A stretch of 40,226 nucleotides of DNA from positions 1 to 40,226 of IMG/VR virus record IMGVR_UViG_3300043773_001779. The stretch is one strand, 5' to 3'. The stretch is from a virus. Below, one piece after another: positions 1 through 40,226 of this stretch. The position numbers and the translations under genes were made by a program. The stretch's first letter is position 1. Every line of letters starts with the position of its first letter. The notes below the pieces were generated by a model. It did not search any database and was not told the DNA's origin. It saw only the letters and a list, made by a program, of their open reading frames with translations.

Positions 1-543
1 ACGGGATCTCAGGGCTCGATTGGACCAGCTGGACCTACTGGGGCCGTCGGCGCCACTGGGTCTGCCGGTCCCGCGGGCCCTGTCGGGCCTCTCGGGCCGC
101 AGGGACCTTCTGGCCCTCCAGGACCACAGGGACCCGCAGGGGCGTCTCCCTCGGTGTACTCCTACACTTGGACTGGACCGCTTAGTCAGTCTTCAGGGTC
201 CACTACCACCGCTTTCTTCTTCACGACGCCGGTCCCCATCACGGGCTACACAGTGAACGCTATTTTGCAGTGGGAAGGCGACACTGACAATGGCTACGGC
301 GCTTACGTGCCTAGCGTTTACGTCACCAACCCCACCGCCGGATATAATCTGTCCTTCGTCGGCACGCCCGCAAACTGGCGTGTGATCAACTATATGTCGT
401 ATCCCACCACATCCAGCACGTGCGGTGGTGATGACGGCATAAACCCGGTCGGCTTCACAACATTCAACTTTAACTATCAGGGCTCGTTTAGCAGTGCCAA
501 CGTCGCTAACGCCCAGATTCAGGTCTTCGTTCTCTACTGGTAA
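1..543 (+). CDS. Collagen-like tail fibre/adhesin, 3' part
   Basis: The frame is open from the first base, so the start lies outside the window. Sixteen uninterrupted Gly-X-Y triplets occupy bases 4-147, including GPA, GPT, GPP and GPQ. A C-terminal domain of about 130 residues follows, without Gly repeats and rich in Thr, Ser, Tyr and Asn (a WTGPLSQSS stretch, a TCGGDDG loop). This fits a trimeric fibre with a collagen stalk and a globular, probably receptor-binding head. Collagen-like stalks are known from phage tail fibres; the head is not recognised. The stop TAA shares its last base with the next gene's ATG, so the two are translated together. A GTG at 154 could be mistaken for a start, but it lies inside the continuous reading frame. 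Confidence 0.85.
   Translation, partial: TGSQGSIGPAGPTGAVGATGSAGPAGPVGPLGPQGPSGPPGPQGPAGASPSVYSYTWTGPLSQSSGSTTTAFFFTTPVPITGYTVNAILQWEGDTDNGYGAYVPSVYVTNPTAGYNLSFVGTPANWRVINYMSYPTTSSTCGGDDGINPVGFTTFNFNYQGSFSSANVANAQIQVFVLYW
4..147 (+). repeat. Collagen-like Gly-X-Y repeat, 16 triplets
   Basis: Codons read GSQ, GSI, GPA, GPT, GAV and so on without interruption to GAS. It forms the stalk of the partial fibre gene and may extend upstream of the window. Confidence 0.95.
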
Positions 544-1352
544 TGGCCGCAATCCCCCAAAACCTCGGGGTTCCAACTGGGACCGTCATGTGGTCAGCTG
601 CTGCTGAACCGCCAGTGGGGTGGCTGGTGTGCGACGGTCGGTCTGTCACTGTGACTGACCATCCGGCTCTCTACGCGAGCATCGGAAACACGTACGGCGG
701 TGACAGTGTCACGTTCGGCTTGCCAAATTTGGTGGGTCGTTTCATCCTGGGATCTGGAGATCCTGGACGTGAGCCATTCACCTACGAAGATGGTGTCAAC
801 AAGGCGCACCTTCACGGGATGAATGCGACTCAGACTCACACGCATGGCGTGACCGACCCTGAACACGAGCACCCCACATCCTCCGGTTCTCACTTCCACA
901 CTGCTACATCCAGTCACTCTCACGGAAACACCTCCGACCACATCCACTCCACAAAATGGGGCCCGGAGACAGGCCCCTACAAATACGGTTTCTTCACCAT
1001 GGACTACGCATTGTCCCCAGGTGACTGCCGTTTTCAGACCTACGCTCCCAACGACAACAGTGTCTACCAGCACTGCCCGCGGTGGCGGGGGACTGACTTC
1101 ATGGAGACTGTCTATCAGCAAACTGAGGACCCAAACTTCACAAACTCCACAGGCAAGACTGGCATCACGCTCGTCGCCCCCAATGTGACTGGGATTTCAA
1201 TTCAGACTGCTGTTACAGGTGTGACGCTCGCGCTTCAGACCACCGGCATTAGTCTCGAGCCATCGCTGTCTAATTTGGTGACTGACCCCTTTGGTGTGAT
1301 AGGCGGGCCCCGCCCGTCAAACATCGCTTTTCTGCCGATAATCCGAACCTAA
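543..1352 (+). CDS. Tail-collar fibre protein with His-x-His array (copy 1)
   Basis: This is a 269-residue protein. Residues about 15-75 match the phage tail-collar fold: a VMWSAAAEPPVGWLVCDG start, then LYASIGNTYG, then a FGLPNLVGRFILG end. Residues 89-135 carry six His-x-His pairs (HLH, HTH, HEH, HFH, HSH, HIH) spaced by Ser/Thr/Gly. In T4 long and short tail fibres such pairs line up in a trimer and bind iron or zinc along the axis. The C-terminal part is a beta-rich repeat with TGI-L and TGV-L motifs, ending in NIAFLPIIRT, an ending shared by the two paralogues downstream. It probably forms a short trimeric fibre or fibre tip. It differs from those paralogues in lacking their 60-residue N-terminal module. 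Confidence 0.9.
   Translation: MAAIPQNLGVPTGTVMWSAAAEPPVGWLVCDGRSVTVTDHPALYASIGNTYGGDSVTFGLPNLVGRFILGSGDPGREPFTYEDGVNKAHLHGMNATQTHTHGVTDPEHEHPTSSGSHFHTATSSHSHGNTSDHIHSTKWGPETGPYKYGFFTMDYALSPGDCRFQTYAPNDNSVYQHCPRWRGTDFMETVYQQTEDPNFTNSTGKTGITLVAPNVTGISIQTAVTGVTLALQTTGISLEPSLSNLVTDPFGVIGGPRPSNIAFLPIIRT
807..947 (+). repeat. His-x-His array of collar copy 1
   Basis: Six His-x-His pairs lie within 47 residues. Spacing is less regular than in copies 2 and 3, with Ser/Thr linkers instead of DPG turns. Confidence 0.9.
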
Positions 1353-1353
1353 C

Positions 1354-2292
1354 ATGCTACCAACAAACGTTCGCATCACATCGGCTCGCTACGCAAATCC
1401 GCAGAATAGCCTCGTGTTTGTTCTGCTCAGCGATGGTGAAACCTGGTATGTCACTCCAAACAATGGGTCTGGACAGGCCAATGTTTTGGCGCAGTGGTTG
1501 CAAAGTGGCGGCAAAATCGGTCCCTATGTCCCTCCTGTCCCCGGTGGAGTTGTCCCAGCAGGATCTCTAATCTGGTACGCGAGTTCAAAAGTGCCCGCTG
1601 GATATCTTCTTTGCGACGGGCAGGCGGTAAAACGTCTGCAGTATCCGAGTTTGTTTGCCGCGATCGGTGTTACGTTCGGTCCAGGAGACTACCGCTCAAC
1701 ATTCAACCTCCCGGATCTGCGAGGAAAAATGGTGAGAGGATGGGGTCCGGTGAATTCGCTAGACCCTCAACGAGCGTTTGGAACTGATCAGGAAAGCACC
1801 ACAGGAAAACACCGTCATTCGATCACCGACACTGGACACACTCACGGCGTGAATGACCCGGGGCATCTGCATCCAGTCGATGATCCCGGCCATGTTCACG
1901 GTGTGAACGATCCCGGACACGTGCATCCGGCTGGAGCCGACCCCGGCCACCAGCACAGTATCAAGATGTACGAGAGCAACGTGGCTTTCCCGGCAATCCA
2001 GGACGGAAGCGCTCCTGTGATTATCTACCCATACTACACGTATCTTGAGCAGTTCCTACCTAACTACGGCTCATACTCGCCTGTCACTGACGTTGCCTCC
2101 GCGGATCTAACCGTCAATCAGGGTTCCGCGAATGTCCTCACCGCTGTTGGCGAAGCGAACGTCTCAGACGAATTAGACCCGACATTCATCACAGTAACTC
2201 CCGCAACCACCAACATCACCGAGACAGATCTTCAGGGCGGTGTGCGTACTGAACCCGCCAATTTGACCCTACTGCCGTTCATTCGCTACTGA
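1354..2292 (+). CDS. Tail-collar fibre protein with His-x-His array (copy 2)
   Basis: This is a 312-residue protein one base after the previous stop. Residues 1-62 form an N-terminal module also found in copy 3 (RYANPQNSLVFVLLSDGETW here). A collar domain follows at about 65-130 (GSLIWYASSKVPAGYLLCDG to FNLPDLRGKMVRGWG). Residues 153-201 hold six His-x-His pairs, mostly in a nine-residue DPGH-x-H repeat. The protein ends in NLTLLPFIRY. By analogy with T4 gp12/gp37, the repeat should be a metal-binding needle in the trimer. The N-terminal module is probably the attachment part. It is a clear paralogue of both neighbours. Confidence 0.9.
   Translation: MLPTNVRITSARYANPQNSLVFVLLSDGETWYVTPNNGSGQANVLAQWLQSGGKIGPYVPPVPGGVVPAGSLIWYASSKVPAGYLLCDGQAVKRLQYPSLFAAIGVTFGPGDYRSTFNLPDLRGKMVRGWGPVNSLDPQRAFGTDQESTTGKHRHSITDTGHTHGVNDPGHLHPVDDPGHVHGVNDPGHVHPAGADPGHQHSIKMYESNVAFPAIQDGSAPVIIYPYYTYLEQFLPNYGSYSPVTDVASADLTVNQGSANVLTAVGEANVSDELDPTFITVTPATTNITETDLQGGVRTEPANLTLLPFIRY
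1810..1956 (+). repeat. DPGH-x-H nine-residue repeats, collar copy 2
   Basis: Six His-x-His pairs; the last four units are close to DPGH-V-HGVN. The repeat period is 27 bases. A predicted metal-binding needle of the trimeric fibre. Confidence 0.92.
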
Positions 2293-2293
2293 C

Positions 2294-3202
2294 ATGGTGC
2301 CAATCAAACTCGCACAATACGCAGATCAGGAGAAAACACTGCACTTTGTTCAGTACACGGATGAGACACACTCATTCGTAGACGTTAGTGACAGCACAAT
2401 GGAATCCGCGCAACTGCGGAGTTGGATCCAAGCGGGTAACACCGTTGGGGAGTTTGTGCCGGTCATTTCAGGTGGTATCATCCCCATCGCCTCGATCATG
2501 TGGTTCTGTTCGCAGCGTCCTCCCGAAGGGTATCTGCTTTGTGACGGTAGGGAAGTTAGTCGCGTTGAATACACCCAACTCTTCAGAGCGATAGGCGAAA
2601 CATACGGGTCTGGTAACGGTGTCTCCACATTCAATCTTCCAAATCTCGTAGGAAGATTCTGTCGAGGGTGGGGGACTCTCAATCCACTGGATCCCGACCG
2701 CCAATTCGGTTCCTATCAGGAAGACGCCCCCGGACTTCACAGTCACAATGTGCCGTCCATTACTCATACTCACCCCATCACGGATCCTGGACACATCCAC
2801 GGCGTGACCGATCCGGGCCACATTCACGGCGTGAATGATCCGGGCCACAATCACACGGTGAGTGATCCAGGGCACCAGATGTTTATCACAGAGCCTCTCA
2901 CTCACCAAGGATGGCTCTATGCCTTCTCCAACCTCAACCCAGGTTGTATCCGAATGGACAGGCCTTCAGGTTGGTGGAGGATATCTAACTTCGTATTAAG
3001 CCCTGAGCAGGCGAACTTACAGGTTCTTACGAGTACTGCCAACGTGCGTCTGTCGAAAGCCCAGTCTAACGTGACTACCAACAATGCCGCGACTGGAATC
3101 ACCATCGACACAGCAGAAGTCAACATTCCATTCACTGACGTCGGTGGCGACGCTGAAACGCGCCCCGATAACGTCGCTCTTCTGCCGGTAATCCGATTCT
3201 AG
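2294..3202 (+). CDS. Tail-collar fibre protein with His-x-His array (copy 3)
   Basis: This is a 302-residue paralogue of the two preceding genes. The N-terminal module (KLAQYADQEKTLHFVQYTDE) matches copy 2 in layout. The collar domain follows at about 65-130 (SIMWFCSQRPPEGYLLCDG to FNLPNLVGRFCRGWG). Residues 149-195 hold five His-x-His pairs in the nine-residue DPGH-x-H repeat; the last unit reads DPGHQMF and has lost its second His. The C-terminus ends in NVALLPVIRF. The stop TAG overlaps the first base of a GGGTAAAA motif that appears to start the next transcript, so this gene closes a four-gene unit. Confidence 0.9.
   Translation: MVPIKLAQYADQEKTLHFVQYTDETHSFVDVSDSTMESAQLRSWIQAGNTVGEFVPVISGGIIPIASIMWFCSQRPPEGYLLCDGREVSRVEYTQLFRAIGETYGSGNGVSTFNLPNLVGRFCRGWGTLNPLDPDRQFGSYQEDAPGLHSHNVPSITHTHPITDPGHIHGVTDPGHIHGVNDPGHNHTVSDPGHQMFITEPLTHQGWLYAFSNLNPGCIRMDRPSGWWRISNFVLSPEQANLQVLTSTANVRLSKAQSNVTTNNAATGITIDTAEVNIPFTDVGGDAETRPDNVALLPVIRF
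2738..2875 (+). repeat. DPGH-x-H nine-residue repeats, collar copy 3
   Basis: Five His-x-His pairs followed by a degenerate unit (DPGHQMF). Period 27 bases, as in copy 2. Confidence 0.92.
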
Positions 3203-3209
3203 GGTAAAA
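3202..3209 (+). promoter_or_regulatory. GGGTAAAA motif (candidate late promoter)
   Basis: GGGTAAAA lies 41 nt before the ATG at 3243, and its first G is the last base of the upstream TAG stop. The promoter role is inferred from recurrence at fixed distance. Confidence 0.55.
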
Positions 3210-3242
3210 CTATTTCAACGCCGCCATCTCACTGCCGACAGC

Positions 3243-4337
3243 ATGGCATATACTCCGTATAATTTTCCGGACCAGCCCTTTGACGGCCAGATCTATCCCA
3301 ACCCCCCGATTCCGGGGACCTTTCAGTACAAGTGGATTGCTGATAGAAAGGTTTGGATTCTGGTCTCGGGTGGAGTTTCCCAGGTTCTGGGGAACGCACC
3401 TATCATCATCACTGGCACAGCCTCAGTTCCAACCATCAACATCAGGCCTGCTACTGCAACTCAGTCCGGATTCATGTCCGCCGCTGATAAGGCCAAACTT
3501 GACCTTGTTCCGACAGTCCCCGGGTCTGTGACTCGAATCGAAACAGGGGTCGGTCTCACGGGTGGTCCGATCACGACCGCTGGGACAATCGCTCTCCGCC
3601 CGCCCTCTGGTCCAAACATTGGTGGAGTCAAAGCTGGCACGGGCGTGATTATTCAGCCCGACGGGACACTTGAGTCTTCCGCCGGTGTGACAGAAGTCAT
3701 CGCCGGTGTTGGACTCGGTGGCGGGACCATCACCACCGCTGGAACGATTTTCCTCCGCCCGCCTCTCTCTGGAAACATCGGAGGAGTGAAAGCAGGAAAT
3801 AACATCACCATTCTCTCTGACGGCACGATCAACGCCGTTCAAGGTGGGTCAGCGACTGGCGCCTTCTCGATTCTCGATGATATCTCCCCGTTGTTTGACG
3901 GCACAAGAACGCAATTCCCTATCAAAGTTCAAGGCAACGTTCAGACGGTCACTCAGCCGGCGAATCTTTTCCTCGCCGTCGGTGGCATTCTGCAACCATA
4001 TCCGACTTCGTTTATTGTTGTCAACAACGAAGACATTCGCTTCGGTTTCGCTCCTCCGACAGGTGCAACATTCAGCGGTCGCGTCTTCGTTCCCAACGGT
4101 CAATCGTTCAACATTATTGACGACATCTCGTCTCAATTCAATGGCGTAACTGTTACCTTCGGACTAAAAGTCGGAGGTCAACCGTACAGCCCGTTCTCGA
4201 CCGCTTCACTGTTTGTGCTAGTAGGAGGCATTCTTCAGATTCCAGATGTCGCCTATACTCTAAGTGGAAGCAATATCACTTTCTCAGGAGCGCCGCCTGC
4301 CGGGGCAACCTTCAGCGGTCAGGTTCTGGGTATCTAA
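3243..4337 (+). CDS. Repeat-containing tail fibre protein, anchor module A
   Basis: This is a 364-residue protein. Residues 1-40 form module A (NFPDQPFDGQIYPNPP, then QYKW and VW), shared with three other proteins of this cluster and probably the attachment end. Residues about 95-200 hold two copies of a unit of the form G-G-L-GG-IT-TAGTI-LRP, followed by IGGVKAG and a PDGT or SDGT turn. This kind of beta-repeat is common in fibre shafts. The C-terminal half holds two copies of a unit with DDIS-FNG, a VGGILQ strand and GATFSG-VF, probably a head domain. It lies 41 nt after a GGGTAAAA motif and is likely the first gene of a late transcript. Confidence 0.8.
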   Translation: MAYTPYNFPDQPFDGQIYPNPPIPGTFQYKWIADRKVWILVSGGVSQVLGNAPIIITGTASVPTINIRPATATQSGFMSAADKAKLDLVPTVPGSVTRIETGVGLTGGPITTAGTIALRPPSGPNIGGVKAGTGVIIQPDGTLESSAGVTEVIAGVGLGGGTITTAGTIFLRPPLSGNIGGVKAGNNITILSDGTINAVQGGSATGAFSILDDISPLFDGTRTQFPIKVQGNVQTVTQPANLFLAVGGILQPYPTSFIVVNNEDIRFGFAPPTGATFSGRVFVPNGQSFNIIDDISSQFNGVTVTFGLKVGGQPYSPFSTASLFVLVGGILQIPDVAYTLSGSNITFSGAPPAGATFSGQVLGI

Positions 4338-4338
4338 C

Positions 4339-5052
4339 ATGGCAGCCCTCAACTTTCCATCAAACCCCATAGACGGGCAGTTGTATCCAGACCCCGTGGC
4401 TCCTGGACAACAGCAGTATGTTTACAGTTCTACCAAATCTACATGGCAGACTGTTTCCAGGGCAGTTGCTAAAGTCTTAGGCGTCACCCCAGTGGTGATA
4501 GAGGGTTCTGAACAAGTGCCCGTTGTCACAGTAAATCAAGCTTCTCCGACACAAGCCGGCTATATCAGTTCTACTGATTACGCCAAAATCCAGACTCTCC
4601 CGCCGGTCCCAGGCACTGTCACGGAAGTTGTTGCTGGGACTGGTCTCAATGTTACTCCAGCAATCGACGGAGAGCTTGAAACAGCGGGTTCTATCACGAC
4701 AACGGGCACTATCAATCTAGTCCCCGCCACTCGCACCACGCTTGGAGGGGTGATTCCTGGAGCGGGCCTGAGCATCGCCTCCGACGGTCGGATCGACGTC
4801 GCGTCTGCCACTGAAGACTACGCTGTTCTCGATAATATCTCCGGTCAATTTAATGGTGCGACGGTTAGTTTCAATCTCACGGAGTTGGGTGTCCAAGTTT
4901 TCCCCACGGGCGTAACCCGAATTTGGATCTTTCTTGGCGGCATCTTTCAAACGCCGGGTTTAGCCTTCACATTTGTTGTTGGTCAGAGTACCATTACCTT
5001 CACTGAACCACCAAAGACCGGAACCACTTTCTACGGAGTTGTCTTCTTGTAA
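4339..5052 (+). CDS. Short repeat tail fibre protein, anchor module A
   Basis: This is a 237-residue paralogue of the gene before it. The start chosen is the ATG at 4339, because module A begins there (NFPSNPIDGQLYPDP). An upstream in-frame ATG at 4264 would add residues from inside the previous gene. It has one shaft unit (TGTINLVPATRTTLGGV, then DGRIDV) and one C-terminal head unit (LDNISGQFNG to TFYGVVFL). It therefore resembles a shortened version of the 364-residue protein. The last base of its stop is the first base of the next ATG. The role is inferred as a fibre or fibre-linker protein. Confidence 0.8.
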   Translation: MAALNFPSNPIDGQLYPDPVAPGQQQYVYSSTKSTWQTVSRAVAKVLGVTPVVIEGSEQVPVVTVNQASPTQAGYISSTDYAKIQTLPPVPGTVTEVVAGTGLNVTPAIDGELETAGSITTTGTINLVPATRTTLGGVIPGAGLSIASDGRIDVASATEDYAVLDNISGQFNGATVSFNLTELGVQVFPTGVTRIWIFLGGIFQTPGLAFTFVVGQSTITFTEPPKTGTTFYGVVFL

Positions 5053-6101
5053 TGGCCTTCATTTTTCCTGTAAACCCATTTGACGGGCAACTCTATCCCG
5101 TCCCGGCTCAGCCTGGAGCTCTTCAGTATCAGTGGAGTGCAGCCTCTCAAGTTTGGTTGATCTACTCCCCGCTGGGAGTTCAGTCCATCAGCGGAATCCT
5201 CCCGATTAACGTCAGCAATGGAACCTCAGATGCTGTTGTCAGCATCGTCCCCGCCTCAATCAACACCGCCGGATCGATGTCCGCGGCTGACAAGGCAAAA
5301 TTGGACGGCATCCCGGCGAATGCCGGTGCTGGCACCGTCACCAACATCACCACTGGTCCTGGGCTTCAAGGAGGACCGATCACGACCACCGGCCAGATCG
5401 ATCTCGCACCGGCCACAAAGACCACCGAAGGTGGGGTGATCGTAGGCGATAACATCGACGTTTCCCCCAACGGCACGATTTCGATTCCAGCCGGTCGTTT
5501 CGGCATCACAAGCATCAACATCGGCCCCGGTCTGGTGGGCAGTCCCGCTCCGATCACAACCACAGGCACAATTTCTGCAGCGCTTGCCACTCGCTTGACT
5601 GTGGGTTCTGTTCGCATTGGCAACGGCATCTCTGTGGCGCCCGACGGCACAATCGCCGTGGGCGGAAGTCTTGCAAACGTTGGCGTTTTGGCCTGGGCTT
5701 CTATCAGGATTACGAACAACACCGCACCTCCGCAATTCCAGCTTCTTGAGGGGTTCAACATCTCGTCGATTGTCTGGGGTGCGTCCACGGAGTCTCCTCG
5801 AGTTCGCATATATTTCTCACAACCGCTAGCGAATGCGTACTACGGCTTTGCCTGGGGCGCCACTTCGTATCAGTTTGGGGGTTCCGGAGCTTTGTTCCAA
5901 GTCAACCAGAACATCACGGTTGGTTTCAAGACAGCCTCGTATGTCGATCTGCAGTTGCTCACCTTTAACACGACCAACTGGACAACTGGAACTGGAAATT
6001 TCCTTTGGAATGCCTGGTCATCGCTGAACTCGGCTCCTCTTACCGCATCATCCCATCTGTTTGAATTTGACATCGCAATCATCGACACACAGAATTTCTG
6101 A
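5052..6101 (+). CDS. Repeat-containing tail fibre protein, anchor module A
   Basis: This is a 349-residue protein. Module A is at residues 1-38 (FPVNPFDGQLYPVPAQPG, QYQW). Two shaft units follow: GPGLQGGPITTTGQIDLAP with TEGGVIVGDNI, and GPGLVGSPAPITTTGTI with GSVRIGNGI. The last 130 residues (from about VGVLAWASIRI) differ from the paralogues and are rich in aromatic residues and Asn (YYGFAWGATSYQFGG, NTTNWTTGTGNF). This suggests a distinct receptor-binding head on a common stalk. It is joined to its upstream neighbour by a TAATG overlap and followed by a small protein two bases later. Confidence 0.8.
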   Translation: MAFIFPVNPFDGQLYPVPAQPGALQYQWSAASQVWLIYSPLGVQSISGILPINVSNGTSDAVVSIVPASINTAGSMSAADKAKLDGIPANAGAGTVTNITTGPGLQGGPITTTGQIDLAPATKTTEGGVIVGDNIDVSPNGTISIPAGRFGITSINIGPGLVGSPAPITTTGTISAALATRLTVGSVRIGNGISVAPDGTIAVGGSLANVGVLAWASIRITNNTAPPQFQLLEGFNISSIVWGASTESPRVRIYFSQPLANAYYGFAWGATSYQFGGSGALFQVNQNITVGFKTASYVDLQLLTFNTTNWTTGTGNFLWNAWSSLNSAPLTASSHLFEFDIAIIDTQNF

Positions 6102-6103
6102 TC

Positions 6104-6592
6104 ATGGACATCATCGTTTACGCGGATCCCGAAAATCCGGCACCCTCCAGACTTCAGGTGATGTACCCCGGTCTGGACACTCTTGAGGAGTCGGCATTCA
6201 AATATCTTGACCCATTTGGGATTGAGTATGTCATCGTTGACGACTCGGTGGTCCCCGATTCACCATACATCGCCGCAGCCCAAACTGTGGAGATTGTGTC
6301 GGGAGCACCCGTTTTTGGGTGGGACTTCGCTTATGCACAGCAGATCGCCACAGCATACAATGCCAGTTATTGGCAGATGCAGTACAATCAAGGCATTTAC
6401 GGTCTCAGCATCTCAAACGATTACCAACTTAACCTCGCCATCGCCACACCTGAAGAGGACAGAACACCCGATCAAATTGCCGCTGTTGAGTTTCTGACGG
6501 GCATCAACGGTCTTCAACTGTCGGTCCAAGACTCGATCGACGCCGCAACCACAGGAGAAGAACTCATTACTATCCTGAGCCAACTCGGGTAA
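6104..6592 (+). CDS. Unknown small protein in fibre cluster (possible fibre accessory/chaperone)
   Basis: This is a 162-residue acidic protein. Residues 1-85 look like a small alpha/beta domain (MDIIVYADPENPAP, GIEYVIVDDSVVPDSPY, FGWDFAYAQQIATAYN). The C-terminal half is helical (EEDRTPDQIAAVEFLTG, DSIDAATTGEELITILSQLG). I do not recognise the family. Because it directly follows three fibre genes, a role as fibre-assembly chaperone or tail accessory protein is possible, but this rests on position only. Its stop codon TAA lies inside a GGGTAAAA motif, so the next gene probably has its own promoter. Confidence 0.6.
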   Translation: MDIIVYADPENPAPSRLQVMYPGLDTLEESAFKYLDPFGIEYVIVDDSVVPDSPYIAAAQTVEIVSGAPVFGWDFAYAQQIATAYNASYWQMQYNQGIYGLSISNDYQLNLAIATPEEDRTPDQIAAVEFLTGINGLQLSVQDSIDAATTGEELITILSQLG

Positions 6593-6594
6593 AA
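6587..6594 (+). promoter_or_regulatory. GGGTAAAA motif (candidate late promoter)
   Basis: GGGTAAAA lies 28 nt before the ATG at 6615. The TAA inside it is the stop codon of the 162-residue gene. Confidence 0.55.
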
Positions 6595-6614
6595 TCATCT
6601 AGCTGAATGAAGAG

Positions 6615-8969
6615 ATGGCCAACGCTTTCGTAAAAGCCCAATTCATGGATCCGCCTGGGGGCCCGAACAGCGCCTCCCCCATTGGCGCTGTCAAAGCGGG
6701 GCAGGGGATCATCATCGCAGCAGACGGCACGATCAGCACTGCCGCTAGCGGTGGAACTGTCACCGACATTGTTTGCTCCAACGGGATCCAGGGCGGTGGC
6801 CAAGGACCTCAAGTTTTTCTTTCTCTCTTAGCACCAGCAGGCACAGCTCTGGGCGGTGTGAGAACAATCGCAGGAAGTGGGATTTCGATTGATTCGGACG
6901 GGATCATTCGAAACGTTAATAACACCTCCATCAGCAGTGCCGTAGGACTGAACGTCACGGATTTTGGCGCTGGTGCATTTAGTATCGATCTCAAACCGGC
7001 CGGCGCTACGGCCCCACTCCTCGGGGGTGTGTTTATTCCCTCCGGCTCTGGTCTCACAGTCGGACCCACAGGTGCTTTGGCTGTAGGTCCTGCCACCGTC
7101 ACCACACTTGGCGGTATTAAACCTGGGACCGGCGTAACGGTTTCTCCCGACGGCACCCTCAGCGCCACTGGAACAGGTGGCACGATCACCGGCGTTGGCG
7201 CCGGAACCGGTCTCGGTGGTGGTGGAGTTACCGGAGCGGTCACTCTCTTCCTTCGTCCCGCTACGACGACCACCATAGGCGGTGTTTATCCTGGCGAGAA
7301 CGTCACAGTCGACCCGGACGGTCGCCTCAACGTTTCTGACGCAGCTCTCGGGGTTATCTCTGTTGCTGGAACTTTGCCTGTCGTTATCACAGGCACGCCA
7401 ACCAACCCGATCGTTGGTGTCAATCCAGCGACAACCGCTGCAACTGGCATCGTTCAACTGAACAGCGCGATCAACTCCACAAGTGAGGCTCTCGCGGCGA
7501 CATCGCTCGCCGTCAAGACTGTCGCCGACATCGCCAACGCGGCACTTCCGCGTGCCGGCGGGACAATGTCCGGCGCCATCACCTTCACCGGTGGTCAAAC
7601 ATTCCCGGGCACCATTCCAGCGAGCTCTTTCACCCAGACAGGTGGATTGCTGGTTGGTGACACCTCACCTCCTGGCTACGCTCAACTCCCTGTTGGCTCA
7701 AACGGCCAGGTCTTAGTCGCTAACTCTAGCGCCCCATTAGGCATTGAGTGGCAGACGAGTCTTTCTAACCCGACTCTTCAAAATGTCACCGCTAACGGCG
7801 CGACTACCAACATCGCGACAACATTCCAAGGTTCGGTTACTTTTGGTGAGGATAACCTCACAACAAGGCTGGACGGCCGCTCCATCAGTTTTTACACTAC
7901 CGGCACTGTCGATCCCTTAATTAAGATTGACAACCAACCAGGAGGAAGCCAGGCGTTTTTGTTCGGGCCAGACTTCTTTATTCAGTCTCCTCCCGGCGGG
8001 ACAGCCGTACTACTCGGAAATCGTGTCCCCGCACAAGGTTCTCTGACGCTCAACGGCAACACTGCCTTGAACTTGGAGTTGAACGAGACTACCAAGGTTG
8101 TTCTCGACTCAACCGGCTTCAGCGTCAACACCCCGTTCAAAGCCTCAAACCTAAGTTATCCAACGGCCGACGGCGCAGCTGGGGCTGCTCTGGTTACTAA
8201 TGGGTCCGGTACACTGAGTTTCAGCACTGGTTTCCTCCAGAAAACGGGTGGCACAATGACCGGGGACATCACGTTCTCCGGCACTCAGACTTTCCCTGGT
8301 GTTCTTGTTAACGGGTCTATTGGAGGTAGTGGGGCGATCGTTGTTGGTGGGACGCCATCCAACCCTCTGATCTCTGCAAGCACTGCCACAACTTCAGCAC
8401 TTGGTGTGGTTCAGCCTGACGGCACGACGATCACCATCAACGGAAGCGGCGTGATTTCAGCCGCTGGGTCCGGGTCATCTCTACCACTTGCCGGTGGTAC
8501 GATGACCGGCAATATCGTGTTCAATGCCGGTCAAACCTTCCCCGGCACGATCGCCTCTTCACTCCTCGATGTCACGGGCGACATTGTCTACGCCTCCGCC
8601 ACAAACACTCCCGCCTCGCTGCCGATCGGCGCCGCTGGTACGATCCTCGCCGTCAACTCCGGCCTCCCGGCCTGGAGAACGTCAGCTCAGCTCGGTCTGC
8701 TCACATCTGCCACCGCTGCCACCACCTACGCCCCTCTCGACTCGCCGGCTTTCACAGGCCCGATCACCGTCACCTCCGGTGGGTCATCTGGGTCAAATGC
8801 GATGACCATCAGTGGCGGAAACTTGGTTCTCGCGACCAGCTTCACGCCGCCGAGCTCCGCTTCCACCGGCAGTGTGGGTGAGCTCGCTTGGGACAACTCT
8901 GGATACCTCTACTTCTGCTACGCCCCGAATACTTGGGGTCGCGTTCAAATCGACCTGACTCCGTTCTGA
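6615..8969 (+). CDS. Long repeat tail fibre protein, anchor module B
   Basis: This is a 784-residue protein. The N-terminus (KAQFMDPPGGPN, then GAVKAGQGIIIAADGTI) is module B, also present in the two collagen fibres at 12798 and 14429. Residues about 50-260 hold four shaft units with GG-L-PAT-T-GG-V and PDG turns. Further on come three copies of a GGTMTG-I-F-GQTFPG element (near 195, 415 and 495), a motif widespread in phage side-tail fibres. The end (GELAWDNSGYLYFCYAPNTW) is a short GxxxWDxxGYLY segment often seen at fibre tips. No peptidase S74-type self-cleaving chaperone is visible. GAAGAG just before the ATG can serve as ribosome binding site. Confidence 0.82.
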   Translation: MANAFVKAQFMDPPGGPNSASPIGAVKAGQGIIIAADGTISTAASGGTVTDIVCSNGIQGGGQGPQVFLSLLAPAGTALGGVRTIAGSGISIDSDGIIRNVNNTSISSAVGLNVTDFGAGAFSIDLKPAGATAPLLGGVFIPSGSGLTVGPTGALAVGPATVTTLGGIKPGTGVTVSPDGTLSATGTGGTITGVGAGTGLGGGGVTGAVTLFLRPATTTTIGGVYPGENVTVDPDGRLNVSDAALGVISVAGTLPVVITGTPTNPIVGVNPATTAATGIVQLNSAINSTSEALAATSLAVKTVADIANAALPRAGGTMSGAITFTGGQTFPGTIPASSFTQTGGLLVGDTSPPGYAQLPVGSNGQVLVANSSAPLGIEWQTSLSNPTLQNVTANGATTNIATTFQGSVTFGEDNLTTRLDGRSISFYTTGTVDPLIKIDNQPGGSQAFLFGPDFFIQSPPGGTAVLLGNRVPAQGSLTLNGNTALNLELNETTKVVLDSTGFSVNTPFKASNLSYPTADGAAGAALVTNGSGTLSFSTGFLQKTGGTMTGDITFSGTQTFPGVLVNGSIGGSGAIVVGGTPSNPLISASTATTSALGVVQPDGTTITINGSGVISAAGSGSSLPLAGGTMTGNIVFNAGQTFPGTIASSLLDVTGDIVYASATNTPASLPIGAAGTILAVNSGLPAWRTSAQLGLLTSATAATTYAPLDSPAFTGPITVTSGGSSGSNAMTISGGNLVLATSFTPPSSASTGSVGELAWDNSGYLYFCYAPNTWGRVQIDLTPF

Positions 8970-8975
8970 TAACTG

Positions 8976-11906
8976 ATGGCTCAGCTAAACTTCCCTGACA
9001 ATCCCATCGACGGGCAACTCTACCCGAATCCGTGTCCCGCGGGGGTGACTCAGTACAAGTGGGACGTGGCTTCAGGTATTTGGCGCATCGTGGGTGTTGC
9101 GACAGGAGTCACACCTGGAACTTTCGGTGATAACATCACGGTTGGTCAGTTTACTGTAGATGTCGCTGGAAAAATCACAGCAGCGGACAATATTCCTATT
9201 CGTGACGCAACTGTAAATAGCTCGGGTGTTGTCCGACTTAATGACAGCGCGTCGAGTCTCAGCATCACGCAAGCACTCACCGCTCGTGTCGGCAAATCAC
9301 TTCAGGATCAGATCGGCAATCTTAACAACTGCATCGTTCCGGATCACGCGAACATTGTCTCCGCTCTCAATGATCTTCAGAATCAGAACATCGAGCTTCA
9401 AACGAATGCGATGATCTGGTGCGGCTATTATAATGCCCTCGAAGGAGACATCAGTTTTGTTAGCATCACCGGCCAACGACTCGGCTATGTAGTCGGTCAA
9501 GAACTCCCTCTGCCATCTGCGGGCAACGGAGGAGACTTCTTCATCGTCACCGAATCCGGCAACCCGTATGCGGCAGGAGATTTCAACGCGCCTGACAAAT
9601 TCATTGAAGCCGGAAACTGGATCATCTCTGAAGCAGTCAGGTGGTCCGAAGTCAAAGCGAAAGGGAATCTGGCCGCTTCTGACATTTCCTGCTTCACACT
9701 TCCCCCTCTGACCGCCAACAACGTTCAAGGGGCGATCACTCAACTTTCGCAACTCATAAGAACCGGGGGTATTGGTGGCGCCACGATCAGCATCAATCCC
9801 CCCGCCAGCCCATATCAAGGCCAACTTTGGTGGGACAACGAACGGGGCTATTTCTACATTTACTATCGTGATCCCAATGGCGACCAGTGGGTCGAGATCG
9901 GTGGTGGCGGATCTGACGCGCTTCAAAGTGGTGGTGGTGGAATCGTTCTGCTTGAGACTGGGGTCGGTCTTCAAGGTGGTCCAATCACCTCTGAAGGAAA
10001 GATTGCGTTGGTGCCGGCCACCAAAAACACCCTTGGAGGTTTCATTCCTGGACGTGGTCTGACCTATGAGGTCGCCACAGGTTTGACTGGGGTTAGTCTT
10101 TCCGCGAATTATAACAGCGCCAGTCCAGATGTCGCATTCAGTCAAGCCGGAGCGAATGCTCTCGCGACATCTATTCAAGCACTTTCAGGAGCCAACGTTC
10201 TTGCCGGAACTTACAATGCTCAAACAGGCCTCCTAGTTTACGCAACACCGGCGGGTGTGGCTAAAGGATTCAAAGCAAACGACCCGCTTCCTGTCGCAAG
10301 CAGGACGATCGACAACTATTATGTCATTGTCACTGTCGGGGGAAACTTCGGCCCCGACGGAGTCCAGCCCTCGGGAGCTGGGGACTGGTGGCTTTGCCAG
10401 GCCGACGACAACACCCTCCCCTCGTGGTTTCTCATCGATTTTGAGAACCTTGGCGCCGCCGCTGAAAACGTCACCGTCAATCGGATCTCCGGAATCGATT
10501 TTGCCAGCAACGTTCAAACCGCTTTAGAGGCGATTGAACTGCAGGTACAGGGTCGCATAGAATTTGCTCAATCGACAACCGAAGGTCTCACTGTCACCGT
10601 TTCTGACCCGGACCCCAATGACAATGACGGCACACGTCTTGAAATTGGAGTCAATTCCGCGTCATTGACTCAGAAGGGAATCGTCCAACTCACGAGTGAT
10701 GTAACCGGCAATTCCGAGTCTCTGGCAATTACACAACTCGCCGCCTCTGGGCTAAATAGCAAAATTAGCGCCATCGCGGGCGCCAACGTTCTCGCTGGAA
10801 CCTACAACGCAAATACGGGTCGTGTCACTTCCGTTACTCCGGCTGGTGCCTCTAATGATTTCATTGTTGGTATCAACGCCCCAGACGCTGCGAAAGTTAG
10901 AGATAACTACTATTTGATTGTGACCGTTGGCGGCGGTTTCGGACCTCCGGGAGCGTCGCTCCCTCCAGGTGGAGTGCAACCTGGAGACTGGTTCATTGTA
11001 GAAAATGAACCCACATTCGCCCCTACGTGGGTGACCATCGATTTTGACAACCGCACGACAACGGCTTCGCTGGTTGCTGTCACCCCGATCCCCAATCTTT
11101 CTGCGACTGACGTTCAAAACGCCCTGCTGCAGATTGAGGACCAAGTTGATAACACCATCACAGGCGTTCTCAGTCAGAATGGCGGTATCACGGTTGAAAT
11201 CACTCCTGCAAATGCATCCTTCGGATTCAATTCCAAACTCACACTGAATCCCGCCACTCCAACAGGCATCGGTGGAGTCTTTGTCGCCCCTAACAACGGC
11301 CTCATCCTAACGCAAGCCGGTGGACTGTCAGTGTCCCCGGCTACTAAAACCGTTGTCGGTGGAGTTAAGGTCGGGTCCGGTCTTGACATCAGCGGTGACG
11401 GCACGATTAGTTTGGGGTCCGGAGTTGGCACGGTAACGTCAGTCAATGCCTCTGGAGGCGACACTGGCATGACTTTCAGTGGCGGTCCGATTCAAACTTT
11501 TGGCACGCTCACACTCGATGGCACACTGAATGTCACAAGCGGGGGAACTGGGGCAAACAGCGCAACCGGCGCTCTTACCAACCTCCTGCCAAGTCAGTCT
11601 GGAAACGCTGGCAAAGTTTTGACGACCAATGGAAGCACGGTTTCATGGGGTGCAGGCGGGGGTGGAGGCGTTCAGTCTATTACGTTCCAATCCCCGCTCA
11701 CCGGCGGAACTATATCTAACACAGGGACCGTTGGAATCCAAGTCGCTAATGCTTCCCAAGATGGGGTGATGACGGCCGCTTACGCATCTCAGGTCGATAA
11801 ACTGCCTTTGAATGTCGGCACTAACTCCTCAGGAAACAGGTTCGTTTCCAGCTCGACGCCAACACCGTCCGATGGTGTTAACGGAGATATTTGGTACGTC
11901 GTATGA
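8976..11906 (+). CDS. Very long repeat tail fibre protein, anchor module A
   Basis: This is a 976-residue protein, the longest fibre in the window. Module A is at residues 1-40 (NFPDNPIDGQLYPNP, QYKWD). The body alternates beta shaft units (GVGLQGGPITSEGKIALVPAT) with a larger domain present three times. Two clear copies sit at about residues 404-500 and 601-700 (each ANVLAGTYNA, then DNYY-IVTVGG, then W--IDF). A more divergent copy lies at about 145-225 (WCGYYNALEGDI, GNGGDFFIVTES, GNWIISEA). VQ-AL-AIE-QV helices follow these copies. The C-terminus reads TPTPSDGVNGDIWYVV. It is probably a main shaft component, translated with the next gene through an ATGA overlap. Confidence 0.8.
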   Translation: MAQLNFPDNPIDGQLYPNPCPAGVTQYKWDVASGIWRIVGVATGVTPGTFGDNITVGQFTVDVAGKITAADNIPIRDATVNSSGVVRLNDSASSLSITQALTARVGKSLQDQIGNLNNCIVPDHANIVSALNDLQNQNIELQTNAMIWCGYYNALEGDISFVSITGQRLGYVVGQELPLPSAGNGGDFFIVTESGNPYAAGDFNAPDKFIEAGNWIISEAVRWSEVKAKGNLAASDISCFTLPPLTANNVQGAITQLSQLIRTGGIGGATISINPPASPYQGQLWWDNERGYFYIYYRDPNGDQWVEIGGGGSDALQSGGGGIVLLETGVGLQGGPITSEGKIALVPATKNTLGGFIPGRGLTYEVATGLTGVSLSANYNSASPDVAFSQAGANALATSIQALSGANVLAGTYNAQTGLLVYATPAGVAKGFKANDPLPVASRTIDNYYVIVTVGGNFGPDGVQPSGAGDWWLCQADDNTLPSWFLIDFENLGAAAENVTVNRISGIDFASNVQTALEAIELQVQGRIEFAQSTTEGLTVTVSDPDPNDNDGTRLEIGVNSASLTQKGIVQLTSDVTGNSESLAITQLAASGLNSKISAIAGANVLAGTYNANTGRVTSVTPAGASNDFIVGINAPDAAKVRDNYYLIVTVGGGFGPPGASLPPGGVQPGDWFIVENEPTFAPTWVTIDFDNRTTTASLVAVTPIPNLSATDVQNALLQIEDQVDNTITGVLSQNGGITVEITPANASFGFNSKLTLNPATPTGIGGVFVAPNNGLILTQAGGLSVSPATKTVVGGVKVGSGLDISGDGTISLGSGVGTVTSVNASGGDTGMTFSGGPIQTFGTLTLDGTLNVTSGGTGANSATGALTNLLPSQSGNAGKVLTTNGSTVSWGAGGGGGVQSITFQSPLTGGTISNTGTVGIQVANASQDGVMTAAYASQVDKLPLNVGTNSSGNRFVSSSTPTPSDGVNGDIWYVV

Positions 11907-12760
11907 CAATTAGTGTAAAAGACGGCGGACAATGGAAATCCGCTAAACAGATCTTTGTCAAAGATGGCGGAGTGTGGAAAGAAGTTCAACAGCTTTATGT
12001 AAAAGATGTCGGATCTTGGAAGCAAAGTTATGTAAATAGACCCCCATACCAGGACAGTGTAACAATCACAGTCGCCGGAACTTGGACGGTCCCAGCGGGA
12101 GTGACGACCGTACGAGTCACTTGTTTTGGGGGCGGCTCTTCGGCCTCTGGAAACACATCTTTCGGGGGAAAAACTAAGGCGACCTTCAATGTGAGTCCTG
12201 GGGAAACTTTCAGAGTCGACTTCTTTAGCGGAGGGAGCTCATGGGACGTGGGCTCGCGAGGCGGGCAGTCTTCAGGTGGTGGGTCGGCTGCGGCCATTGG
12301 TTTAAATACTGGGAGTACTCTCACACAGTCCACCCTTTACATGATCGCTGGCGGTGGTGGTGGATGTTCCCCATCTGGAGCGGGTGGCAACGGCGGAGGC
12401 AGTTCTGGAGGAAGCGGGGGTGGAAGCAACTCAGGTAAGGGCGGAACACAAAATTCAGGCGGTGCTGGAGGCGCGGCTTCAGGCGGCAACTCCGACCAAG
12501 ACGGAAACCCAGGAGGAGCTCTTTCGGGTGGCTCAGGCGTCACCGCAAGACCCGGTGGTTGCGGAAGCGGTGGTGGATCTGCTCCGGGCGGCGGAGCGGG
12601 CTGGTTTGGGGGCGGAGGAGTTTCTGGAGACTGCACCGGCGGGAACGCTGGCGGCGGTGGTGGCTCATCTAGACTTCAGATCCCGGGGGACCGTTCACCT
12701 CAAGAATTGGAAAATTCTCAAGGAACAAGTTCCGAACTCAAAGTGTTCATTGAGTATTGA
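11903..12760 (+). CDS. Glycine-rich adhesin-like protein with VKDGG-W repeats
   Basis: This is a 285-residue protein. The start at 11903 (ATGA overlapping the previous TGA) is preferred over an ATG at 11891 because it places the repeats at the N-terminus. Residues 3-44 are three 14-residue repeats of the form VKDGG-WK. From residue 55 the sequence matches the phage glycine-rich domain pattern (TVAGTWTVPAGVTTVRVTCFGGG). It then becomes extremely Gly/Ser-rich, with many GGGG runs up to about residue 260. In phage S16, a Gly-rich adhesin forms packed polyglycine-II helices at the fibre tip, and a similar fold is plausible here. It probably caps or binds the 976-residue fibre encoded just upstream. 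Confidence 0.75.
   Translation: MTISVKDGGQWKSAKQIFVKDGGVWKEVQQLYVKDVGSWKQSYVNRPPYQDSVTITVAGTWTVPAGVTTVRVTCFGGGSSASGNTSFGGKTKATFNVSPGETFRVDFFSGGSSWDVGSRGGQSSGGGSAAAIGLNTGSTLTQSTLYMIAGGGGGCSPSGAGGNGGGSSGGSGGGSNSGKGGTQNSGGAGGAASGGNSDQDGNPGGALSGGSGVTARPGGCGSGGGSAPGGGAGWFGGGGVSGDCTGGNAGGGGGSSRLQIPGDRSPQELENSQGTSSELKVFIEY
11909..12034 (+). repeat. Three 42-base VKDGG-WK repeats
   Basis: Residues 3-44 of the glycine-rich protein form three 14-residue units: VKDGGQWK, VKDGGVWK and VKDVGSWK at matching positions. It is probably a short beta-repeat connecting to the upstream fibre. Confidence 0.88.
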
Positions 12761-12768
12761 GGGTAAAA
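12761..12768 (+). promoter_or_regulatory. GGGTAAAA motif (candidate late promoter)
   Basis: It directly follows the TGA of the glycine-rich gene and lies 37 nt before the collagen fibre start at 12798. Confidence 0.55.
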
Positions 12769-12797
12769 CTCTACCAAATCAGCCAAGTTTCGTATAA

Positions 12798-13775
12798 ATG
12801 GCTCTTACCAAGGCGCAATTGATGGATGTGCCAGGTGGTCCTGGTGTGGTTGGCGCTGTCAAGGCTGGCAGTGGAATCACGATCGGGCCTGATGGCAGCA
12901 TCTCAGTAGGCTCTCCCTCTGGTGGGGCGGTTACACGTGTTCTCGCGGGAACGGGTATTGCAGTGACCCCGACATCCGGATATGGAGACGTCACCGTGTC
13001 CGTGGATCCCACTACCACGGTCACAAAGATCATCGCGGGAACCTCGATCACCCTCTCGCCTTCGAGCGGTCTTGGCGATGTCACAATCAGCTCGGCTGGT
13101 GGCGCCGCCGGGCCTCCGGGCCCTCCTGGACCAGGTGGATCTCCGGGAAGCAACGGTGGACCCGGTCCTCAAGGTCCTCCCGGACCCCCAGGCCCTCCGG
13201 GACCAGTCGGTCCAGGACTTGTGGGACTTCAGTCTGCCACATATGATATCTCCGGTACTTTCACAGTTCCAGCCGGCGTCACAACTCTGACCGTGTCGAT
13301 GACAGGCGGTGGTGGCGGTGGTGGAAATGGATACACAGTGGGTCCAACATCATTCTTTGTCGGTGGCGGTGGTGGTTCCGGGGGAGCGATCTATGGCCAA
13401 TCGTTCTCCGTAACTTCGGGTCAAGTGATCCCAGTCACGGTTGGTCAAGGTGGTATTGGCGGAGCTTTGGGTTCCTCTGGAGACCCAAGTTCGTTCGGTC
13501 CACTCACAGTGACAGGTGGCTCTTGGACACCACTCAGCAATGCGACTCCCACATCCCCAGGCATCGGCTCCCCTGCAGGTTCGCCGGACGGCAACCCCGG
13601 GGCGTCAGGAAGTCCTATTGTGACCTCCGATCCCAGTGCCTTCTCTCTCGGTGGTGCTTCCGGCATCAATGAGCTTGGTCAGCGCGGTGGTGGTGGAAAT
13701 GGCGGCAGTTCGTCATACACCACTGGACAATCTGGACAACCTGGTCGGGTTTACATCACCTGGACCTACGAATAA
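12798..13775 (+). CDS. Collagen-like fibre with glycine-rich head, anchor module B
   Basis: This is a 325-residue protein in three parts. Module B is at residues 1-35 (TKAQLMDVPGGPGVVGAVKA, then PDGSI) and is almost identical in the 307-residue paralogue at 14429. Two GTGIAVTP / GTSITLSP beta units follow. About 12 Gly-X-Y triplets come next (bases 13110-13214), many being GPP, the triplet that collagen prolyl-4-hydroxylases modify. The C-terminal 185 residues are a glycine-rich domain (TFTVPAGVTTLTVSMTGGGG onward). It has its own GGGTAAAA motif 37 nt upstream, and the hydroxylase gene begins 17 bases after its stop. The role is inferred as a trimeric adhesin fibre. Confidence 0.85.
   Translation: MALTKAQLMDVPGGPGVVGAVKAGSGITIGPDGSISVGSPSGGAVTRVLAGTGIAVTPTSGYGDVTVSVDPTTTVTKIIAGTSITLSPSSGLGDVTISSAGGAAGPPGPPGPGGSPGSNGGPGPQGPPGPPGPPGPVGPGLVGLQSATYDISGTFTVPAGVTTLTVSMTGGGGGGGNGYTVGPTSFFVGGGGGSGGAIYGQSFSVTSGQVIPVTVGQGGIGGALGSSGDPSSFGPLTVTGGSWTPLSNATPTSPGIGSPAGSPDGNPGASGSPIVTSDPSAFSLGGASGINELGQRGGGGNGGSSSYTTGQSGQPGRVYITWTYE
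13110..13214 (+). repeat. Collagen-like Gly-X-Y repeat, about 12 triplets
   Basis: It begins [12 protein letters not shown] and ends [12 protein letters not shown]. It is one of two collagen stalks flanking the P4H-like gene. Confidence 0.95.
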
Positions 13776-13792
13776 GCAAATCACCTTCATCA

Positions 13793-14404
13793 ATGGATAA
13801 ACTAGTCCAGCAGATTAAAGTTCTGTCCAAGACCGAACTTCAGGAAATCAATTCCATCATTGACTCTTTCAGTGATCGGTTTACGCAGTCAACTGTCTTT
13901 ACGAACGATGACTCGGGTAATTCAATCCTTGACGCGAGTTACCGTACCAGTTGGGGCACGGGCATCGAACCTGGAAGTGGTTTAGAGCAGAAGATTCACT
14001 CCGCGATGGACCGCGGACTTGTAGAGTACAGAAAGAGACTCGTGGAATATCACGAGATGTTTCAATACTGGCCCGTTCCATTCTCGACTGAAACTTTCTG
14101 TGGGAGGGAAGACATTCAAGTTCTTCAGTATTCCCCTGGACAGGAGTATGTGTTCCATCACGATCAGTCTGACTATATCAACAACAGCGCTTATTACAGA
14201 ACTCTCTCCACGATTTTGTATCTAAACGATGACTTTGATGGAGGCGGCACCGCATTCCCTCACAAGACATTCAAACCAAAGGCGGGTCACGCTTTGTTCT
14301 TCCCCTCGAACTGGTGCTACCCCCACTCCGGACAGAAAGTTATCTCGGGGTCAAAACGTGTTGCGGTCACTTGGTGGTACTGCATCCGAGAAAAAGAGGG
14401 GTAA
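13793..14404 (+). CDS. Prolyl-4-hydroxylase-like 2OG-Fe(II) dioxygenase
   Basis: This is a 203-residue protein with the complete active site of the family. The iron ligands are H122 and D124 (in EYVFHHDQSD) and H178 (in YPHSGQ). A basic residue at K188/R189 should bind 2-oxoglutarate. The strand LSTILYLNDDFDGGGTAFP and the GHALFFPSNW segment are characteristic of the P4H subgroup. Such enzymes hydroxylate proline in peptides using O2, 2-oxoglutarate and Fe(II). The gene lies exactly between two collagen-like fibre genes (12798, 14429), which makes their Gly-X-Pro triplets the obvious candidate substrates; this is inference. A host protein target is the alternative. The stop TAA is inside the next GGGTAAAA motif. 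Confidence 0.88.
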   Translation: MDKLVQQIKVLSKTELQEINSIIDSFSDRFTQSTVFTNDDSGNSILDASYRTSWGTGIEPGSGLEQKIHSAMDRGLVEYRKRLVEYHEMFQYWPVPFSTETFCGREDIQVLQYSPGQEYVFHHDQSDYINNSAYYRTLSTILYLNDDFDGGGTAFPHKTFKPKAGHALFFPSNWCYPHSGQKVISGSKRVAVTWWYCIREKEG

Positions 14405-14406
14405 AA
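14399..14406 (+). promoter_or_regulatory. GGGTAAAA motif (candidate late promoter)
   Basis: The hydroxylase stop TAA is inside the motif. It lies 30 nt before the second collagen fibre gene. Confidence 0.55.
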
Positions 14407-14428
14407 TCACCGAAAGCACTATTGGCAT

Positions 14429-15352
14429 ATGGCTCTGAACATTGCCCAACTCATGGACGTTCCGGACGGTCCCGGTGTCGTTGGGGCGATACGGGCTGGT
14501 TCTGGAATAATCCTATCTCCTGACGGTCAGGTTTCAATCGACCCCTCTTCCACTGTGGTGAAAATCACTGCGGGCAGCGGAATCTCATTGAATCCGACTT
14601 CAGGCGAAGGCGCCGTAACTGTTGGCGTGAACTCCACTCTAACAGTAACTCGTCTGATTCAGGGCACAAATGTTCTCCTCGTTCCCGCAACTGGTGTGGG
14701 GAACGTCACCGTGGCCTACAATGGCCCCGCCGGCGGGCCTGGACCCACAGGACCACAAGGTCCGAATGGATCACCTGGCAGCCCCGGACCTCAAGGCCCT
14801 CAGGGGCCTCCGGGCCCTCCGGGGCCTCCGGGACCCCCAGCTCCTCCTGCACCTCCAGGAAGCAGAACATTTTACTCGAGTGAGAATTGGACTGTTCCGA
14901 CGGGCATCACTCAGTTTAAGATTTCTGCCATTGGCGGAGGTGGTGGAGGCGGAGGGTGCTCCATCTTCAACGGCGCCGGCGGTGGTGGCGGAGGACAGGT
15001 GTATCGTCAACCAGTGGGCATCCCACCGGGAACCCGAAATATCGACGTCACAGTCGGTGGTGGAGCCGGTGGTGGATGCAATGACGCTGGGCCTGGTGGA
15101 CCGACCTCTTTCGGCGGTTTCCTTACTTGCACCGGAGGCGGTGGTGGGCAGGGCGGTCAAGACGCCGGCGGCGGTGACGGCGGATCCCCCAACGGCAACC
15201 CCCGCAGTGGCACCGGAGGAGGAGGCGGTGGAGTCAATGAGCTGTCAGGTTACGGCGGTGGAGGCCCTGGACAGGGCATGCAGCCGGGCTCGCGCAAACC
15301 TCCAGGCGTTCCAGGTCAAAACGGTTTGATGATCGTAACCTGGGGACAGTAA
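14429..15352 (+). CDS. Collagen-like fibre with glycine-rich head, anchor module B (second copy)
   Basis: This is a 307-residue paralogue of the gene at 12798. Module B opens it ([20 protein letters not shown]). Two PTSG/PATG beta units follow. Twelve Gly-X-Y triplets span bases 14732-14839, ending in four consecutive GPP and two APP triplets. The glycine-rich head begins with [20 protein letters not shown]. The head differs clearly from its paralogue in sequence but not in type (a CSIFNG loop and a [10 protein letters not shown] stretch with Cys), consistent with alternative receptor binding. Repeated GGC/GGA runs make the coding DNA strongly biased. A GGGTAAAA motif lies 30 nt upstream. Confidence 0.85.
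14732..14857 (+). repeat. Collagen-like Gly-X-Y repeat, 12 triplets plus two APP
   Basis: It includes four consecutive GPP triplets (bases 14804-14839). The two final APP triplets break the glycine register at the junction with the glycine-rich head. Confidence 0.95.
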
Positions 15353-15356
15353 ACCA

Positions 15357-15364
15357 GGGTAAAA
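15357..15364 (+). promoter_or_regulatory. GGGTAAAA motif (candidate late promoter)
   Basis: It lies four bases after the upstream stop and 30 nt before the ATG at 15387. Confidence 0.55.
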
Positions 15365-15386
15365 GCTATTATCTTAGGTACTCATC

Positions 15387-16082
15387 ATGAAGCGAGGACT
15401 AGTTTCCCCGAATCAAATTCTGCGCTCTCAGCAAATCTGGCCGTTGCAAACCGTCCAAGGTGCTCCGCTTGGGGCGTACATTGTGGATGTGGTCCCCACT
15501 GGAACTGAGTACACGGTTGCACTGCCTCTATTCTGGGTTGATGTTCCTGATACCGCCCAAGGCTACACCTACTATTGGGACAGCGTTGCCGAGCTCGCTA
15601 TTGAAATCACACAGACTCTTTACTGGTTGACTGAAGATATTTCCTTCTTTGGCTCACAAGCGGAAGCGGTCAGGATTATTCCAGCAACGGGCACTCAGCC
15701 AGCTAACACGACCAATGAGCAACCTTTGGTTGGGGGAGAAGGTTCCGGTCTGTACTGGTATGACAATCAGTGGGTGAATTCTTGGTTCAGCCCGGAAGTT
15801 TACACCACAGTTCCTGAAGCTCAGGAATATCTTATTCAGCAAACCAATGTCGTGGCAGCAGGCGCCGTTAATACTCAGCTACGCGCATACTCCCTGATCC
15901 AAGTCCTGTCGGCTCCAGCACCCACAGATTTGATTAGCTTTGACTACGCTCCCATGAACATCGTGGATTATCAGGCGTTCATCGACGTTCAGGTAGCAGC
16001 TCGTGATGGCATTGTTAACGCCGCTACTTCTTTGAGCGACCTGTTTGACTTCAATCCCGCCGAACTGGACACAATTCCCTAA
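15387..16082 (+). CDS. Unknown protein closing the fibre cluster
   Basis: This is a 231-residue protein that I do not recognise. The N-terminal half is beta-rich with many aromatic residues (PLGAYIVDVVPTGTEY, YTYYWDSVAELAIEITQTLYWL). A middle WYDNQWVNSWFSPEVY stretch looks exposed. The C-terminal third is helical (VDYQAFIDVQVAARDGIVNAATSLSDLF). It is preceded by a GGGTAAAA motif 30 nt upstream and followed by a strong terminator, so it forms a one-gene late transcript at the end of the fibre block. A structural or fibre-associated role is likely from position only. Its stop overlaps the stop of the convergent hydroxylase gene. Confidence 0.65.
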   Translation: MKRGLVSPNQILRSQQIWPLQTVQGAPLGAYIVDVVPTGTEYTVALPLFWVDVPDTAQGYTYYWDSVAELAIEITQTLYWLTEDISFFGSQAEAVRIIPATGTQPANTTNEQPLVGGEGSGLYWYDNQWVNSWFSPEVYTTVPEAQEYLIQQTNVVAAGAVNTQLRAYSLIQVLSAPAPTDLISFDYAPMNIVDYQAFIDVQVAARDGIVNAATSLSDLFDFNPAELDTIP

Positions 16083-16702
16083 CGCCACCTCGGGCCAACA
16101 ACCCAACCCACAAGGGACTTTCGAGTCCCTTTTTTGATGGGACGGACCCGGTGAAGGGTCGTTGAGTCGAAAATTATGAGTAAGCCTTTCTGTTGGGGGA
16201 TCTCATACATCTCATTCTCATAATTCATCATCTGAAACTGTCCGCCTTCATATTCGGAGGAGTCACTCAGAATCAACGAGAATGACAATTTACGACAAGC
16301 ATCTGAGGGTTCGCCCTCATTCCAAAAAACGTTCTTGTTTGTGTTGGTGATGACTCCGTAGGTGTCTTTTGTCCCCATCGAATCGTCTCGATGCCAACCA
16401 TAGAATTGTCCAGGTCCATATGTGGTGTACTGCATGGACTCGTTGTCGATATGGCTGATATCAAATCTAAAATTCTCTCTATTTGCTCTCTGAACGTAGT
16501 AAAATAAAAGTGGACCAATCCAATGATTGGTTAATAGCCAATTGATGCTTGAATTTCGAATGTCCATCTGGACCTCTTGGTCCTCCTCTACTCCGACCTC
16601 CGCTTGAACTTTTTTCGATGCGCCCTCGTCCAACTGATTGTGGAGTGCAGTCAGAATAGACTCATCGATGAATGTTTGATACCAAACTGATTGAAATGCC
16701 AC
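16079..16702 (-). CDS. 2OG-Fe(II) hydroxylase, PKHD/PiuC-like
   Basis: This is a 207-residue protein read from a GTG start. The HxD motif is H104/D106 (QFYGWHRDD), the distal iron ligand is H184 (STTLHRVRPI) and the 2-oxoglutarate Arg is R194. The YEGGQFQ strand and the TTLHRV-P--KGTR-SLVGW end match the PKHD-type hydroxylase family, which includes PiuC/YbiX and is common in cyanophages. It is a different subfamily from the P4H at 13793, with very low sequence similarity outside the motifs. The substrate is unknown; phage fibre proteins or a host factor are both possible. It follows an HNH-like gene on the minus strand with an 18-base gap. Its last codons overlie the terminator of the opposite strand. 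Confidence 0.85.
   Translation of the reverse strand: MAFQSVWYQTFIDESILTALHNQLDEGASKKVQAEVGVEEDQEVQMDIRNSSINWLLTNHWIGPLLFYYVQRANRENFRFDISHIDNESMQYTTYGPGQFYGWHRDDSMGTKDTYGVITNTNKNVFWNEGEPSDACRKLSFSLILSDSSEYEGGQFQMMNYENEMYEIPQQKGLLIIFDSTTLHRVRPIKKGTRKSLVGWVVGPRWR
16112..16135 (+). terminator. Rho-independent terminator inside an antisense gene
   Basis: AAGGGACT-TTCG-AGTCCCTT followed by TTTT, 30 bases after the plus-strand stop at 16082. The same bases code for the C-terminus of the minus-strand hydroxylase. Confidence 0.88.
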
Positions 16703-16720
16703 GTCTTTTCGAATGTAGTG

Positions 16721-17470
16721 TTAAAAATCGAGGTCGATCTCGTCATCCTCGACTGGCTTGAATGAACCAATCAATTCCACGGGGGTCGCATAGCCTGAGG
16801 CGCCTTTCGATCGGTTGGCGCTGGCACAAACAATGGCGAATCGGGCGTGTTGATGGTGGAACGCTTGCCACGCTTCCCATAGTATAGCATCTTTGAACTT
16901 CTTTGCACTAGGAGGGCCCTGTAGAGAGATCTCACAGTAGGTGAGCATGTTTTCTGAGATGAACTCGTCTGCGAGTTGCGAGAAAGGTTTTCCGTGGTGG
17001 TCGATGTCCACTCTCGCACCCTTTCTGAGAAGTCGACCCGTCACCAAACACTCGATCGGGTAACTCGTCGTCTTCTTGTAGTCCTTGAGTTGCTGCCCCA
17101 CCGCGTGTCGCATCGCCGCTTTCACCGCGTTGAAGTGTTTCTCCTCAAGTGTCGCCGTCGTGGCGATTTTCTTGGTGGGATAGAGATCCTCGACGAGTTT
17201 CGCCTTCGGAACCGGCTGCTTGGAGCCTCCGCCCTCAAGCGACAGCATCTTCACTCGCCGTCCACCGGCCATGTCCACGTAGCGGAGATACACCTGGGTG
17301 TCGACACGCTGTGCCAATTTCTCCCACCTTTCTGAAAGTCTGCACACGCGCAAAACAAACTCACGCGGCTCCCCGATGAGGCGCGAGTTTGCGCGGTTGT
17401 TGTCGATGATGCGGCTCACTCTCTTGGTGAATTCGCCTTTGTTTAGGCCGAGGGTTTCCCGAGCGGTCAT
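16721..17470 (-). CDS. HNH-like / DUF3223-type putative nuclease
   Basis: This is a 249-residue protein. The ATG at 17470 is preferred; the longer frame up to 17521 runs into the divergent gene's start. The N-terminal half is helical and basic (LNKGEFTKRVSRIIDNNRANSRL). Residues about 138-225 look like a nuclease-type core: CLVTGRLL (C141), VDIDHHGKPFSQLADEF (H158/H159), then W-AFHHQHARFAIVC and ASANRSKG (N219, K222). This D-H-H...N..K layout resembles HNH or DUF3223 proteins of plants and cyanophages, but the assignment is not firm. The C-terminus is an acidic DDEIDLDF tail, similar to SSB-type tails. It heads a two-gene minus-strand operon with the hydroxylase. Confidence 0.6.
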   Translation of the reverse strand: MTARETLGLNKGEFTKRVSRIIDNNRANSRLIGEPREFVLRVCRLSERWEKLAQRVDTQVYLRYVDMAGGRRVKMLSLEGGGSKQPVPKAKLVEDLYPTKKIATTATLEEKHFNAVKAAMRHAVGQQLKDYKKTTSYPIECLVTGRLLRKGARVDIDHHGKPFSQLADEFISENMLTYCEISLQGPPSAKKFKDAILWEAWQAFHHQHARFAIVCASANRSKGASGYATPVELIGSFKPVEDDEIDLDF

Positions 17471-17510
17471 CCGTCTACACTTGTACTGTAGAATTGTTAC
17501 CCACACCCAT
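17471..17510. promoter_or_regulatory. Divergent promoter region
   Basis: This 40-base gap separates the minus-strand HNH-like gene from the plus-strand 126-residue gene. On the minus strand GGGTAACA (17502 to 17495) lies 32 nt before ATG 17470, a one-base variant of the recurrent motif. On the plus strand TAGAAT (17489-17494) is a weak -10 candidate. Confidence 0.35.
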
Positions 17511-17891
17511 GTGAGCCACAAGACATCCGTGCCCGCCGAGGAACGGATTTACTCTCCTGACTACAGGACTGAGCTGGAATCTCTCGAAGACCAACTCGTT
17601 GAAGTCACAGGGAGAATCAAGGAGTTTCGTCATCACCCACGAAAGAAACATTTAGAGACCGTCCTCCTTGTCAATCTCATTGTGACACCTCTGCCTTTGG
17701 GGGAATCTGTGCCGCTGACCCACCTTTGGTGTTTGACGCGGCACTTGAAGCGTTTAGGCATCTCCCTTGAGCAGAACGAGCGTGTGCGGTTCACCGGAAC
17801 CGTCTACGCCTATCACCGTCTCGGCGGCAAAAGCAAGTCACGCGGACTGAAAGGAACGCACGACTTTTCTATTCTCCCAGTTGGGACATGA
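17511..17891 (+). CDS. Unknown protein, possible OB-fold
   Basis: This is a 126-residue protein from a GTG start at 17511, the first start codon after the divergent promoter region. The body has alternating beta strands (LEDQLVEVTGRIKEF, HLETVLLVNLIVTPL, ERVRFTGTVYAYHRL, GTHDFSIL). This five-strand pattern with basic loops (HHPRKKH, GGKSKSRGLKG) would suit a small nucleic-acid-binding OB-fold, but I cannot confirm the family. It opens the plus-strand DNA-metabolism block. Its stop overlaps the ATG of the next gene (ATGA). Confidence 0.6.
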   Translation: MSHKTSVPAEERIYSPDYRTELESLEDQLVEVTGRIKEFRHHPRKKHLETVLLVNLIVTPLPLGESVPLTHLWCLTRHLKRLGISLEQNERVRFTGTVYAYHRLGGKSKSRGLKGTHDFSILPVGT

Positions 17892-18118
17892 AGATCGAAA
17901 TCTACGACCTTTGGCGTGGAGGAAACACAGTCTACTTCTGGACATTGTATGATGGACCAGATGGTGTCGACAAGGTGTCCGGCTACGCTACAAGCCTCGA
18001 AGAGGCAGCCACAAAAATACTCGACTGGAGGCAACGCATTGCAAACGACTACATCGAATCCATCTCTTCAGACGAAGAAAGCAGCGGCGAAACAGTGGGC
18101 AACGGAGAGGTTGGCTGA
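17888..18118 (+). CDS. Small unknown protein
   Basis: This is a 76-residue protein. It has a beta-hairpin-like start (MKIEIYDLWRGGNTVYFWTL), a short helix (LEEAATKILDWRQRIANDYI) and an acidic Ser/Glu-rich tail (ISSDEESSGE). Family and function are unknown. It is tightly coupled: the ATG overlaps the upstream stop, and its own last codons overlap the likely TTG start of the exonuclease gene. That coupling supports it as a real gene. Confidence 0.65.
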   Translation: MKIEIYDLWRGGNTVYFWTLYDGPDGVDKVSGYATSLEEAATKILDWRQRIANDYIESISSDEESSGETVGNGEVG

Positions 18119-18665
18119 TCCCAACACCGTCATCATTGACCTCGAGTCCACTGGGATTCTTCGACAGGATCCCAACACTGAGATCGTGCAAATCTGTGCC
18201 ATCAACACCGCTGGCCGGCCTATTCTCACGATGATGCTGAAACCCGATCGTCCGATGTCGGCCGAGGTTCAGGGCATTCACGGCATCACAAACGAAATGG
18301 TGGAGGACAAACCGTTCTTCCTTCAGGTGGCGAAAATCATCGCTAAGTACCTCGAAGGCAAGCACGTCATCGCCTACAACGCCGACTTCGACATCTCCCT
18401 TCTGGTTCATATGTTCCAGAAATATGGCGAGTCCGCGCCAAAATTCGCCGGCGCCTCCTGCGCCATGGACCAATACTCCGCGTGGGTGGGTGAGTGGTCG
18501 ACCAAAAAGAACGACGTGAAATGGCAAAAACTGCCAAACCTAAGCGGGATGGCAAGCCACGACGCCCTCTCTGACTGCCTCAGCACACTCAAAGTGATGC
18601 AGAAAATGGCTGGGTTGTTTGACGACGCAACCGAAAATGCTGACCTTATTGCTCTCGACTTCTGA
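18111..18665 (+). CDS. DEDDh 3'-5' exonuclease (DnaQ-like)
   Basis: This is a 184-residue protein with all three exonuclease motifs. Exo I is D10/E12 (VIIDLESTG). Exo II is D94 (AYNADFDIS). Exo III is H150 to D155 (SHDALSDC), giving the DEDDh type that cleaves nucleotides from 3' ends with two metal ions. Proofreading, end-trimming or host-DNA turnover are possible roles. No ATG or GTG precedes the first motif closely; the TTG at 18111, with GGAG three bases before it, is the best start. The longer frame back to 17916 would only overlap the preceding gene. The C-terminus ends NADLIALDF, an acidic-aromatic tail. Confidence 0.85.
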   Translation: MADPNTVIIDLESTGILRQDPNTEIVQICAINTAGRPILTMMLKPDRPMSAEVQGIHGITNEMVEDKPFFLQVAKIIAKYLEGKHVIAYNADFDISLLVHMFQKYGESAPKFAGASCAMDQYSAWVGEWSTKKNDVKWQKLPNLSGMASHDALSDCLSTLKVMQKMAGLFDDATENADLIALDF

Positions 18666-19012
18666 TGTCTTACACTTTCACTTACACTGACCCCAACGAC
18701 GTTGAGGTTTCCATGTGCGTTCCAGAGCGCAGTATCGACGAGATGTGCGAGTATTTCCAGCGGTTTCTCTCGGCGTGCGGCTACATCTTTGACGAAGGCG
18801 AACACATTCGCATTGTACCTGACAAGTCGAAAAACGACGACGTCCTGACCTTCGATCGGTATTGCGGCGACTTCGGCGACGATAATTATATCTTTGTGGG
18901 CTCTGGCCTCCAGGGAGGTATGGGTGAAGATCACATTCAGTTCTCTTCTTACGCTGCCGGCCCCGTTCCCATCCCCGGCGCATCTGGTAAAGACATCATC
19001 ACTTTTAGCTGA
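18665..19012 (+). CDS. Conserved small unknown protein
   Basis: This is a 115-residue acidic protein. It has an N-terminal beta hairpin (SYTFTYTDPNDVEVSMCVP), a helix (IDEMCEYFQRFLSACGY), then an acidic segment (IFDEGEHIRIVPDKSKNDD) and a Gly-rich C-terminal half. I recall similar proteins next to nucleotide genes in cyanophages but know no function. It is fused into the operon by one-base overlaps at both ends, between the exonuclease and thyX. Confidence 0.65.
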   Translation: MSYTFTYTDPNDVEVSMCVPERSIDEMCEYFQRFLSACGYIFDEGEHIRIVPDKSKNDDVLTFDRYCGDFGDDNYIFVGSGLQGGMGEDHIQFSSYAAGPVPIPGASGKDIITFS

Positions 19013-19806
19013 TGGACAACAACAATCCCTGGTTCATTGAAGGGTCGAGCAAAGCTCGTCTTGTGAGCCACACTCCAGATCCGGAAGCCATGATGGGCTA
19101 CATCGCCCGTGTTACTTCCAAGGATCAGTCAAACCCGAAGGTTGAGGGTCTGCTGAAATACTGTGCCAAGCACGGCCACTGGTCGGTGTTTGAGCAGGCG
19201 ACCATGACGCTTGAAGTGGTGACCCCGCTCGCGATTGCGGTCCAGCTTCTTCGCCATCGCAGTTTCACCTTCCAACAATTCTCCGGTCGGTACGAGAATC
19301 AGGAGATGATGAAGGAGTACACCGATGGTCTATCGGCTCACTTCAACATGTTCTACGTTCCCGAGGAGGCGCGTGTCCAAGACCCCAAAAATCGACAAAA
19401 CAGCGTCCCGGCGGGCATGGGCGACCTCACTGATGCCATGTGGAACACTATGGCGACGGCTTACACAGTCGCCCTCCACTCGTACCAGGACCTCATTCAA
19501 CGAGGAATCGCTAAGGAGGTCGCTCGATTCGTTCTCCCGCAAGGCGTTTATTCTCGTCTGTACGTTACAGGTAGTTGTCGGAGTTGGATCCATTATATTG
19601 GTGTCCGTGATGACGAGGGAGTCGCCCAACACGAGCACTGTGAACTCGCCCGAGTCTGCAAGTCCGCCTTCAAGGAAACCTTCCCCACGGTGTACAACTC
19701 GCTAGATTGGAGCTATAATAAAAGTGTCGACGAAACAAATCGTCTCAATCGAGAAGTCTTAGAACTTCAGGCGGAGATTGCCGTACTTAAAGCACAAAAA
19801 GAATGA
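19012..19806 (+). CDS. thyX: Flavin-dependent thymidylate synthase ThyX
   Basis: This is a 264-residue enzyme making dTMP from dUMP with methylene-tetrahydrofolate and FAD/NADPH. The signature RHR-(7)-SxRY is present as RHRSFTFQQFSGRY (residues 81-94). The substrate-binding region is also seen (VYVARFVLPQ-type segment KEVARFVLPQGVYSRLY, then IGVRDDEGVAQHEHCELAR). Residues 240-264 form a short coiled coil (NRLNREVLELQAEIAVLKA) that lies beyond the usual ThyX core and could aid tetramer or partner binding. It supplies thymidylate for phage replication together with the dCMP deaminase at 32525. Its stop overlaps the ATG of the 5'-3' exonuclease. Confidence 0.95.
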   Translation: MDNNNPWFIEGSSKARLVSHTPDPEAMMGYIARVTSKDQSNPKVEGLLKYCAKHGHWSVFEQATMTLEVVTPLAIAVQLLRHRSFTFQQFSGRYENQEMMKEYTDGLSAHFNMFYVPEEARVQDPKNRQNSVPAGMGDLTDAMWNTMATAYTVALHSYQDLIQRGIAKEVARFVLPQGVYSRLYVTGSCRSWIHYIGVRDDEGVAQHEHCELARVCKSAFKETFPTVYNSLDWSYNKSVDETNRLNREVLELQAEIAVLKAQKE

Positions 19807-20786
19807 CAGTCAGGCCTCTCCCCACGCGGACAAAACTCGAGGAAGTATTTGAGCTGGAGCGGGAGCCGGCGCCTCTTGTTGTTGTCGATTTTCATGTGTA
19901 TGCGCATGACATCATGCGTTGGTACACCGACAAAGTGGCGAAATTGGTGTCAGAAGAAGTCGCCAAGAAACTTCTGCGCGCAGCGTGGGCGTCGAAGATT
20001 CAGCGCGGTCCCGACATGCTGCCCCGCCACTCGTACCGTTTTGTCATTGTCGCCGATTCCCGCTATCGTGACACTGGAAACTATTGGCGTGACAAGTTCA
20101 TGACCGATTCCCCTGTTGTCAGTCAGGCGTGGGATAACTATGCTGAGGCTAAGGGAGTTGACAGGTCCGAGCTCAAAACTGCTTACAAAGGCACTCGAGG
20201 CGAGAAGACTGACGATTTCTGGTTAGTGTTCAATGAGGGGATGGACTACTGTCGAGAATACTATGGAGTGTTCACCCATGAGGGTTACGAAGCTGACGAC
20301 TTCGCGGGTGCTATCTATCGCGCATCACGGGACCGGACTGAGGACGTCGTGCACCAACGACAGATTCTCCTCTCCACCCTCGACCGAGACTGGTCGCAAC
20401 TCGTGGACGAGTCCCATCGAGTTTACTTCGCGAACACGCGTGTTCCATTCCCCGCTGAAAAGATCCAGGAACGTCTTGTCGGTGAGCTTGGCGTCAAGGA
20501 ACACACCGCACACAAGATGGGTTTCGATCTGGACCACCCTAAAAATCTCGCTGAGTACAAGGTTCTTCATGGTGACATGGGCGATAACCTTCCGCCCGGG
20601 TCTCCAAAGTGTCTCTTCGATCTGTGCGATGCCAATCCTGACTGGAACATCGAGAACGTCTTTCAGGATTATGGAGCCCTTCTGGAGACACTCAACGATC
20701 CCAACGCCAACTGCCGTCCCGACCATTTCGATTCCTCACTCCGCGCTTTCGCCACTGTAGGTATCGAGGCACCGTTTAAGTTTTAG
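19803..20786 (+). CDS. FEN/RNase H-like 5'-3' exonuclease
   Basis: This is a 327-residue protein. The acidic cluster of the FEN/T4 RNase H family is visible in order: D29 (VVVDFHVY), D85 (FVIVADSRYR), YKGTRG at 128-133, EADD at 163-166, D194/D196 (STLDRDWSQL) and GDMGDNLPPG at 257-266. The last element is the helix-hairpin metal site. Such enzymes remove RNA primers and 5' flaps on the lagging strand. The role in phage replication follows from the family. It ends the 17511-20786 operon: its TAG overlaps the GGGTAAAA motif of the next, late operon. Confidence 0.88.
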   Translation: MTVRPLPTRTKLEEVFELEREPAPLVVVDFHVYAHDIMRWYTDKVAKLVSEEVAKKLLRAAWASKIQRGPDMLPRHSYRFVIVADSRYRDTGNYWRDKFMTDSPVVSQAWDNYAEAKGVDRSELKTAYKGTRGEKTDDFWLVFNEGMDYCREYYGVFTHEGYEADDFAGAIYRASRDRTEDVVHQRQILLSTLDRDWSQLVDESHRVYFANTRVPFPAEKIQERLVGELGVKEHTAHKMGFDLDHPKNLAEYKVLHGDMGDNLPPGSPKCLFDLCDANPDWNIENVFQDYGALLETLNDPNANCRPDHFDSSLRAFATVGIEAPFKF

Positions 20787-20793
20787 GGTAAAA
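20786..20793 (+). promoter_or_regulatory. GGGTAAAA motif opening the tail operon
   Basis: It overlaps the last base of the exonuclease TAG and lies 32 nt before ATG 20818. It would drive the whole tail operon 20818-28090. Confidence 0.58.
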
Positions 20794-20794
20794 G

Positions 20795-20818
20795 TACTAC
20801 ACGAAATACCGTGTGGTA
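20795..20818 (+). promoter_or_regulatory. Nine-bp hairpin abutting a start codon
   Basis: TACTACACG pairs with CGTGTGGTA (one U-G wobble) around a six-base loop AAATAC. The last paired base is the A of ATG 20818. No T-run follows, so it is not a terminator; it may control translation of the tail operon's first gene. Confidence 0.5.
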
Positions 20819-21465
20819 TGCACAGTCTTGATAGCCAATATCAGGTTCAGGCCCTTCGCGCCGTCCAGACCCTTCTGCAGGGTTCGGGCGGCGTTTTTGC
20901 GCGTATTCCCGAATCATACGCAAAGCATCTCGCTCATGACTACAGTGATGGTTCTGTGTCACTGCTGAGCAAAATCAACACATTTGAGTTCAGTCCCGAT
21001 CTCGAGGACTGGCAGATTGGTGAGGCGTTGGAATCGCTTTCCAAGTCTGATCCGGCAGACTGGCCGTCTCTTGATGACATTCAGTCCGTCGACCTCGACC
21101 ATGTTTATCATGGCGATCGCGGAACTCCCCGCTTCGACGACTTCGATAATTTCGCTGAAGTGTCGGATATGGAGTATGGAAATAAAGTCGCCCTCATGTT
21201 CAAATCGGCTATCGAGTCCGTGTTTGGACAGGAAGTCGATCATGTCGGCACATCGAAGGGTGAGCCGCCGTCGAAGAACAACCAATACTGCAAAGATGGC
21301 GACTGTTTTCGCGGAACTTTTGAACACGACGGAAAGAAATTCACATTCGAGCTCGTTCGTGATGAGAACGACGAGTGGCATTTAGCCTACAAGTTGGACA
21401 AGGCGTCTCGAGACAAACTGTTCAAGCCGGCGGCGGAACAGAAAAAGAAGGCGGTGAAAAAATAA
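20818..21465 (+). CDS. Unknown protein, first gene of the tail operon
   Basis: This is a 215-residue acidic protein, unrecognised. The first 100 residues are mostly helical with acidic patches (LDSQYQVQALRAVQTLLQG, LEDWQIGEALESLSKSDPADW). The C-terminal third has a YCKDGDCFRGTFEHDGKKFTF beta hairpin with two Cys, then a Lys-rich tail (EQKKKAVKK). It starts 32 nt after a GGGTAAAA motif, and its ATG abuts a predicted 9-bp hairpin. The following genes are tail proteins joined by tight overlaps, so a virion or tail-assembly role is likely, from position only. Confidence 0.65.
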   Translation: MHSLDSQYQVQALRAVQTLLQGSGGVFARIPESYAKHLAHDYSDGSVSLLSKINTFEFSPDLEDWQIGEALESLSKSDPADWPSLDDIQSVDLDHVYHGDRGTPRFDDFDNFAEVSDMEYGNKVALMFKSAIESVFGQEVDHVGTSKGEPPSKNNQYCKDGDCFRGTFEHDGKKFTFELVRDENDEWHLAYKLDKASRDKLFKPAAEQKKKAVKK

Positions 21466-22169
21466 TGGCAAGTTTCGACTCGGTGAATGGGGGTCTCGTA
21501 GACAGCATTGTCGCTGGTCTCGGCAACAACACCGCTGCAGGAATCGAAAACATTGGGAGTGGGCAAAGCGCTAGTTTCGCTATCAATTCAATTCTCGGCG
21601 GAGTCGTTCAGGACACCACTGGATACTATCTGAATGAGGGACAGAACTACCTCCTCAGCCAACTCGGTTCGACACTTGGCAACTCGGCGCAAAGTGCGCT
21701 TGTCAATGCCGTCACCACACAGATCGCCACGGCTGGCATCAATCAGGCGATCAGATTTGTCAACGGAGTCATTCCAAATCCGTTCCTTGGCGGCAGCAAC
21801 GTCACAACGGCCGGCCTGTCACAGCAGGCGGCTCGGGCAACGATCAGTATCCCCGACTCGATTTCATCGCAACTCGAAGAGGCCGACTACGGCGGAAGCA
21901 CATACACCCTCTCCGACATTACATTCACACTCGTTCCAGCAAATGCTGGAGCGCAGACGGCGCAACCACCGCAAACCGCCCCGCTGGTTGACACTAACAC
22001 CGCATTCAGCTCCAAAGCCAATCTTTCGCCGAAGGCTTTAAGCGTGTTCAAGGGTGACGCGGCTTACACTTTCCCAGCGACGGGCGCGACTCCAAATGCG
22101 TTCGGCAACGGGGATTTCTACAAACCGTCTACCACGGCGACATTCACTCCGGCTAAACCGATATGGTGA
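21465..22169 (+). CDS. Probable tail/baseplate structural protein
   Basis: This is a 234-residue protein from the ATG at 21465 (TAATG overlap). An upstream in-frame ATG at 21375 lies inside the preceding gene and is rejected. The first 120 residues are small-residue-rich helices (VDSIVAGLGNNTAAG, NYLLSQLGSTLGNSAQSALVNAVTTQIATAG). The rest is Ala/Pro/Thr-rich and probably extended (PANAGAQTAQPPQTAPL). No family is recognised. Its stop overlaps the start of the tube/baseplate-like gene, and the tape-measure gene follows, so it probably belongs to the tail tip or baseplate. Confidence 0.6.
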   Translation: MASFDSVNGGLVDSIVAGLGNNTAAGIENIGSGQSASFAINSILGGVVQDTTGYYLNEGQNYLLSQLGSTLGNSAQSALVNAVTTQIATAGINQAIRFVNGVIPNPFLGGSNVTTAGLSQQAARATISIPDSISSQLEEADYGGSTYTLSDITFTLVPANAGAQTAQPPQTAPLVDTNTAFSSKANLSPKALSVFKGDAAYTFPATGATPNAFGNGDFYKPSTTATFTPAKPIW

Positions 22170-23005
22170 ACACAGGTTTCAACGGAAACGTCTCCGATCT
22201 CGGAAACTACTCGGCCAACAGTGGACTGACTGGCCTCAAACTGAATTCTGACTTCACTAGCTACTGGGCTGCCGACAACGCGAAGGTGTTCCAACAGCCT
22301 TTCTCCACATCTCCAAATGTGCCCGACTATCAGGGCGATCTCCTAGCCTCGAATCCCGCCTCTGGGGACTCCGACGCTTGGACATTCATCACGGCGCCAC
22401 AGTCGGTGAGTTATAGTGTCGCTGCGAGTGTCCAGCGCGTCGACATCTTCGGCACGAATGAGGCTCCCATCGTCGCCTCCTCACGCGGAATGCGCGATCT
22501 CACCCTCAGTGATGCGCTGATGGAGGGATTCACCCTTGGAAAGTCCGTTCAGAAAAATCTCGACGATCTCGAAAACTTGATGAATGTGGAGGTCGATTCA
22601 AAGAACGGATTCGTGAATGTGCCCATCTACAGTGTGTATGCAGGCGGCAAAACATATGGCAAGTATATCATCGAGCAAATCGATATCGATGAGCAGATGA
22701 GGGACACTCAGGGCAAAGCCACACGGGCGATGGTGGGTGTGACCTTCAAACAAGTTCCTGAGTATCAGGTCGGGACAGGAGTCGATCAAGCCGGGGCATC
22801 CACGGGCGGTCAGGCATTCGATGCGTCCAAAGCCAACACCTCCGCACGTAAGCAAGCAACCAACCTCGCGAGAAACAAAGGAAATGTTTCCGCTTCGACT
22901 GCGGCGACAAATGCAGCAAACAAAGCTGCTGGCGGAACCAACACGAATCCCGCTCCCGTCGAAGTGGCAAATCCAAGCCAAAATGTTATTCCCGGGCGCA
23001 GGTAG
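22163..23005 (+). CDS. Tail tube initiator / baseplate-like protein
   Basis: This is a 280-residue protein. Residues about 70-195 have the arrangement of small baseplate or tube-initiator proteins of contractile systems: a FITAPQSVSYSVAASVQRVD segment, a helical middle (LSDALMEGFTLGKSVQKNL), then VPIYSVYAGGKTYGKYIIEQ and ATRAMVGVTFKQVPEY. The last 85 residues are Ala/Asn/Thr-rich, low-complexity and likely flexible. The family call is a pattern judgement, not a firm match. The immediate upstream position to the tape-measure gene supports a tail-hub role. Confidence 0.5.
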   Translation: MVNTGFNGNVSDLGNYSANSGLTGLKLNSDFTSYWAADNAKVFQQPFSTSPNVPDYQGDLLASNPASGDSDAWTFITAPQSVSYSVAASVQRVDIFGTNEAPIVASSRGMRDLTLSDALMEGFTLGKSVQKNLDDLENLMNVEVDSKNGFVNVPIYSVYAGGKTYGKYIIEQIDIDEQMRDTQGKATRAMVGVTFKQVPEYQVGTGVDQAGASTGGQAFDASKANTSARKQATNLARNKGNVSASTAATNAANKAAGGTNTNPAPVEVANPSQNVIPGRR

Positions 23006-23009
23006 ATAG

Positions 23010-26000
23010 ATGGCTGAGAATACGCAAACATTTATACTTGTTGGTGATTTTAAGGATAACATCACCCCCAAGCTTACGAAGCTTAATCGCGAGATTGAAG
23101 CTCTCACGAAGAACTTCAGCAAGATCTCGACGAAGCTGAGGCCGATCAGTAAAGAGTTCGGAAACATGGCGGCGGCCTCGGAGAGGATGTCGTCTGCGCT
23201 CAAGGCCCAGCGTGGTGCATTCGATTCCAATATCCGCTCGATGAGTCAGTACCGCCGTGAGGTGGGCAAACTCCGTGCCGCGAACGACCAACTGGCGAGA
23301 TCTCAAAGTAGAGCCGGTAGAGGCGGGCGTGGCGGTGGAGTTCCGCCGGCGGGGGCCGGTGGAGCTGGGCCGGGTGGGCGTGGCGGGCGTGGGGGTCCGG
23401 GACTTGCCGCGGCGGCTGGCGGTTTTGTCGCTGGTGAAGGCCTCGCCAATGGAATAACAAACGCGATCGTCAAGGGTTTTAACATCGGTGTGGGCATCAT
23501 GAAGAAGCCCTTCACCTACGCCGCGAATGCCATCGGCGAGCGGATTAAGGATGAGATGTCCGACATCTCCTCTGCTGGCGGCATGTTCGCGGTTGACAAA
23601 CGGGAGAATCTGGGCGTCTTCAAAAATTTCGATGACGCCCGTAAATTTCAGGAGCAACTGAACGCCCGTCTTGCCAAGTCTGCTGCCGCTCTTCCTGGTG
23701 AAACATCCGAGTACGTTCAGCAGGCGAAAATGCTGACCGACTCGATGATGATCTCGTTCGGTAAAAACAAAGAGGCGTTTACAAAATTCGCTAAGACACT
23801 GGATTCCAGCGTCAGCGGCGATCGTGATGCCCTTGGAGTGGTGACTCAAAAATTCACTGAGAAGGCCGTCCTTCTTGGTAAGGGAAGCGGTGGTAGCTCC
23901 GCCTATGGTGTCCCCCAGATTCTGGAGATGCTTCTCTCGCAGGAGAAAGTGAATGTTAAAGCTTTCCAACGATTCACGGCATATCGCGCGAACCCACTCT
24001 TCAAGAATGCTCTCGAAGCTGCGGAAGGGGAACTTAAGAAAACAGGCGCCAACTCCGCAGAACGCTTACAAATTATTCAAAAGGTTTTAGACCAAGCCAT
24101 CCCGAATGAGGTGGTGATGGCGATGCAGAACTCCGCTGATGGCATCTATCAGGCGGTGAAGTCTGCTTTCCTTGACCCTGAAGCCGGTCTTCTCGGTTTT
24201 GGACGGAAAATTGACGGCATCTCAATCAAATCCCGAGACTCACTTGGCCGCTTTGTGAACTCTGCTGGTGAGGTGGTGGCCACTGCAGAGGAAGCTGCCA
24301 CGGAAACGGCGTCTTTATTCCAGCTTCTTCGGGAGATTGTTGGCGGTCTTGTCCTACCTTTGACGGGTCTGACAGACATTCTCCCTCAACTTTACGATCC
24401 TCTTGCGGGAATCGCAAAGGAGATGGTCAACTTGCGTGACGTCTCCCAAGACTTCTTCAACGCCTTTAATAGATACACGGCGTGGTTCGAACAATACTCA
24501 AATCAACTCGATAAAGCCGGCAACAAACAAATGGGGAGCATGATGCGCGAGTCGAAAAAGGCTCGTGGAGCTCTCTCCGCAATCAACGCTCTTCTCAATT
24601 CTTTTGGCGCGATCGACGCAAATGAGTTTGAGAAGAATGCTCAGATGCTCAAGACAGTTGACACGAGTAAACTTGGTGAGATTGCCAAGACAATGTTCGG
24701 CCAACTCTTTGACTCCAAATTCATGGAGGATCTGGGCAATACGATCGGCAGTGTTGTTGGCTCCACTCTCAAAGCTGTGGGTGATTTCATGGCCGGGGTC
24801 AACAACATTGCCGAGGCTGGCCCATTCGCCAAAGGTCTACAGAAGGGATTCCAAAAGGCGAAAGGTGGCCAAGGCATCGCCTCAATCTTCCAGAGTCTTT
24901 TTGGTCTGATCGGAAAGACGCTCATGACGGTGTTCAAGAGTGCGCCCCTTGAGACATCTATTCTGGCCGCGTTGACCGTTGGGATGCCACTCCTTCAGGG
25001 TGCGATTACGACAGGGATGGTGAAACTATTTACCGCAATCGCTGGTTCTGTTGGAACAATGGGTCTCGCTGGCGGAATAGGCGGAATGGGCGCTACCATC
25101 TCGGGTTGGTTGGGTGCCGTCGGTCCCGCTCTCAGCTTGGTAGCAAGATTCCTTCCGCAGGTTGCGGCGGCGTTGGGGATCATTGCCGCCCTAGGAGGCG
25201 GTCTTGAAAATGGAATGCGCCAAATTAAGGAATTCTTTGGAGAAATCCTGTCCTCTCTTGGTGGCAGTCTCCAAGCCCTTGGAGATCTGTTTGGTCAACT
25301 CGCGACCCTCACTGGAGATTTAGTGGGTGGAGTCATTGAGCTGATTGGCGCCTTCTTTAACTTGATTCCAGGAGTTACCATTGCCAGTGGCAGTCTGGAT
25401 CTACTGAGAATCGCGCTGATTCCGATTACGGCGACTTTCCAGTTGTTTGAAATGGGCCTTCGCGGATTGGTGGAGGGGATATCTAATGTTCGTCTCTGGT
25501 TCCTGAAGACTTTTAATTTTGGCGGAAGAAATAATGCCAAGATTAAGGCCGCGGAAGAAGAGCTCAAAACCAGCACTCAAAAACAAAACGAGTCCAAGCG
25601 TCGTATCGACGTTTACAACACCTCCATGCGATACGGTGGAGCGGCAGGTTACGCCAACGTTCTTCAGAAAGATGTGGCAGCCAAACAAGCCGAACTTGGG
25701 AAAGCTGGCCTTCTTAAGACCGAGAGAGAGAAACTCAACAACGAATTGGTTGCCCTCAATAAGACACTAGCCGAAGCACGTCGGCAGGCCGGCGGTGGAG
25801 CGGCCGCCCGTGGAAAGCCCATTGGTGGACTCACTCCAACCGCAGGCGCGCCAGCCGCTCAAGCCGCCGTACCTGCGGCAACCATCACCACCGCAGTCGC
25901 CCCACTCACAACTGCAGTTCAGGCGGGCACAGCATCTACCGCGGCTGTCAAGAACTCGGTCGATGCCGCCAGTAAAGCCGCCAGTGTCAAAGCCCAGTCC

Positions 26001-26768
26001 CAACTCACGAAAACAGACGCTCTCGTCTCGGCAATGAGCAGTGTCAAGAGTGCGCTGATGGCGATCAGCTCCAAAATCGCCACTCAGGCCACCGCAAGTC
26101 AGATCGCCCAAAACACCGCTCAAGCTCTCACCCTTCTGTCGCAAATCAACACCTCGGTGAAATCGTCTGGCATGGGCGGCGGCATCATGGGCCCGAACGG
26201 ATTTTCCCCACCACTCGGCGGGGCCCAGGGGAGTCTCGGCAACGCGGCTGGAATGGCCTCGGCCAACGGTCTGCAGGTGACATCCAGCTTCCGCCCCGGA
26301 GACAAGGGCTACCACGGCGTTGGCCGTGCGATGGACTTCTCCAACTCGACCGGCCCCACGCCACAGATGATGGCATTCGCTCAACAGATGATCGCGAAAT
26401 ATGGTTCATCTTTGACCGAACTCATCTATTCTCCTCTTGGATTCAGTATCAAGAACGGTCAGAAGGTCGCCCCTCTCGCCTACGGTTCGCACTTCAACCA
26501 TGTCCACGTCGCCTTCGCCCATGGTCCCGGAAATCCGCGTCTGTTCTCCTCAGCGCAGGCCGCTCAAGCCTACGAGGGAATGTACGCTCCGGCCGGCGCG
26601 CAGGTAAAAACCGTCACCGCCAACACTTCAGAAAATCTTGGTGGAACATACAACGTCACTCAAAATATCAATATCAGCGGAGCAGAAGATCCGCGCCGTC
26701 TTGCGGAAATGGTCTTCAACTACGCAGCACAAGCCGCACAACACATCAACAACTCTTCGTTCGCGTAA
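23010..26768 (+). CDS. Tail tape-measure protein with M15-like peptidase domain
   Basis: This is a 1252-residue protein. Residues 1-90 are coiled-coil (KLNREIEALTKNFSKISTKL). A Gly/Arg-rich linker is near 105-140. Helical, membrane-prone segments occupy about 600-790 (repeated GLAGGIGGMG, VAAALGIIAALGGG), as usual for tape measures. A second coiled coil lies at about 845-925. Residues about 1085-1175 carry an M15C D-Ala-D-Ala peptidase-like site: SSFRPGDKGYHGVGRAMDF with H1102 and D1109, and HFNHVHVA with H1161, H1164 and H1166. The protein sets tail length, and the peptidase domain probably opens host peptidoglycan during DNA injection. The length predicts a tail of roughly 180-190 nm by the common 0.15 nm-per-residue rule. 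Confidence 0.88.
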   Translation: MAENTQTFILVGDFKDNITPKLTKLNREIEALTKNFSKISTKLRPISKEFGNMAAASERMSSALKAQRGAFDSNIRSMSQYRREVGKLRAANDQLARSQSRAGRGGRGGGVPPAGAGGAGPGGRGGRGGPGLAAAAGGFVAGEGLANGITNAIVKGFNIGVGIMKKPFTYAANAIGERIKDEMSDISSAGGMFAVDKRENLGVFKNFDDARKFQEQLNARLAKSAAALPGETSEYVQQAKMLTDSMMISFGKNKEAFTKFAKTLDSSVSGDRDALGVVTQKFTEKAVLLGKGSGGSSAYGVPQILEMLLSQEKVNVKAFQRFTAYRANPLFKNALEAAEGELKKTGANSAERLQIIQKVLDQAIPNEVVMAMQNSADGIYQAVKSAFLDPEAGLLGFGRKIDGISIKSRDSLGRFVNSAGEVVATAEEAATETASLFQLLREIVGGLVLPLTGLTDILPQLYDPLAGIAKEMVNLRDVSQDFFNAFNRYTAWFEQYSNQLDKAGNKQMGSMMRESKKARGALSAINALLNSFGAIDANEFEKNAQMLKTVDTSKLGEIAKTMFGQLFDSKFMEDLGNTIGSVVGSTLKAVGDFMAGVNNIAEAGPFAKGLQKGFQKAKGGQGIASIFQSLFGLIGKTLMTVFKSAPLETSILAALTVGMPLLQGAITTGMVKLFTAIAGSVGTMGLAGGIGGMGATISGWLGAVGPALSLVARFLPQVAAALGIIAALGGGLENGMRQIKEFFGEILSSLGGSLQALGDLFGQLATLTGDLVGGVIELIGAFFNLIPGVTIASGSLDLLRIALIPITATFQLFEMGLRGLVEGISNVRLWFLKTFNFGGRNNAKIKAAEEELKTSTQKQNESKRRIDVYNTSMRYGGAAGYANVLQKDVAAKQAELGKAGLLKTEREKLNNELVALNKTLAEARRQAGGGAAARGKPIGGLTPTAGAPAAQAAVPAATITTAVAPLTTAVQAGTASTAAVKNSVDAASKAASVKAQSQLTKTDALVSAMSSVKSALMAISSKIATQATASQIAQNTAQALTLLSQINTSVKSSGMGGGIMGPNGFSPPLGGAQGSLGNAAGMASANGLQVTSSFRPGDKGYHGVGRAMDFSNSTGPTPQMMAFAQQMIAKYGSSLTELIYSPLGFSIKNGQKVAPLAYGSHFNHVHVAFAHGPGNPRLFSSAQAAQAYEGMYAPAGAQVKTVTANTSENLGGTYNVTQNINISGAEDPRRLAEMVFNYAAQAAQHINNSSFA

Positions 26769-28090
26769 TGGCCGGTTACTTAATCAATCCACAGGTTCAG
26801 GTCAAGTGGGGAGATCGAAATCTCTCCGCCTACACGCTTCCGGAATCAAAGTCGCCTCAGGCGATCGTCTTCAACACCAAGGTGGACATTTCCGGTGGTA
26901 GCTGGCCCACTGGCTCATTTAGCTGGAACCCCACAGGTCCCGCCTTCAAAGTGTATGAGGAATGCGTGACCAAAGGAAGGAACGAGATTATCACAATTCG
27001 TTTCTACTACGTGAATGGTCCGTATGTACTATTCAAGTTCCAGTACAACGGCTCAAGCATTAACTACGGCAAAGACATGTCGATTGAAGTCTCGTTGTCG
27101 TGTGAGCAAAGCGGCAAGAGCAATGGTGTGAGAGCGTCCGCGATGGACGACTACACTGACGGACGGTTTAACGCCAAGGGCAAGGATCTGTATGTGGCAG
27201 CAAAGGACATCCAAAAAGCATTCGGAAATCCGGTCCCAGTCCTGTGGTCCCAGGCTTCAAAAATTGACGCGAAGAAAATCTTTCTGGCTAGCTGGCAGTT
27301 CAAAGATCAAACGTTTGGAGCGGAAATCCTAAACATAGCCGCTCAAGCGGGACAGTCCGTTACCCTGAACAACATGTTCACGTCCGGGCAAGCCGCTCTC
27401 TTCCCACCTCTGTCAAAAGAGGGCAAGGATAAGGTGGACTCGGTGAAGTTTCCCCCAGGTCCGGGTGAAACAGTGAAGGCGGATCAGAGATACGGGTATC
27501 TCCTGGGCCCCGGCATTATCTCCTCATTCCAACGGTCAATGGAGTACCCTCCCCAGACTAAGGGTCAGAATAGTATCACGCAACCGACTGGAACGCCGAA
27601 CAAGTCTAAAACCATTAACGCGCCAGGTTCTCAGCCGCTATCAACCCAGCAGCAGCAAGATGAGGCGCAAAAACTGGCGAAGAAAAATGCGGTGGCAAAC
27701 CCCTCCTCTCCGACGGTCGTCAAGCAGAATAAATTCACGAAGAACGACGTAGGACCAGAAAATCAACAACTCATGCAGCAGGAGGAGGGGGTCAAGTTTC
27801 AAGCCGTTATCTTCATGTGTCCGTTGATGGTCGGTATCAAACCCGAGGACGTGATTTACATCGCCAGTCTCAAGACAGGCGACAAGCTCATTGAAGATTA
27901 CAAGGTGAAATCTGTTTCCTACGCCCAAGACGGCGGTATGGTGAATGTGAATGTCTCGGCGTGCCGCACCGCAGGCCTTGACCACCCAATGAACGAAGAG
28001 GCGGCCAAGAAATTCATGGAGAAGGCCGACGGTCTGAAAACCATTGAAGACTGGACGAACTATGCCTGGAAGGAGCGCCTGAAGCAGTAG
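26768..28090 (+). CDS. Probable baseplate hub / tail-tip protein
   Basis: This is a 440-residue protein. Residues 1-130 are beta-rich (INPQVQVKWGDRNLSAY, FSWNPTGPAFKVYEECV, EIITIRFYYVNGPYVLFKF). A middle domain of about 75 residues follows. Then comes a Gln/Pro/Lys-rich linker near 265-330 (STQQQQDEAQKLAKKN), and a C-terminal domain (FMCPLMVGIKPEDVIYIASL, DYKVKSVSYAQDGGMVNVNVS) of the type that closes hub proteins. It starts on the stop codon of the tape-measure gene, where hub or distal-tail genes usually lie. I cannot name the family. Its TAG stop is the beginning of a GGTGTTCT promoter box, so it ends the late operon. Confidence 0.6.
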   Translation: MAGYLINPQVQVKWGDRNLSAYTLPESKSPQAIVFNTKVDISGGSWPTGSFSWNPTGPAFKVYEECVTKGRNEIITIRFYYVNGPYVLFKFQYNGSSINYGKDMSIEVSLSCEQSGKSNGVRASAMDDYTDGRFNAKGKDLYVAAKDIQKAFGNPVPVLWSQASKIDAKKIFLASWQFKDQTFGAEILNIAAQAGQSVTLNNMFTSGQAALFPPLSKEGKDKVDSVKFPPGPGETVKADQRYGYLLGPGIISSFQRSMEYPPQTKGQNSITQPTGTPNKSKTINAPGSQPLSTQQQQDEAQKLAKKNAVANPSSPTVVKQNKFTKNDVGPENQQLMQQEEGVKFQAVIFMCPLMVGIKPEDVIYIASLKTGDKLIEDYKVKSVSYAQDGGMVNVNVSACRTAGLDHPMNEEAAKKFMEKADGLKTIEDWTNYAWKERLKQ

Positions 28091-28118
28091 GTGTTCTTTC
28101 AGCCGGATGTGGTATAAT
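28089..28118 (+). promoter_or_regulatory. GGTGTT-N17-TATAAT promoter
   Basis: AGGTGTTCT starts within the TAG stop of the upstream gene. GGTGTT (28090-28095) takes the -35 position, with 17 bases to TATAAT at 28113-28118. It drives the possible ssDNA-binding gene. Confidence 0.65.
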
Positions 28119-28125
28119 AAAAATG

Positions 28126-28161
28126 TTCCCGCTCGGAAGTATGTCCGGGACTTTACGGGAA
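28126..28161 (+). promoter_or_regulatory. Leader with two competing hairpins
   Basis: TTCCCG (28126-28131), at the expected 5' end of the transcript, can pair with CGGGA (28146-28150, using TCCCG) or with CGGGAA (28156-28161). The two pairings exclude each other. The other promoters of this class have leaders of about 15-18 nt; here it is about 60 nt. Confidence 0.4.
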
Positions 28162-28183
28162 TTTGCCCAAAGTTCTACTTGTC

Positions 28184-29143
28184 ATGAAGCAATTCAAAGT
28201 CAATCCCCAACTGGACGACAAAAACCGCGCTCGTCTCGAAGCTCGCAGCTACCAGAAAGCGTACACCGACGTTCCTAACCGGGCGCTCCCTCCTACCTAC
28301 AAGGAGGCACTGAGTGCTATCTACACCGGTCTCACAGGTAACGACCTGCCGGATGAAGGTTCCACCTTCACTGTACGCGCCGACGCCAACGGCACCTTCA
28401 AACGACTCTATTCCCCCACCGTGTTCTCCACTGAGGACAAGGGTCTCATCATTCGATGGGGCGACGAGGACATCGCTCTCAGCGTCGCTGACGGCAAACT
28501 GTCCGCTCCCAACGGTCAAAAGGGTCTGAAGCTGTCCTTCAAAGAGGACCAGATTGGCAAATACACCGAAGCAGTGCTGTCTGTGGCTTTCTCGGCTGGT
28601 GGCACACTCTTCTCCCTTCCGGTTCCCATCCGCTCCGCGGACTATGAGAATCGTGTCACCAGCGACATCCTCGATGTTCTGCTGAGTGAGAATCCGGAAG
28701 CCATCGCCGAACAGGTTGCTGTCGCAAGCGATCCTTCGAAGCGTGGCGAATCCACCGGTGAACGTCTGCAAGGACCGTTCGTCAAAGTGGCTCATATGCC
28801 TCTTGGCGAGTACAAGATCACCCAGTGTCGCTCGAAAGATAGCGACTATGGGATGCAGTACTACCTGCAGGCGATCGTCAACGAGCCCTTTACCGCTCCG
28901 ACCCGCGCGCAGGTCGATGGTGAGTGGGTCGACACTGAGGTCGAGGTTAGCGACTTCGTCGTCGTGAAACCCAACAACGCACTGAAGAAGGTGCTGGCCG
29001 CAGATCCGGAGATCACGCCGGACAAGCCCGCCTACCTCATCGTGAAAGAACATGGTGAGTGGAATGGCTTCGCCACCGCCAAGTGCGTGCTCAAGTGTTC
29101 AGCATTCGTCAAGGACGACGATTCGTTCGACATCGACTTCTGA
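28184..29143 (+). CDS. Possible ssDNA-binding protein (acidic C-terminal tail)
   Basis: This is a 319-residue protein. The ATG at 28184 is preferred over an in-frame TTG at 28163. The centre is beta-rich (GLIIRWGDEDIALSVADGKL, AVLSVAFSAGGTLFSLPVPI), and a second beta region spans about 205-300 (HMPLGEYKITQCRSKDS, EVEVSDFVVVKPNNALKKV). The C-terminus is DDDSFDIDF, very similar to the acidic, aromatic-ended tails of SSB and T7 gp2.5. With a neighbouring helicase and a middle-type promoter, an ssDNA-binding role is plausible but unproven. It has an unusually long leader of about 60 nt with alternative hairpins and is followed directly by a strong terminator, so it is a one-gene unit. Confidence 0.55.
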   Translation: MKQFKVNPQLDDKNRARLEARSYQKAYTDVPNRALPPTYKEALSAIYTGLTGNDLPDEGSTFTVRADANGTFKRLYSPTVFSTEDKGLIIRWGDEDIALSVADGKLSAPNGQKGLKLSFKEDQIGKYTEAVLSVAFSAGGTLFSLPVPIRSADYENRVTSDILDVLLSENPEAIAEQVAVASDPSKRGESTGERLQGPFVKVAHMPLGEYKITQCRSKDSDYGMQYYLQAIVNEPFTAPTRAQVDGEWVDTEVEVSDFVVVKPNNALKKVLAADPEITPDKPAYLIVKEHGEWNGFATAKCVLKCSAFVKDDDSFDIDF

Positions 29144-29151
29144 TCACCGCG

Positions 29152-29172
29152 GGGGAGCTTCGGCTCCCCTTT
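29152..29172 (+). terminator. Rho-independent terminator
   Basis: GGGGAGC-TTCG-GCTCCCC followed by TTT, with a UUCG tetraloop, 9 bases after the stop of the gene at 28184. It separates that gene from the helicase unit. Confidence 0.88.
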
Positions 29173-29178
29173 CTCGTC

Positions 29179-29184
29179 TATACT
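29179..29184 (+). promoter_or_regulatory. TATACT -10 box before the helicase gene
   Basis: It lies 24 nt before ATG 29208, giving a leader of about 17 nt. The -35 position falls inside the terminator hairpin and shows no consensus. Confidence 0.4.
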
Positions 29185-29207
29185 AATACCTGAAAGCCGA
29201 AACAACT

Positions 29208-31190
29208 ATGGCGGATCGCTACAGCGGAAATTCATTCACTGACCCACAGTCGGTAAGCATCGTCCAAGAAGCCAAAGAACGCAAGCCACGCGGTGAGCGT
29301 TTCAAGAAGGACAAGAAAAGCGAAGAACGCCCCACAGCGACAGCGCTGTCGGAACTCTACAGCAAAGGCGTCGCGCTTCTCAAATCAAACTTCTACACGG
29401 TGGAACTCTGCGAAGGTGCGGAGCACATCAATCATCGCATTCTGAAGCCTGCTCCCCCTCCGCCGGTGAAGGGCATCAACTATCCTGCCAGTTTCCAACC
29501 TCTCCAAGATATTTCCACTCTCGAGGATTTTGCCCGCATCGAGGCAGTTTTCGACGGTGCGGAGAGTGAGGTTCGAGATTTCTGGCAACCACTCTACCGC
29601 CCCAAAAGTGGAGAGAGCGATCTCTACGCATTCACCGATCGTCTGTTGAAGATGCGTCGGATTCAGTCTAATCAAAATATCCACGACGTCCTCGACTATG
29701 GTCAAACGTTTGACCCCGATGGGTCCCTCACCGGGAACCACTCAGTTCGCAATCCTCGTCTTTGGGTTCCTGCTCGGAAGTGGTTTGACCCTGTGCTTCA
29801 CGACGTTGGCCTTGAAGATGTCTTCACCATCTTCCCACACGCGGAACGCGAACTGCTCAAACTCATCCTCGGACGAGTTGGCGTGGGCCGAGCGAATCAT
29901 CTGCCGCCTGGATTCAGCACTCCCATAGACCACACTGCCCGAATGGCGGCAGTTGTCGTCGGCAAGGACGCAGGCCTCGGCAAGTCCACAGTGTTCAACG
30001 GCATGACCGCCGCTTTCTCGAAGTGTGGCTTCAACACTCACACATTCAAATCGACTGAAGACCGGTTCGGCATGAAAGCCGCTGCAACAGCAGACATCGC
30101 CTACAAAGATGACACCGCAATGAAGTCACTGCGTGTGTTCCTGTCGGCTGAGGAGACCAAAATCCTCATCACCAACGGTCTGTTCCAAACCGAGGAAAAA
30201 TTCCAAAACGCCGAGCAAATCTGGCCTCGGTGCACAATCATCGTAAACTCGAACGACTGGAATGCGAACTTTGCCTACGAGCTTGACCCGGGGATTATCG
30301 ATCGCATCAAGATCCTGTCAACCTATCGGGAGTACGAGGTCTTCAAGAATCAGAAGCACTTATCAGGCACTGCGTCGGAGGGTTCTCCGGACCTCAGGCC
30401 GCGTGCGCATATACCGTTTTTGGCCAACAAACTTGGCGTCTCTCAAGAGGCTCTTTACCTCTGGTGTCTCCGACTTGCCACTGACCGTTTCTGGGAGGTC
30501 ATCACGGACACTGAGGATCCGGCAATTAACCGGCTGCAGGTTGAAGTGCGGTACTGGACGACGCGGCAGAGGATTCGTTTCAAAGCGGACGTTTCACAAG
30601 CGCTCGTCAACGCGATGGCATTCGCACATGCCACACGTTCGGGGGTGGAATCGTATGAGATGCCGGAACTGACTCCTCAGATCCTCGCTGATCACCTACA
30701 ATCACTTTACTTCGTCGGTATCGATCCCAGTTGTGTCGATCTCATGTCGAAGATGAAGAAGCAGTGGGAAGCCGCTGGTCGACCGTCGACTCACTACTAT
30801 CAGGGTTTTCGTGAACTGCGGTGGGAGTCAGTGAAGAAGTGCCTCGAGTTCTACGGCGAGGAGGAGATGACGATGTATAACAACAAGACAGCTCCCGAAT
30901 TGGTAAAGACGATGATGGAGCGCATCGTAATGCGTGATGGCTTCAAAGTCGGCGGTGGCATGACCTATGTCATCGAGAATTGGGAGAACACTCGTCACGC
31001 AGAGGGTGAAATCCTCGAGGAGGCCGCGTTCCTCCTCGACACAATGGACACACAAGACCGAGAGCGTCTACTTAATCCAGCATCTAAACCTTACGACGAA
31101 TGGCTCAACAATCAGAAATACTCACCAGACCGGGCCGAGAAGATCCGTCGTCAGGCGAAAGAGAAGGTCTATGGAGGGGTAAAATCATGA
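29208..31190 (+). CDS. Replicative helicase/NTPase, SF3/D5-like
   Basis: This is a 660-residue protein. Residues 1-45 are basic and disordered. The ATPase core begins near residue 205. Walker A is VVVGKDAGLGKSTVF (252-263), with a Walker B-like TADIAYKDDT (295-303). A sensor-1-like TIIVNSND sits at 343-350, and an Arg that may serve as finger is R366 in GIIDRIKIL. This layout fits the phage D5/P4-type helicases that unwind DNA at the fork. No primase zinc or TOPRIM motif is visible in the N-terminal half, so primase activity cannot be claimed. A TATACT box lies about 25 nt upstream of the ATG. The last codons contain a GGGTAAAA sequence and overlap the next start. Confidence 0.78.
   Translation: MADRYSGNSFTDPQSVSIVQEAKERKPRGERFKKDKKSEERPTATALSELYSKGVALLKSNFYTVELCEGAEHINHRILKPAPPPPVKGINYPASFQPLQDISTLEDFARIEAVFDGAESEVRDFWQPLYRPKSGESDLYAFTDRLLKMRRIQSNQNIHDVLDYGQTFDPDGSLTGNHSVRNPRLWVPARKWFDPVLHDVGLEDVFTIFPHAERELLKLILGRVGVGRANHLPPGFSTPIDHTARMAAVVVGKDAGLGKSTVFNGMTAAFSKCGFNTHTFKSTEDRFGMKAAATADIAYKDDTAMKSLRVFLSAEETKILITNGLFQTEEKFQNAEQIWPRCTIIVNSNDWNANFAYELDPGIIDRIKILSTYREYEVFKNQKHLSGTASEGSPDLRPRAHIPFLANKLGVSQEALYLWCLRLATDRFWEVITDTEDPAINRLQVEVRYWTTRQRIRFKADVSQALVNAMAFAHATRSGVESYEMPELTPQILADHLQSLYFVGIDPSCVDLMSKMKKQWEAAGRPSTHYYQGFRELRWESVKKCLEFYGEEEMTMYNNKTAPELVKTMMERIVMRDGFKVGGGMTYVIENWENTRHAEGEILEEAAFLLDTMDTQDRERLLNPASKPYDEWLNNQKYSPDRAEKIRRQAKEKVYGGVKS
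31177..31184 (+). promoter_or_regulatory. GGGTAAAA motif at helicase 3' end
   Basis: It lies in the last codons of the helicase gene, only 10 nt before ATG 31187. It is too close for the usual leader, so it may be a chance match or serve the gene at 31570. Confidence 0.25.
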
Positions 31191-31570
31191 TGACAATCAC
31201 TGACCAAACCCCAGACATTGTGGACGCATTCACCTACGAGTCGCAGAAGCAACTGCGGCTGAAACAGCAGCTCGAGTCCGAAGGATTCACCTGCATTGAC
31301 GACCCAGCGGGACTCGCGGACAAGATCGGTACCGTCCAGGATGTCGAGGTTCACTGCTCGATGTTCACCCCTCGTCTTCTCTGCAAACTCTACGCGAAGG
31401 GTTGCGAACAACTTGAGCACAGTTTCTTCCTCGTGCCTTACTGGCAAATCGTGAAGTGGCTCTACCTTCTGCCTAAGGAGAGCGAAACCTTCACTGGACG
31501 CTTCATCATCGGAGTGCGGCGAGTCTCCGAGAATGGCTACGTTCCCTCGCTCCGTCTTCCTTTGGGCTGA
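31187..31570 (+). CDS. Unknown protein
   Basis: This is a 127-residue protein from ATG 31187, which overlaps the helicase stop (ATGA); the second Met at 31190 is an alternative. It is mainly helical at first (YESQKQLRLKQQLESEGFTC). A mixed domain follows (VEVHCSMFTPRLLCKLYAKG, FFLVPYWQIVKWLYLLPKE), then a beta end (FTGRFIIGVRRVSENGY). I do not recognise it. Co-translation with the helicase suggests a replication-related role, which remains a guess. The in-frame upstream ATG at 31100 lies inside the helicase gene. Confidence 0.6.
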   Translation: MMTITDQTPDIVDAFTYESQKQLRLKQQLESEGFTCIDDPAGLADKIGTVQDVEVHCSMFTPRLLCKLYAKGCEQLEHSFFLVPYWQIVKWLYLLPKESETFTGRFIIGVRRVSENGYVPSLRLPLG

Positions 31571-31788
31571 TGAGTAACCTTTCTTCGGGTGTTCCAGCAG
31601 ATCAGGATGGGGGAGACTCCGTCCGTCGTTACTTCGGTGACTTCTCCTTCGAGGCGAAGAACAAAGTGGGTAACATGCTTGAAGACATCGCCAAATATCC
31701 GAAGAGCGGCGGTTATCTCACCCCTCGAACTAAGCAACAGAAGAACCCGCACACAAGCGGCGATGCGTTCTTCCCCTCAGCCTCCTAA
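31570..31788 (+). CDS. Small unknown protein
   Basis: This is a 72-residue protein starting on the last base of the previous stop. It has an acidic/Gly start (GVPADQDGGDSVRRYFGDF), one central helix (EAKNKVGNMLEDIAKYP) and a basic, probably disordered end (TPRTKQQKNPHTSG). The function is unknown. The overlap and codon-dense spacing argue that it is a real gene of the helicase operon. Confidence 0.55.
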   Translation: MSNLSSGVPADQDGGDSVRRYFGDFSFEAKNKVGNMLEDIAKYPKSGGYLTPRTKQQKNPHTSGDAFFPSAS

Positions 31789-31791
31789 ACC

Positions 31792-32307
31792 ATGCCAAAG
31801 TCACAGCCGCTAAAAGACCCGGCTGCTTTTCTCAAGGACCTAGTCAGTGGGAAGGGCGAGTCTCAACAATATGCCACCGCGTTCTATGGGGCCAACCTGA
31901 CATTTGACCCGAACGAGCACGCCCACTCCGACACACACTCCGACACCCTCGGGCTCCTCGGCCATCTCGCTCAAGAAGACGCGAAGTACAGAAAGCTCAT
32001 CACATTTCTGTGCCATGGCGACGTTGTCTCCGATGTTTATCGATTCAAAGAGTACTTTGGATTGGTCGGAGTCTTTGCGTACGTCCGTAAAGACGCGGAG
32101 GGCTTTAGGGTCACCTTTTGTTTCCCGTTGATCAACGCAAATCGTTTCCATGTTGACGTAGAGATTCTGAGTCATATGGCTCTCCACTGGGCAAAGATCG
32201 CCCGCAAGGACACCGTGTCCGTGAGAGTTTTTATCGACCAGGCTTTTCTCCGCTGGGAGGACATGGAAGAGGAAAATCTCCTCTTCACCGAGTTCGAGTC
32301 CGACTAA
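31792..32307 (+). CDS. Unknown protein
   Basis: This is a 171-residue protein with no family match that I know. The first 50 residues include a His/Asp-rich stretch (NEHAHSDTHSDT) that could bind metal. The rest is an alpha/beta domain (RKLITFLCHGDVVSDVYRF, GLVGVFAYVRKDAEGFRVTF, DTVSVRVFIDQAFL) ending in an acidic tail (EEENLLFTEFESD). It is the last gene of the helicase unit: its TAA directly abuts a GGTGTTCT promoter box. Confidence 0.6.
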   Translation: MPKSQPLKDPAAFLKDLVSGKGESQQYATAFYGANLTFDPNEHAHSDTHSDTLGLLGHLAQEDAKYRKLITFLCHGDVVSDVYRFKEYFGLVGVFAYVRKDAEGFRVTFCFPLINANRFHVDVEILSHMALHWAKIARKDTVSVRVFIDQAFLRWEDMEEENLLFTEFESD

Positions 32308-32337
32308 GGTGTTCTGTCACCTTGGGACTGCTAAATT
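32306..32337 (+). promoter_or_regulatory. GGTGTT-N18-TAAATT promoter
   Basis: GGTGTTCT directly follows the TAA of the upstream gene, with TAAATT 18 bases after GGTGTT. The leader to ATG 32359 would be about 15 nt. It is the weakest -10 of the class. Confidence 0.45.
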
Positions 32338-32358
32338 AAACAAAGCCACTCATCTCTC

Positions 32359-32604
32359 ATGAAAGCAGGCGACATGACCCTCGGCGAAGTTCGCCGTCTG
32401 GCGGCCGGAATCGAGGAACTCAATCTCACCCTCTCCTTCATTCAGGTGGAAGAAGGACTTTTGGAACTCGAGGCGTGTTGGGACGGCTTTCGTGACGCAG
32501 CAAACCACTTCGGTCAGGAATTCGATGACAAACGAGATTGTGCAGTTCAATTTGGACTTTCCGTCGCAGACTTCTACGAGTTTTCTGAACTCGTATCTCG
32601 ATAA
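32359..32604 (+). CDS. Small acidic unknown protein
   Basis: This is an 81-residue helical protein (LGEVRRLAAGIEELNLTLSF, EEGLLELEACWDGFRDAANHF). The start at 32359 lies about 15 nt after the expected transcription start of the GGTGTTCT/TAAATT promoter; Met-6 is an alternative. Its 3' third overlaps the dCMP deaminase gene by 80 bases in another frame, which suggests translational coupling. Function unknown. Confidence 0.55.
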   Translation: MKAGDMTLGEVRRLAAGIEELNLTLSFIQVEEGLLELEACWDGFRDAANHFGQEFDDKRDCAVQFGLSVADFYEFSELVSR

Positions 32605-33061
32605 GTGGGACCGAAGATTTCTCCGCATTGCCCACGAGGTGAAAACGTGGAGTAAGGATCCCGGAACCACAGTTGGTTGCGTCATCGTCAAAGACAAGCG
32701 CATCATCGCGACCGGATACAACGGCTTTCCGGCCAATCTCTCCGATTCGCTCCCGCTGTATCAGGATCGTGACTACAAACTCGCGATCACAATACACGCC
32801 GAGAAGAACGCTCTGTTCAACGCGGCAAAAAACGGAGCACTCACTGAGGGGTGTTCCGCATACGTAACATTTCCTCCCTGTAGTCAGTGCGCTGCAGCCC
32901 TGATTCAGGCGGGAGTGAAATTCGTGTTCTGCCCAGATCCAAGGATGGCACCGGAGCGGTGGCAGAAGTCTTTCAAAACGGCTGGTGACATTCTCGCCGA
33001 AGCCGGGGTGAAAACCTTGTACTATTCTGAGGCTGACCTCTATGGAGACCAGACAGTGTGA
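32525..33061 (+). CDS. dCMP deaminase (deoxycytidylate deaminase)
   Basis: This is a 178-residue zinc enzyme converting dCMP to dUMP, the substrate of ThyX encoded at 19012. Zinc is held by H91 with catalytic E93 (TIHAEKNAL) and by C119/C122 (PPCSQCAAAL). The DPGTTVGCVIVKD and GYNGFPA segments are typical of the family, as is the helix DKWDRRFLRIAHEVKTWS. The ATG at 32525 is preferred; a GTG at 32492 would extend the protein by 11 unconserved residues into the overlapping gene. It ends inside the next small gene. Confidence 0.92.
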   Translation: MTNEIVQFNLDFPSQTSTSFLNSYLDKWDRRFLRIAHEVKTWSKDPGTTVGCVIVKDKRIIATGYNGFPANLSDSLPLYQDRDYKLAITIHAEKNALFNAAKNGALTEGCSAYVTFPPCSQCAAALIQAGVKFVFCPDPRMAPERWQKSFKTAGDILAEAGVKTLYYSEADLYGDQTV

Positions 33062-33266
33062 GACTTGCGGTGCACGTTGGATGGGCGGGCAACACTATTG
33101 GACGACCGGGAAACCAGGAAACGAACTTGATTTGGCCGGTCTCGTCTGCAATCGCCTCCCTTCTGACAAACCCTGCGCCAACCCTTTGAGAGGAATGGAG
33201 GGTGGTCAGACATGGGAGTCGAGAATGAGAGAAGTAGACAAAGCATTGGAAAGAGGCGGGATATAA
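33042..33266 (+). CDS. Small Cys-rich, probable zinc-binding protein
   Basis: This is a 74-residue protein overlapping the end of the deaminase gene by 20 bases. Two Cys pairs, C6-x2-C9 (QCETCGARW) and C36-x8-C45 (VCNRLPSDKPC), together with a His in GGQHYW, resemble a zinc ribbon. The last 25 residues are helical (WESRMREVDKALERGG). Similar small Cys-rich proteins occur in cyanophages without known function. A nucleic-acid or protein adaptor role is possible. Confidence 0.6.
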   Translation: METRQCETCGARWMGGQHYWTTGKPGNELDLAGLVCNRLPSDKPCANPLRGMEGGQTWESRMREVDKALERGGI

Positions 33267-33315
33267 GCCAGTTCGTGAACTGTCACAATCTATCACGGTA
33301 GACCCTTCAATGTTG

Positions 33316-33321
33316 TATAAT
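33316..33321 (+). promoter_or_regulatory. TATAAT -10 box before the sigma gene
   Basis: A perfect TATAAT 28 nt before ATG 33349. No GGTGT box or TTGACA-like -35 is visible 16-18 bases upstream. The inverted repeat AGTTC-GT-GAACT at 33271-33282 lies nearby. Confidence 0.5.
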
Positions 33322-33348
33322 AAGATATGTAAGCCAACCAAACAACAA

Positions 33349-33957
33349 ATGGCCAACCTAACCCGTGAGCAGGAACTTGACCTCGTTGCCCGGACAAAAC
33401 TGGGTGATCGACGTGCGACTACCGAACTCATCCGTAAGTATGAGCCACTCATTCATAAGTATGCCCGGAAGTACGGCTGGATGGCTCCTTCTCACAGCTA
33501 CGAGGATCTCGTCCAGGAAGGGCGCCTCGCCGTCTATCGCGCCGCCCTCGCCTTTGAGCCCGAGCGTGGCTTCCGCTTCCTGACCCTCGCGTTCGCCTAC
33601 GTTCGTGGTGGAGTGCAGGGCCTGGCTCGTCGTGAGTATCGTCACCCTCGCTACACTACTTCAGTGGAGCAGAACGATCTCGCTAAGCGCCTTGAGGATA
33701 CCAATCAAATCCAAGAGTTGAAGATGGATACTCCCACTGAGAAGGTTCTCAATATGATGAACACCATCTGTGGTGGTCTCGAGACGAAACGCGCTCAGAT
33801 TCTGTGTGACAAGTTCGGCCTTTTCGGTCGCAAGGAGCTCCGTAATGTGGAGATCGCCGAGAAGTACGGTCTGACCAAACAAGCTGTGCAGTCCTATATC
33901 GTGAAATTCCGCAATCGGGCTCGTAAGCTGTATCCTGAACTGGAGGCCTACGTCTGA
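33349..33957 (+). CDS. Phage RNA polymerase sigma factor (sigma-70 family)
   Basis: This is a 202-residue protein from ATG 33349; an in-frame ATG at 33310 lies upstream of the -10 box's expected transcription start. Region 2 covers about residues 20-95: LIRKYEPLIHKYARKYGW, then YEDLVQEGRLAVYRAALAF and FLTLAFAYVRGGVQGLARR. Region 4, a helix-turn-helix, covers about 145-197 (VEIAEKYGLTKQAVQSYIVKF). It is small like T4 gp55, the late sigma, but keeps a recognisable region 4. It should redirect host RNA polymerase to phage promoters; GGGTAAAA is the candidate target. A TATAAT box lies 28 nt before the ATG. Confidence 0.88.
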   Translation: MANLTREQELDLVARTKLGDRRATTELIRKYEPLIHKYARKYGWMAPSHSYEDLVQEGRLAVYRAALAFEPERGFRFLTLAFAYVRGGVQGLARREYRHPRYTTSVEQNDLAKRLEDTNQIQELKMDTPTEKVLNMMNTICGGLETKRAQILCDKFGLFGRKELRNVEIAEKYGLTKQAVQSYIVKFRNRARKLYPELEAYV

Positions 33958-34157
33958 TGAAAGTCAACAAGCGTGCACTGCTTGAGCGATGCATCGAGGA
34001 TGGGCTACGTGACGGTTGGCGACGAGCCCACAAACACGTCGAGCAACCGACCGAAGCGGGCATGAGGGAACGCATGTGGGACGCCATCTGGCTGCACATC
34101 GATGAATACTTTGAGTTCGAAACTACCAATGACACTAACTGTAACCAAAATCTTTGA
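33957..34157 (+). CDS. Small basic unknown protein
   Basis: This is a 66-residue protein starting on the sigma gene's stop (TGATG). It is helical and charged: NKRALLERCIEDGLRDGWRRA, HKHVEQPTEAGM, then MWDAIWLHIDEYFEFET. Similar short proteins with this GW-RAHKH layout are found in cyanophages, without a known role. Its end overlaps the thioredoxin-like gene by 29 bases. Coupled expression with the sigma factor is likely. Confidence 0.6.
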   Translation: MKVNKRALLERCIEDGLRDGWRRAHKHVEQPTEAGMRERMWDAIWLHIDEYFEFETTNDTNCNQNL

Positions 34158-34488
34158 CTACGACTGCCCAGTGTGCAGTTTCATGGGCGCTTTTGACGGT
34201 AAGGTCATCTTTGACCTGGAGCCGTCGACGAACATGAAAGCGCTGCCTCTTGAGAAAATCCTCGATAGAAATAACGAGGATCCCTTTGAGTGCCTGATTG
34301 CTCAGTATACCGAACGGTACGCCTGTAACGACGATTACACCATCGACCTCCCGGTGTATATCTTGACGCAGGGTAAAAAATATGTTGGACATGTTGGCGG
34401 TGAACACTCCCAACAATCGCTGAAAACCCAACTTCAAGAGCTTGTCAGAAATGCGACGGATTCGGAGGGTGAGCGTAGCTCCAACTAA
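34129..34488 (+). CDS. Thioredoxin-like protein with CPVC motif
   Basis: This is a 119-residue protein; ATG 34129 is chosen because the beta strand TVTKIFDYDCPVC follows directly. The redox pair C13-P-V-C16 sits where thioredoxin has WCGPC. The cis-Pro equivalent is P75 in TIDLPVYILT, followed by GKKYVGHVGG and a final helix (LKTQLQELVRN). The middle region differs from classic thioredoxin and includes Cys at about 55 and 66. It may reduce ribonucleotide reductase, as T4 NrdC does, or another target. The CxxC motif and cis-Pro are seen; the partner is unknown. Confidence 0.7.
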   Translation: MTLTVTKIFDYDCPVCSFMGAFDGKVIFDLEPSTNMKALPLEKILDRNNEDPFECLIAQYTERYACNDDYTIDLPVYILTQGKKYVGHVGGEHSQQSLKTQLQELVRNATDSEGERSSN

Positions 34489-34645
34489 GGGGGGTCTCTT
34501 CGAGAACGCCTTCGTTTTTGATGAGACTGAGAGCGAGATGGAAGTCCTTCTCGCCGACGATGAGCACTTTGAGGTGCTCACTTTTGACAAGGATTCTCTT
34601 GTCAGCACGTGCGGGAAATATCAGATTCCGCACATTGAACTTTGA
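34451..34645 (+). CDS. Small acidic unknown protein
   Basis: This is a 64-residue protein overlapping the end of the thioredoxin-like gene by 38 bases. The start is uncertain: ATG 34451 is used here, TTG 34442 or GTG 34469 are possible, and GGAGG directly abuts the GTG. The body is an acidic beta domain (FENAFVFDETESEMEVLLAD, FEVLTFDKDSLV). Function unknown. It sits between the redox protein and speD in the same tightly packed unit. Confidence 0.5.
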   Translation: MRRIRRVSVAPTKGGLFENAFVFDETESEMEVLLADDEHFEVLTFDKDSLVSTCGKYQIPHIEL

Positions 34646-34666
34646 TCTTTTGGGAGCTTTTGTGAA

Positions 34667-35017
34667 TTGGAAAGACGAGGTGAGAGTCTGGGGCGACACG
34701 CCTTAGCCCATATCAGCGGTGCAAACTTCGCTGATTTGAATGATGAGCAGAAACTGCTCTCAGCGTTTAAACGCACCGTACTAAACTTTCATCTCGAGGC
34801 GCTGTACGAGCCTCAAATTCATAAATTCAACCCCCAAGGCATCACAGGCATAGTTTTGCTAGCTGAGTCCCACATCAGCATTCACACGTGGCCCGAGCGT
34901 GGTGAGGCTGCCGTTGATGTGTTTACGTGTGGCACTCACGACTCACGGCAAATTGTTGAGTTTTTCTGCTCTGCAATCACGCAATCCCATGTCTCAGTTA
35001 TGGTGGTGGAGCGATGA
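34667..35017 (+). CDS. speD: S-adenosylmethionine decarboxylase proenzyme
   Basis: This is a 116-residue prokaryote-type SpeD. Self-cleavage should occur between E67 and S68 (LLAESHISIHTWPE), making the pyruvoyl group. H73 and C88 lie 5 and 20 residues beyond S68, the same spacing as S63/H68/C83 of the Thermotoga enzyme. The N-terminus LGRHALAHISG matches the family start. Translation must begin at TTG 34667, since a stop lies at 34643 and no ATG or GTG comes before the LGRH motif; GGGAG ten bases upstream supports it. The enzyme makes decarboxylated AdoMet for polyamines and is a known cyanophage auxiliary gene. Confidence 0.93.
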   Translation: MERRGESLGRHALAHISGANFADLNDEQKLLSAFKRTVLNFHLEALYEPQIHKFNPQGITGIVLLAESHISIHTWPERGEAAVDVFTCGTHDSRQIVEFFCSAITQSHVSVMVVER

Positions 35018-35151
35018 CCAGCAGAAAGAAACTCGTCAAACGAGCACTCAAGCACCCATCACTCTACAGCCCTGCCGAACTCGAATTCTTCAAGTTCTGG
35101 CTTCAGAAGAAAAAAGCCGCAAAGAAAGCGAAAAAGAAAGCCCAGGATTGA
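35014..35151 (+). CDS. Lys-rich 45-residue unknown protein
   Basis: This short gene starts with ATGA overlapping the speD stop. The protein is strongly basic. It begins RKKLVKRALKHPSLYSPAEL, followed by an EFFKFWLQKKKAAKKAKKKA helix. I recall small Lys-rich proteins with the KRALKHP-LY-PAEL pattern in T4-like cyanophages, which supports a real gene, but no function is known. Nucleic-acid binding is possible from charge alone. Its TGA is followed directly by the GGTGTACT box that precedes hli. Confidence 0.65.
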   Translation: MTSRKKLVKRALKHPSLYSPAELEFFKFWLQKKKAAKKAKKKAQD

Positions 35152-35191
35152 GGTGTACTTAGGTTAACAGTTGTTACACTATTGGTGTACT
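35151..35191 (+). promoter_or_regulatory. GGTGTA-N17-TACACT promoter with second box, before hli
   Basis: AGGTGTACT directly follows the TGA at 35149-35151, and TACACT is at 35175-35180. A second GGTGTACT at 35184-35191 has no matching -10 and may be a duplicated regulatory site. Confidence 0.55.
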
Positions 35192-35204
35192 ACGCAGCTC
35201 ACTT

Positions 35205-35423
35205 GTGACTGTTACCTCCAATGATCGCGGCCAACAGAACATGTGGGCACGTGAACCTCAAATGTATCTTGATCCCTCCGCTGAACAACAAATGAAAGAC
35301 GGCATCTACGAGACTCACAACGAGCGTGCTGAGCGACTGAACGGTCGCGTGTGCATGGTTGGGTTTACGGCTGGCATTATCAGCTATGTTTTAACCGGCA
35401 CTCTCGGATTTGGTCTCTTCTGA
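35205..35423 (+). CDS. hli: High-light-inducible protein (Hli)
   Basis: This is a 72-residue protein, single-span and related to chlorophyll-binding light-harvesting proteins. The chlorophyll-binding helix begins with ERLNGRVCMVGF at residues 43-54, followed by TAGIISYVLTGTLGFGLF. The usual A in NGRxAM is replaced by C here. The N-terminal 40 residues are acidic and probably stromal. In cyanophages Hli protects photosystems during infection. The GTG at 35205 lies about 18 nt after the predicted transcription start; ATG 35241 (residue 13) is the alternative, and neither has a clear ribosome binding site. Confidence 0.92.
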   Translation: MTVTSNDRGQQNMWAREPQMYLDPSAEQQMKDGIYETHNERAERLNGRVCMVGFTAGIISYVLTGTLGFGLF

Positions 35424-36046
35424 TGCTCTGTCTCACCGACGCAAACCCCGACACAATCTGCCAGCTGTTGACCGACACTCACGACTGGCAAACCCTCAGC
35501 GACGAACTCATCGCTGTGGCCAAGGGGAGAGTGAAGGTGAAGGCAATGGAAGAGCATCACATCGAGCCAGCGAGGGAGGAGATCATCTTTCTCTTCCCTC
35601 TTGAACACCTCGCGATTCACATCTGTGAAGCGAAGCTATTCCCGAGCGACTCCTCTCACGCCAAAGTCGGGGCATTCGTAAAACCATTCCCCGGATCTTA
35701 TCGCAGGATTGTCGCCCTCCCAGACGAGGCACACGATCTCGTCCTATCCTTCGGTCAGACCCGTCCCTCAAAGACAGTCGAGGAGATGACCCGAATCGCC
35801 AACCTCCCTCAAGCAAAGCTCGCCCAACAGGAAACTGGGAAGCGAACAGGAGCGGAGAATGGAAAAAAGTCTGCACCAAAAGTGTCGGCGAAACTCAAAG
35901 GGAGAGAAATTACCTGGAGCGAGAAAATCTCCTCGGAAATCTTGGCCCGTGGGGTGTACATCTGCGAGAAGTGTGGCAAACAAATGAAAGACATTCCGGG
36001 TAACATCCTCCAACATCAACGCAGTCCCCGATGTATACCACAATGA
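35423..36046 (+). CDS. HNH homing-type endonuclease with C-terminal zinc finger
   Basis: This is a 207-residue protein from ATG 35423, which overlaps the hli stop. The frame upstream of that point lies within hli. The HNH core is seen at HH45-46 (MEEHHIEPA) and PLEHLAIHICEAKL (H62, H66), as in phage HNH nucleases with HHI-P and EH--aH. A basic linker follows (GKRTGAENGKKSAPKVSAKLKG). The C-terminus forms a C181-C184-H198-C204 finger (YICEKCGKQM, then NILQHQ--PRC), typical DNA-recognition baggage of homing enzymes. It is free-standing between hli and tiny ORFs, so it may be a mobile insertion. Its catalytic Asn is not obvious. Confidence 0.72.
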   Translation: MLCLTDANPDTICQLLTDTHDWQTLSDELIAVAKGRVKVKAMEEHHIEPAREEIIFLFPLEHLAIHICEAKLFPSDSSHAKVGAFVKPFPGSYRRIVALPDEAHDLVLSFGQTRPSKTVEEMTRIANLPQAKLAQQETGKRTGAENGKKSAPKVSAKLKGREITWSEKISSEILARGVYICEKCGKQMKDIPGNILQHQRSPRCIPQ

Positions 36047-36129
36047 CACCTTTGATTTTTACTGTCACCTCGGTCGCCTTCTTTGTGCTTCTGGCATACT
36101 CGATCAATCAACTGTCCGAGACTTACTGA
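36043..36129 (+). CDS. 28-residue single-span membrane peptide
   Basis: A very short frame starts with ATGA overlapping the HNH stop and ends one base before the next ATG. It encodes one hydrophobic segment (LIFTVTSVAFFVLLAYSI) followed by NQLSETY. Size and topology recall the tiny subunits of cyanobacterial photosystems and cytochrome b6f, or small phage membrane peptides. I see no specific match to any of these. Placement and overlap support translation. Confidence 0.5.
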   Translation: MTPLIFTVTSVAFFVLLAYSINQLSETY

Positions 36130-36130
36130 A

Positions 36131-36442
36131 ATGGACCAAGCCAATCCGACCGAAATCTGGTGGCCCCGCCCCTCCGCTCTTGACGACATGACCGTGTCGT
36201 TCACTGATCAGGAAGACGGCTCCTCCATCATCCATCTCGACGCCCCCGATGGTACCGAGTGTGCGGATTGGCTAGACTATTTCAACGAGACTGAGGAACG
36301 CAAGGCGGCTTTCGAGCGAGCCTTCATCCAGTCTCTCCTTGATCAAATCACAATGCTTGAAAATGGCAAAACCCAAGGGATCCCTGACGAACAAAGCGGA
36401 AATCACCCCAGTGGTGAAGAAGACGTCACAGGGACGGTCTAA
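36131..36442 (+). CDS. Unknown acidic protein
   Basis: This is a 103-residue protein from ATG 36131, one base after the preceding stop; the upstream in-frame ATG at 36083 is inside the membrane peptide gene. It is acidic throughout: EIWWPRPSALDDMTVSF, a beta strand (SSIIHLDAPDG), a helix (WLDYFNETEERKAAFERAF) and an acidic tail (GIPDEQSGNHPSGEEDV). Function unknown. Its last 80 bases overlap the small basic gene below in another frame. Confidence 0.6.
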   Translation: MDQANPTEIWWPRPSALDDMTVSFTDQEDGSSIIHLDAPDGTECADWLDYFNETEERKAAFERAFIQSLLDQITMLENGKTQGIPDEQSGNHPSGEEDVTGTV

Positions 36443-36509
36443 GAACACCAACCTTGCAGCCACCTCCCGCAATGCGCGCAAAAAGCGTTACAGGGGACAG
36501 GGGCTCTGA
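36363..36509 (+). CDS. 48-residue basic protein overlapping its neighbour
   Basis: A short frame starts at ATG 36363 inside the 3' part of the acidic 103-residue gene and runs 67 bases beyond it. The protein is very basic (AKPKGSLTNKAEI, VVKKTSQGRSKNTN, SRNARKKRYRGQGL). Its TGA directly abuts a GGGTAAAA motif at 36510, the same stop/promoter arrangement seen after known genes, which supports this reading frame. Nucleic-acid binding is possible from charge; function unknown. Confidence 0.5.
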   Translation: MAKPKGSLTNKAEITPVVKKTSQGRSKNTNLAATSRNARKKRYRGQGL

Positions 36510-36517
36510 GGGTAAAA
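36510..36517 (+). promoter_or_regulatory. GGGTAAAA motif (candidate late promoter)
   Basis: It directly follows the TGA of the 48-residue basic gene and lies 30 nt before the first exported-protein gene. Confidence 0.55.
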
Positions 36518-36539
36518 TCGACTATCAACTTGGTTACTT

Positions 36540-36953
36540 ATGAAGCGCTTAGCACTTCTGGCAACCACTGTCCTGTTCGCAGGCGCAAGCAACGCGGCTG
36601 AGATTCGTAACTCGATCACACATAGCATTCAACTCAAAGTCGCCCCCCAGGTGGTTGTAAGCACTCCCACCGCAGACAGCTACAGCGTGAGCGGAAGCAA
36701 CGTTGATGTCACAACACTGGGGAAGATCGGAACCGCCGGTTCCTATGCCATTGACACGAATGGCGCCGCTTTCAGTTTCACTGAGACTGAACTGACGGCT
36801 GGAACCACTACCACCACCCAGTCTGGTGGAACCGCCGGAAACTTGGCAGGAACCATCAACACGACCGCTGGTGGCTCTCTGACAGTCACCGCTGGTGGGT
36901 CCGGTTCGGAGGCCATCGGTCAAACCGCTATTGAGTTGAGCGTCTTCCAGTGA
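36540..36953 (+). CDS. Exported protein with Sec signal peptide (copy 1)
   Basis: This is a 137-residue protein. The signal peptide MKRLALLATTVLFAGASNA is expected to be cut before AEI. The mature part is Thr/Ser/Gly-rich, with SITHSIQLKVAPQ, then DSYSVSGSNVDV and AAFSFTETELTAGT. The YSVSG-NV-V and F-FTET motifs recur in the next gene, showing a tandem duplication. I recall similar proteins in cyanophages and cyanobacteria, without known function. A periplasmic or surface role during infection is the natural inference. The start follows a GGGTAAAA motif by 30 nt. Confidence 0.7.
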   Translation: MKRLALLATTVLFAGASNAAEIRNSITHSIQLKVAPQVVVSTPTADSYSVSGSNVDVTTLGKIGTAGSYAIDTNGAAFSFTETELTAGTTTTTQSGGTAGNLAGTINTTAGGSLTVTAGGSGSEAIGQTAIELSVFQ

Positions 36954-37309
36954 AAAATCTCCTAGTGGCTCTTATGCTGCTAGGTCTCCCTGTGGGGGTG
37001 GCGGCTCAGACTGTCACCCCCAATTTTACTAGGGGCACTGTAGATAGCACAACCACAACAAAAACTACCGTCACCGAGAGTATCTACCAGATTGACTACT
37101 CAACTGGATACTCTTACAGCGTGACCGGAACTAACATCAACATTCCCGGCAAACCTCAAGAAGGAGCAGCGTACAGCATTCAGACCCAGGGAGCTCCGTT
37201 TCAATTTAGTGAAACTATCATGCGACCTGGGGTCGCGAAAGAAACATGGGTCGATCGAACTACCGTTCAGGAATCCTTTACGCAATCGCTCTCTGTCTTC
37301 ACCCAGTGA
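36950..37309 (+). CDS. Exported protein with Sec signal peptide (copy 2)
   Basis: This is a 119-residue paralogue of the gene before it, read from GTG 36950 (GTGA overlap). The signal peptide MKNLLVALMLLGLPVGVAA is expected to be cut before QTV. The mature domain shares YSYSVTGTNINIPG, then AAYSIQTQGAPFQFSETIM and the final SLSVFTQ with copy 1 (IELSVFQ). Function unknown. Tandem exported paralogues with matched overlaps suggest they act together. Its end overlaps the third exported gene by 64 bases. Confidence 0.7.
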   Translation: MKNLLVALMLLGLPVGVAAQTVTPNFTRGTVDSTTTTKTTVTESIYQIDYSTGYSYSVTGTNINIPGKPQEGAAYSIQTQGAPFQFSETIMRPGVAKETWVDRTTVQESFTQSLSVFTQ

Positions 37310-37821
37310 GTGTTCTGGCTCAGGAGAAGCCTGTTACCAACATCGCTGCACCTCAAGCGTCGTCCAGCGGAAGTGTCGTTAACCAGGGCGTTCAAGTGTT
37401 GAATGGTCCCTACATGCAGCAGATTTATGGTGGAGGGGTGGCCTGTCAGACATCCTCTTTGGCAATGACTCCGTTCATCAGCAGCATGGCCAATTATCCG
37501 TGGGACCCCACTCAGTACGGGGCTCACACACTCAGTCCGGGGATGGCGATGACAATGAATTTCCCGTTAGACGGGGGCGCCGTGGAGTTGTGTAAGGAGC
37601 GGGCGAGAGTAGAAATTGACCGCTACAGAGCCGAAGCCGCGAAGGCCAAGCTCGATTTTGAATTGGTTCGTTTGTTGAAGTGTGGGGAGGCGATTAAGTC
37701 GGGAGTGTCATTTCATCCCAAGTCGCCCTACGCGGCAGTCTGCGCCGACATAGTCGTCAGCCCAAGGCAATCCGTGCCGACAGTCGTCGCGCCATCTTCT
37801 TCGGTGGTGCGAAGTAATTAA
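37246..37821 (+). CDS. Third exported protein, unrelated to the first two
   Basis: This is a 191-residue protein. ATG 37246 is kept despite the 64-base overlap because it supplies a signal peptide (SGILYAIALCLHPVSVLA, cut before QEK); a later start would remove it. The mature part has NQGVQVLNGPYMQQIYGGG, a CQT segment, a central hydrophobic stretch (LSPGMAMTMNFPLDGGA) and a charged helix (CKERARVEIDRYRAEAAKAKL). Four Cys could form disulphides in the periplasm. Function unknown. Its 3' end overlaps the convergent proline-rich gene by 65 bases. Confidence 0.65.
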   Translation: MGRSNYRSGILYAIALCLHPVSVLAQEKPVTNIAAPQASSSGSVVNQGVQVLNGPYMQQIYGGGVACQTSSLAMTPFISSMANYPWDPTQYGAHTLSPGMAMTMNFPLDGGAVELCKERARVEIDRYRAEAAKAKLDFELVRLLKCGEAIKSGVSFHPKSPYAAVCADIVVSPRQSVPTVVAPSSSVVRSN

Positions 37822-38566
37822 ATCGTTTGGCGCCCTCTCTGCTGAACATGTCACGGATGGGTTCGTCGATGACAATCTTATGATCGGCCTCGTAGAGTTC
37901 GTCCGATTCCACTGTGTCGCGGAGAAATTGCTCAGGGTTGGTTATGCGAGTCGCGAGAGTTCGAACTCCCTCGCTGGAATACTCAAGCACGGTTATTTCA
38001 CCACTTTCACAGATCATGTGAATCACAGGCTTAACGGCACGAAGTTTGATTTTGAATTTCTCTCTCACCGCCTTCGTCGCAGCCTCACCCACGACCCTAC
38101 GCGCTTGGTTGAATACCAGCGCAGTTGCCAGCGTCACGGATGTTCCAACGATCGCCGTGACTGAAGCCTGAGCGACCTCCTGCACGCCTGGGATTTTGAT
38201 GTCATGACCGACGACTGAAATGACGGTCCCCGTTGTGGGTTGTTCGACGGGAATTACAGGGACAGGCGGAGGAGGCGGAGGTACTGCAGGAATTGGAGGT
38301 GGGGACGGAGGAAGATTTCGGTTCGCGTCCGGTTTCTCTTTTGCCGGTTCTGCAGGTCTTTGCGGCGTTGGAGTCCCAATGGAAGGAGGCACGAAAATGG
38401 TGGGATACTCCAAAGTCGGCCGGGGGATGTCCACCACCGGCCGCGGGATGATGAGTTGAGGGAGATCCGGCCGTTCGGTAATGGGGGGCGGCAATCGGTC
38501 CACAACTGACGGCTCAACCCTTGGGATGCGGGCGCCACCAATATCTATTTTGGTGATCTTTTCCAT
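37757..38566 (-). CDS. Proline-rich virion/membrane protein
   Basis: This is a 269-residue protein. Residues 1-115 are extended and Pro-rich (PRPVVDIPRPTLEYPTIFVPP, a PPPPPPVP run near 96-104), beginning with KIDIGGARIPRV. A hydrophobic helix follows at about 131-153 (VAQASVTAIVGTSVTLATAL), then a basic stretch (QARRVVGEAATKAVREKFKIKL). The last 100 residues form an alpha/beta domain (MICESGEITVLEYSSEG). Virion proteins of cyanomyoviruses share the VDIGVARIPEV-like start, the Pro-rich part and one hydrophobic segment, so a structural role is likely. It is one of three minus-strand genes and shares its 5' region with the divergent gene at 38617. Confidence 0.68.
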   Translation of the reverse strand: MEKITKIDIGGARIPRVEPSVVDRLPPPITERPDLPQLIIPRPVVDIPRPTLEYPTIFVPPSIGTPTPQRPAEPAKEKPDANRNLPPSPPPIPAVPPPPPPVPVIPVEQPTTGTVISVVGHDIKIPGVQEVAQASVTAIVGTSVTLATALVFNQARRVVGEAATKAVREKFKIKLRAVKPVIHMICESGEITVLEYSSEGVRTLATRITNPEQFLRDTVESDELYEADHKIVIDEPIRDMFSREGAKRFNYFAPPKKMARRLSARIALG

Positions 38567-38573
38567 ATCTCAC

Positions 38574-38591
38574 TTTTACCCGTGGGTAAAA
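38574..38591. promoter_or_regulatory. Divergent GGGTAAAA pair in an 18-bp inverted repeat
   Basis: TTTTACCC-GT-GGGTAAAA. The plus copy is 33 nt before ATG 38617. The minus copy is only 15 nt before the minus-strand ATG at 38566, which would give a leaderless or nearly leaderless mRNA if it is used. Confidence 0.5.
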
Positions 38592-38616
38592 ACCAATCAC
38601 GGAACACGCTACTCTC

Positions 38617-39408
38617 ATGTCCAACTTGGGCGGCTTCTCTGAAGAAGCTCTTCAACTTTTTCAACTCGCTGCTTCTGAGCAAGGGTACGAATTTAGTGAG
38701 AAAGAAGAGAATTATGACTTTTCCCGCTGTGTAAGGCCAGATGGGAGCGCATATGGAACGGGGGGAACTTGCCGGAAAGGCTCTCAGCAAGAAAAATCCC
38801 CGTCGGAAAAATTGAAGGAAGCGTCGGCTAATAACCCGGCTGTGGCGCGTCGCGAAAAAGACAAAAAACTTGCTGCAGAAAAGACCCGAGCAATGTACGA
38901 GCGCTCAGCTCAGCGTAGGGCAGAAGACGATCGACAAAAGAATATCTCTGACGCGAAAGCCCGCGTTAAAGAAATCCAGGAAGAAATTAAGAATCGCGGC
39001 CCTCACTCAAAAGAGGAAAAGGCTGACTTGGCCCGACAACTGAAAATGGCCCAAAATAGCCTGAATCGTTTCGAGACGGGAAAGGCGATGACCCGCGAAC
39101 AATTTCAGACTGGTCTGAAGAAAATGTCTGCCAAGCAAGAGGAAGCCGCCAAAGCAAAAAGTCCGGCCGTCGTGAAAGAAAAACTGACTAAGCAAGAAGA
39201 GGCCATGGATCGCCTGGCAAAAGAAATCCGGGGTCAAGACGGACCTGCCAGGTACCAGCAGATCGAGAATTACAAGGCTCTCCATAAGGAAATTCTGGAG
39301 TCCCGCAAACGTCTTAATTACGGCCCCGGCAACCGTCCAGACCTGGGCGGAAAATACAAAGACCCCAACGACATTAACAAACAGTACGACGACCTTAAAA
39401 TCGACTAA
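38617..39408 (+). CDS. Coiled-coil protein with CxRPDGS motif
   Basis: This is a 263-residue protein. The first 35 residues are a folded helical stretch. The motif FSRCVRPDGSAYGTGGTCRKG at about 35-55 has two Cys and is recurrent in cyanophage structural and hypothetical proteins. The rest is highly charged and helical with strong coiled-coil character (DAKARVKEIQEEIKNRG, KLTKQEEAMDRLAKEIRG), ending in a Gly/Pro/Asp tail (NYGPGNRPDLGGKYKDP). A virion or scaffold-like role is possible; this is inference. It follows a GGGTAAAA motif by 33 nt. Confidence 0.68.
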   Translation: MSNLGGFSEEALQLFQLAASEQGYEFSEKEENYDFSRCVRPDGSAYGTGGTCRKGSQQEKSPSEKLKEASANNPAVARREKDKKLAAEKTRAMYERSAQRRAEDDRQKNISDAKARVKEIQEEIKNRGPHSKEEKADLARQLKMAQNSLNRFETGKAMTREQFQTGLKKMSAKQEEAAKAKSPAVVKEKLTKQEEAMDRLAKEIRGQDGPARYQQIENYKALHKEILESRKRLNYGPGNRPDLGGKYKDPNDINKQYDDLKID

Positions 39409-39411
39409 ACC

Positions 39412-39600
39412 ATGACATTTCTCACAGTTCTCGCCGCGTCGTTCCTCGGCCAACTCGGCGCCTTGTGGATCATCGGCACTTTAGCCTATAGGCAACAGGA
39501 AAAGAAAGCAGAGGCTATTCAGAAAGCTTTCGAGCAAACAGTGAAAGAGATGGAAGAAAGGGAAATTAGGATGCGCGAGTACGCACGCATGGAAAGCTAA
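39412..39600 (+). CDS. Small membrane-anchored coiled-coil protein
   Basis: This is a 62-residue protein three bases after the previous stop. The N-terminal hydrophobic helix (LTVLAASFLGQLGALWIIGTL) is followed by a charged helix (RQQEKKAEAIQKAFEQTVKE, MEEREIRMREYA). The likely topology is a membrane anchor with a cytoplasmic coiled coil. Function unknown. Co-transcription with the larger coiled-coil gene suggests a shared role. Its TAA directly abuts the GGTGTACT box of the next transcript. Confidence 0.65.
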   Translation: MTFLTVLAASFLGQLGALWIIGTLAYRQQEKKAEAIQKAFEQTVKEMEEREIRMREYARMES

Positions 39601-39629
39601 GGTGTACTAGACCCCGACTATGTTATAAT
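39599..39629 (+). promoter_or_regulatory. GGTGTA-N17-TATAAT promoter
   Basis: GGTGTACT directly follows the TAA ending at 39600, and TATAAT is at 39624-39629. It drives the truncated MNIF-family gene at 39654. Confidence 0.65.
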
Positions 39630-39653
39630 GTAAGAGTAAGCAAAACCACGCTC

Positions 39654-40226
39654 ATGAACATCTTTGCCGTTGACGAGGATCCGATCATCGCCGCACGTGC
39701 CTTGCCCGACAAGCTCGTTGTGAAAATGCCGGTCGAGTCTGCACAGATGCTTTGCCCATGGGCGTTCAACACTCACGGAGTTCTCATCTCCAAACCCCAA
39801 GGCGGCGTCTACGGCACAAAAGGTTACGCTCATCACCCCTGCACTCTGTGGCAGTACGAGGATCCAGCAAACGTCGCGTGGCTTCTACTCCACGCATTCG
39901 GTCTCTGCGGTGCGTACACAGAGCGTTACGGTAAAAATCACGGCATACTTCCAGCTCTCTTCCAGATCGCTAACCTCTACGAGGAGAAGCACGGACTGCC
40001 GTCAGAACACTTCAAGCATCACACCCCGTTCGCACTGGCAATGCCCGCCCAGTTCAAGAACGAGGACGACCGAACAGGGTCGTATCGTCGCTATATTAAC
40101 GAGACAAAGGGTTACGCCGTGTGGCGTTACTGCGAACCGCCAACTTGGTGGAACGAGGAGCTGCACGCCCCAGTCCGTGAAGAGTACGAAAACCAGCGGG
40201 CGCTCAAGCGATCGAACAAAGTTAAG
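39654..40226 (+). CDS. Conserved phage protein, MNIF family, 3' truncated by window
   Basis: The frame is open to the window end, giving 191 residues so far. The start MNIFAVDEDPIIAARALPD, then LVVKMPVESAQMLCPW, HHPCTLW, NVAWLLLHAF and YTERYGKNHG match a widespread phage, bacterial and giant-virus family that begins MNIF--D-DP-KAA and contains HVVKM and AQML. FALAMPAQFK and SYRRYINE are also typical of it. The His, Asp and Lys residues in these motifs look catalytic. I know no established function and do not rely on the repair-enzyme names sometimes attached to it. The promoter 39601-39629 gives it a leader of about 18 nt. Confidence 0.75.
   Translation, partial: MNIFAVDEDPIIAARALPDKLVVKMPVESAQMLCPWAFNTHGVLISKPQGGVYGTKGYAHHPCTLWQYEDPANVAWLLLHAFGLCGAYTERYGKNHGILPALFQIANLYEEKHGLPSEHFKHHTPFALAMPAQFKNEDDRTGSYRRYINETKGYAVWRYCEPPTWWNEELHAPVREEYENQRALKRSNKVK

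Follow-up and report, generated by a model that had tools for sequence, protein, structure and literature searches.

A viral collagen prolyl hydroxylase of PBCV-1 (vCPH) was reportedly described by Eriksson et al. in 1999. This enzyme (5c5t and 5c5u) and the phage enzyme studied here are alike in being small single-domain viral 2-oxoglutarate-Fe(II) [2OG-Fe(II)] enzymes; however, PBCV-1 is a chlorella virus, with eukaryotic algae as hosts, and the phage enzyme is only ~23% identical to vCPH, its gene lying between those of the putative fibre substrates. The PBCV-1 particle carries prolyl-4-hydroxylase (P4H), yet hydroxyproline was undetected in its virion proteins (PMC7019647), which may be taken as a warning precedent against reading the phage enzyme as a hydroxylase of fibre stalks. 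B. anthracis P4H (3itq and 5hv0), the best PDB profile match of the phage orthologues, is also a single-domain enzyme, but a cellular one; it hydroxylates collagen-like (PPG)n peptides, with the Y position favoured (PMC8968730). The animal C-P4H (7zsc), of the enzyme class whose hydroxylation of proline hardens collagen in animals, shares with the phage enzyme the catalytic fold and the proposed Y-Pro substrate; in contrast, the phage enzyme, a single domain of 203 aa, has neither a peptide-binding nor a dimerisation domain and gives no sign of the PDI beta subunit that completes the animal holoenzyme. Collagen-like tail fibres of phages, in turn, resemble the two fibres described below in having a Gly-X-Y stalk between other fibre domains. 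In ordinary viral stalks, proline is favoured in X and there is no preference in Y, and bacteria and viruses have been stated to lack prolyl hydroxylases for Y-position hydroxyproline and hence to show no Y-Pro preference (PMC3368898). Whereas Y-Pro makes up 5% of triplets in such ordinary stalks in our samples, the two fibres described here have GPP repeats beside a hydroxylase gene. A viral P4H (PBCV-1), bacterial P4H activity on collagen peptides and collagen-like phage fibres are already known.

The 2OG oxygenases of cyanophages (phrog_61; P-SSM2 "PiuC", T4-GC 28) carry PiuC or ferrochelatase as their annotation. A part in DNA repair has been proposed for the Syn9 2OG genes that lie beside uvsX/uvsY (PMC2984593), and cyanophage 2OG oxygenases have also been tied to nitrogen signalling (PMC3037559). 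In a survey of the Baltic Sea that remarked on collagen in tail fibres, the viral use of P4HA was termed cryptic (PMC9301287). No report of an enzyme-stalk linkage, or of a collagen-fibre role for cyanophage 2OG oxygenases, was found in the open-licence literature, and the association described below, between Y-Pro fibres and the enzyme's orthologue group (TF), appears to be undescribed there.

The sequence studied, referred to here as the window, is the whole stretch of DNA that was analysed, a linear virus record of 40.2 kb (40,226 nt, IMGVR_UViG_3300043773_001779). Between its primase and the one encoded by Synechococcus phage S-CBWM1, identity is 54% (98% of length covered), and its gene order (tail fibre genes, polymerase and thymidylate-synthase homologues, tape measure protein, primase) resembles that of S-CBWM1. 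Together, the primase identity and the gene order suggest that the window virus is most likely a cyanophage of the S-CBWM1 lineage. The features that concern us are as follows.

4..147, + strand: third collagen-like stalk, 16 triplets (X-Pro in 10, Y-Pro in 1), in a truncated ORF (1-543)
12798..13775, + strand: fibre A, 325 aa, with the shared N-domain (~residues 1-100), a Gly-X-Y stalk and a Gly_rich_2 head
13101..13217, + strand: collagen-like stalk of fibre A, 13 Gly-X-Y triplets (X-Pro in 9, Y-Pro in 7)
13254..13745, + strand: head of fibre A, PF21722 Gly_rich_2 (E 2.5e-10)
13793..14404, + strand: 2OG-Fe(II) oxygenase of the TF type, prolyl-4-hydroxylase-like, 203 aa, intact
14429..15352, + strand: fibre B, 307 aa, with N-domain, Gly-X-Y stalk and Gly_rich_2 head
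14723..14839, + strand: collagen-like stalk of fibre B, 13 triplets (X-Pro in 10, Y-Pro in 7)
14885..15316, + strand: head of fibre B, PF21722 Gly_rich_2 (E 4.6e-11)
16079..16702, - strand: second 2OG-Fe(II) oxygenase, of another subgroup

A preliminary description of this DNA had placed the enzyme gene between two collagen-like fibre genes, and this arrangement was confirmed: the three genes are consecutive on the + strand, separated by gaps of 17 bp (fibre A to enzyme) and 24 bp (enzyme to fibre B). The flanking fibres are also paralogous with GPP-rich stalks, as had been proposed, with 55 of 100 residues identical between their N-domains and Y-Pro in 7 of the 13 triplets of each stalk. No run of 13 triplets arose in 20,000 shuffles of either fibre protein, and in both fibres the uninterrupted Gly-X-Y run lies between other fibre domains, as in collagen-like tail fibres. 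The short stalks did not reach the Pfam Collagen cut-off (19.1 of 27.2 bits for fibre A and no match for fibre B), and the N-domain found no match in a search of phage records. The X-Pro-Gly sequence that is the substrate of prolyl 4-hydroxylases is encoded near the enzyme, and lysine is absent from both stalks. The third collagen stalk at the start of the window is genuine (PF01391 Collagen, 2.3e-7); it lies ~13 kb away from the enzyme, has Y-Pro in only 1 of its 16 triplets, serves as a within-genome contrast and is probably not a main substrate.

The enzyme matched PF13640 (2OG-FeII_Oxy_3; E 1e-16, 62 bits, cut-off 27) and the 2OG-Fe(II) oxygenase family phrog_61 (1.4e-35), and H122, D124 and H178 supply the HxD...H iron triad of a double-stranded beta-helix 2OG oxygenase. 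The triad and K188 were invariant across 9 and across 28 orthologues; R189, which had been listed alongside them, was invariant in the 28 but differs in ACG-2014f, one of the set of 9. The 2OG carboxylate is bound by Lys in prolyl 4-hydroxylases and by Arg in PHD-type enzymes; K188 is the 2OG lysine and aligns with the Lys of B. anthracis P4H. Y119, three residues ahead of H122, was also invariant in the 28 orthologues and corresponds to Tyr140 of an algal P4H, a conserved substrate-contacting Tyr three residues before the HxD His (PMC9676403), although this is a weak pointer given that the second 2OG enzyme of the window shares the Tyr. When an AlphaFold2 model of the enzyme (pLDDT 85, pTM 0.83) was compared with the PDB by Foldseek, all of the 50 best fold matches were prolyl hydroxylases, at TM-scores of only ~0.6. 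The best, 3gze (E 3e-12), is an algal P4H structure that includes a proline-rich Ser-Pro peptide, PBCV-1 vCPH ranked second and third (5c5t, 2e-11), and PHD2, the EF-Tu-bound Pseudomonas P4H and human C-P4H-II were also among the 50. A profile of the 28 orthologues matched only prolyl hydroxylases in the PDB, with B. anthracis P4H as the best match (7.6e-15), and the best single-sequence PDB match of the enzyme was PBCV-1 vCPH (5.7e-7). At TM-scores of ~0.6 and identities of ~20%, the comparisons support the class and would leave the substrate unfixed; on sequence and model together, the enzyme is most likely a small phage-encoded prolyl hydroxylase of the 4-hydroxylase type. The "PiuC" genes of P-SSM2 and ACG-2014f are orthologues of the enzyme (44% and 40% identity), but despite this label a PiuC/YbiX identity was rejected, the enzyme scoring 25.5 bits against the NCBIfam equivalog PRK05467 (cut-off 143).

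The preliminary description had suggested a search for co-occurrence of P4H-like and Gly-X-Y fibre genes, and the outcome was strongly positive. Among the loci retrieved, the TF group was delimited at ~240 bits or more to its profile, the next group scoring below 90. Removal of identical sequences left 52 TF loci that extend 3 kb or more upstream; the two comparison sets were 144 phage loci with a 2OG enzyme outside the TF group and 107 viral Gly-X-Y loci obtained with a glycine-only pattern (random Gly-X-Y loci). Plain counts of Gly-X-Y runs (at least 6-8 triplets) gave way to motif counts because seemingly collagen-free TF loci held interrupted AGPPGPPGSPSTV-type repeats. GPPGPP was encoded within 5 kb at 38 of the 52 TF loci, compared to 2 of the 144 other 2OG loci (P = 2e-26) and 3/107 random Gly-X-Y loci (P = 2e-21), values that overstate independence because most TF loci lie on cyanophage contigs that are related to one another. 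Two consecutive Y-Pro triplets were likewise found at 42/52 TF loci, 2/144 other 2OG loci and 13/107 random Gly-X-Y loci. Two consecutive X-Pro triplets (20/52, 7/144 and 63/107, respectively) and two consecutive Y-Lys triplets (13/52, 2/144 and 25/107) were not enriched at TF loci over random Gly-X-Y loci. What tracks with the TF enzyme is proline in position Y, rather than proline generally or collagen-like sequence as such. The mean Y-Pro share of triplets was 29% at TF loci with runs versus 5% in the unbiased viral Gly-X-Y loci; this difference persisted when TF enzymes were collapsed at 70% identity (P = 3e-7), at which level 11 of 19 clusters had GPPGPP. The nearest GPPGPP usually lay upstream of the TF enzyme, at a median distance of 1.6 kb (~0.4 kb in the window). 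The cellular genome collection yielded only three TF loci (one on a contig of the Pelagibacteraceae assembly AG-345-F21 and two in an archaeal MAG), and because these three resemble phage contigs, the TF type appears to be phage-confined.

Whole phage records gave the same picture. Pfam Collagen (PF01391) was matched in all five records with the TF enzyme and in 2 of 13 without it (18 records; exact P of ~0.002, or 0.006 with the near-duplicates P-SSM2 and P-SSM5 counted once); the two matching records without the enzyme, S-CBWM1 and S-SCSM2R, have stalks with Gln or Thr in Y and almost no Y-Pro. In P-SSM2, where fibre genes PSSM2_023-028 lie beside the TF orthologue PSSM2_031, most collagen matches fall at 19.5-26.0 kb, directly ahead of the TF enzyme at 27.7 kb, and of its nine PF13640 matches only the TF enzyme lies within the collagen cluster, the other 2OG genes being elsewhere. 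Phage S-PM2 lacks this collagen cluster. A GPPGPP-coding DNA pattern was present in 17/20 TF contigs and in P-SSM2, compared to 1/8 cyanophage genomes without the enzyme (where it occurred once); ACG-2014f, which has the TF enzyme, had no such site. The search was also run in reverse, with AT-coded GPPGPPG as the query and the enzyme ignored, and returned ~80 usable contigs, many of which are fragments. The TF enzyme was on ~13 of these, versus 0 of 118 random Gly-X-Y loci, leaving ~84% of viral GPPGPPG contigs without it, and a set of 82 pattern-selected loci in which Y-Pro exceeds 50% included a single locus with a 2OG gene, which falls outside the TF type. Since most viral GPP stalks occur without the enzyme, it is not required for them, and the idea that phage GPP stalks need a TF enzyme was rejected.

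To sample the window's own lineage blind to both enzyme and stalk, the neighbouring gene (16721-17476) was used, giving 53 loci. The TF enzyme was found at two of these (L194 and L217) in addition to the window, and Y-Pro stalks surrounded the enzyme in all three cases, whereas GPPGPP was absent from all 46 lineage loci examined that lack the enzyme. The closest relatives (L165-L168), whose flanking genes are 78-88% identical to those of the window, encode two fibres with the same N-domain and collar-like distal parts, and have no Gly-X-Y stalk and neither of the window's 2OG genes. These sister phages keep the N-domains but lack stalk and enzyme, a pattern most simply read as a probable joint arrival of stalk, head and enzyme at the fibre locus of the window, as one cassette.

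Taking these lines of evidence together, we estimate a probability of roughly 0.62 that the phage-encoded prolyl hydroxylase modifies Y-position proline in the stalks of its own fibres A and B. The preliminary description had offered this interpretation, and the fold matches, the Y-Pro-specific linkage and the joint presence and absence of stalk and enzyme support it. Under such a mechanism, the enzyme would serve only the tail fibres of the phage that encodes it and would presumably be active late in infection, using Fe(II), O2 and 2-oxoglutarate to hydroxylate the Y-position prolines of Gly-X-Pro triplets in the two stalks while the trimers fold or before they do so. The resulting hydroxyproline would be expected to stabilise a short collagen-like triple helix, and the stalk would link the shared N-domain, the presumed site of virion attachment, to a receptor-facing glycine-rich head. 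It is conceivable, although we consider it doubtful in this full form, that an entire phage family makes hydroxyproline-stabilised fibre collagen with a dedicated hydroxylase, mobile as a stalk-head-enzyme cassette, and that some relatives have perhaps come to hydroxylate lysine in Gly-X-Lys stalks instead; if that shift is true, phages would hold both classical collagen hydroxylations. The Y-Pro preference that collagen-like proteins of bacteria and viruses have been stated to lack (PMC3368898) is present in fibres to which a phage enzyme subfamily is tightly linked. If confirmed, hydroxylation of the stalks would mean that bacteriophages have a system for maturing collagen. The cyanophage 2OG oxygenases that currently go by the names PiuC or ferrochelatase would then gain a concrete substrate, and compact hydroxylase and substrate pairs would become available for producing hydroxylated collagen in bacteria. 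Cultured carriers of the enzyme, such as P-SSM2, open the way to direct testing.

Not every TF locus follows the Y-Pro pattern, and the exceptions bear on a different proposal, that the enzyme modifies the fibres but not (or not only) at stalk Y-Pro, acting rather on Y-Lys, the glycine-rich head or other parts, while stalk and enzyme travel together as one cassette. When 45 TF loci reaching 4 kb or more upstream were typed, 23 had Y-Pro-rich runs, 10 had Y-Lys-rich runs, 9 had runs of other types and 3 had no run; in these last three (L101, L119 and L088) an upstream fibre carries GPPGPP-type repeats with interruptions. A minority of TF loci had essentially no Y-Pro (e.g., L096, L163, and the Lys-type carriers L007 and L143), a minority had Lys- or Gln-type stalks, and consecutive Y-Lys triplets were found at 9 of the 14 TF loci that lack GPPGPP. 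In ACG-2014f, the TF enzyme has a glycosyltransferase next to it, and position Y of the stalk is rich in Thr. On the TF enzyme tree, stalk types clustered without a clean split, switching at least 13 times, such that close enzymes can adjoin different stalks. Lysyl hydroxylation of collagen by a viral enzyme has a precedent in Mimivirus L230, and some TF members may act on lysine or elsewhere. Nevertheless, the frequency of Y-Lys at TF loci, no higher than at random Gly-X-Y loci, rules it out as the generally linked residue, the close fold and sequence matches are all to prolyl hydroxylases, and neither stalk of the window offers a lysine; as an account of the enzyme, modification of the fibres away from Y-Pro is unlikely, if still worth weighing against stalk-proline hydroxylation.

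It seemed improbable that the enzyme instead targets a host protein or nucleic acid, whether by EF-Tu hydroxylation, alkylation repair or a use of 2-oxoglutarate that alters nitrogen signalling, and lies among fibre genes by chance or in a gene-accepting region. Such roles have been proposed for cyanophage 2OG oxygenases generally (PMC2984593, PMC3037559), and an EF-Tu-bound P4H is among the fold matches. However, the enzymes linked to uvsX/uvsY belong to a different and distant group (26-31% identity in full-length matches), namely T4-GC 104, which is distinct from TF and whose sampled genomes without TF mostly lack a collagen-family match. Moreover, GPPGPP was nearly absent from the loci of other phage 2OG enzymes, and a chance location would explain neither the specificity for Y-Pro nor the joint absence of stalk and enzyme from the sister phages. 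The second 2OG enzyme of the window, whose best NCBIfam neighbour is PRK05467/YbiX (below the cut-off), has relatives in S-SM2 and Bellamy that were not linked to collagen stalks.

Shared ancestry without any functional link, in which one cyanophage group simply has both GPP-rich fibres and the enzyme gene, would fit the relatedness of most TF contigs and the many GPP-stalk phages elsewhere without the enzyme gene, but is very improbable given that the signal survived the collapse of enzymes at 70% identity, that the pattern recurs in the distant lineage of the window, where most relatives have neither feature, and that in P-SSM2 the one PF13640 match of nine to lie in the collagen cluster is the TF enzyme.

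The heads of fibres A and B had been described as differing as if swapped. Identity between them extends to 71 of 188 aligned columns, and because both match PF21722, they are regarded as diverged members of one family, which rules out unrelated swapped heads within the pair. The description of a swap holds only relative to the sister phages, in which the same N-domain leads into collar-like distal parts.

In several of the viral loci fetched for comparison (L004, L007, L127, L130, L143 and L145), the orthologues of the window's prolyl-4-hydroxylase-like oxygenase (TF enzymes) were adjoined by long Gly-X-Lys stalks, and the consecutive Gly-Pro-Pro triplets scored as GPPGPP were mostly absent there. 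These TF enzymes are possibly lysyl-hydroxylase-like members. Fibres near the TF enzyme in L088, L095, L101, L113, L119 and L130 carried interrupted collagen repeats, such as AGPPGPPGSPSTV, with a unit of about 13 residues, which escape standard searches for Gly-X-Y runs. The upstream fibre of the window has VKDGGVWK-type repeats at its N-terminus, and distant cyanophages share these repeats in a protein whose gene lies upstream of that for the TF enzyme:

Window 11891-12760, upstream fibre with the repeats at its N-terminus
L088 9765-9893, protein upstream of the TF enzyme
L095 7930-8058, protein upstream of the TF enzyme

The TF enzyme was also directly adjoined by further oxygenase-like genes, of which one was a JmjC/cupin-like ORF and the rest were additional 2OG ORFs, and was present in two tandem copies in L126:

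L119 7747-9597, additional oxygenase-like genes
L086 10598-11140, likewise
L126 9349-10588, TF tandem

The window itself encodes a second 2OG-Fe(II) enzyme, of a subgroup other than TF:

Window 16079-16702, minus strand, second 2OG-Fe(II) enzyme

Relatives of this enzyme in phages S-SM2 and Bellamy also adjoin tail genes; no collagen-family match was found in either genome.

Glycosyltransferase genes occupied the same fibre setting:

L172 4000-6053, glycosyltransferase gene
L003 6998-8594, glycosyltransferase gene

In phage S-CBWM1, whose genome gave no match to PF13640 (the 2OG-FeII_Oxy_3 family matched by the TF enzyme), a Gly-X-Y fibre is followed by a glycosyltransferase gene. Glycosylation may represent an alternative or additional modification of the fibres. 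In phage ACG-2014f, a glycosyltransferase gene overlaps that of the TF enzyme, and the Y position of the stalk is rich in Thr.

Follow-up and report, generated by a model that had tools for sequence, protein, structure and literature searches.

In bacteriophage T4, the early promoters carry GTTTAC at positions -36 to -31, which is read by the host sigma-70 (PMC1524935; PMC5780444). This box drifts between T4-type phages; RB49, RB43 and Aeh1 prefer a G at -33 (PMC1524935). T4-like cyanophages were reported to be without T4-like middle promoters and without motA and/or asiA (PMC5780444). The sequence that we analyzed (the window, 40,226 nucleotides) belongs to an uncultured cyanobacterial virus, a relative of the Synechococcus phage S-CBWM1, which is a cultured member of this phage group. 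The window record is a 40 kb fragment, i.e., a partial genome, and a megablast search for near-identical phages gave none. Among the relatives (labeled G or L with a number where needed) the S-CBWM1 genome is complete and most other records are fragments.

A preliminary description of the window proposed four promoters in which GGTGTWCT is followed by a TATAAT-like box. All four boxes are present on the plus strand, at 28090, 32308, 35152 and 39601, at most one or two bases from the positions first given, and the distance from GGTGTW to the -10 box is as described, 17 nt for the -10 boxes at 28113, 35175 and 39624 and 18 nt for that at 32332. Counted from GTGTWC, the spacers are 16, 17, 16 and 16 nt in sites A to D. 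Site A (28090..28118) consists of GGTGTTCT at 28090-28097, a TGG extended -10 and TATAAT at 28113-28118. Site B (32308..32337) has the same GGTGTTCT box at 32308-32315, TGC and a weak -10, TAAATT, at 32332-32337. Site C (35152..35180) has GGTGTACT at 35152-35159, TGT and TACACT at 35175-35180, and site D (39601..39629) has GGTGTACT at 39601-39608, TGT and TATAAT at 39624-39629. A -10-like box is thus found at every site, but it is a perfect TATAAT at only two of the four.

All four sites lie on the coding strand, and in each the box adjoins or overlaps the stop codon of the preceding gene. The window contains 11 copies of GGTGTWCT against 2.1 expected. When N15/16 and a -10 box with at least 4 matches are added, four pairs are found on the plus strand and none on the minus strand; the shuffled window gave no such pair in 1435 of 1500 cases and one pair in the other 65. 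Six further copies (at 153, 8298 and 16424, and three on the minus strand) have no -10 in register. A second GGTGTACT lies at 35184..35191 (plus strand), and we rejected it as a promoter because no -10 follows it; it is part of a conserved hli leader and is kept in G003, whose own -35 box is GGTTTACC. Taken together, these patterns indicate that the GGTGTWCT signal is genuine and belongs to promoters. The opposite possibility, a by-product of chance or of coding, GGT GTW being a frequent Gly-Val codon pair, is very improbable: 6 of the 11 copies do lack a following -10 and GGTGTW is overrepresented window-wide, yet the four sites all lie on one strand, in short spacers that follow stop codons, and have the -10 in register and orthologous boxes in relatives.

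A first pattern search in the relatives, with GGTGTNCT and loose spacers, gave few matches and led us to compare orthologous sites. At the same four gene junctions the relatives have a GTTTAC box (RGTTTAC-N16/17-TATA[AC]T). At site A, G004 has GGTGTTCT-N15-TATAAT, G001, G002 and G003 have GGTTTAC and the others AGTTTAC. The site B junction reads AGTTTACC-TATACT in G003 and AGTGTCCT-TACAAT in G001. At site C the box is the same in G001, GGTTTACC in G003 and AGTTTAC in more distant relatives. In close relatives the corresponding box can be GGTTTAC, GGTTTCC, GGTATAC or GGTTGAT, and the window itself uses GTGTAC, GTGTTC and GTTTCC. Across the group, GTTTAC-N14..18-TATAMT gave 58 exact matches in 13 of the 20 records, always on one strand per contig, against one in the control; the spacers are mostly N16 (25), N17 (18) and N18 (7). 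TTTAC is enriched at 16-18 nt before TATAMT, in a position-specific manner and solely on the coding strand. As an exact word, GGTGTWCT is therefore, as judged at these junctions, not a fixed group-wide signal. It is, by orthology, a diverged allele of a putative group-wide pre-late promoter box, GTTTAC, because the relatives have this box at the same four junctions. The sites and their orthologs both bear out the initial proposal that these promoters form a class of their own, with a sigma-70-like -10 and a -35 region specific to the phage.

The GTTTAC box could also be thought of as an RpaB/HLR1 site, and we rejected this as its general meaning because the paired repeat is seen at hli sites only. 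In the GC-rich relatives G005 and G006 no box shows clear position-specific enrichment; GCTCAC-N-TATRAT gave one match in G005, none in G006 and one in the control, and GCTCAC was accordingly rejected as proof that box and reader covary.

As had been described, the genes downstream of these promoters are metabolic or replication genes, all on the plus strand. Site A is followed (28220..31190) by a phrog_25892 gene, whose end is at 29143 and whose start is not fixed, and by the DNA primase (29208-31190). Site B precedes a small gene (32359-32604) and the dCMP deaminase, which ends at 33061, followed by a sigma factor gene. Site C precedes hli (35205..35423), whose ortholog in S-CBWM1 is the high light inducible protein, and site D precedes a Pyr_excise-like gene (39654..40226) that runs to the contig end. 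In S-CBWM1 the latter is gp147, which precedes gp148, gp149, nrdB, nrdA and a second sigma gene. Over the whole class we find primase, dCMP deaminase, mazG, hli, psbA and an hsp20-like gene and no virion genes, and for many of the promoters the start codon lies 20-25 nt beyond the -10.

The preliminary description missed a TGn extended -10, which is found at all four window sites A-D and is rare in the GTTTAC promoters of relatives (4 of 60). Variant box and TGn occur together at sites A-D (Fisher p = 3e-6), in a test that ignores kinship; within the window's clade alone it gives p = 0.20. Because TGn is at all four window sites and rare in the GTTTAC relatives, this pattern suggests that TGn makes up for the drifted -35. 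A fifth, related site, also absent from the preliminary description, is site E (17453..17481, plus strand; GGTTTCC-N16-TACACT), upstream of the gene that immediately precedes the DNA polymerase exonuclease gene, with orthologous sites in G002 (GGTGTAC), G003, G004 and G016. GTGTWC and TGn are both absent from site E, and we counted this against the explanation that we propose below.

Late genes appear to use a separate signal, GGGTAAAA, without a -35. In the window it is found at 3202..3209 (plus strand) and also at 6587, 12761, 14399, 15357, 20786, 31177, 34371, 36510 and 38584, and most of the sites in the left arm precede tail genes. No conservation is seen upstream of 144 distinct GGGTAAAA sites. 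The signal is strongly strand-biased in S-CBWM1 (33 vs. 1), a bias found in none of S-PM2, Syn9, P-SSM2, S-TIM5 and T4.

The explanation that best fits these data is that S-CBWM1-like cyanophages share a class of pre-late promoters, early or middle, composed of RGTTTAC, 16-17 nt and TATA[AC]T, and that GGTGTWCT is the element of this class in the -35 region. In the window lineage GTTTAC would have drifted to GTGTWC, and the promoters would have gained a TGn extended -10. The most likely reader is host RNA polymerase carrying SigA, the primary sigma factor, to which the box would be a degenerate -35. In sigma-70, TGn is read through region 3, and such contacts may compensate for the drifted box. 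Replication, nucleotide and photosynthesis genes would be turned on by these promoters, as would, going by the S-CBWM1 gene order, an operon with the second sigma factor, which would then read the late GGGTAAAA promoters. What the sequences themselves show are the sites with their conservation and spacing, the orthology to GTTTAC sites, the gene classes, the TGn pattern and the separate late motif; promoter activity, timing and SigA as the reader are what we infer. As a whole, we consider this explanation moderately probable. One point against SigA is the host side: ten picocyanobacterial genomes gave one GTTTAC-TATAMT match against five in the control. This null is uninformative because TTGACA-TATAMT is equally rare there (one match, control two). 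Another is that, as the spacing differs from T4, TTTACN would be only 15-16 nt from the -10.

SigA is favored as the reader, and a phage sigma factor, sigma-1, is a serious rival. Sigma-1 (33349..33957, plus strand) is conserved group-wide and consists of region 2, a disordered linker and region 4, without region 3. In this alternative, SigA first makes sigma-1 from a differently built promoter, region 4 of sigma-1 then reads the box, and the class would be a middle one that depends on a phage sigma. The recognition helix of its region 4 differs from that of sigma-70, and the box class is strong in phages and absent from the ten host-like picocyanobacterial genomes. The second phage sigma lacks region 4 and the late GGGTAAAA lacks a -35, and therefore the -35-using phase would be left for sigma-1. 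The promoter of the sigma-1 gene in relatives is indeed of a different build, mostly a hairpin followed by TTTAC or TTGCC in the ordinary 17 nt register, and in the window a TATAAT without GGTGTWCT lies just upstream of the gene (33316..33321, plus strand). However, sigma-1 lacks region 3, the TGn reader, and TGn is present at all of sites A-D, so that a TGn-reading sigma would be that of the host. The window's site B is upstream of the sigma-1 gene itself, and that gene has to be transcribed from a promoter that works before there is any sigma-1. Moreover, the recognition helix shows no change that matches the shift from GTTTAC to GTGTWC, between the window or G001 and the GTTTAC users, of which L015 and L017 share the window's Q; and G005 and G006 have a changed helix without a clear box class. 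We therefore regard this alternative as possible and tentative. Slightly more doubtful is its extension into a three-step cascade, in which SigA makes sigma-1 (regions 2 and 4), sigma-1 reads the RGTTTAC/GGTGTWCT promoters of replication and photosynthesis genes and that of the operon with the second sigma (sigma-2, without region 4), and sigma-2 reads GGGTAAAA, with box and reader drifting together inside the group.

Another option is that a DNA-binding activator of the phage or the host sits on GGTGTWCT and recruits sigma-70 RNA polymerase in the manner of MotA, as the preliminary description suggested by its analogy to T4 middle promoters. The fixed distance from box to -10, the extended -10 and the weak likeness of the box to TTGACA are traits common to T4 middle promoters (PMC1524935). 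Nevertheless, neither MotA (PF09114) nor AsiA (PF09010) was found in the window, in seven relatives (mostly fragments) or in the complete S-CBWM1, and both were detected in T4 (E = 3e-63 and 2e-43). The box is also in the -35 region, where close relatives vary it like a -35 hexamer and unlike a fixed protein site, and no other candidate activator was identified. An activator is thus improbable, and the T4-middle analogy is not supported, the orthologous box being commonly GTTTAC, the T4 early -35.

The promoter vocabulary of these phages is legible in sequence, with a pre-late RGTTTAC-N16/17-TATA[AC]T and a late GGGTAAAA. In the window lineage the -35 box is decaying at several unlinked sites with an extended -10 present, likely a natural compensation inside one promoter class. 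Since the group has a cultured member, S-CBWM1, the model can be tested.

Compared with known systems, the window class resembles the early and not the middle promoters of T4. The relatives' GTTTAC box, the sigma-70-like -10 and the pre-late genes behind it are as in T4 early promoters, and site A has TGTGGTATAAT, as do several T4 GTTTAC sites. The spacer sets it apart from a plain T4 early promoter, being N16-17 here and N18 in T4, where 10 of 11 GTTTAC matches within N14-21 are at N18, plus scattered single matches; the hosts here are also cyanobacteria. Compared with the RB49, RB43 and Aeh1 type of drift, to GTTGAC, the G of the window's GTGTAC is one base further upstream. T4 middle promoters share the extended -10 of sites A-D and an upstream element other than TTGACA, but theirs is TGCTT at -30 to -27, whereas that of the window is in the -35 region and of unrelated sequence. 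Sites A-D are similar to sigma-70 extended -10 promoters in their TGn and poor -35, and differ in having kept, in the -35 region, a box that is conserved and specific to the phage. Finally, GGGTAAAA is similar to the T4 late promoters read with gp55 in being a -10-like motif without a -35, with tail genes behind it and a phage sigma without region 4, and differs in its sequence, which is TATAAATA in T4.

The preliminary description placed a GGTGTWCT box at four positions, which were correct to 1-2 bases. The window contains 11 copies of GGTGTWCT where 2.1 are expected, and 4 of these are followed at 15-16 nt by a -10-like hexamer, all on the plus strand: site A at 28090 (TATAAT, extended -10 TGG), site B at 32308 (TAAATT, TGC), site C at 35152 (TACACT, TGT) and site D at 39601 (TATAAT, TGT). 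The proposed pairing of box and hexamer also held, as 1500 dinucleotide shuffles gave no pair in 1435 cases and one pair in 65. All four sites carry TG at the extended -10 position, which had not been mentioned before, and lie in short spacers, where they directly follow the preceding gene's stop codon or overlap it.

The window covers an entire 40 kb virus record, with tail genes in its left arm and, in its right arm, genes for primase, dCMP deaminase, a sigma factor and S-adenosylmethionine decarboxylase as well as hli. Its primase and sigma factor are 54% and 42% identical to their counterparts in Synechococcus phage S-CBWM1, where the gene order around sites A-D is similar. The four junctions were read in some 20 relatives, mostly fragments with genes called as simple open reading frames, with the downstream genes as anchors. 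Recognisable promoters there are nearly all RGTTTAC followed after 16-17 nt by TATAAT or TATACT; at junction B many of these relatives have no promoter at that position. Since the relatives carry RGTTTAC and a -10 at the same junctions, GGTGTWCT is the local allele of a group-wide promoter class. The exact pattern GTTTAC-N14..18-TATAMT has 58 matches (a slight overcount, near-identical sites being common to records G012 and G013) in 13 of 20 records, on one strand only per contig, and its reversed control has one. TTTAC shows maxima at 16, 17 and 18 nt from TATAMT on the coding strand and none on the other. Among the first genes after these promoters, most of which were assigned by inspecting their opening residues, are phrog_25892, primase, mazG, hli, psbA and an hsp20-like gene; one, G003 1881, has the look of a tail gene.

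The drift of the box is visible at a single site, D, among the near relatives (G and L numbers denote records of relatives): GGTGTAC in G001 and L080, GGTGTTC in L078/L079, GGTATAC in L081, GGTTGAT in L076 (protein 96% identical) and GGTTTAC in L082 and G003. At a related fifth site, E (17453), the window has GGTTTCC and the G002 ortholog GGTGTAC.

The hli promoters have a paired repeat between box and -10, GTTAACAGTTGTTACAC in the window (35163-35179) and TTTACAAAACTTTACATT in L014, found also in L015 and G001. Because it resembles the cyanobacterial high-light element HLR1, which is bound by RpaB, the phage hli may be light-controlled by this host regulator. A second GGTGTACT stands right after the -10 (35184-35191) and is kept in the hli leader of G003, G001 and L078, even with GGTTTACC as the -35 box; S-CBWM1 has a similar stretch, CATAAAGGTGTACTTCGC, near 30508.

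Another motif, GGGTAAAA, shows a stronger strand bias than any other 8-mer in the phage group (149 vs 4 in 17 contigs; 33 vs 1 in S-CBWM1), a bias not found in the other cyanophages tested. It has no conserved -35 and stands in the window at 3202, 6587, 12761, 14399, 15357, 20786, 31177, 34371, 36510 and 38584; the copies in the left arm are mostly upstream of tail genes. The preliminary description was titled a "second promoter class", so its first class may have been GGGTAAAA.

We found two phage sigma factors among these phages. Sigma-1 (33349-33957) combines region 2 with a region 4 whose recognition helix is not like that of sigma-70; neither the alignment nor the AlphaFold2 model (mean pLDDT of 80, with residues 99-127 largely disordered) shows a region 3. 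In relatives its promoter mostly consists of a hairpin and, behind it, TTTAC/TTGCC in the usual 17 nt register; the G+C-rich hairpin (such as GGCGGTAAACCGCC), directly joined to the -35 region, occurs in L011-L018, L021, L023, L024 (S-CBWM1) and G003, and the two would form a terminator-promoter composite. Sigma-2 (S-CBWM1 gp045, L024 24153-24878), with orthologs group-wide, has region 2, lacks region 4 at its C-terminus and is a candidate late sigma. It lies behind nrdA in the S-CBWM1 gene run that begins with the site D gene, and we infer one transcript from that gene through sigma-2.

From the sequence evidence we favour, with modest conviction, the host primary sigma SigA over sigma-1 as the reader of the boxes, because the box is that of T4 early promoters, because site B lies upstream of sigma-1, because an extended -10 is present at 4/4 window sites vs 4/60 GTTTAC promoters of relatives, and because variant box and extended -10 go together at sites A-D (Fisher p = 3e-6 from a hand-compiled table that ignores kinship; p = 0.20 inside the window's clade alone). 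Reading by sigma-1 is less likely but a serious rival, and is suggested by its region 4, by the late class without a -35 and by the different build of its own promoter in relatives. The absence of the box class from ten host-like genomes favours neither, since TTGACA-TATAMT was likewise not found there. The earlier likening to the MotA box of T4 middle promoters, which require MotA and AsiA, is not supported, as neither family was found in the window, seven relatives or S-CBWM1 and the T4 control was positive for both.

With the same GTTTAC pattern, the class was not found in S-PM2, Syn9, Mic1 or Ma-LMM01, and S-CBWM1 has two clear sites, both with 17 nt between box and -10, one upstream of psbA. 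In the early promoters of T4, GTTTAC occupies positions -36 to -31, and a preference for G at -33 is known from some T4-like phages (PMC1524935). The RGTTTAC class probably works like these promoters, yet its register is not the same, because the distance from GTTTAC to the -10 is 18 in T4 and 16 or 17, sometimes 18, in the phage group. The GGGTAAAA class, in turn, looks like a late-promoter motif of T4-late build, sharing with the T4 late promoters the lack of -35 conservation (PMC2988020).
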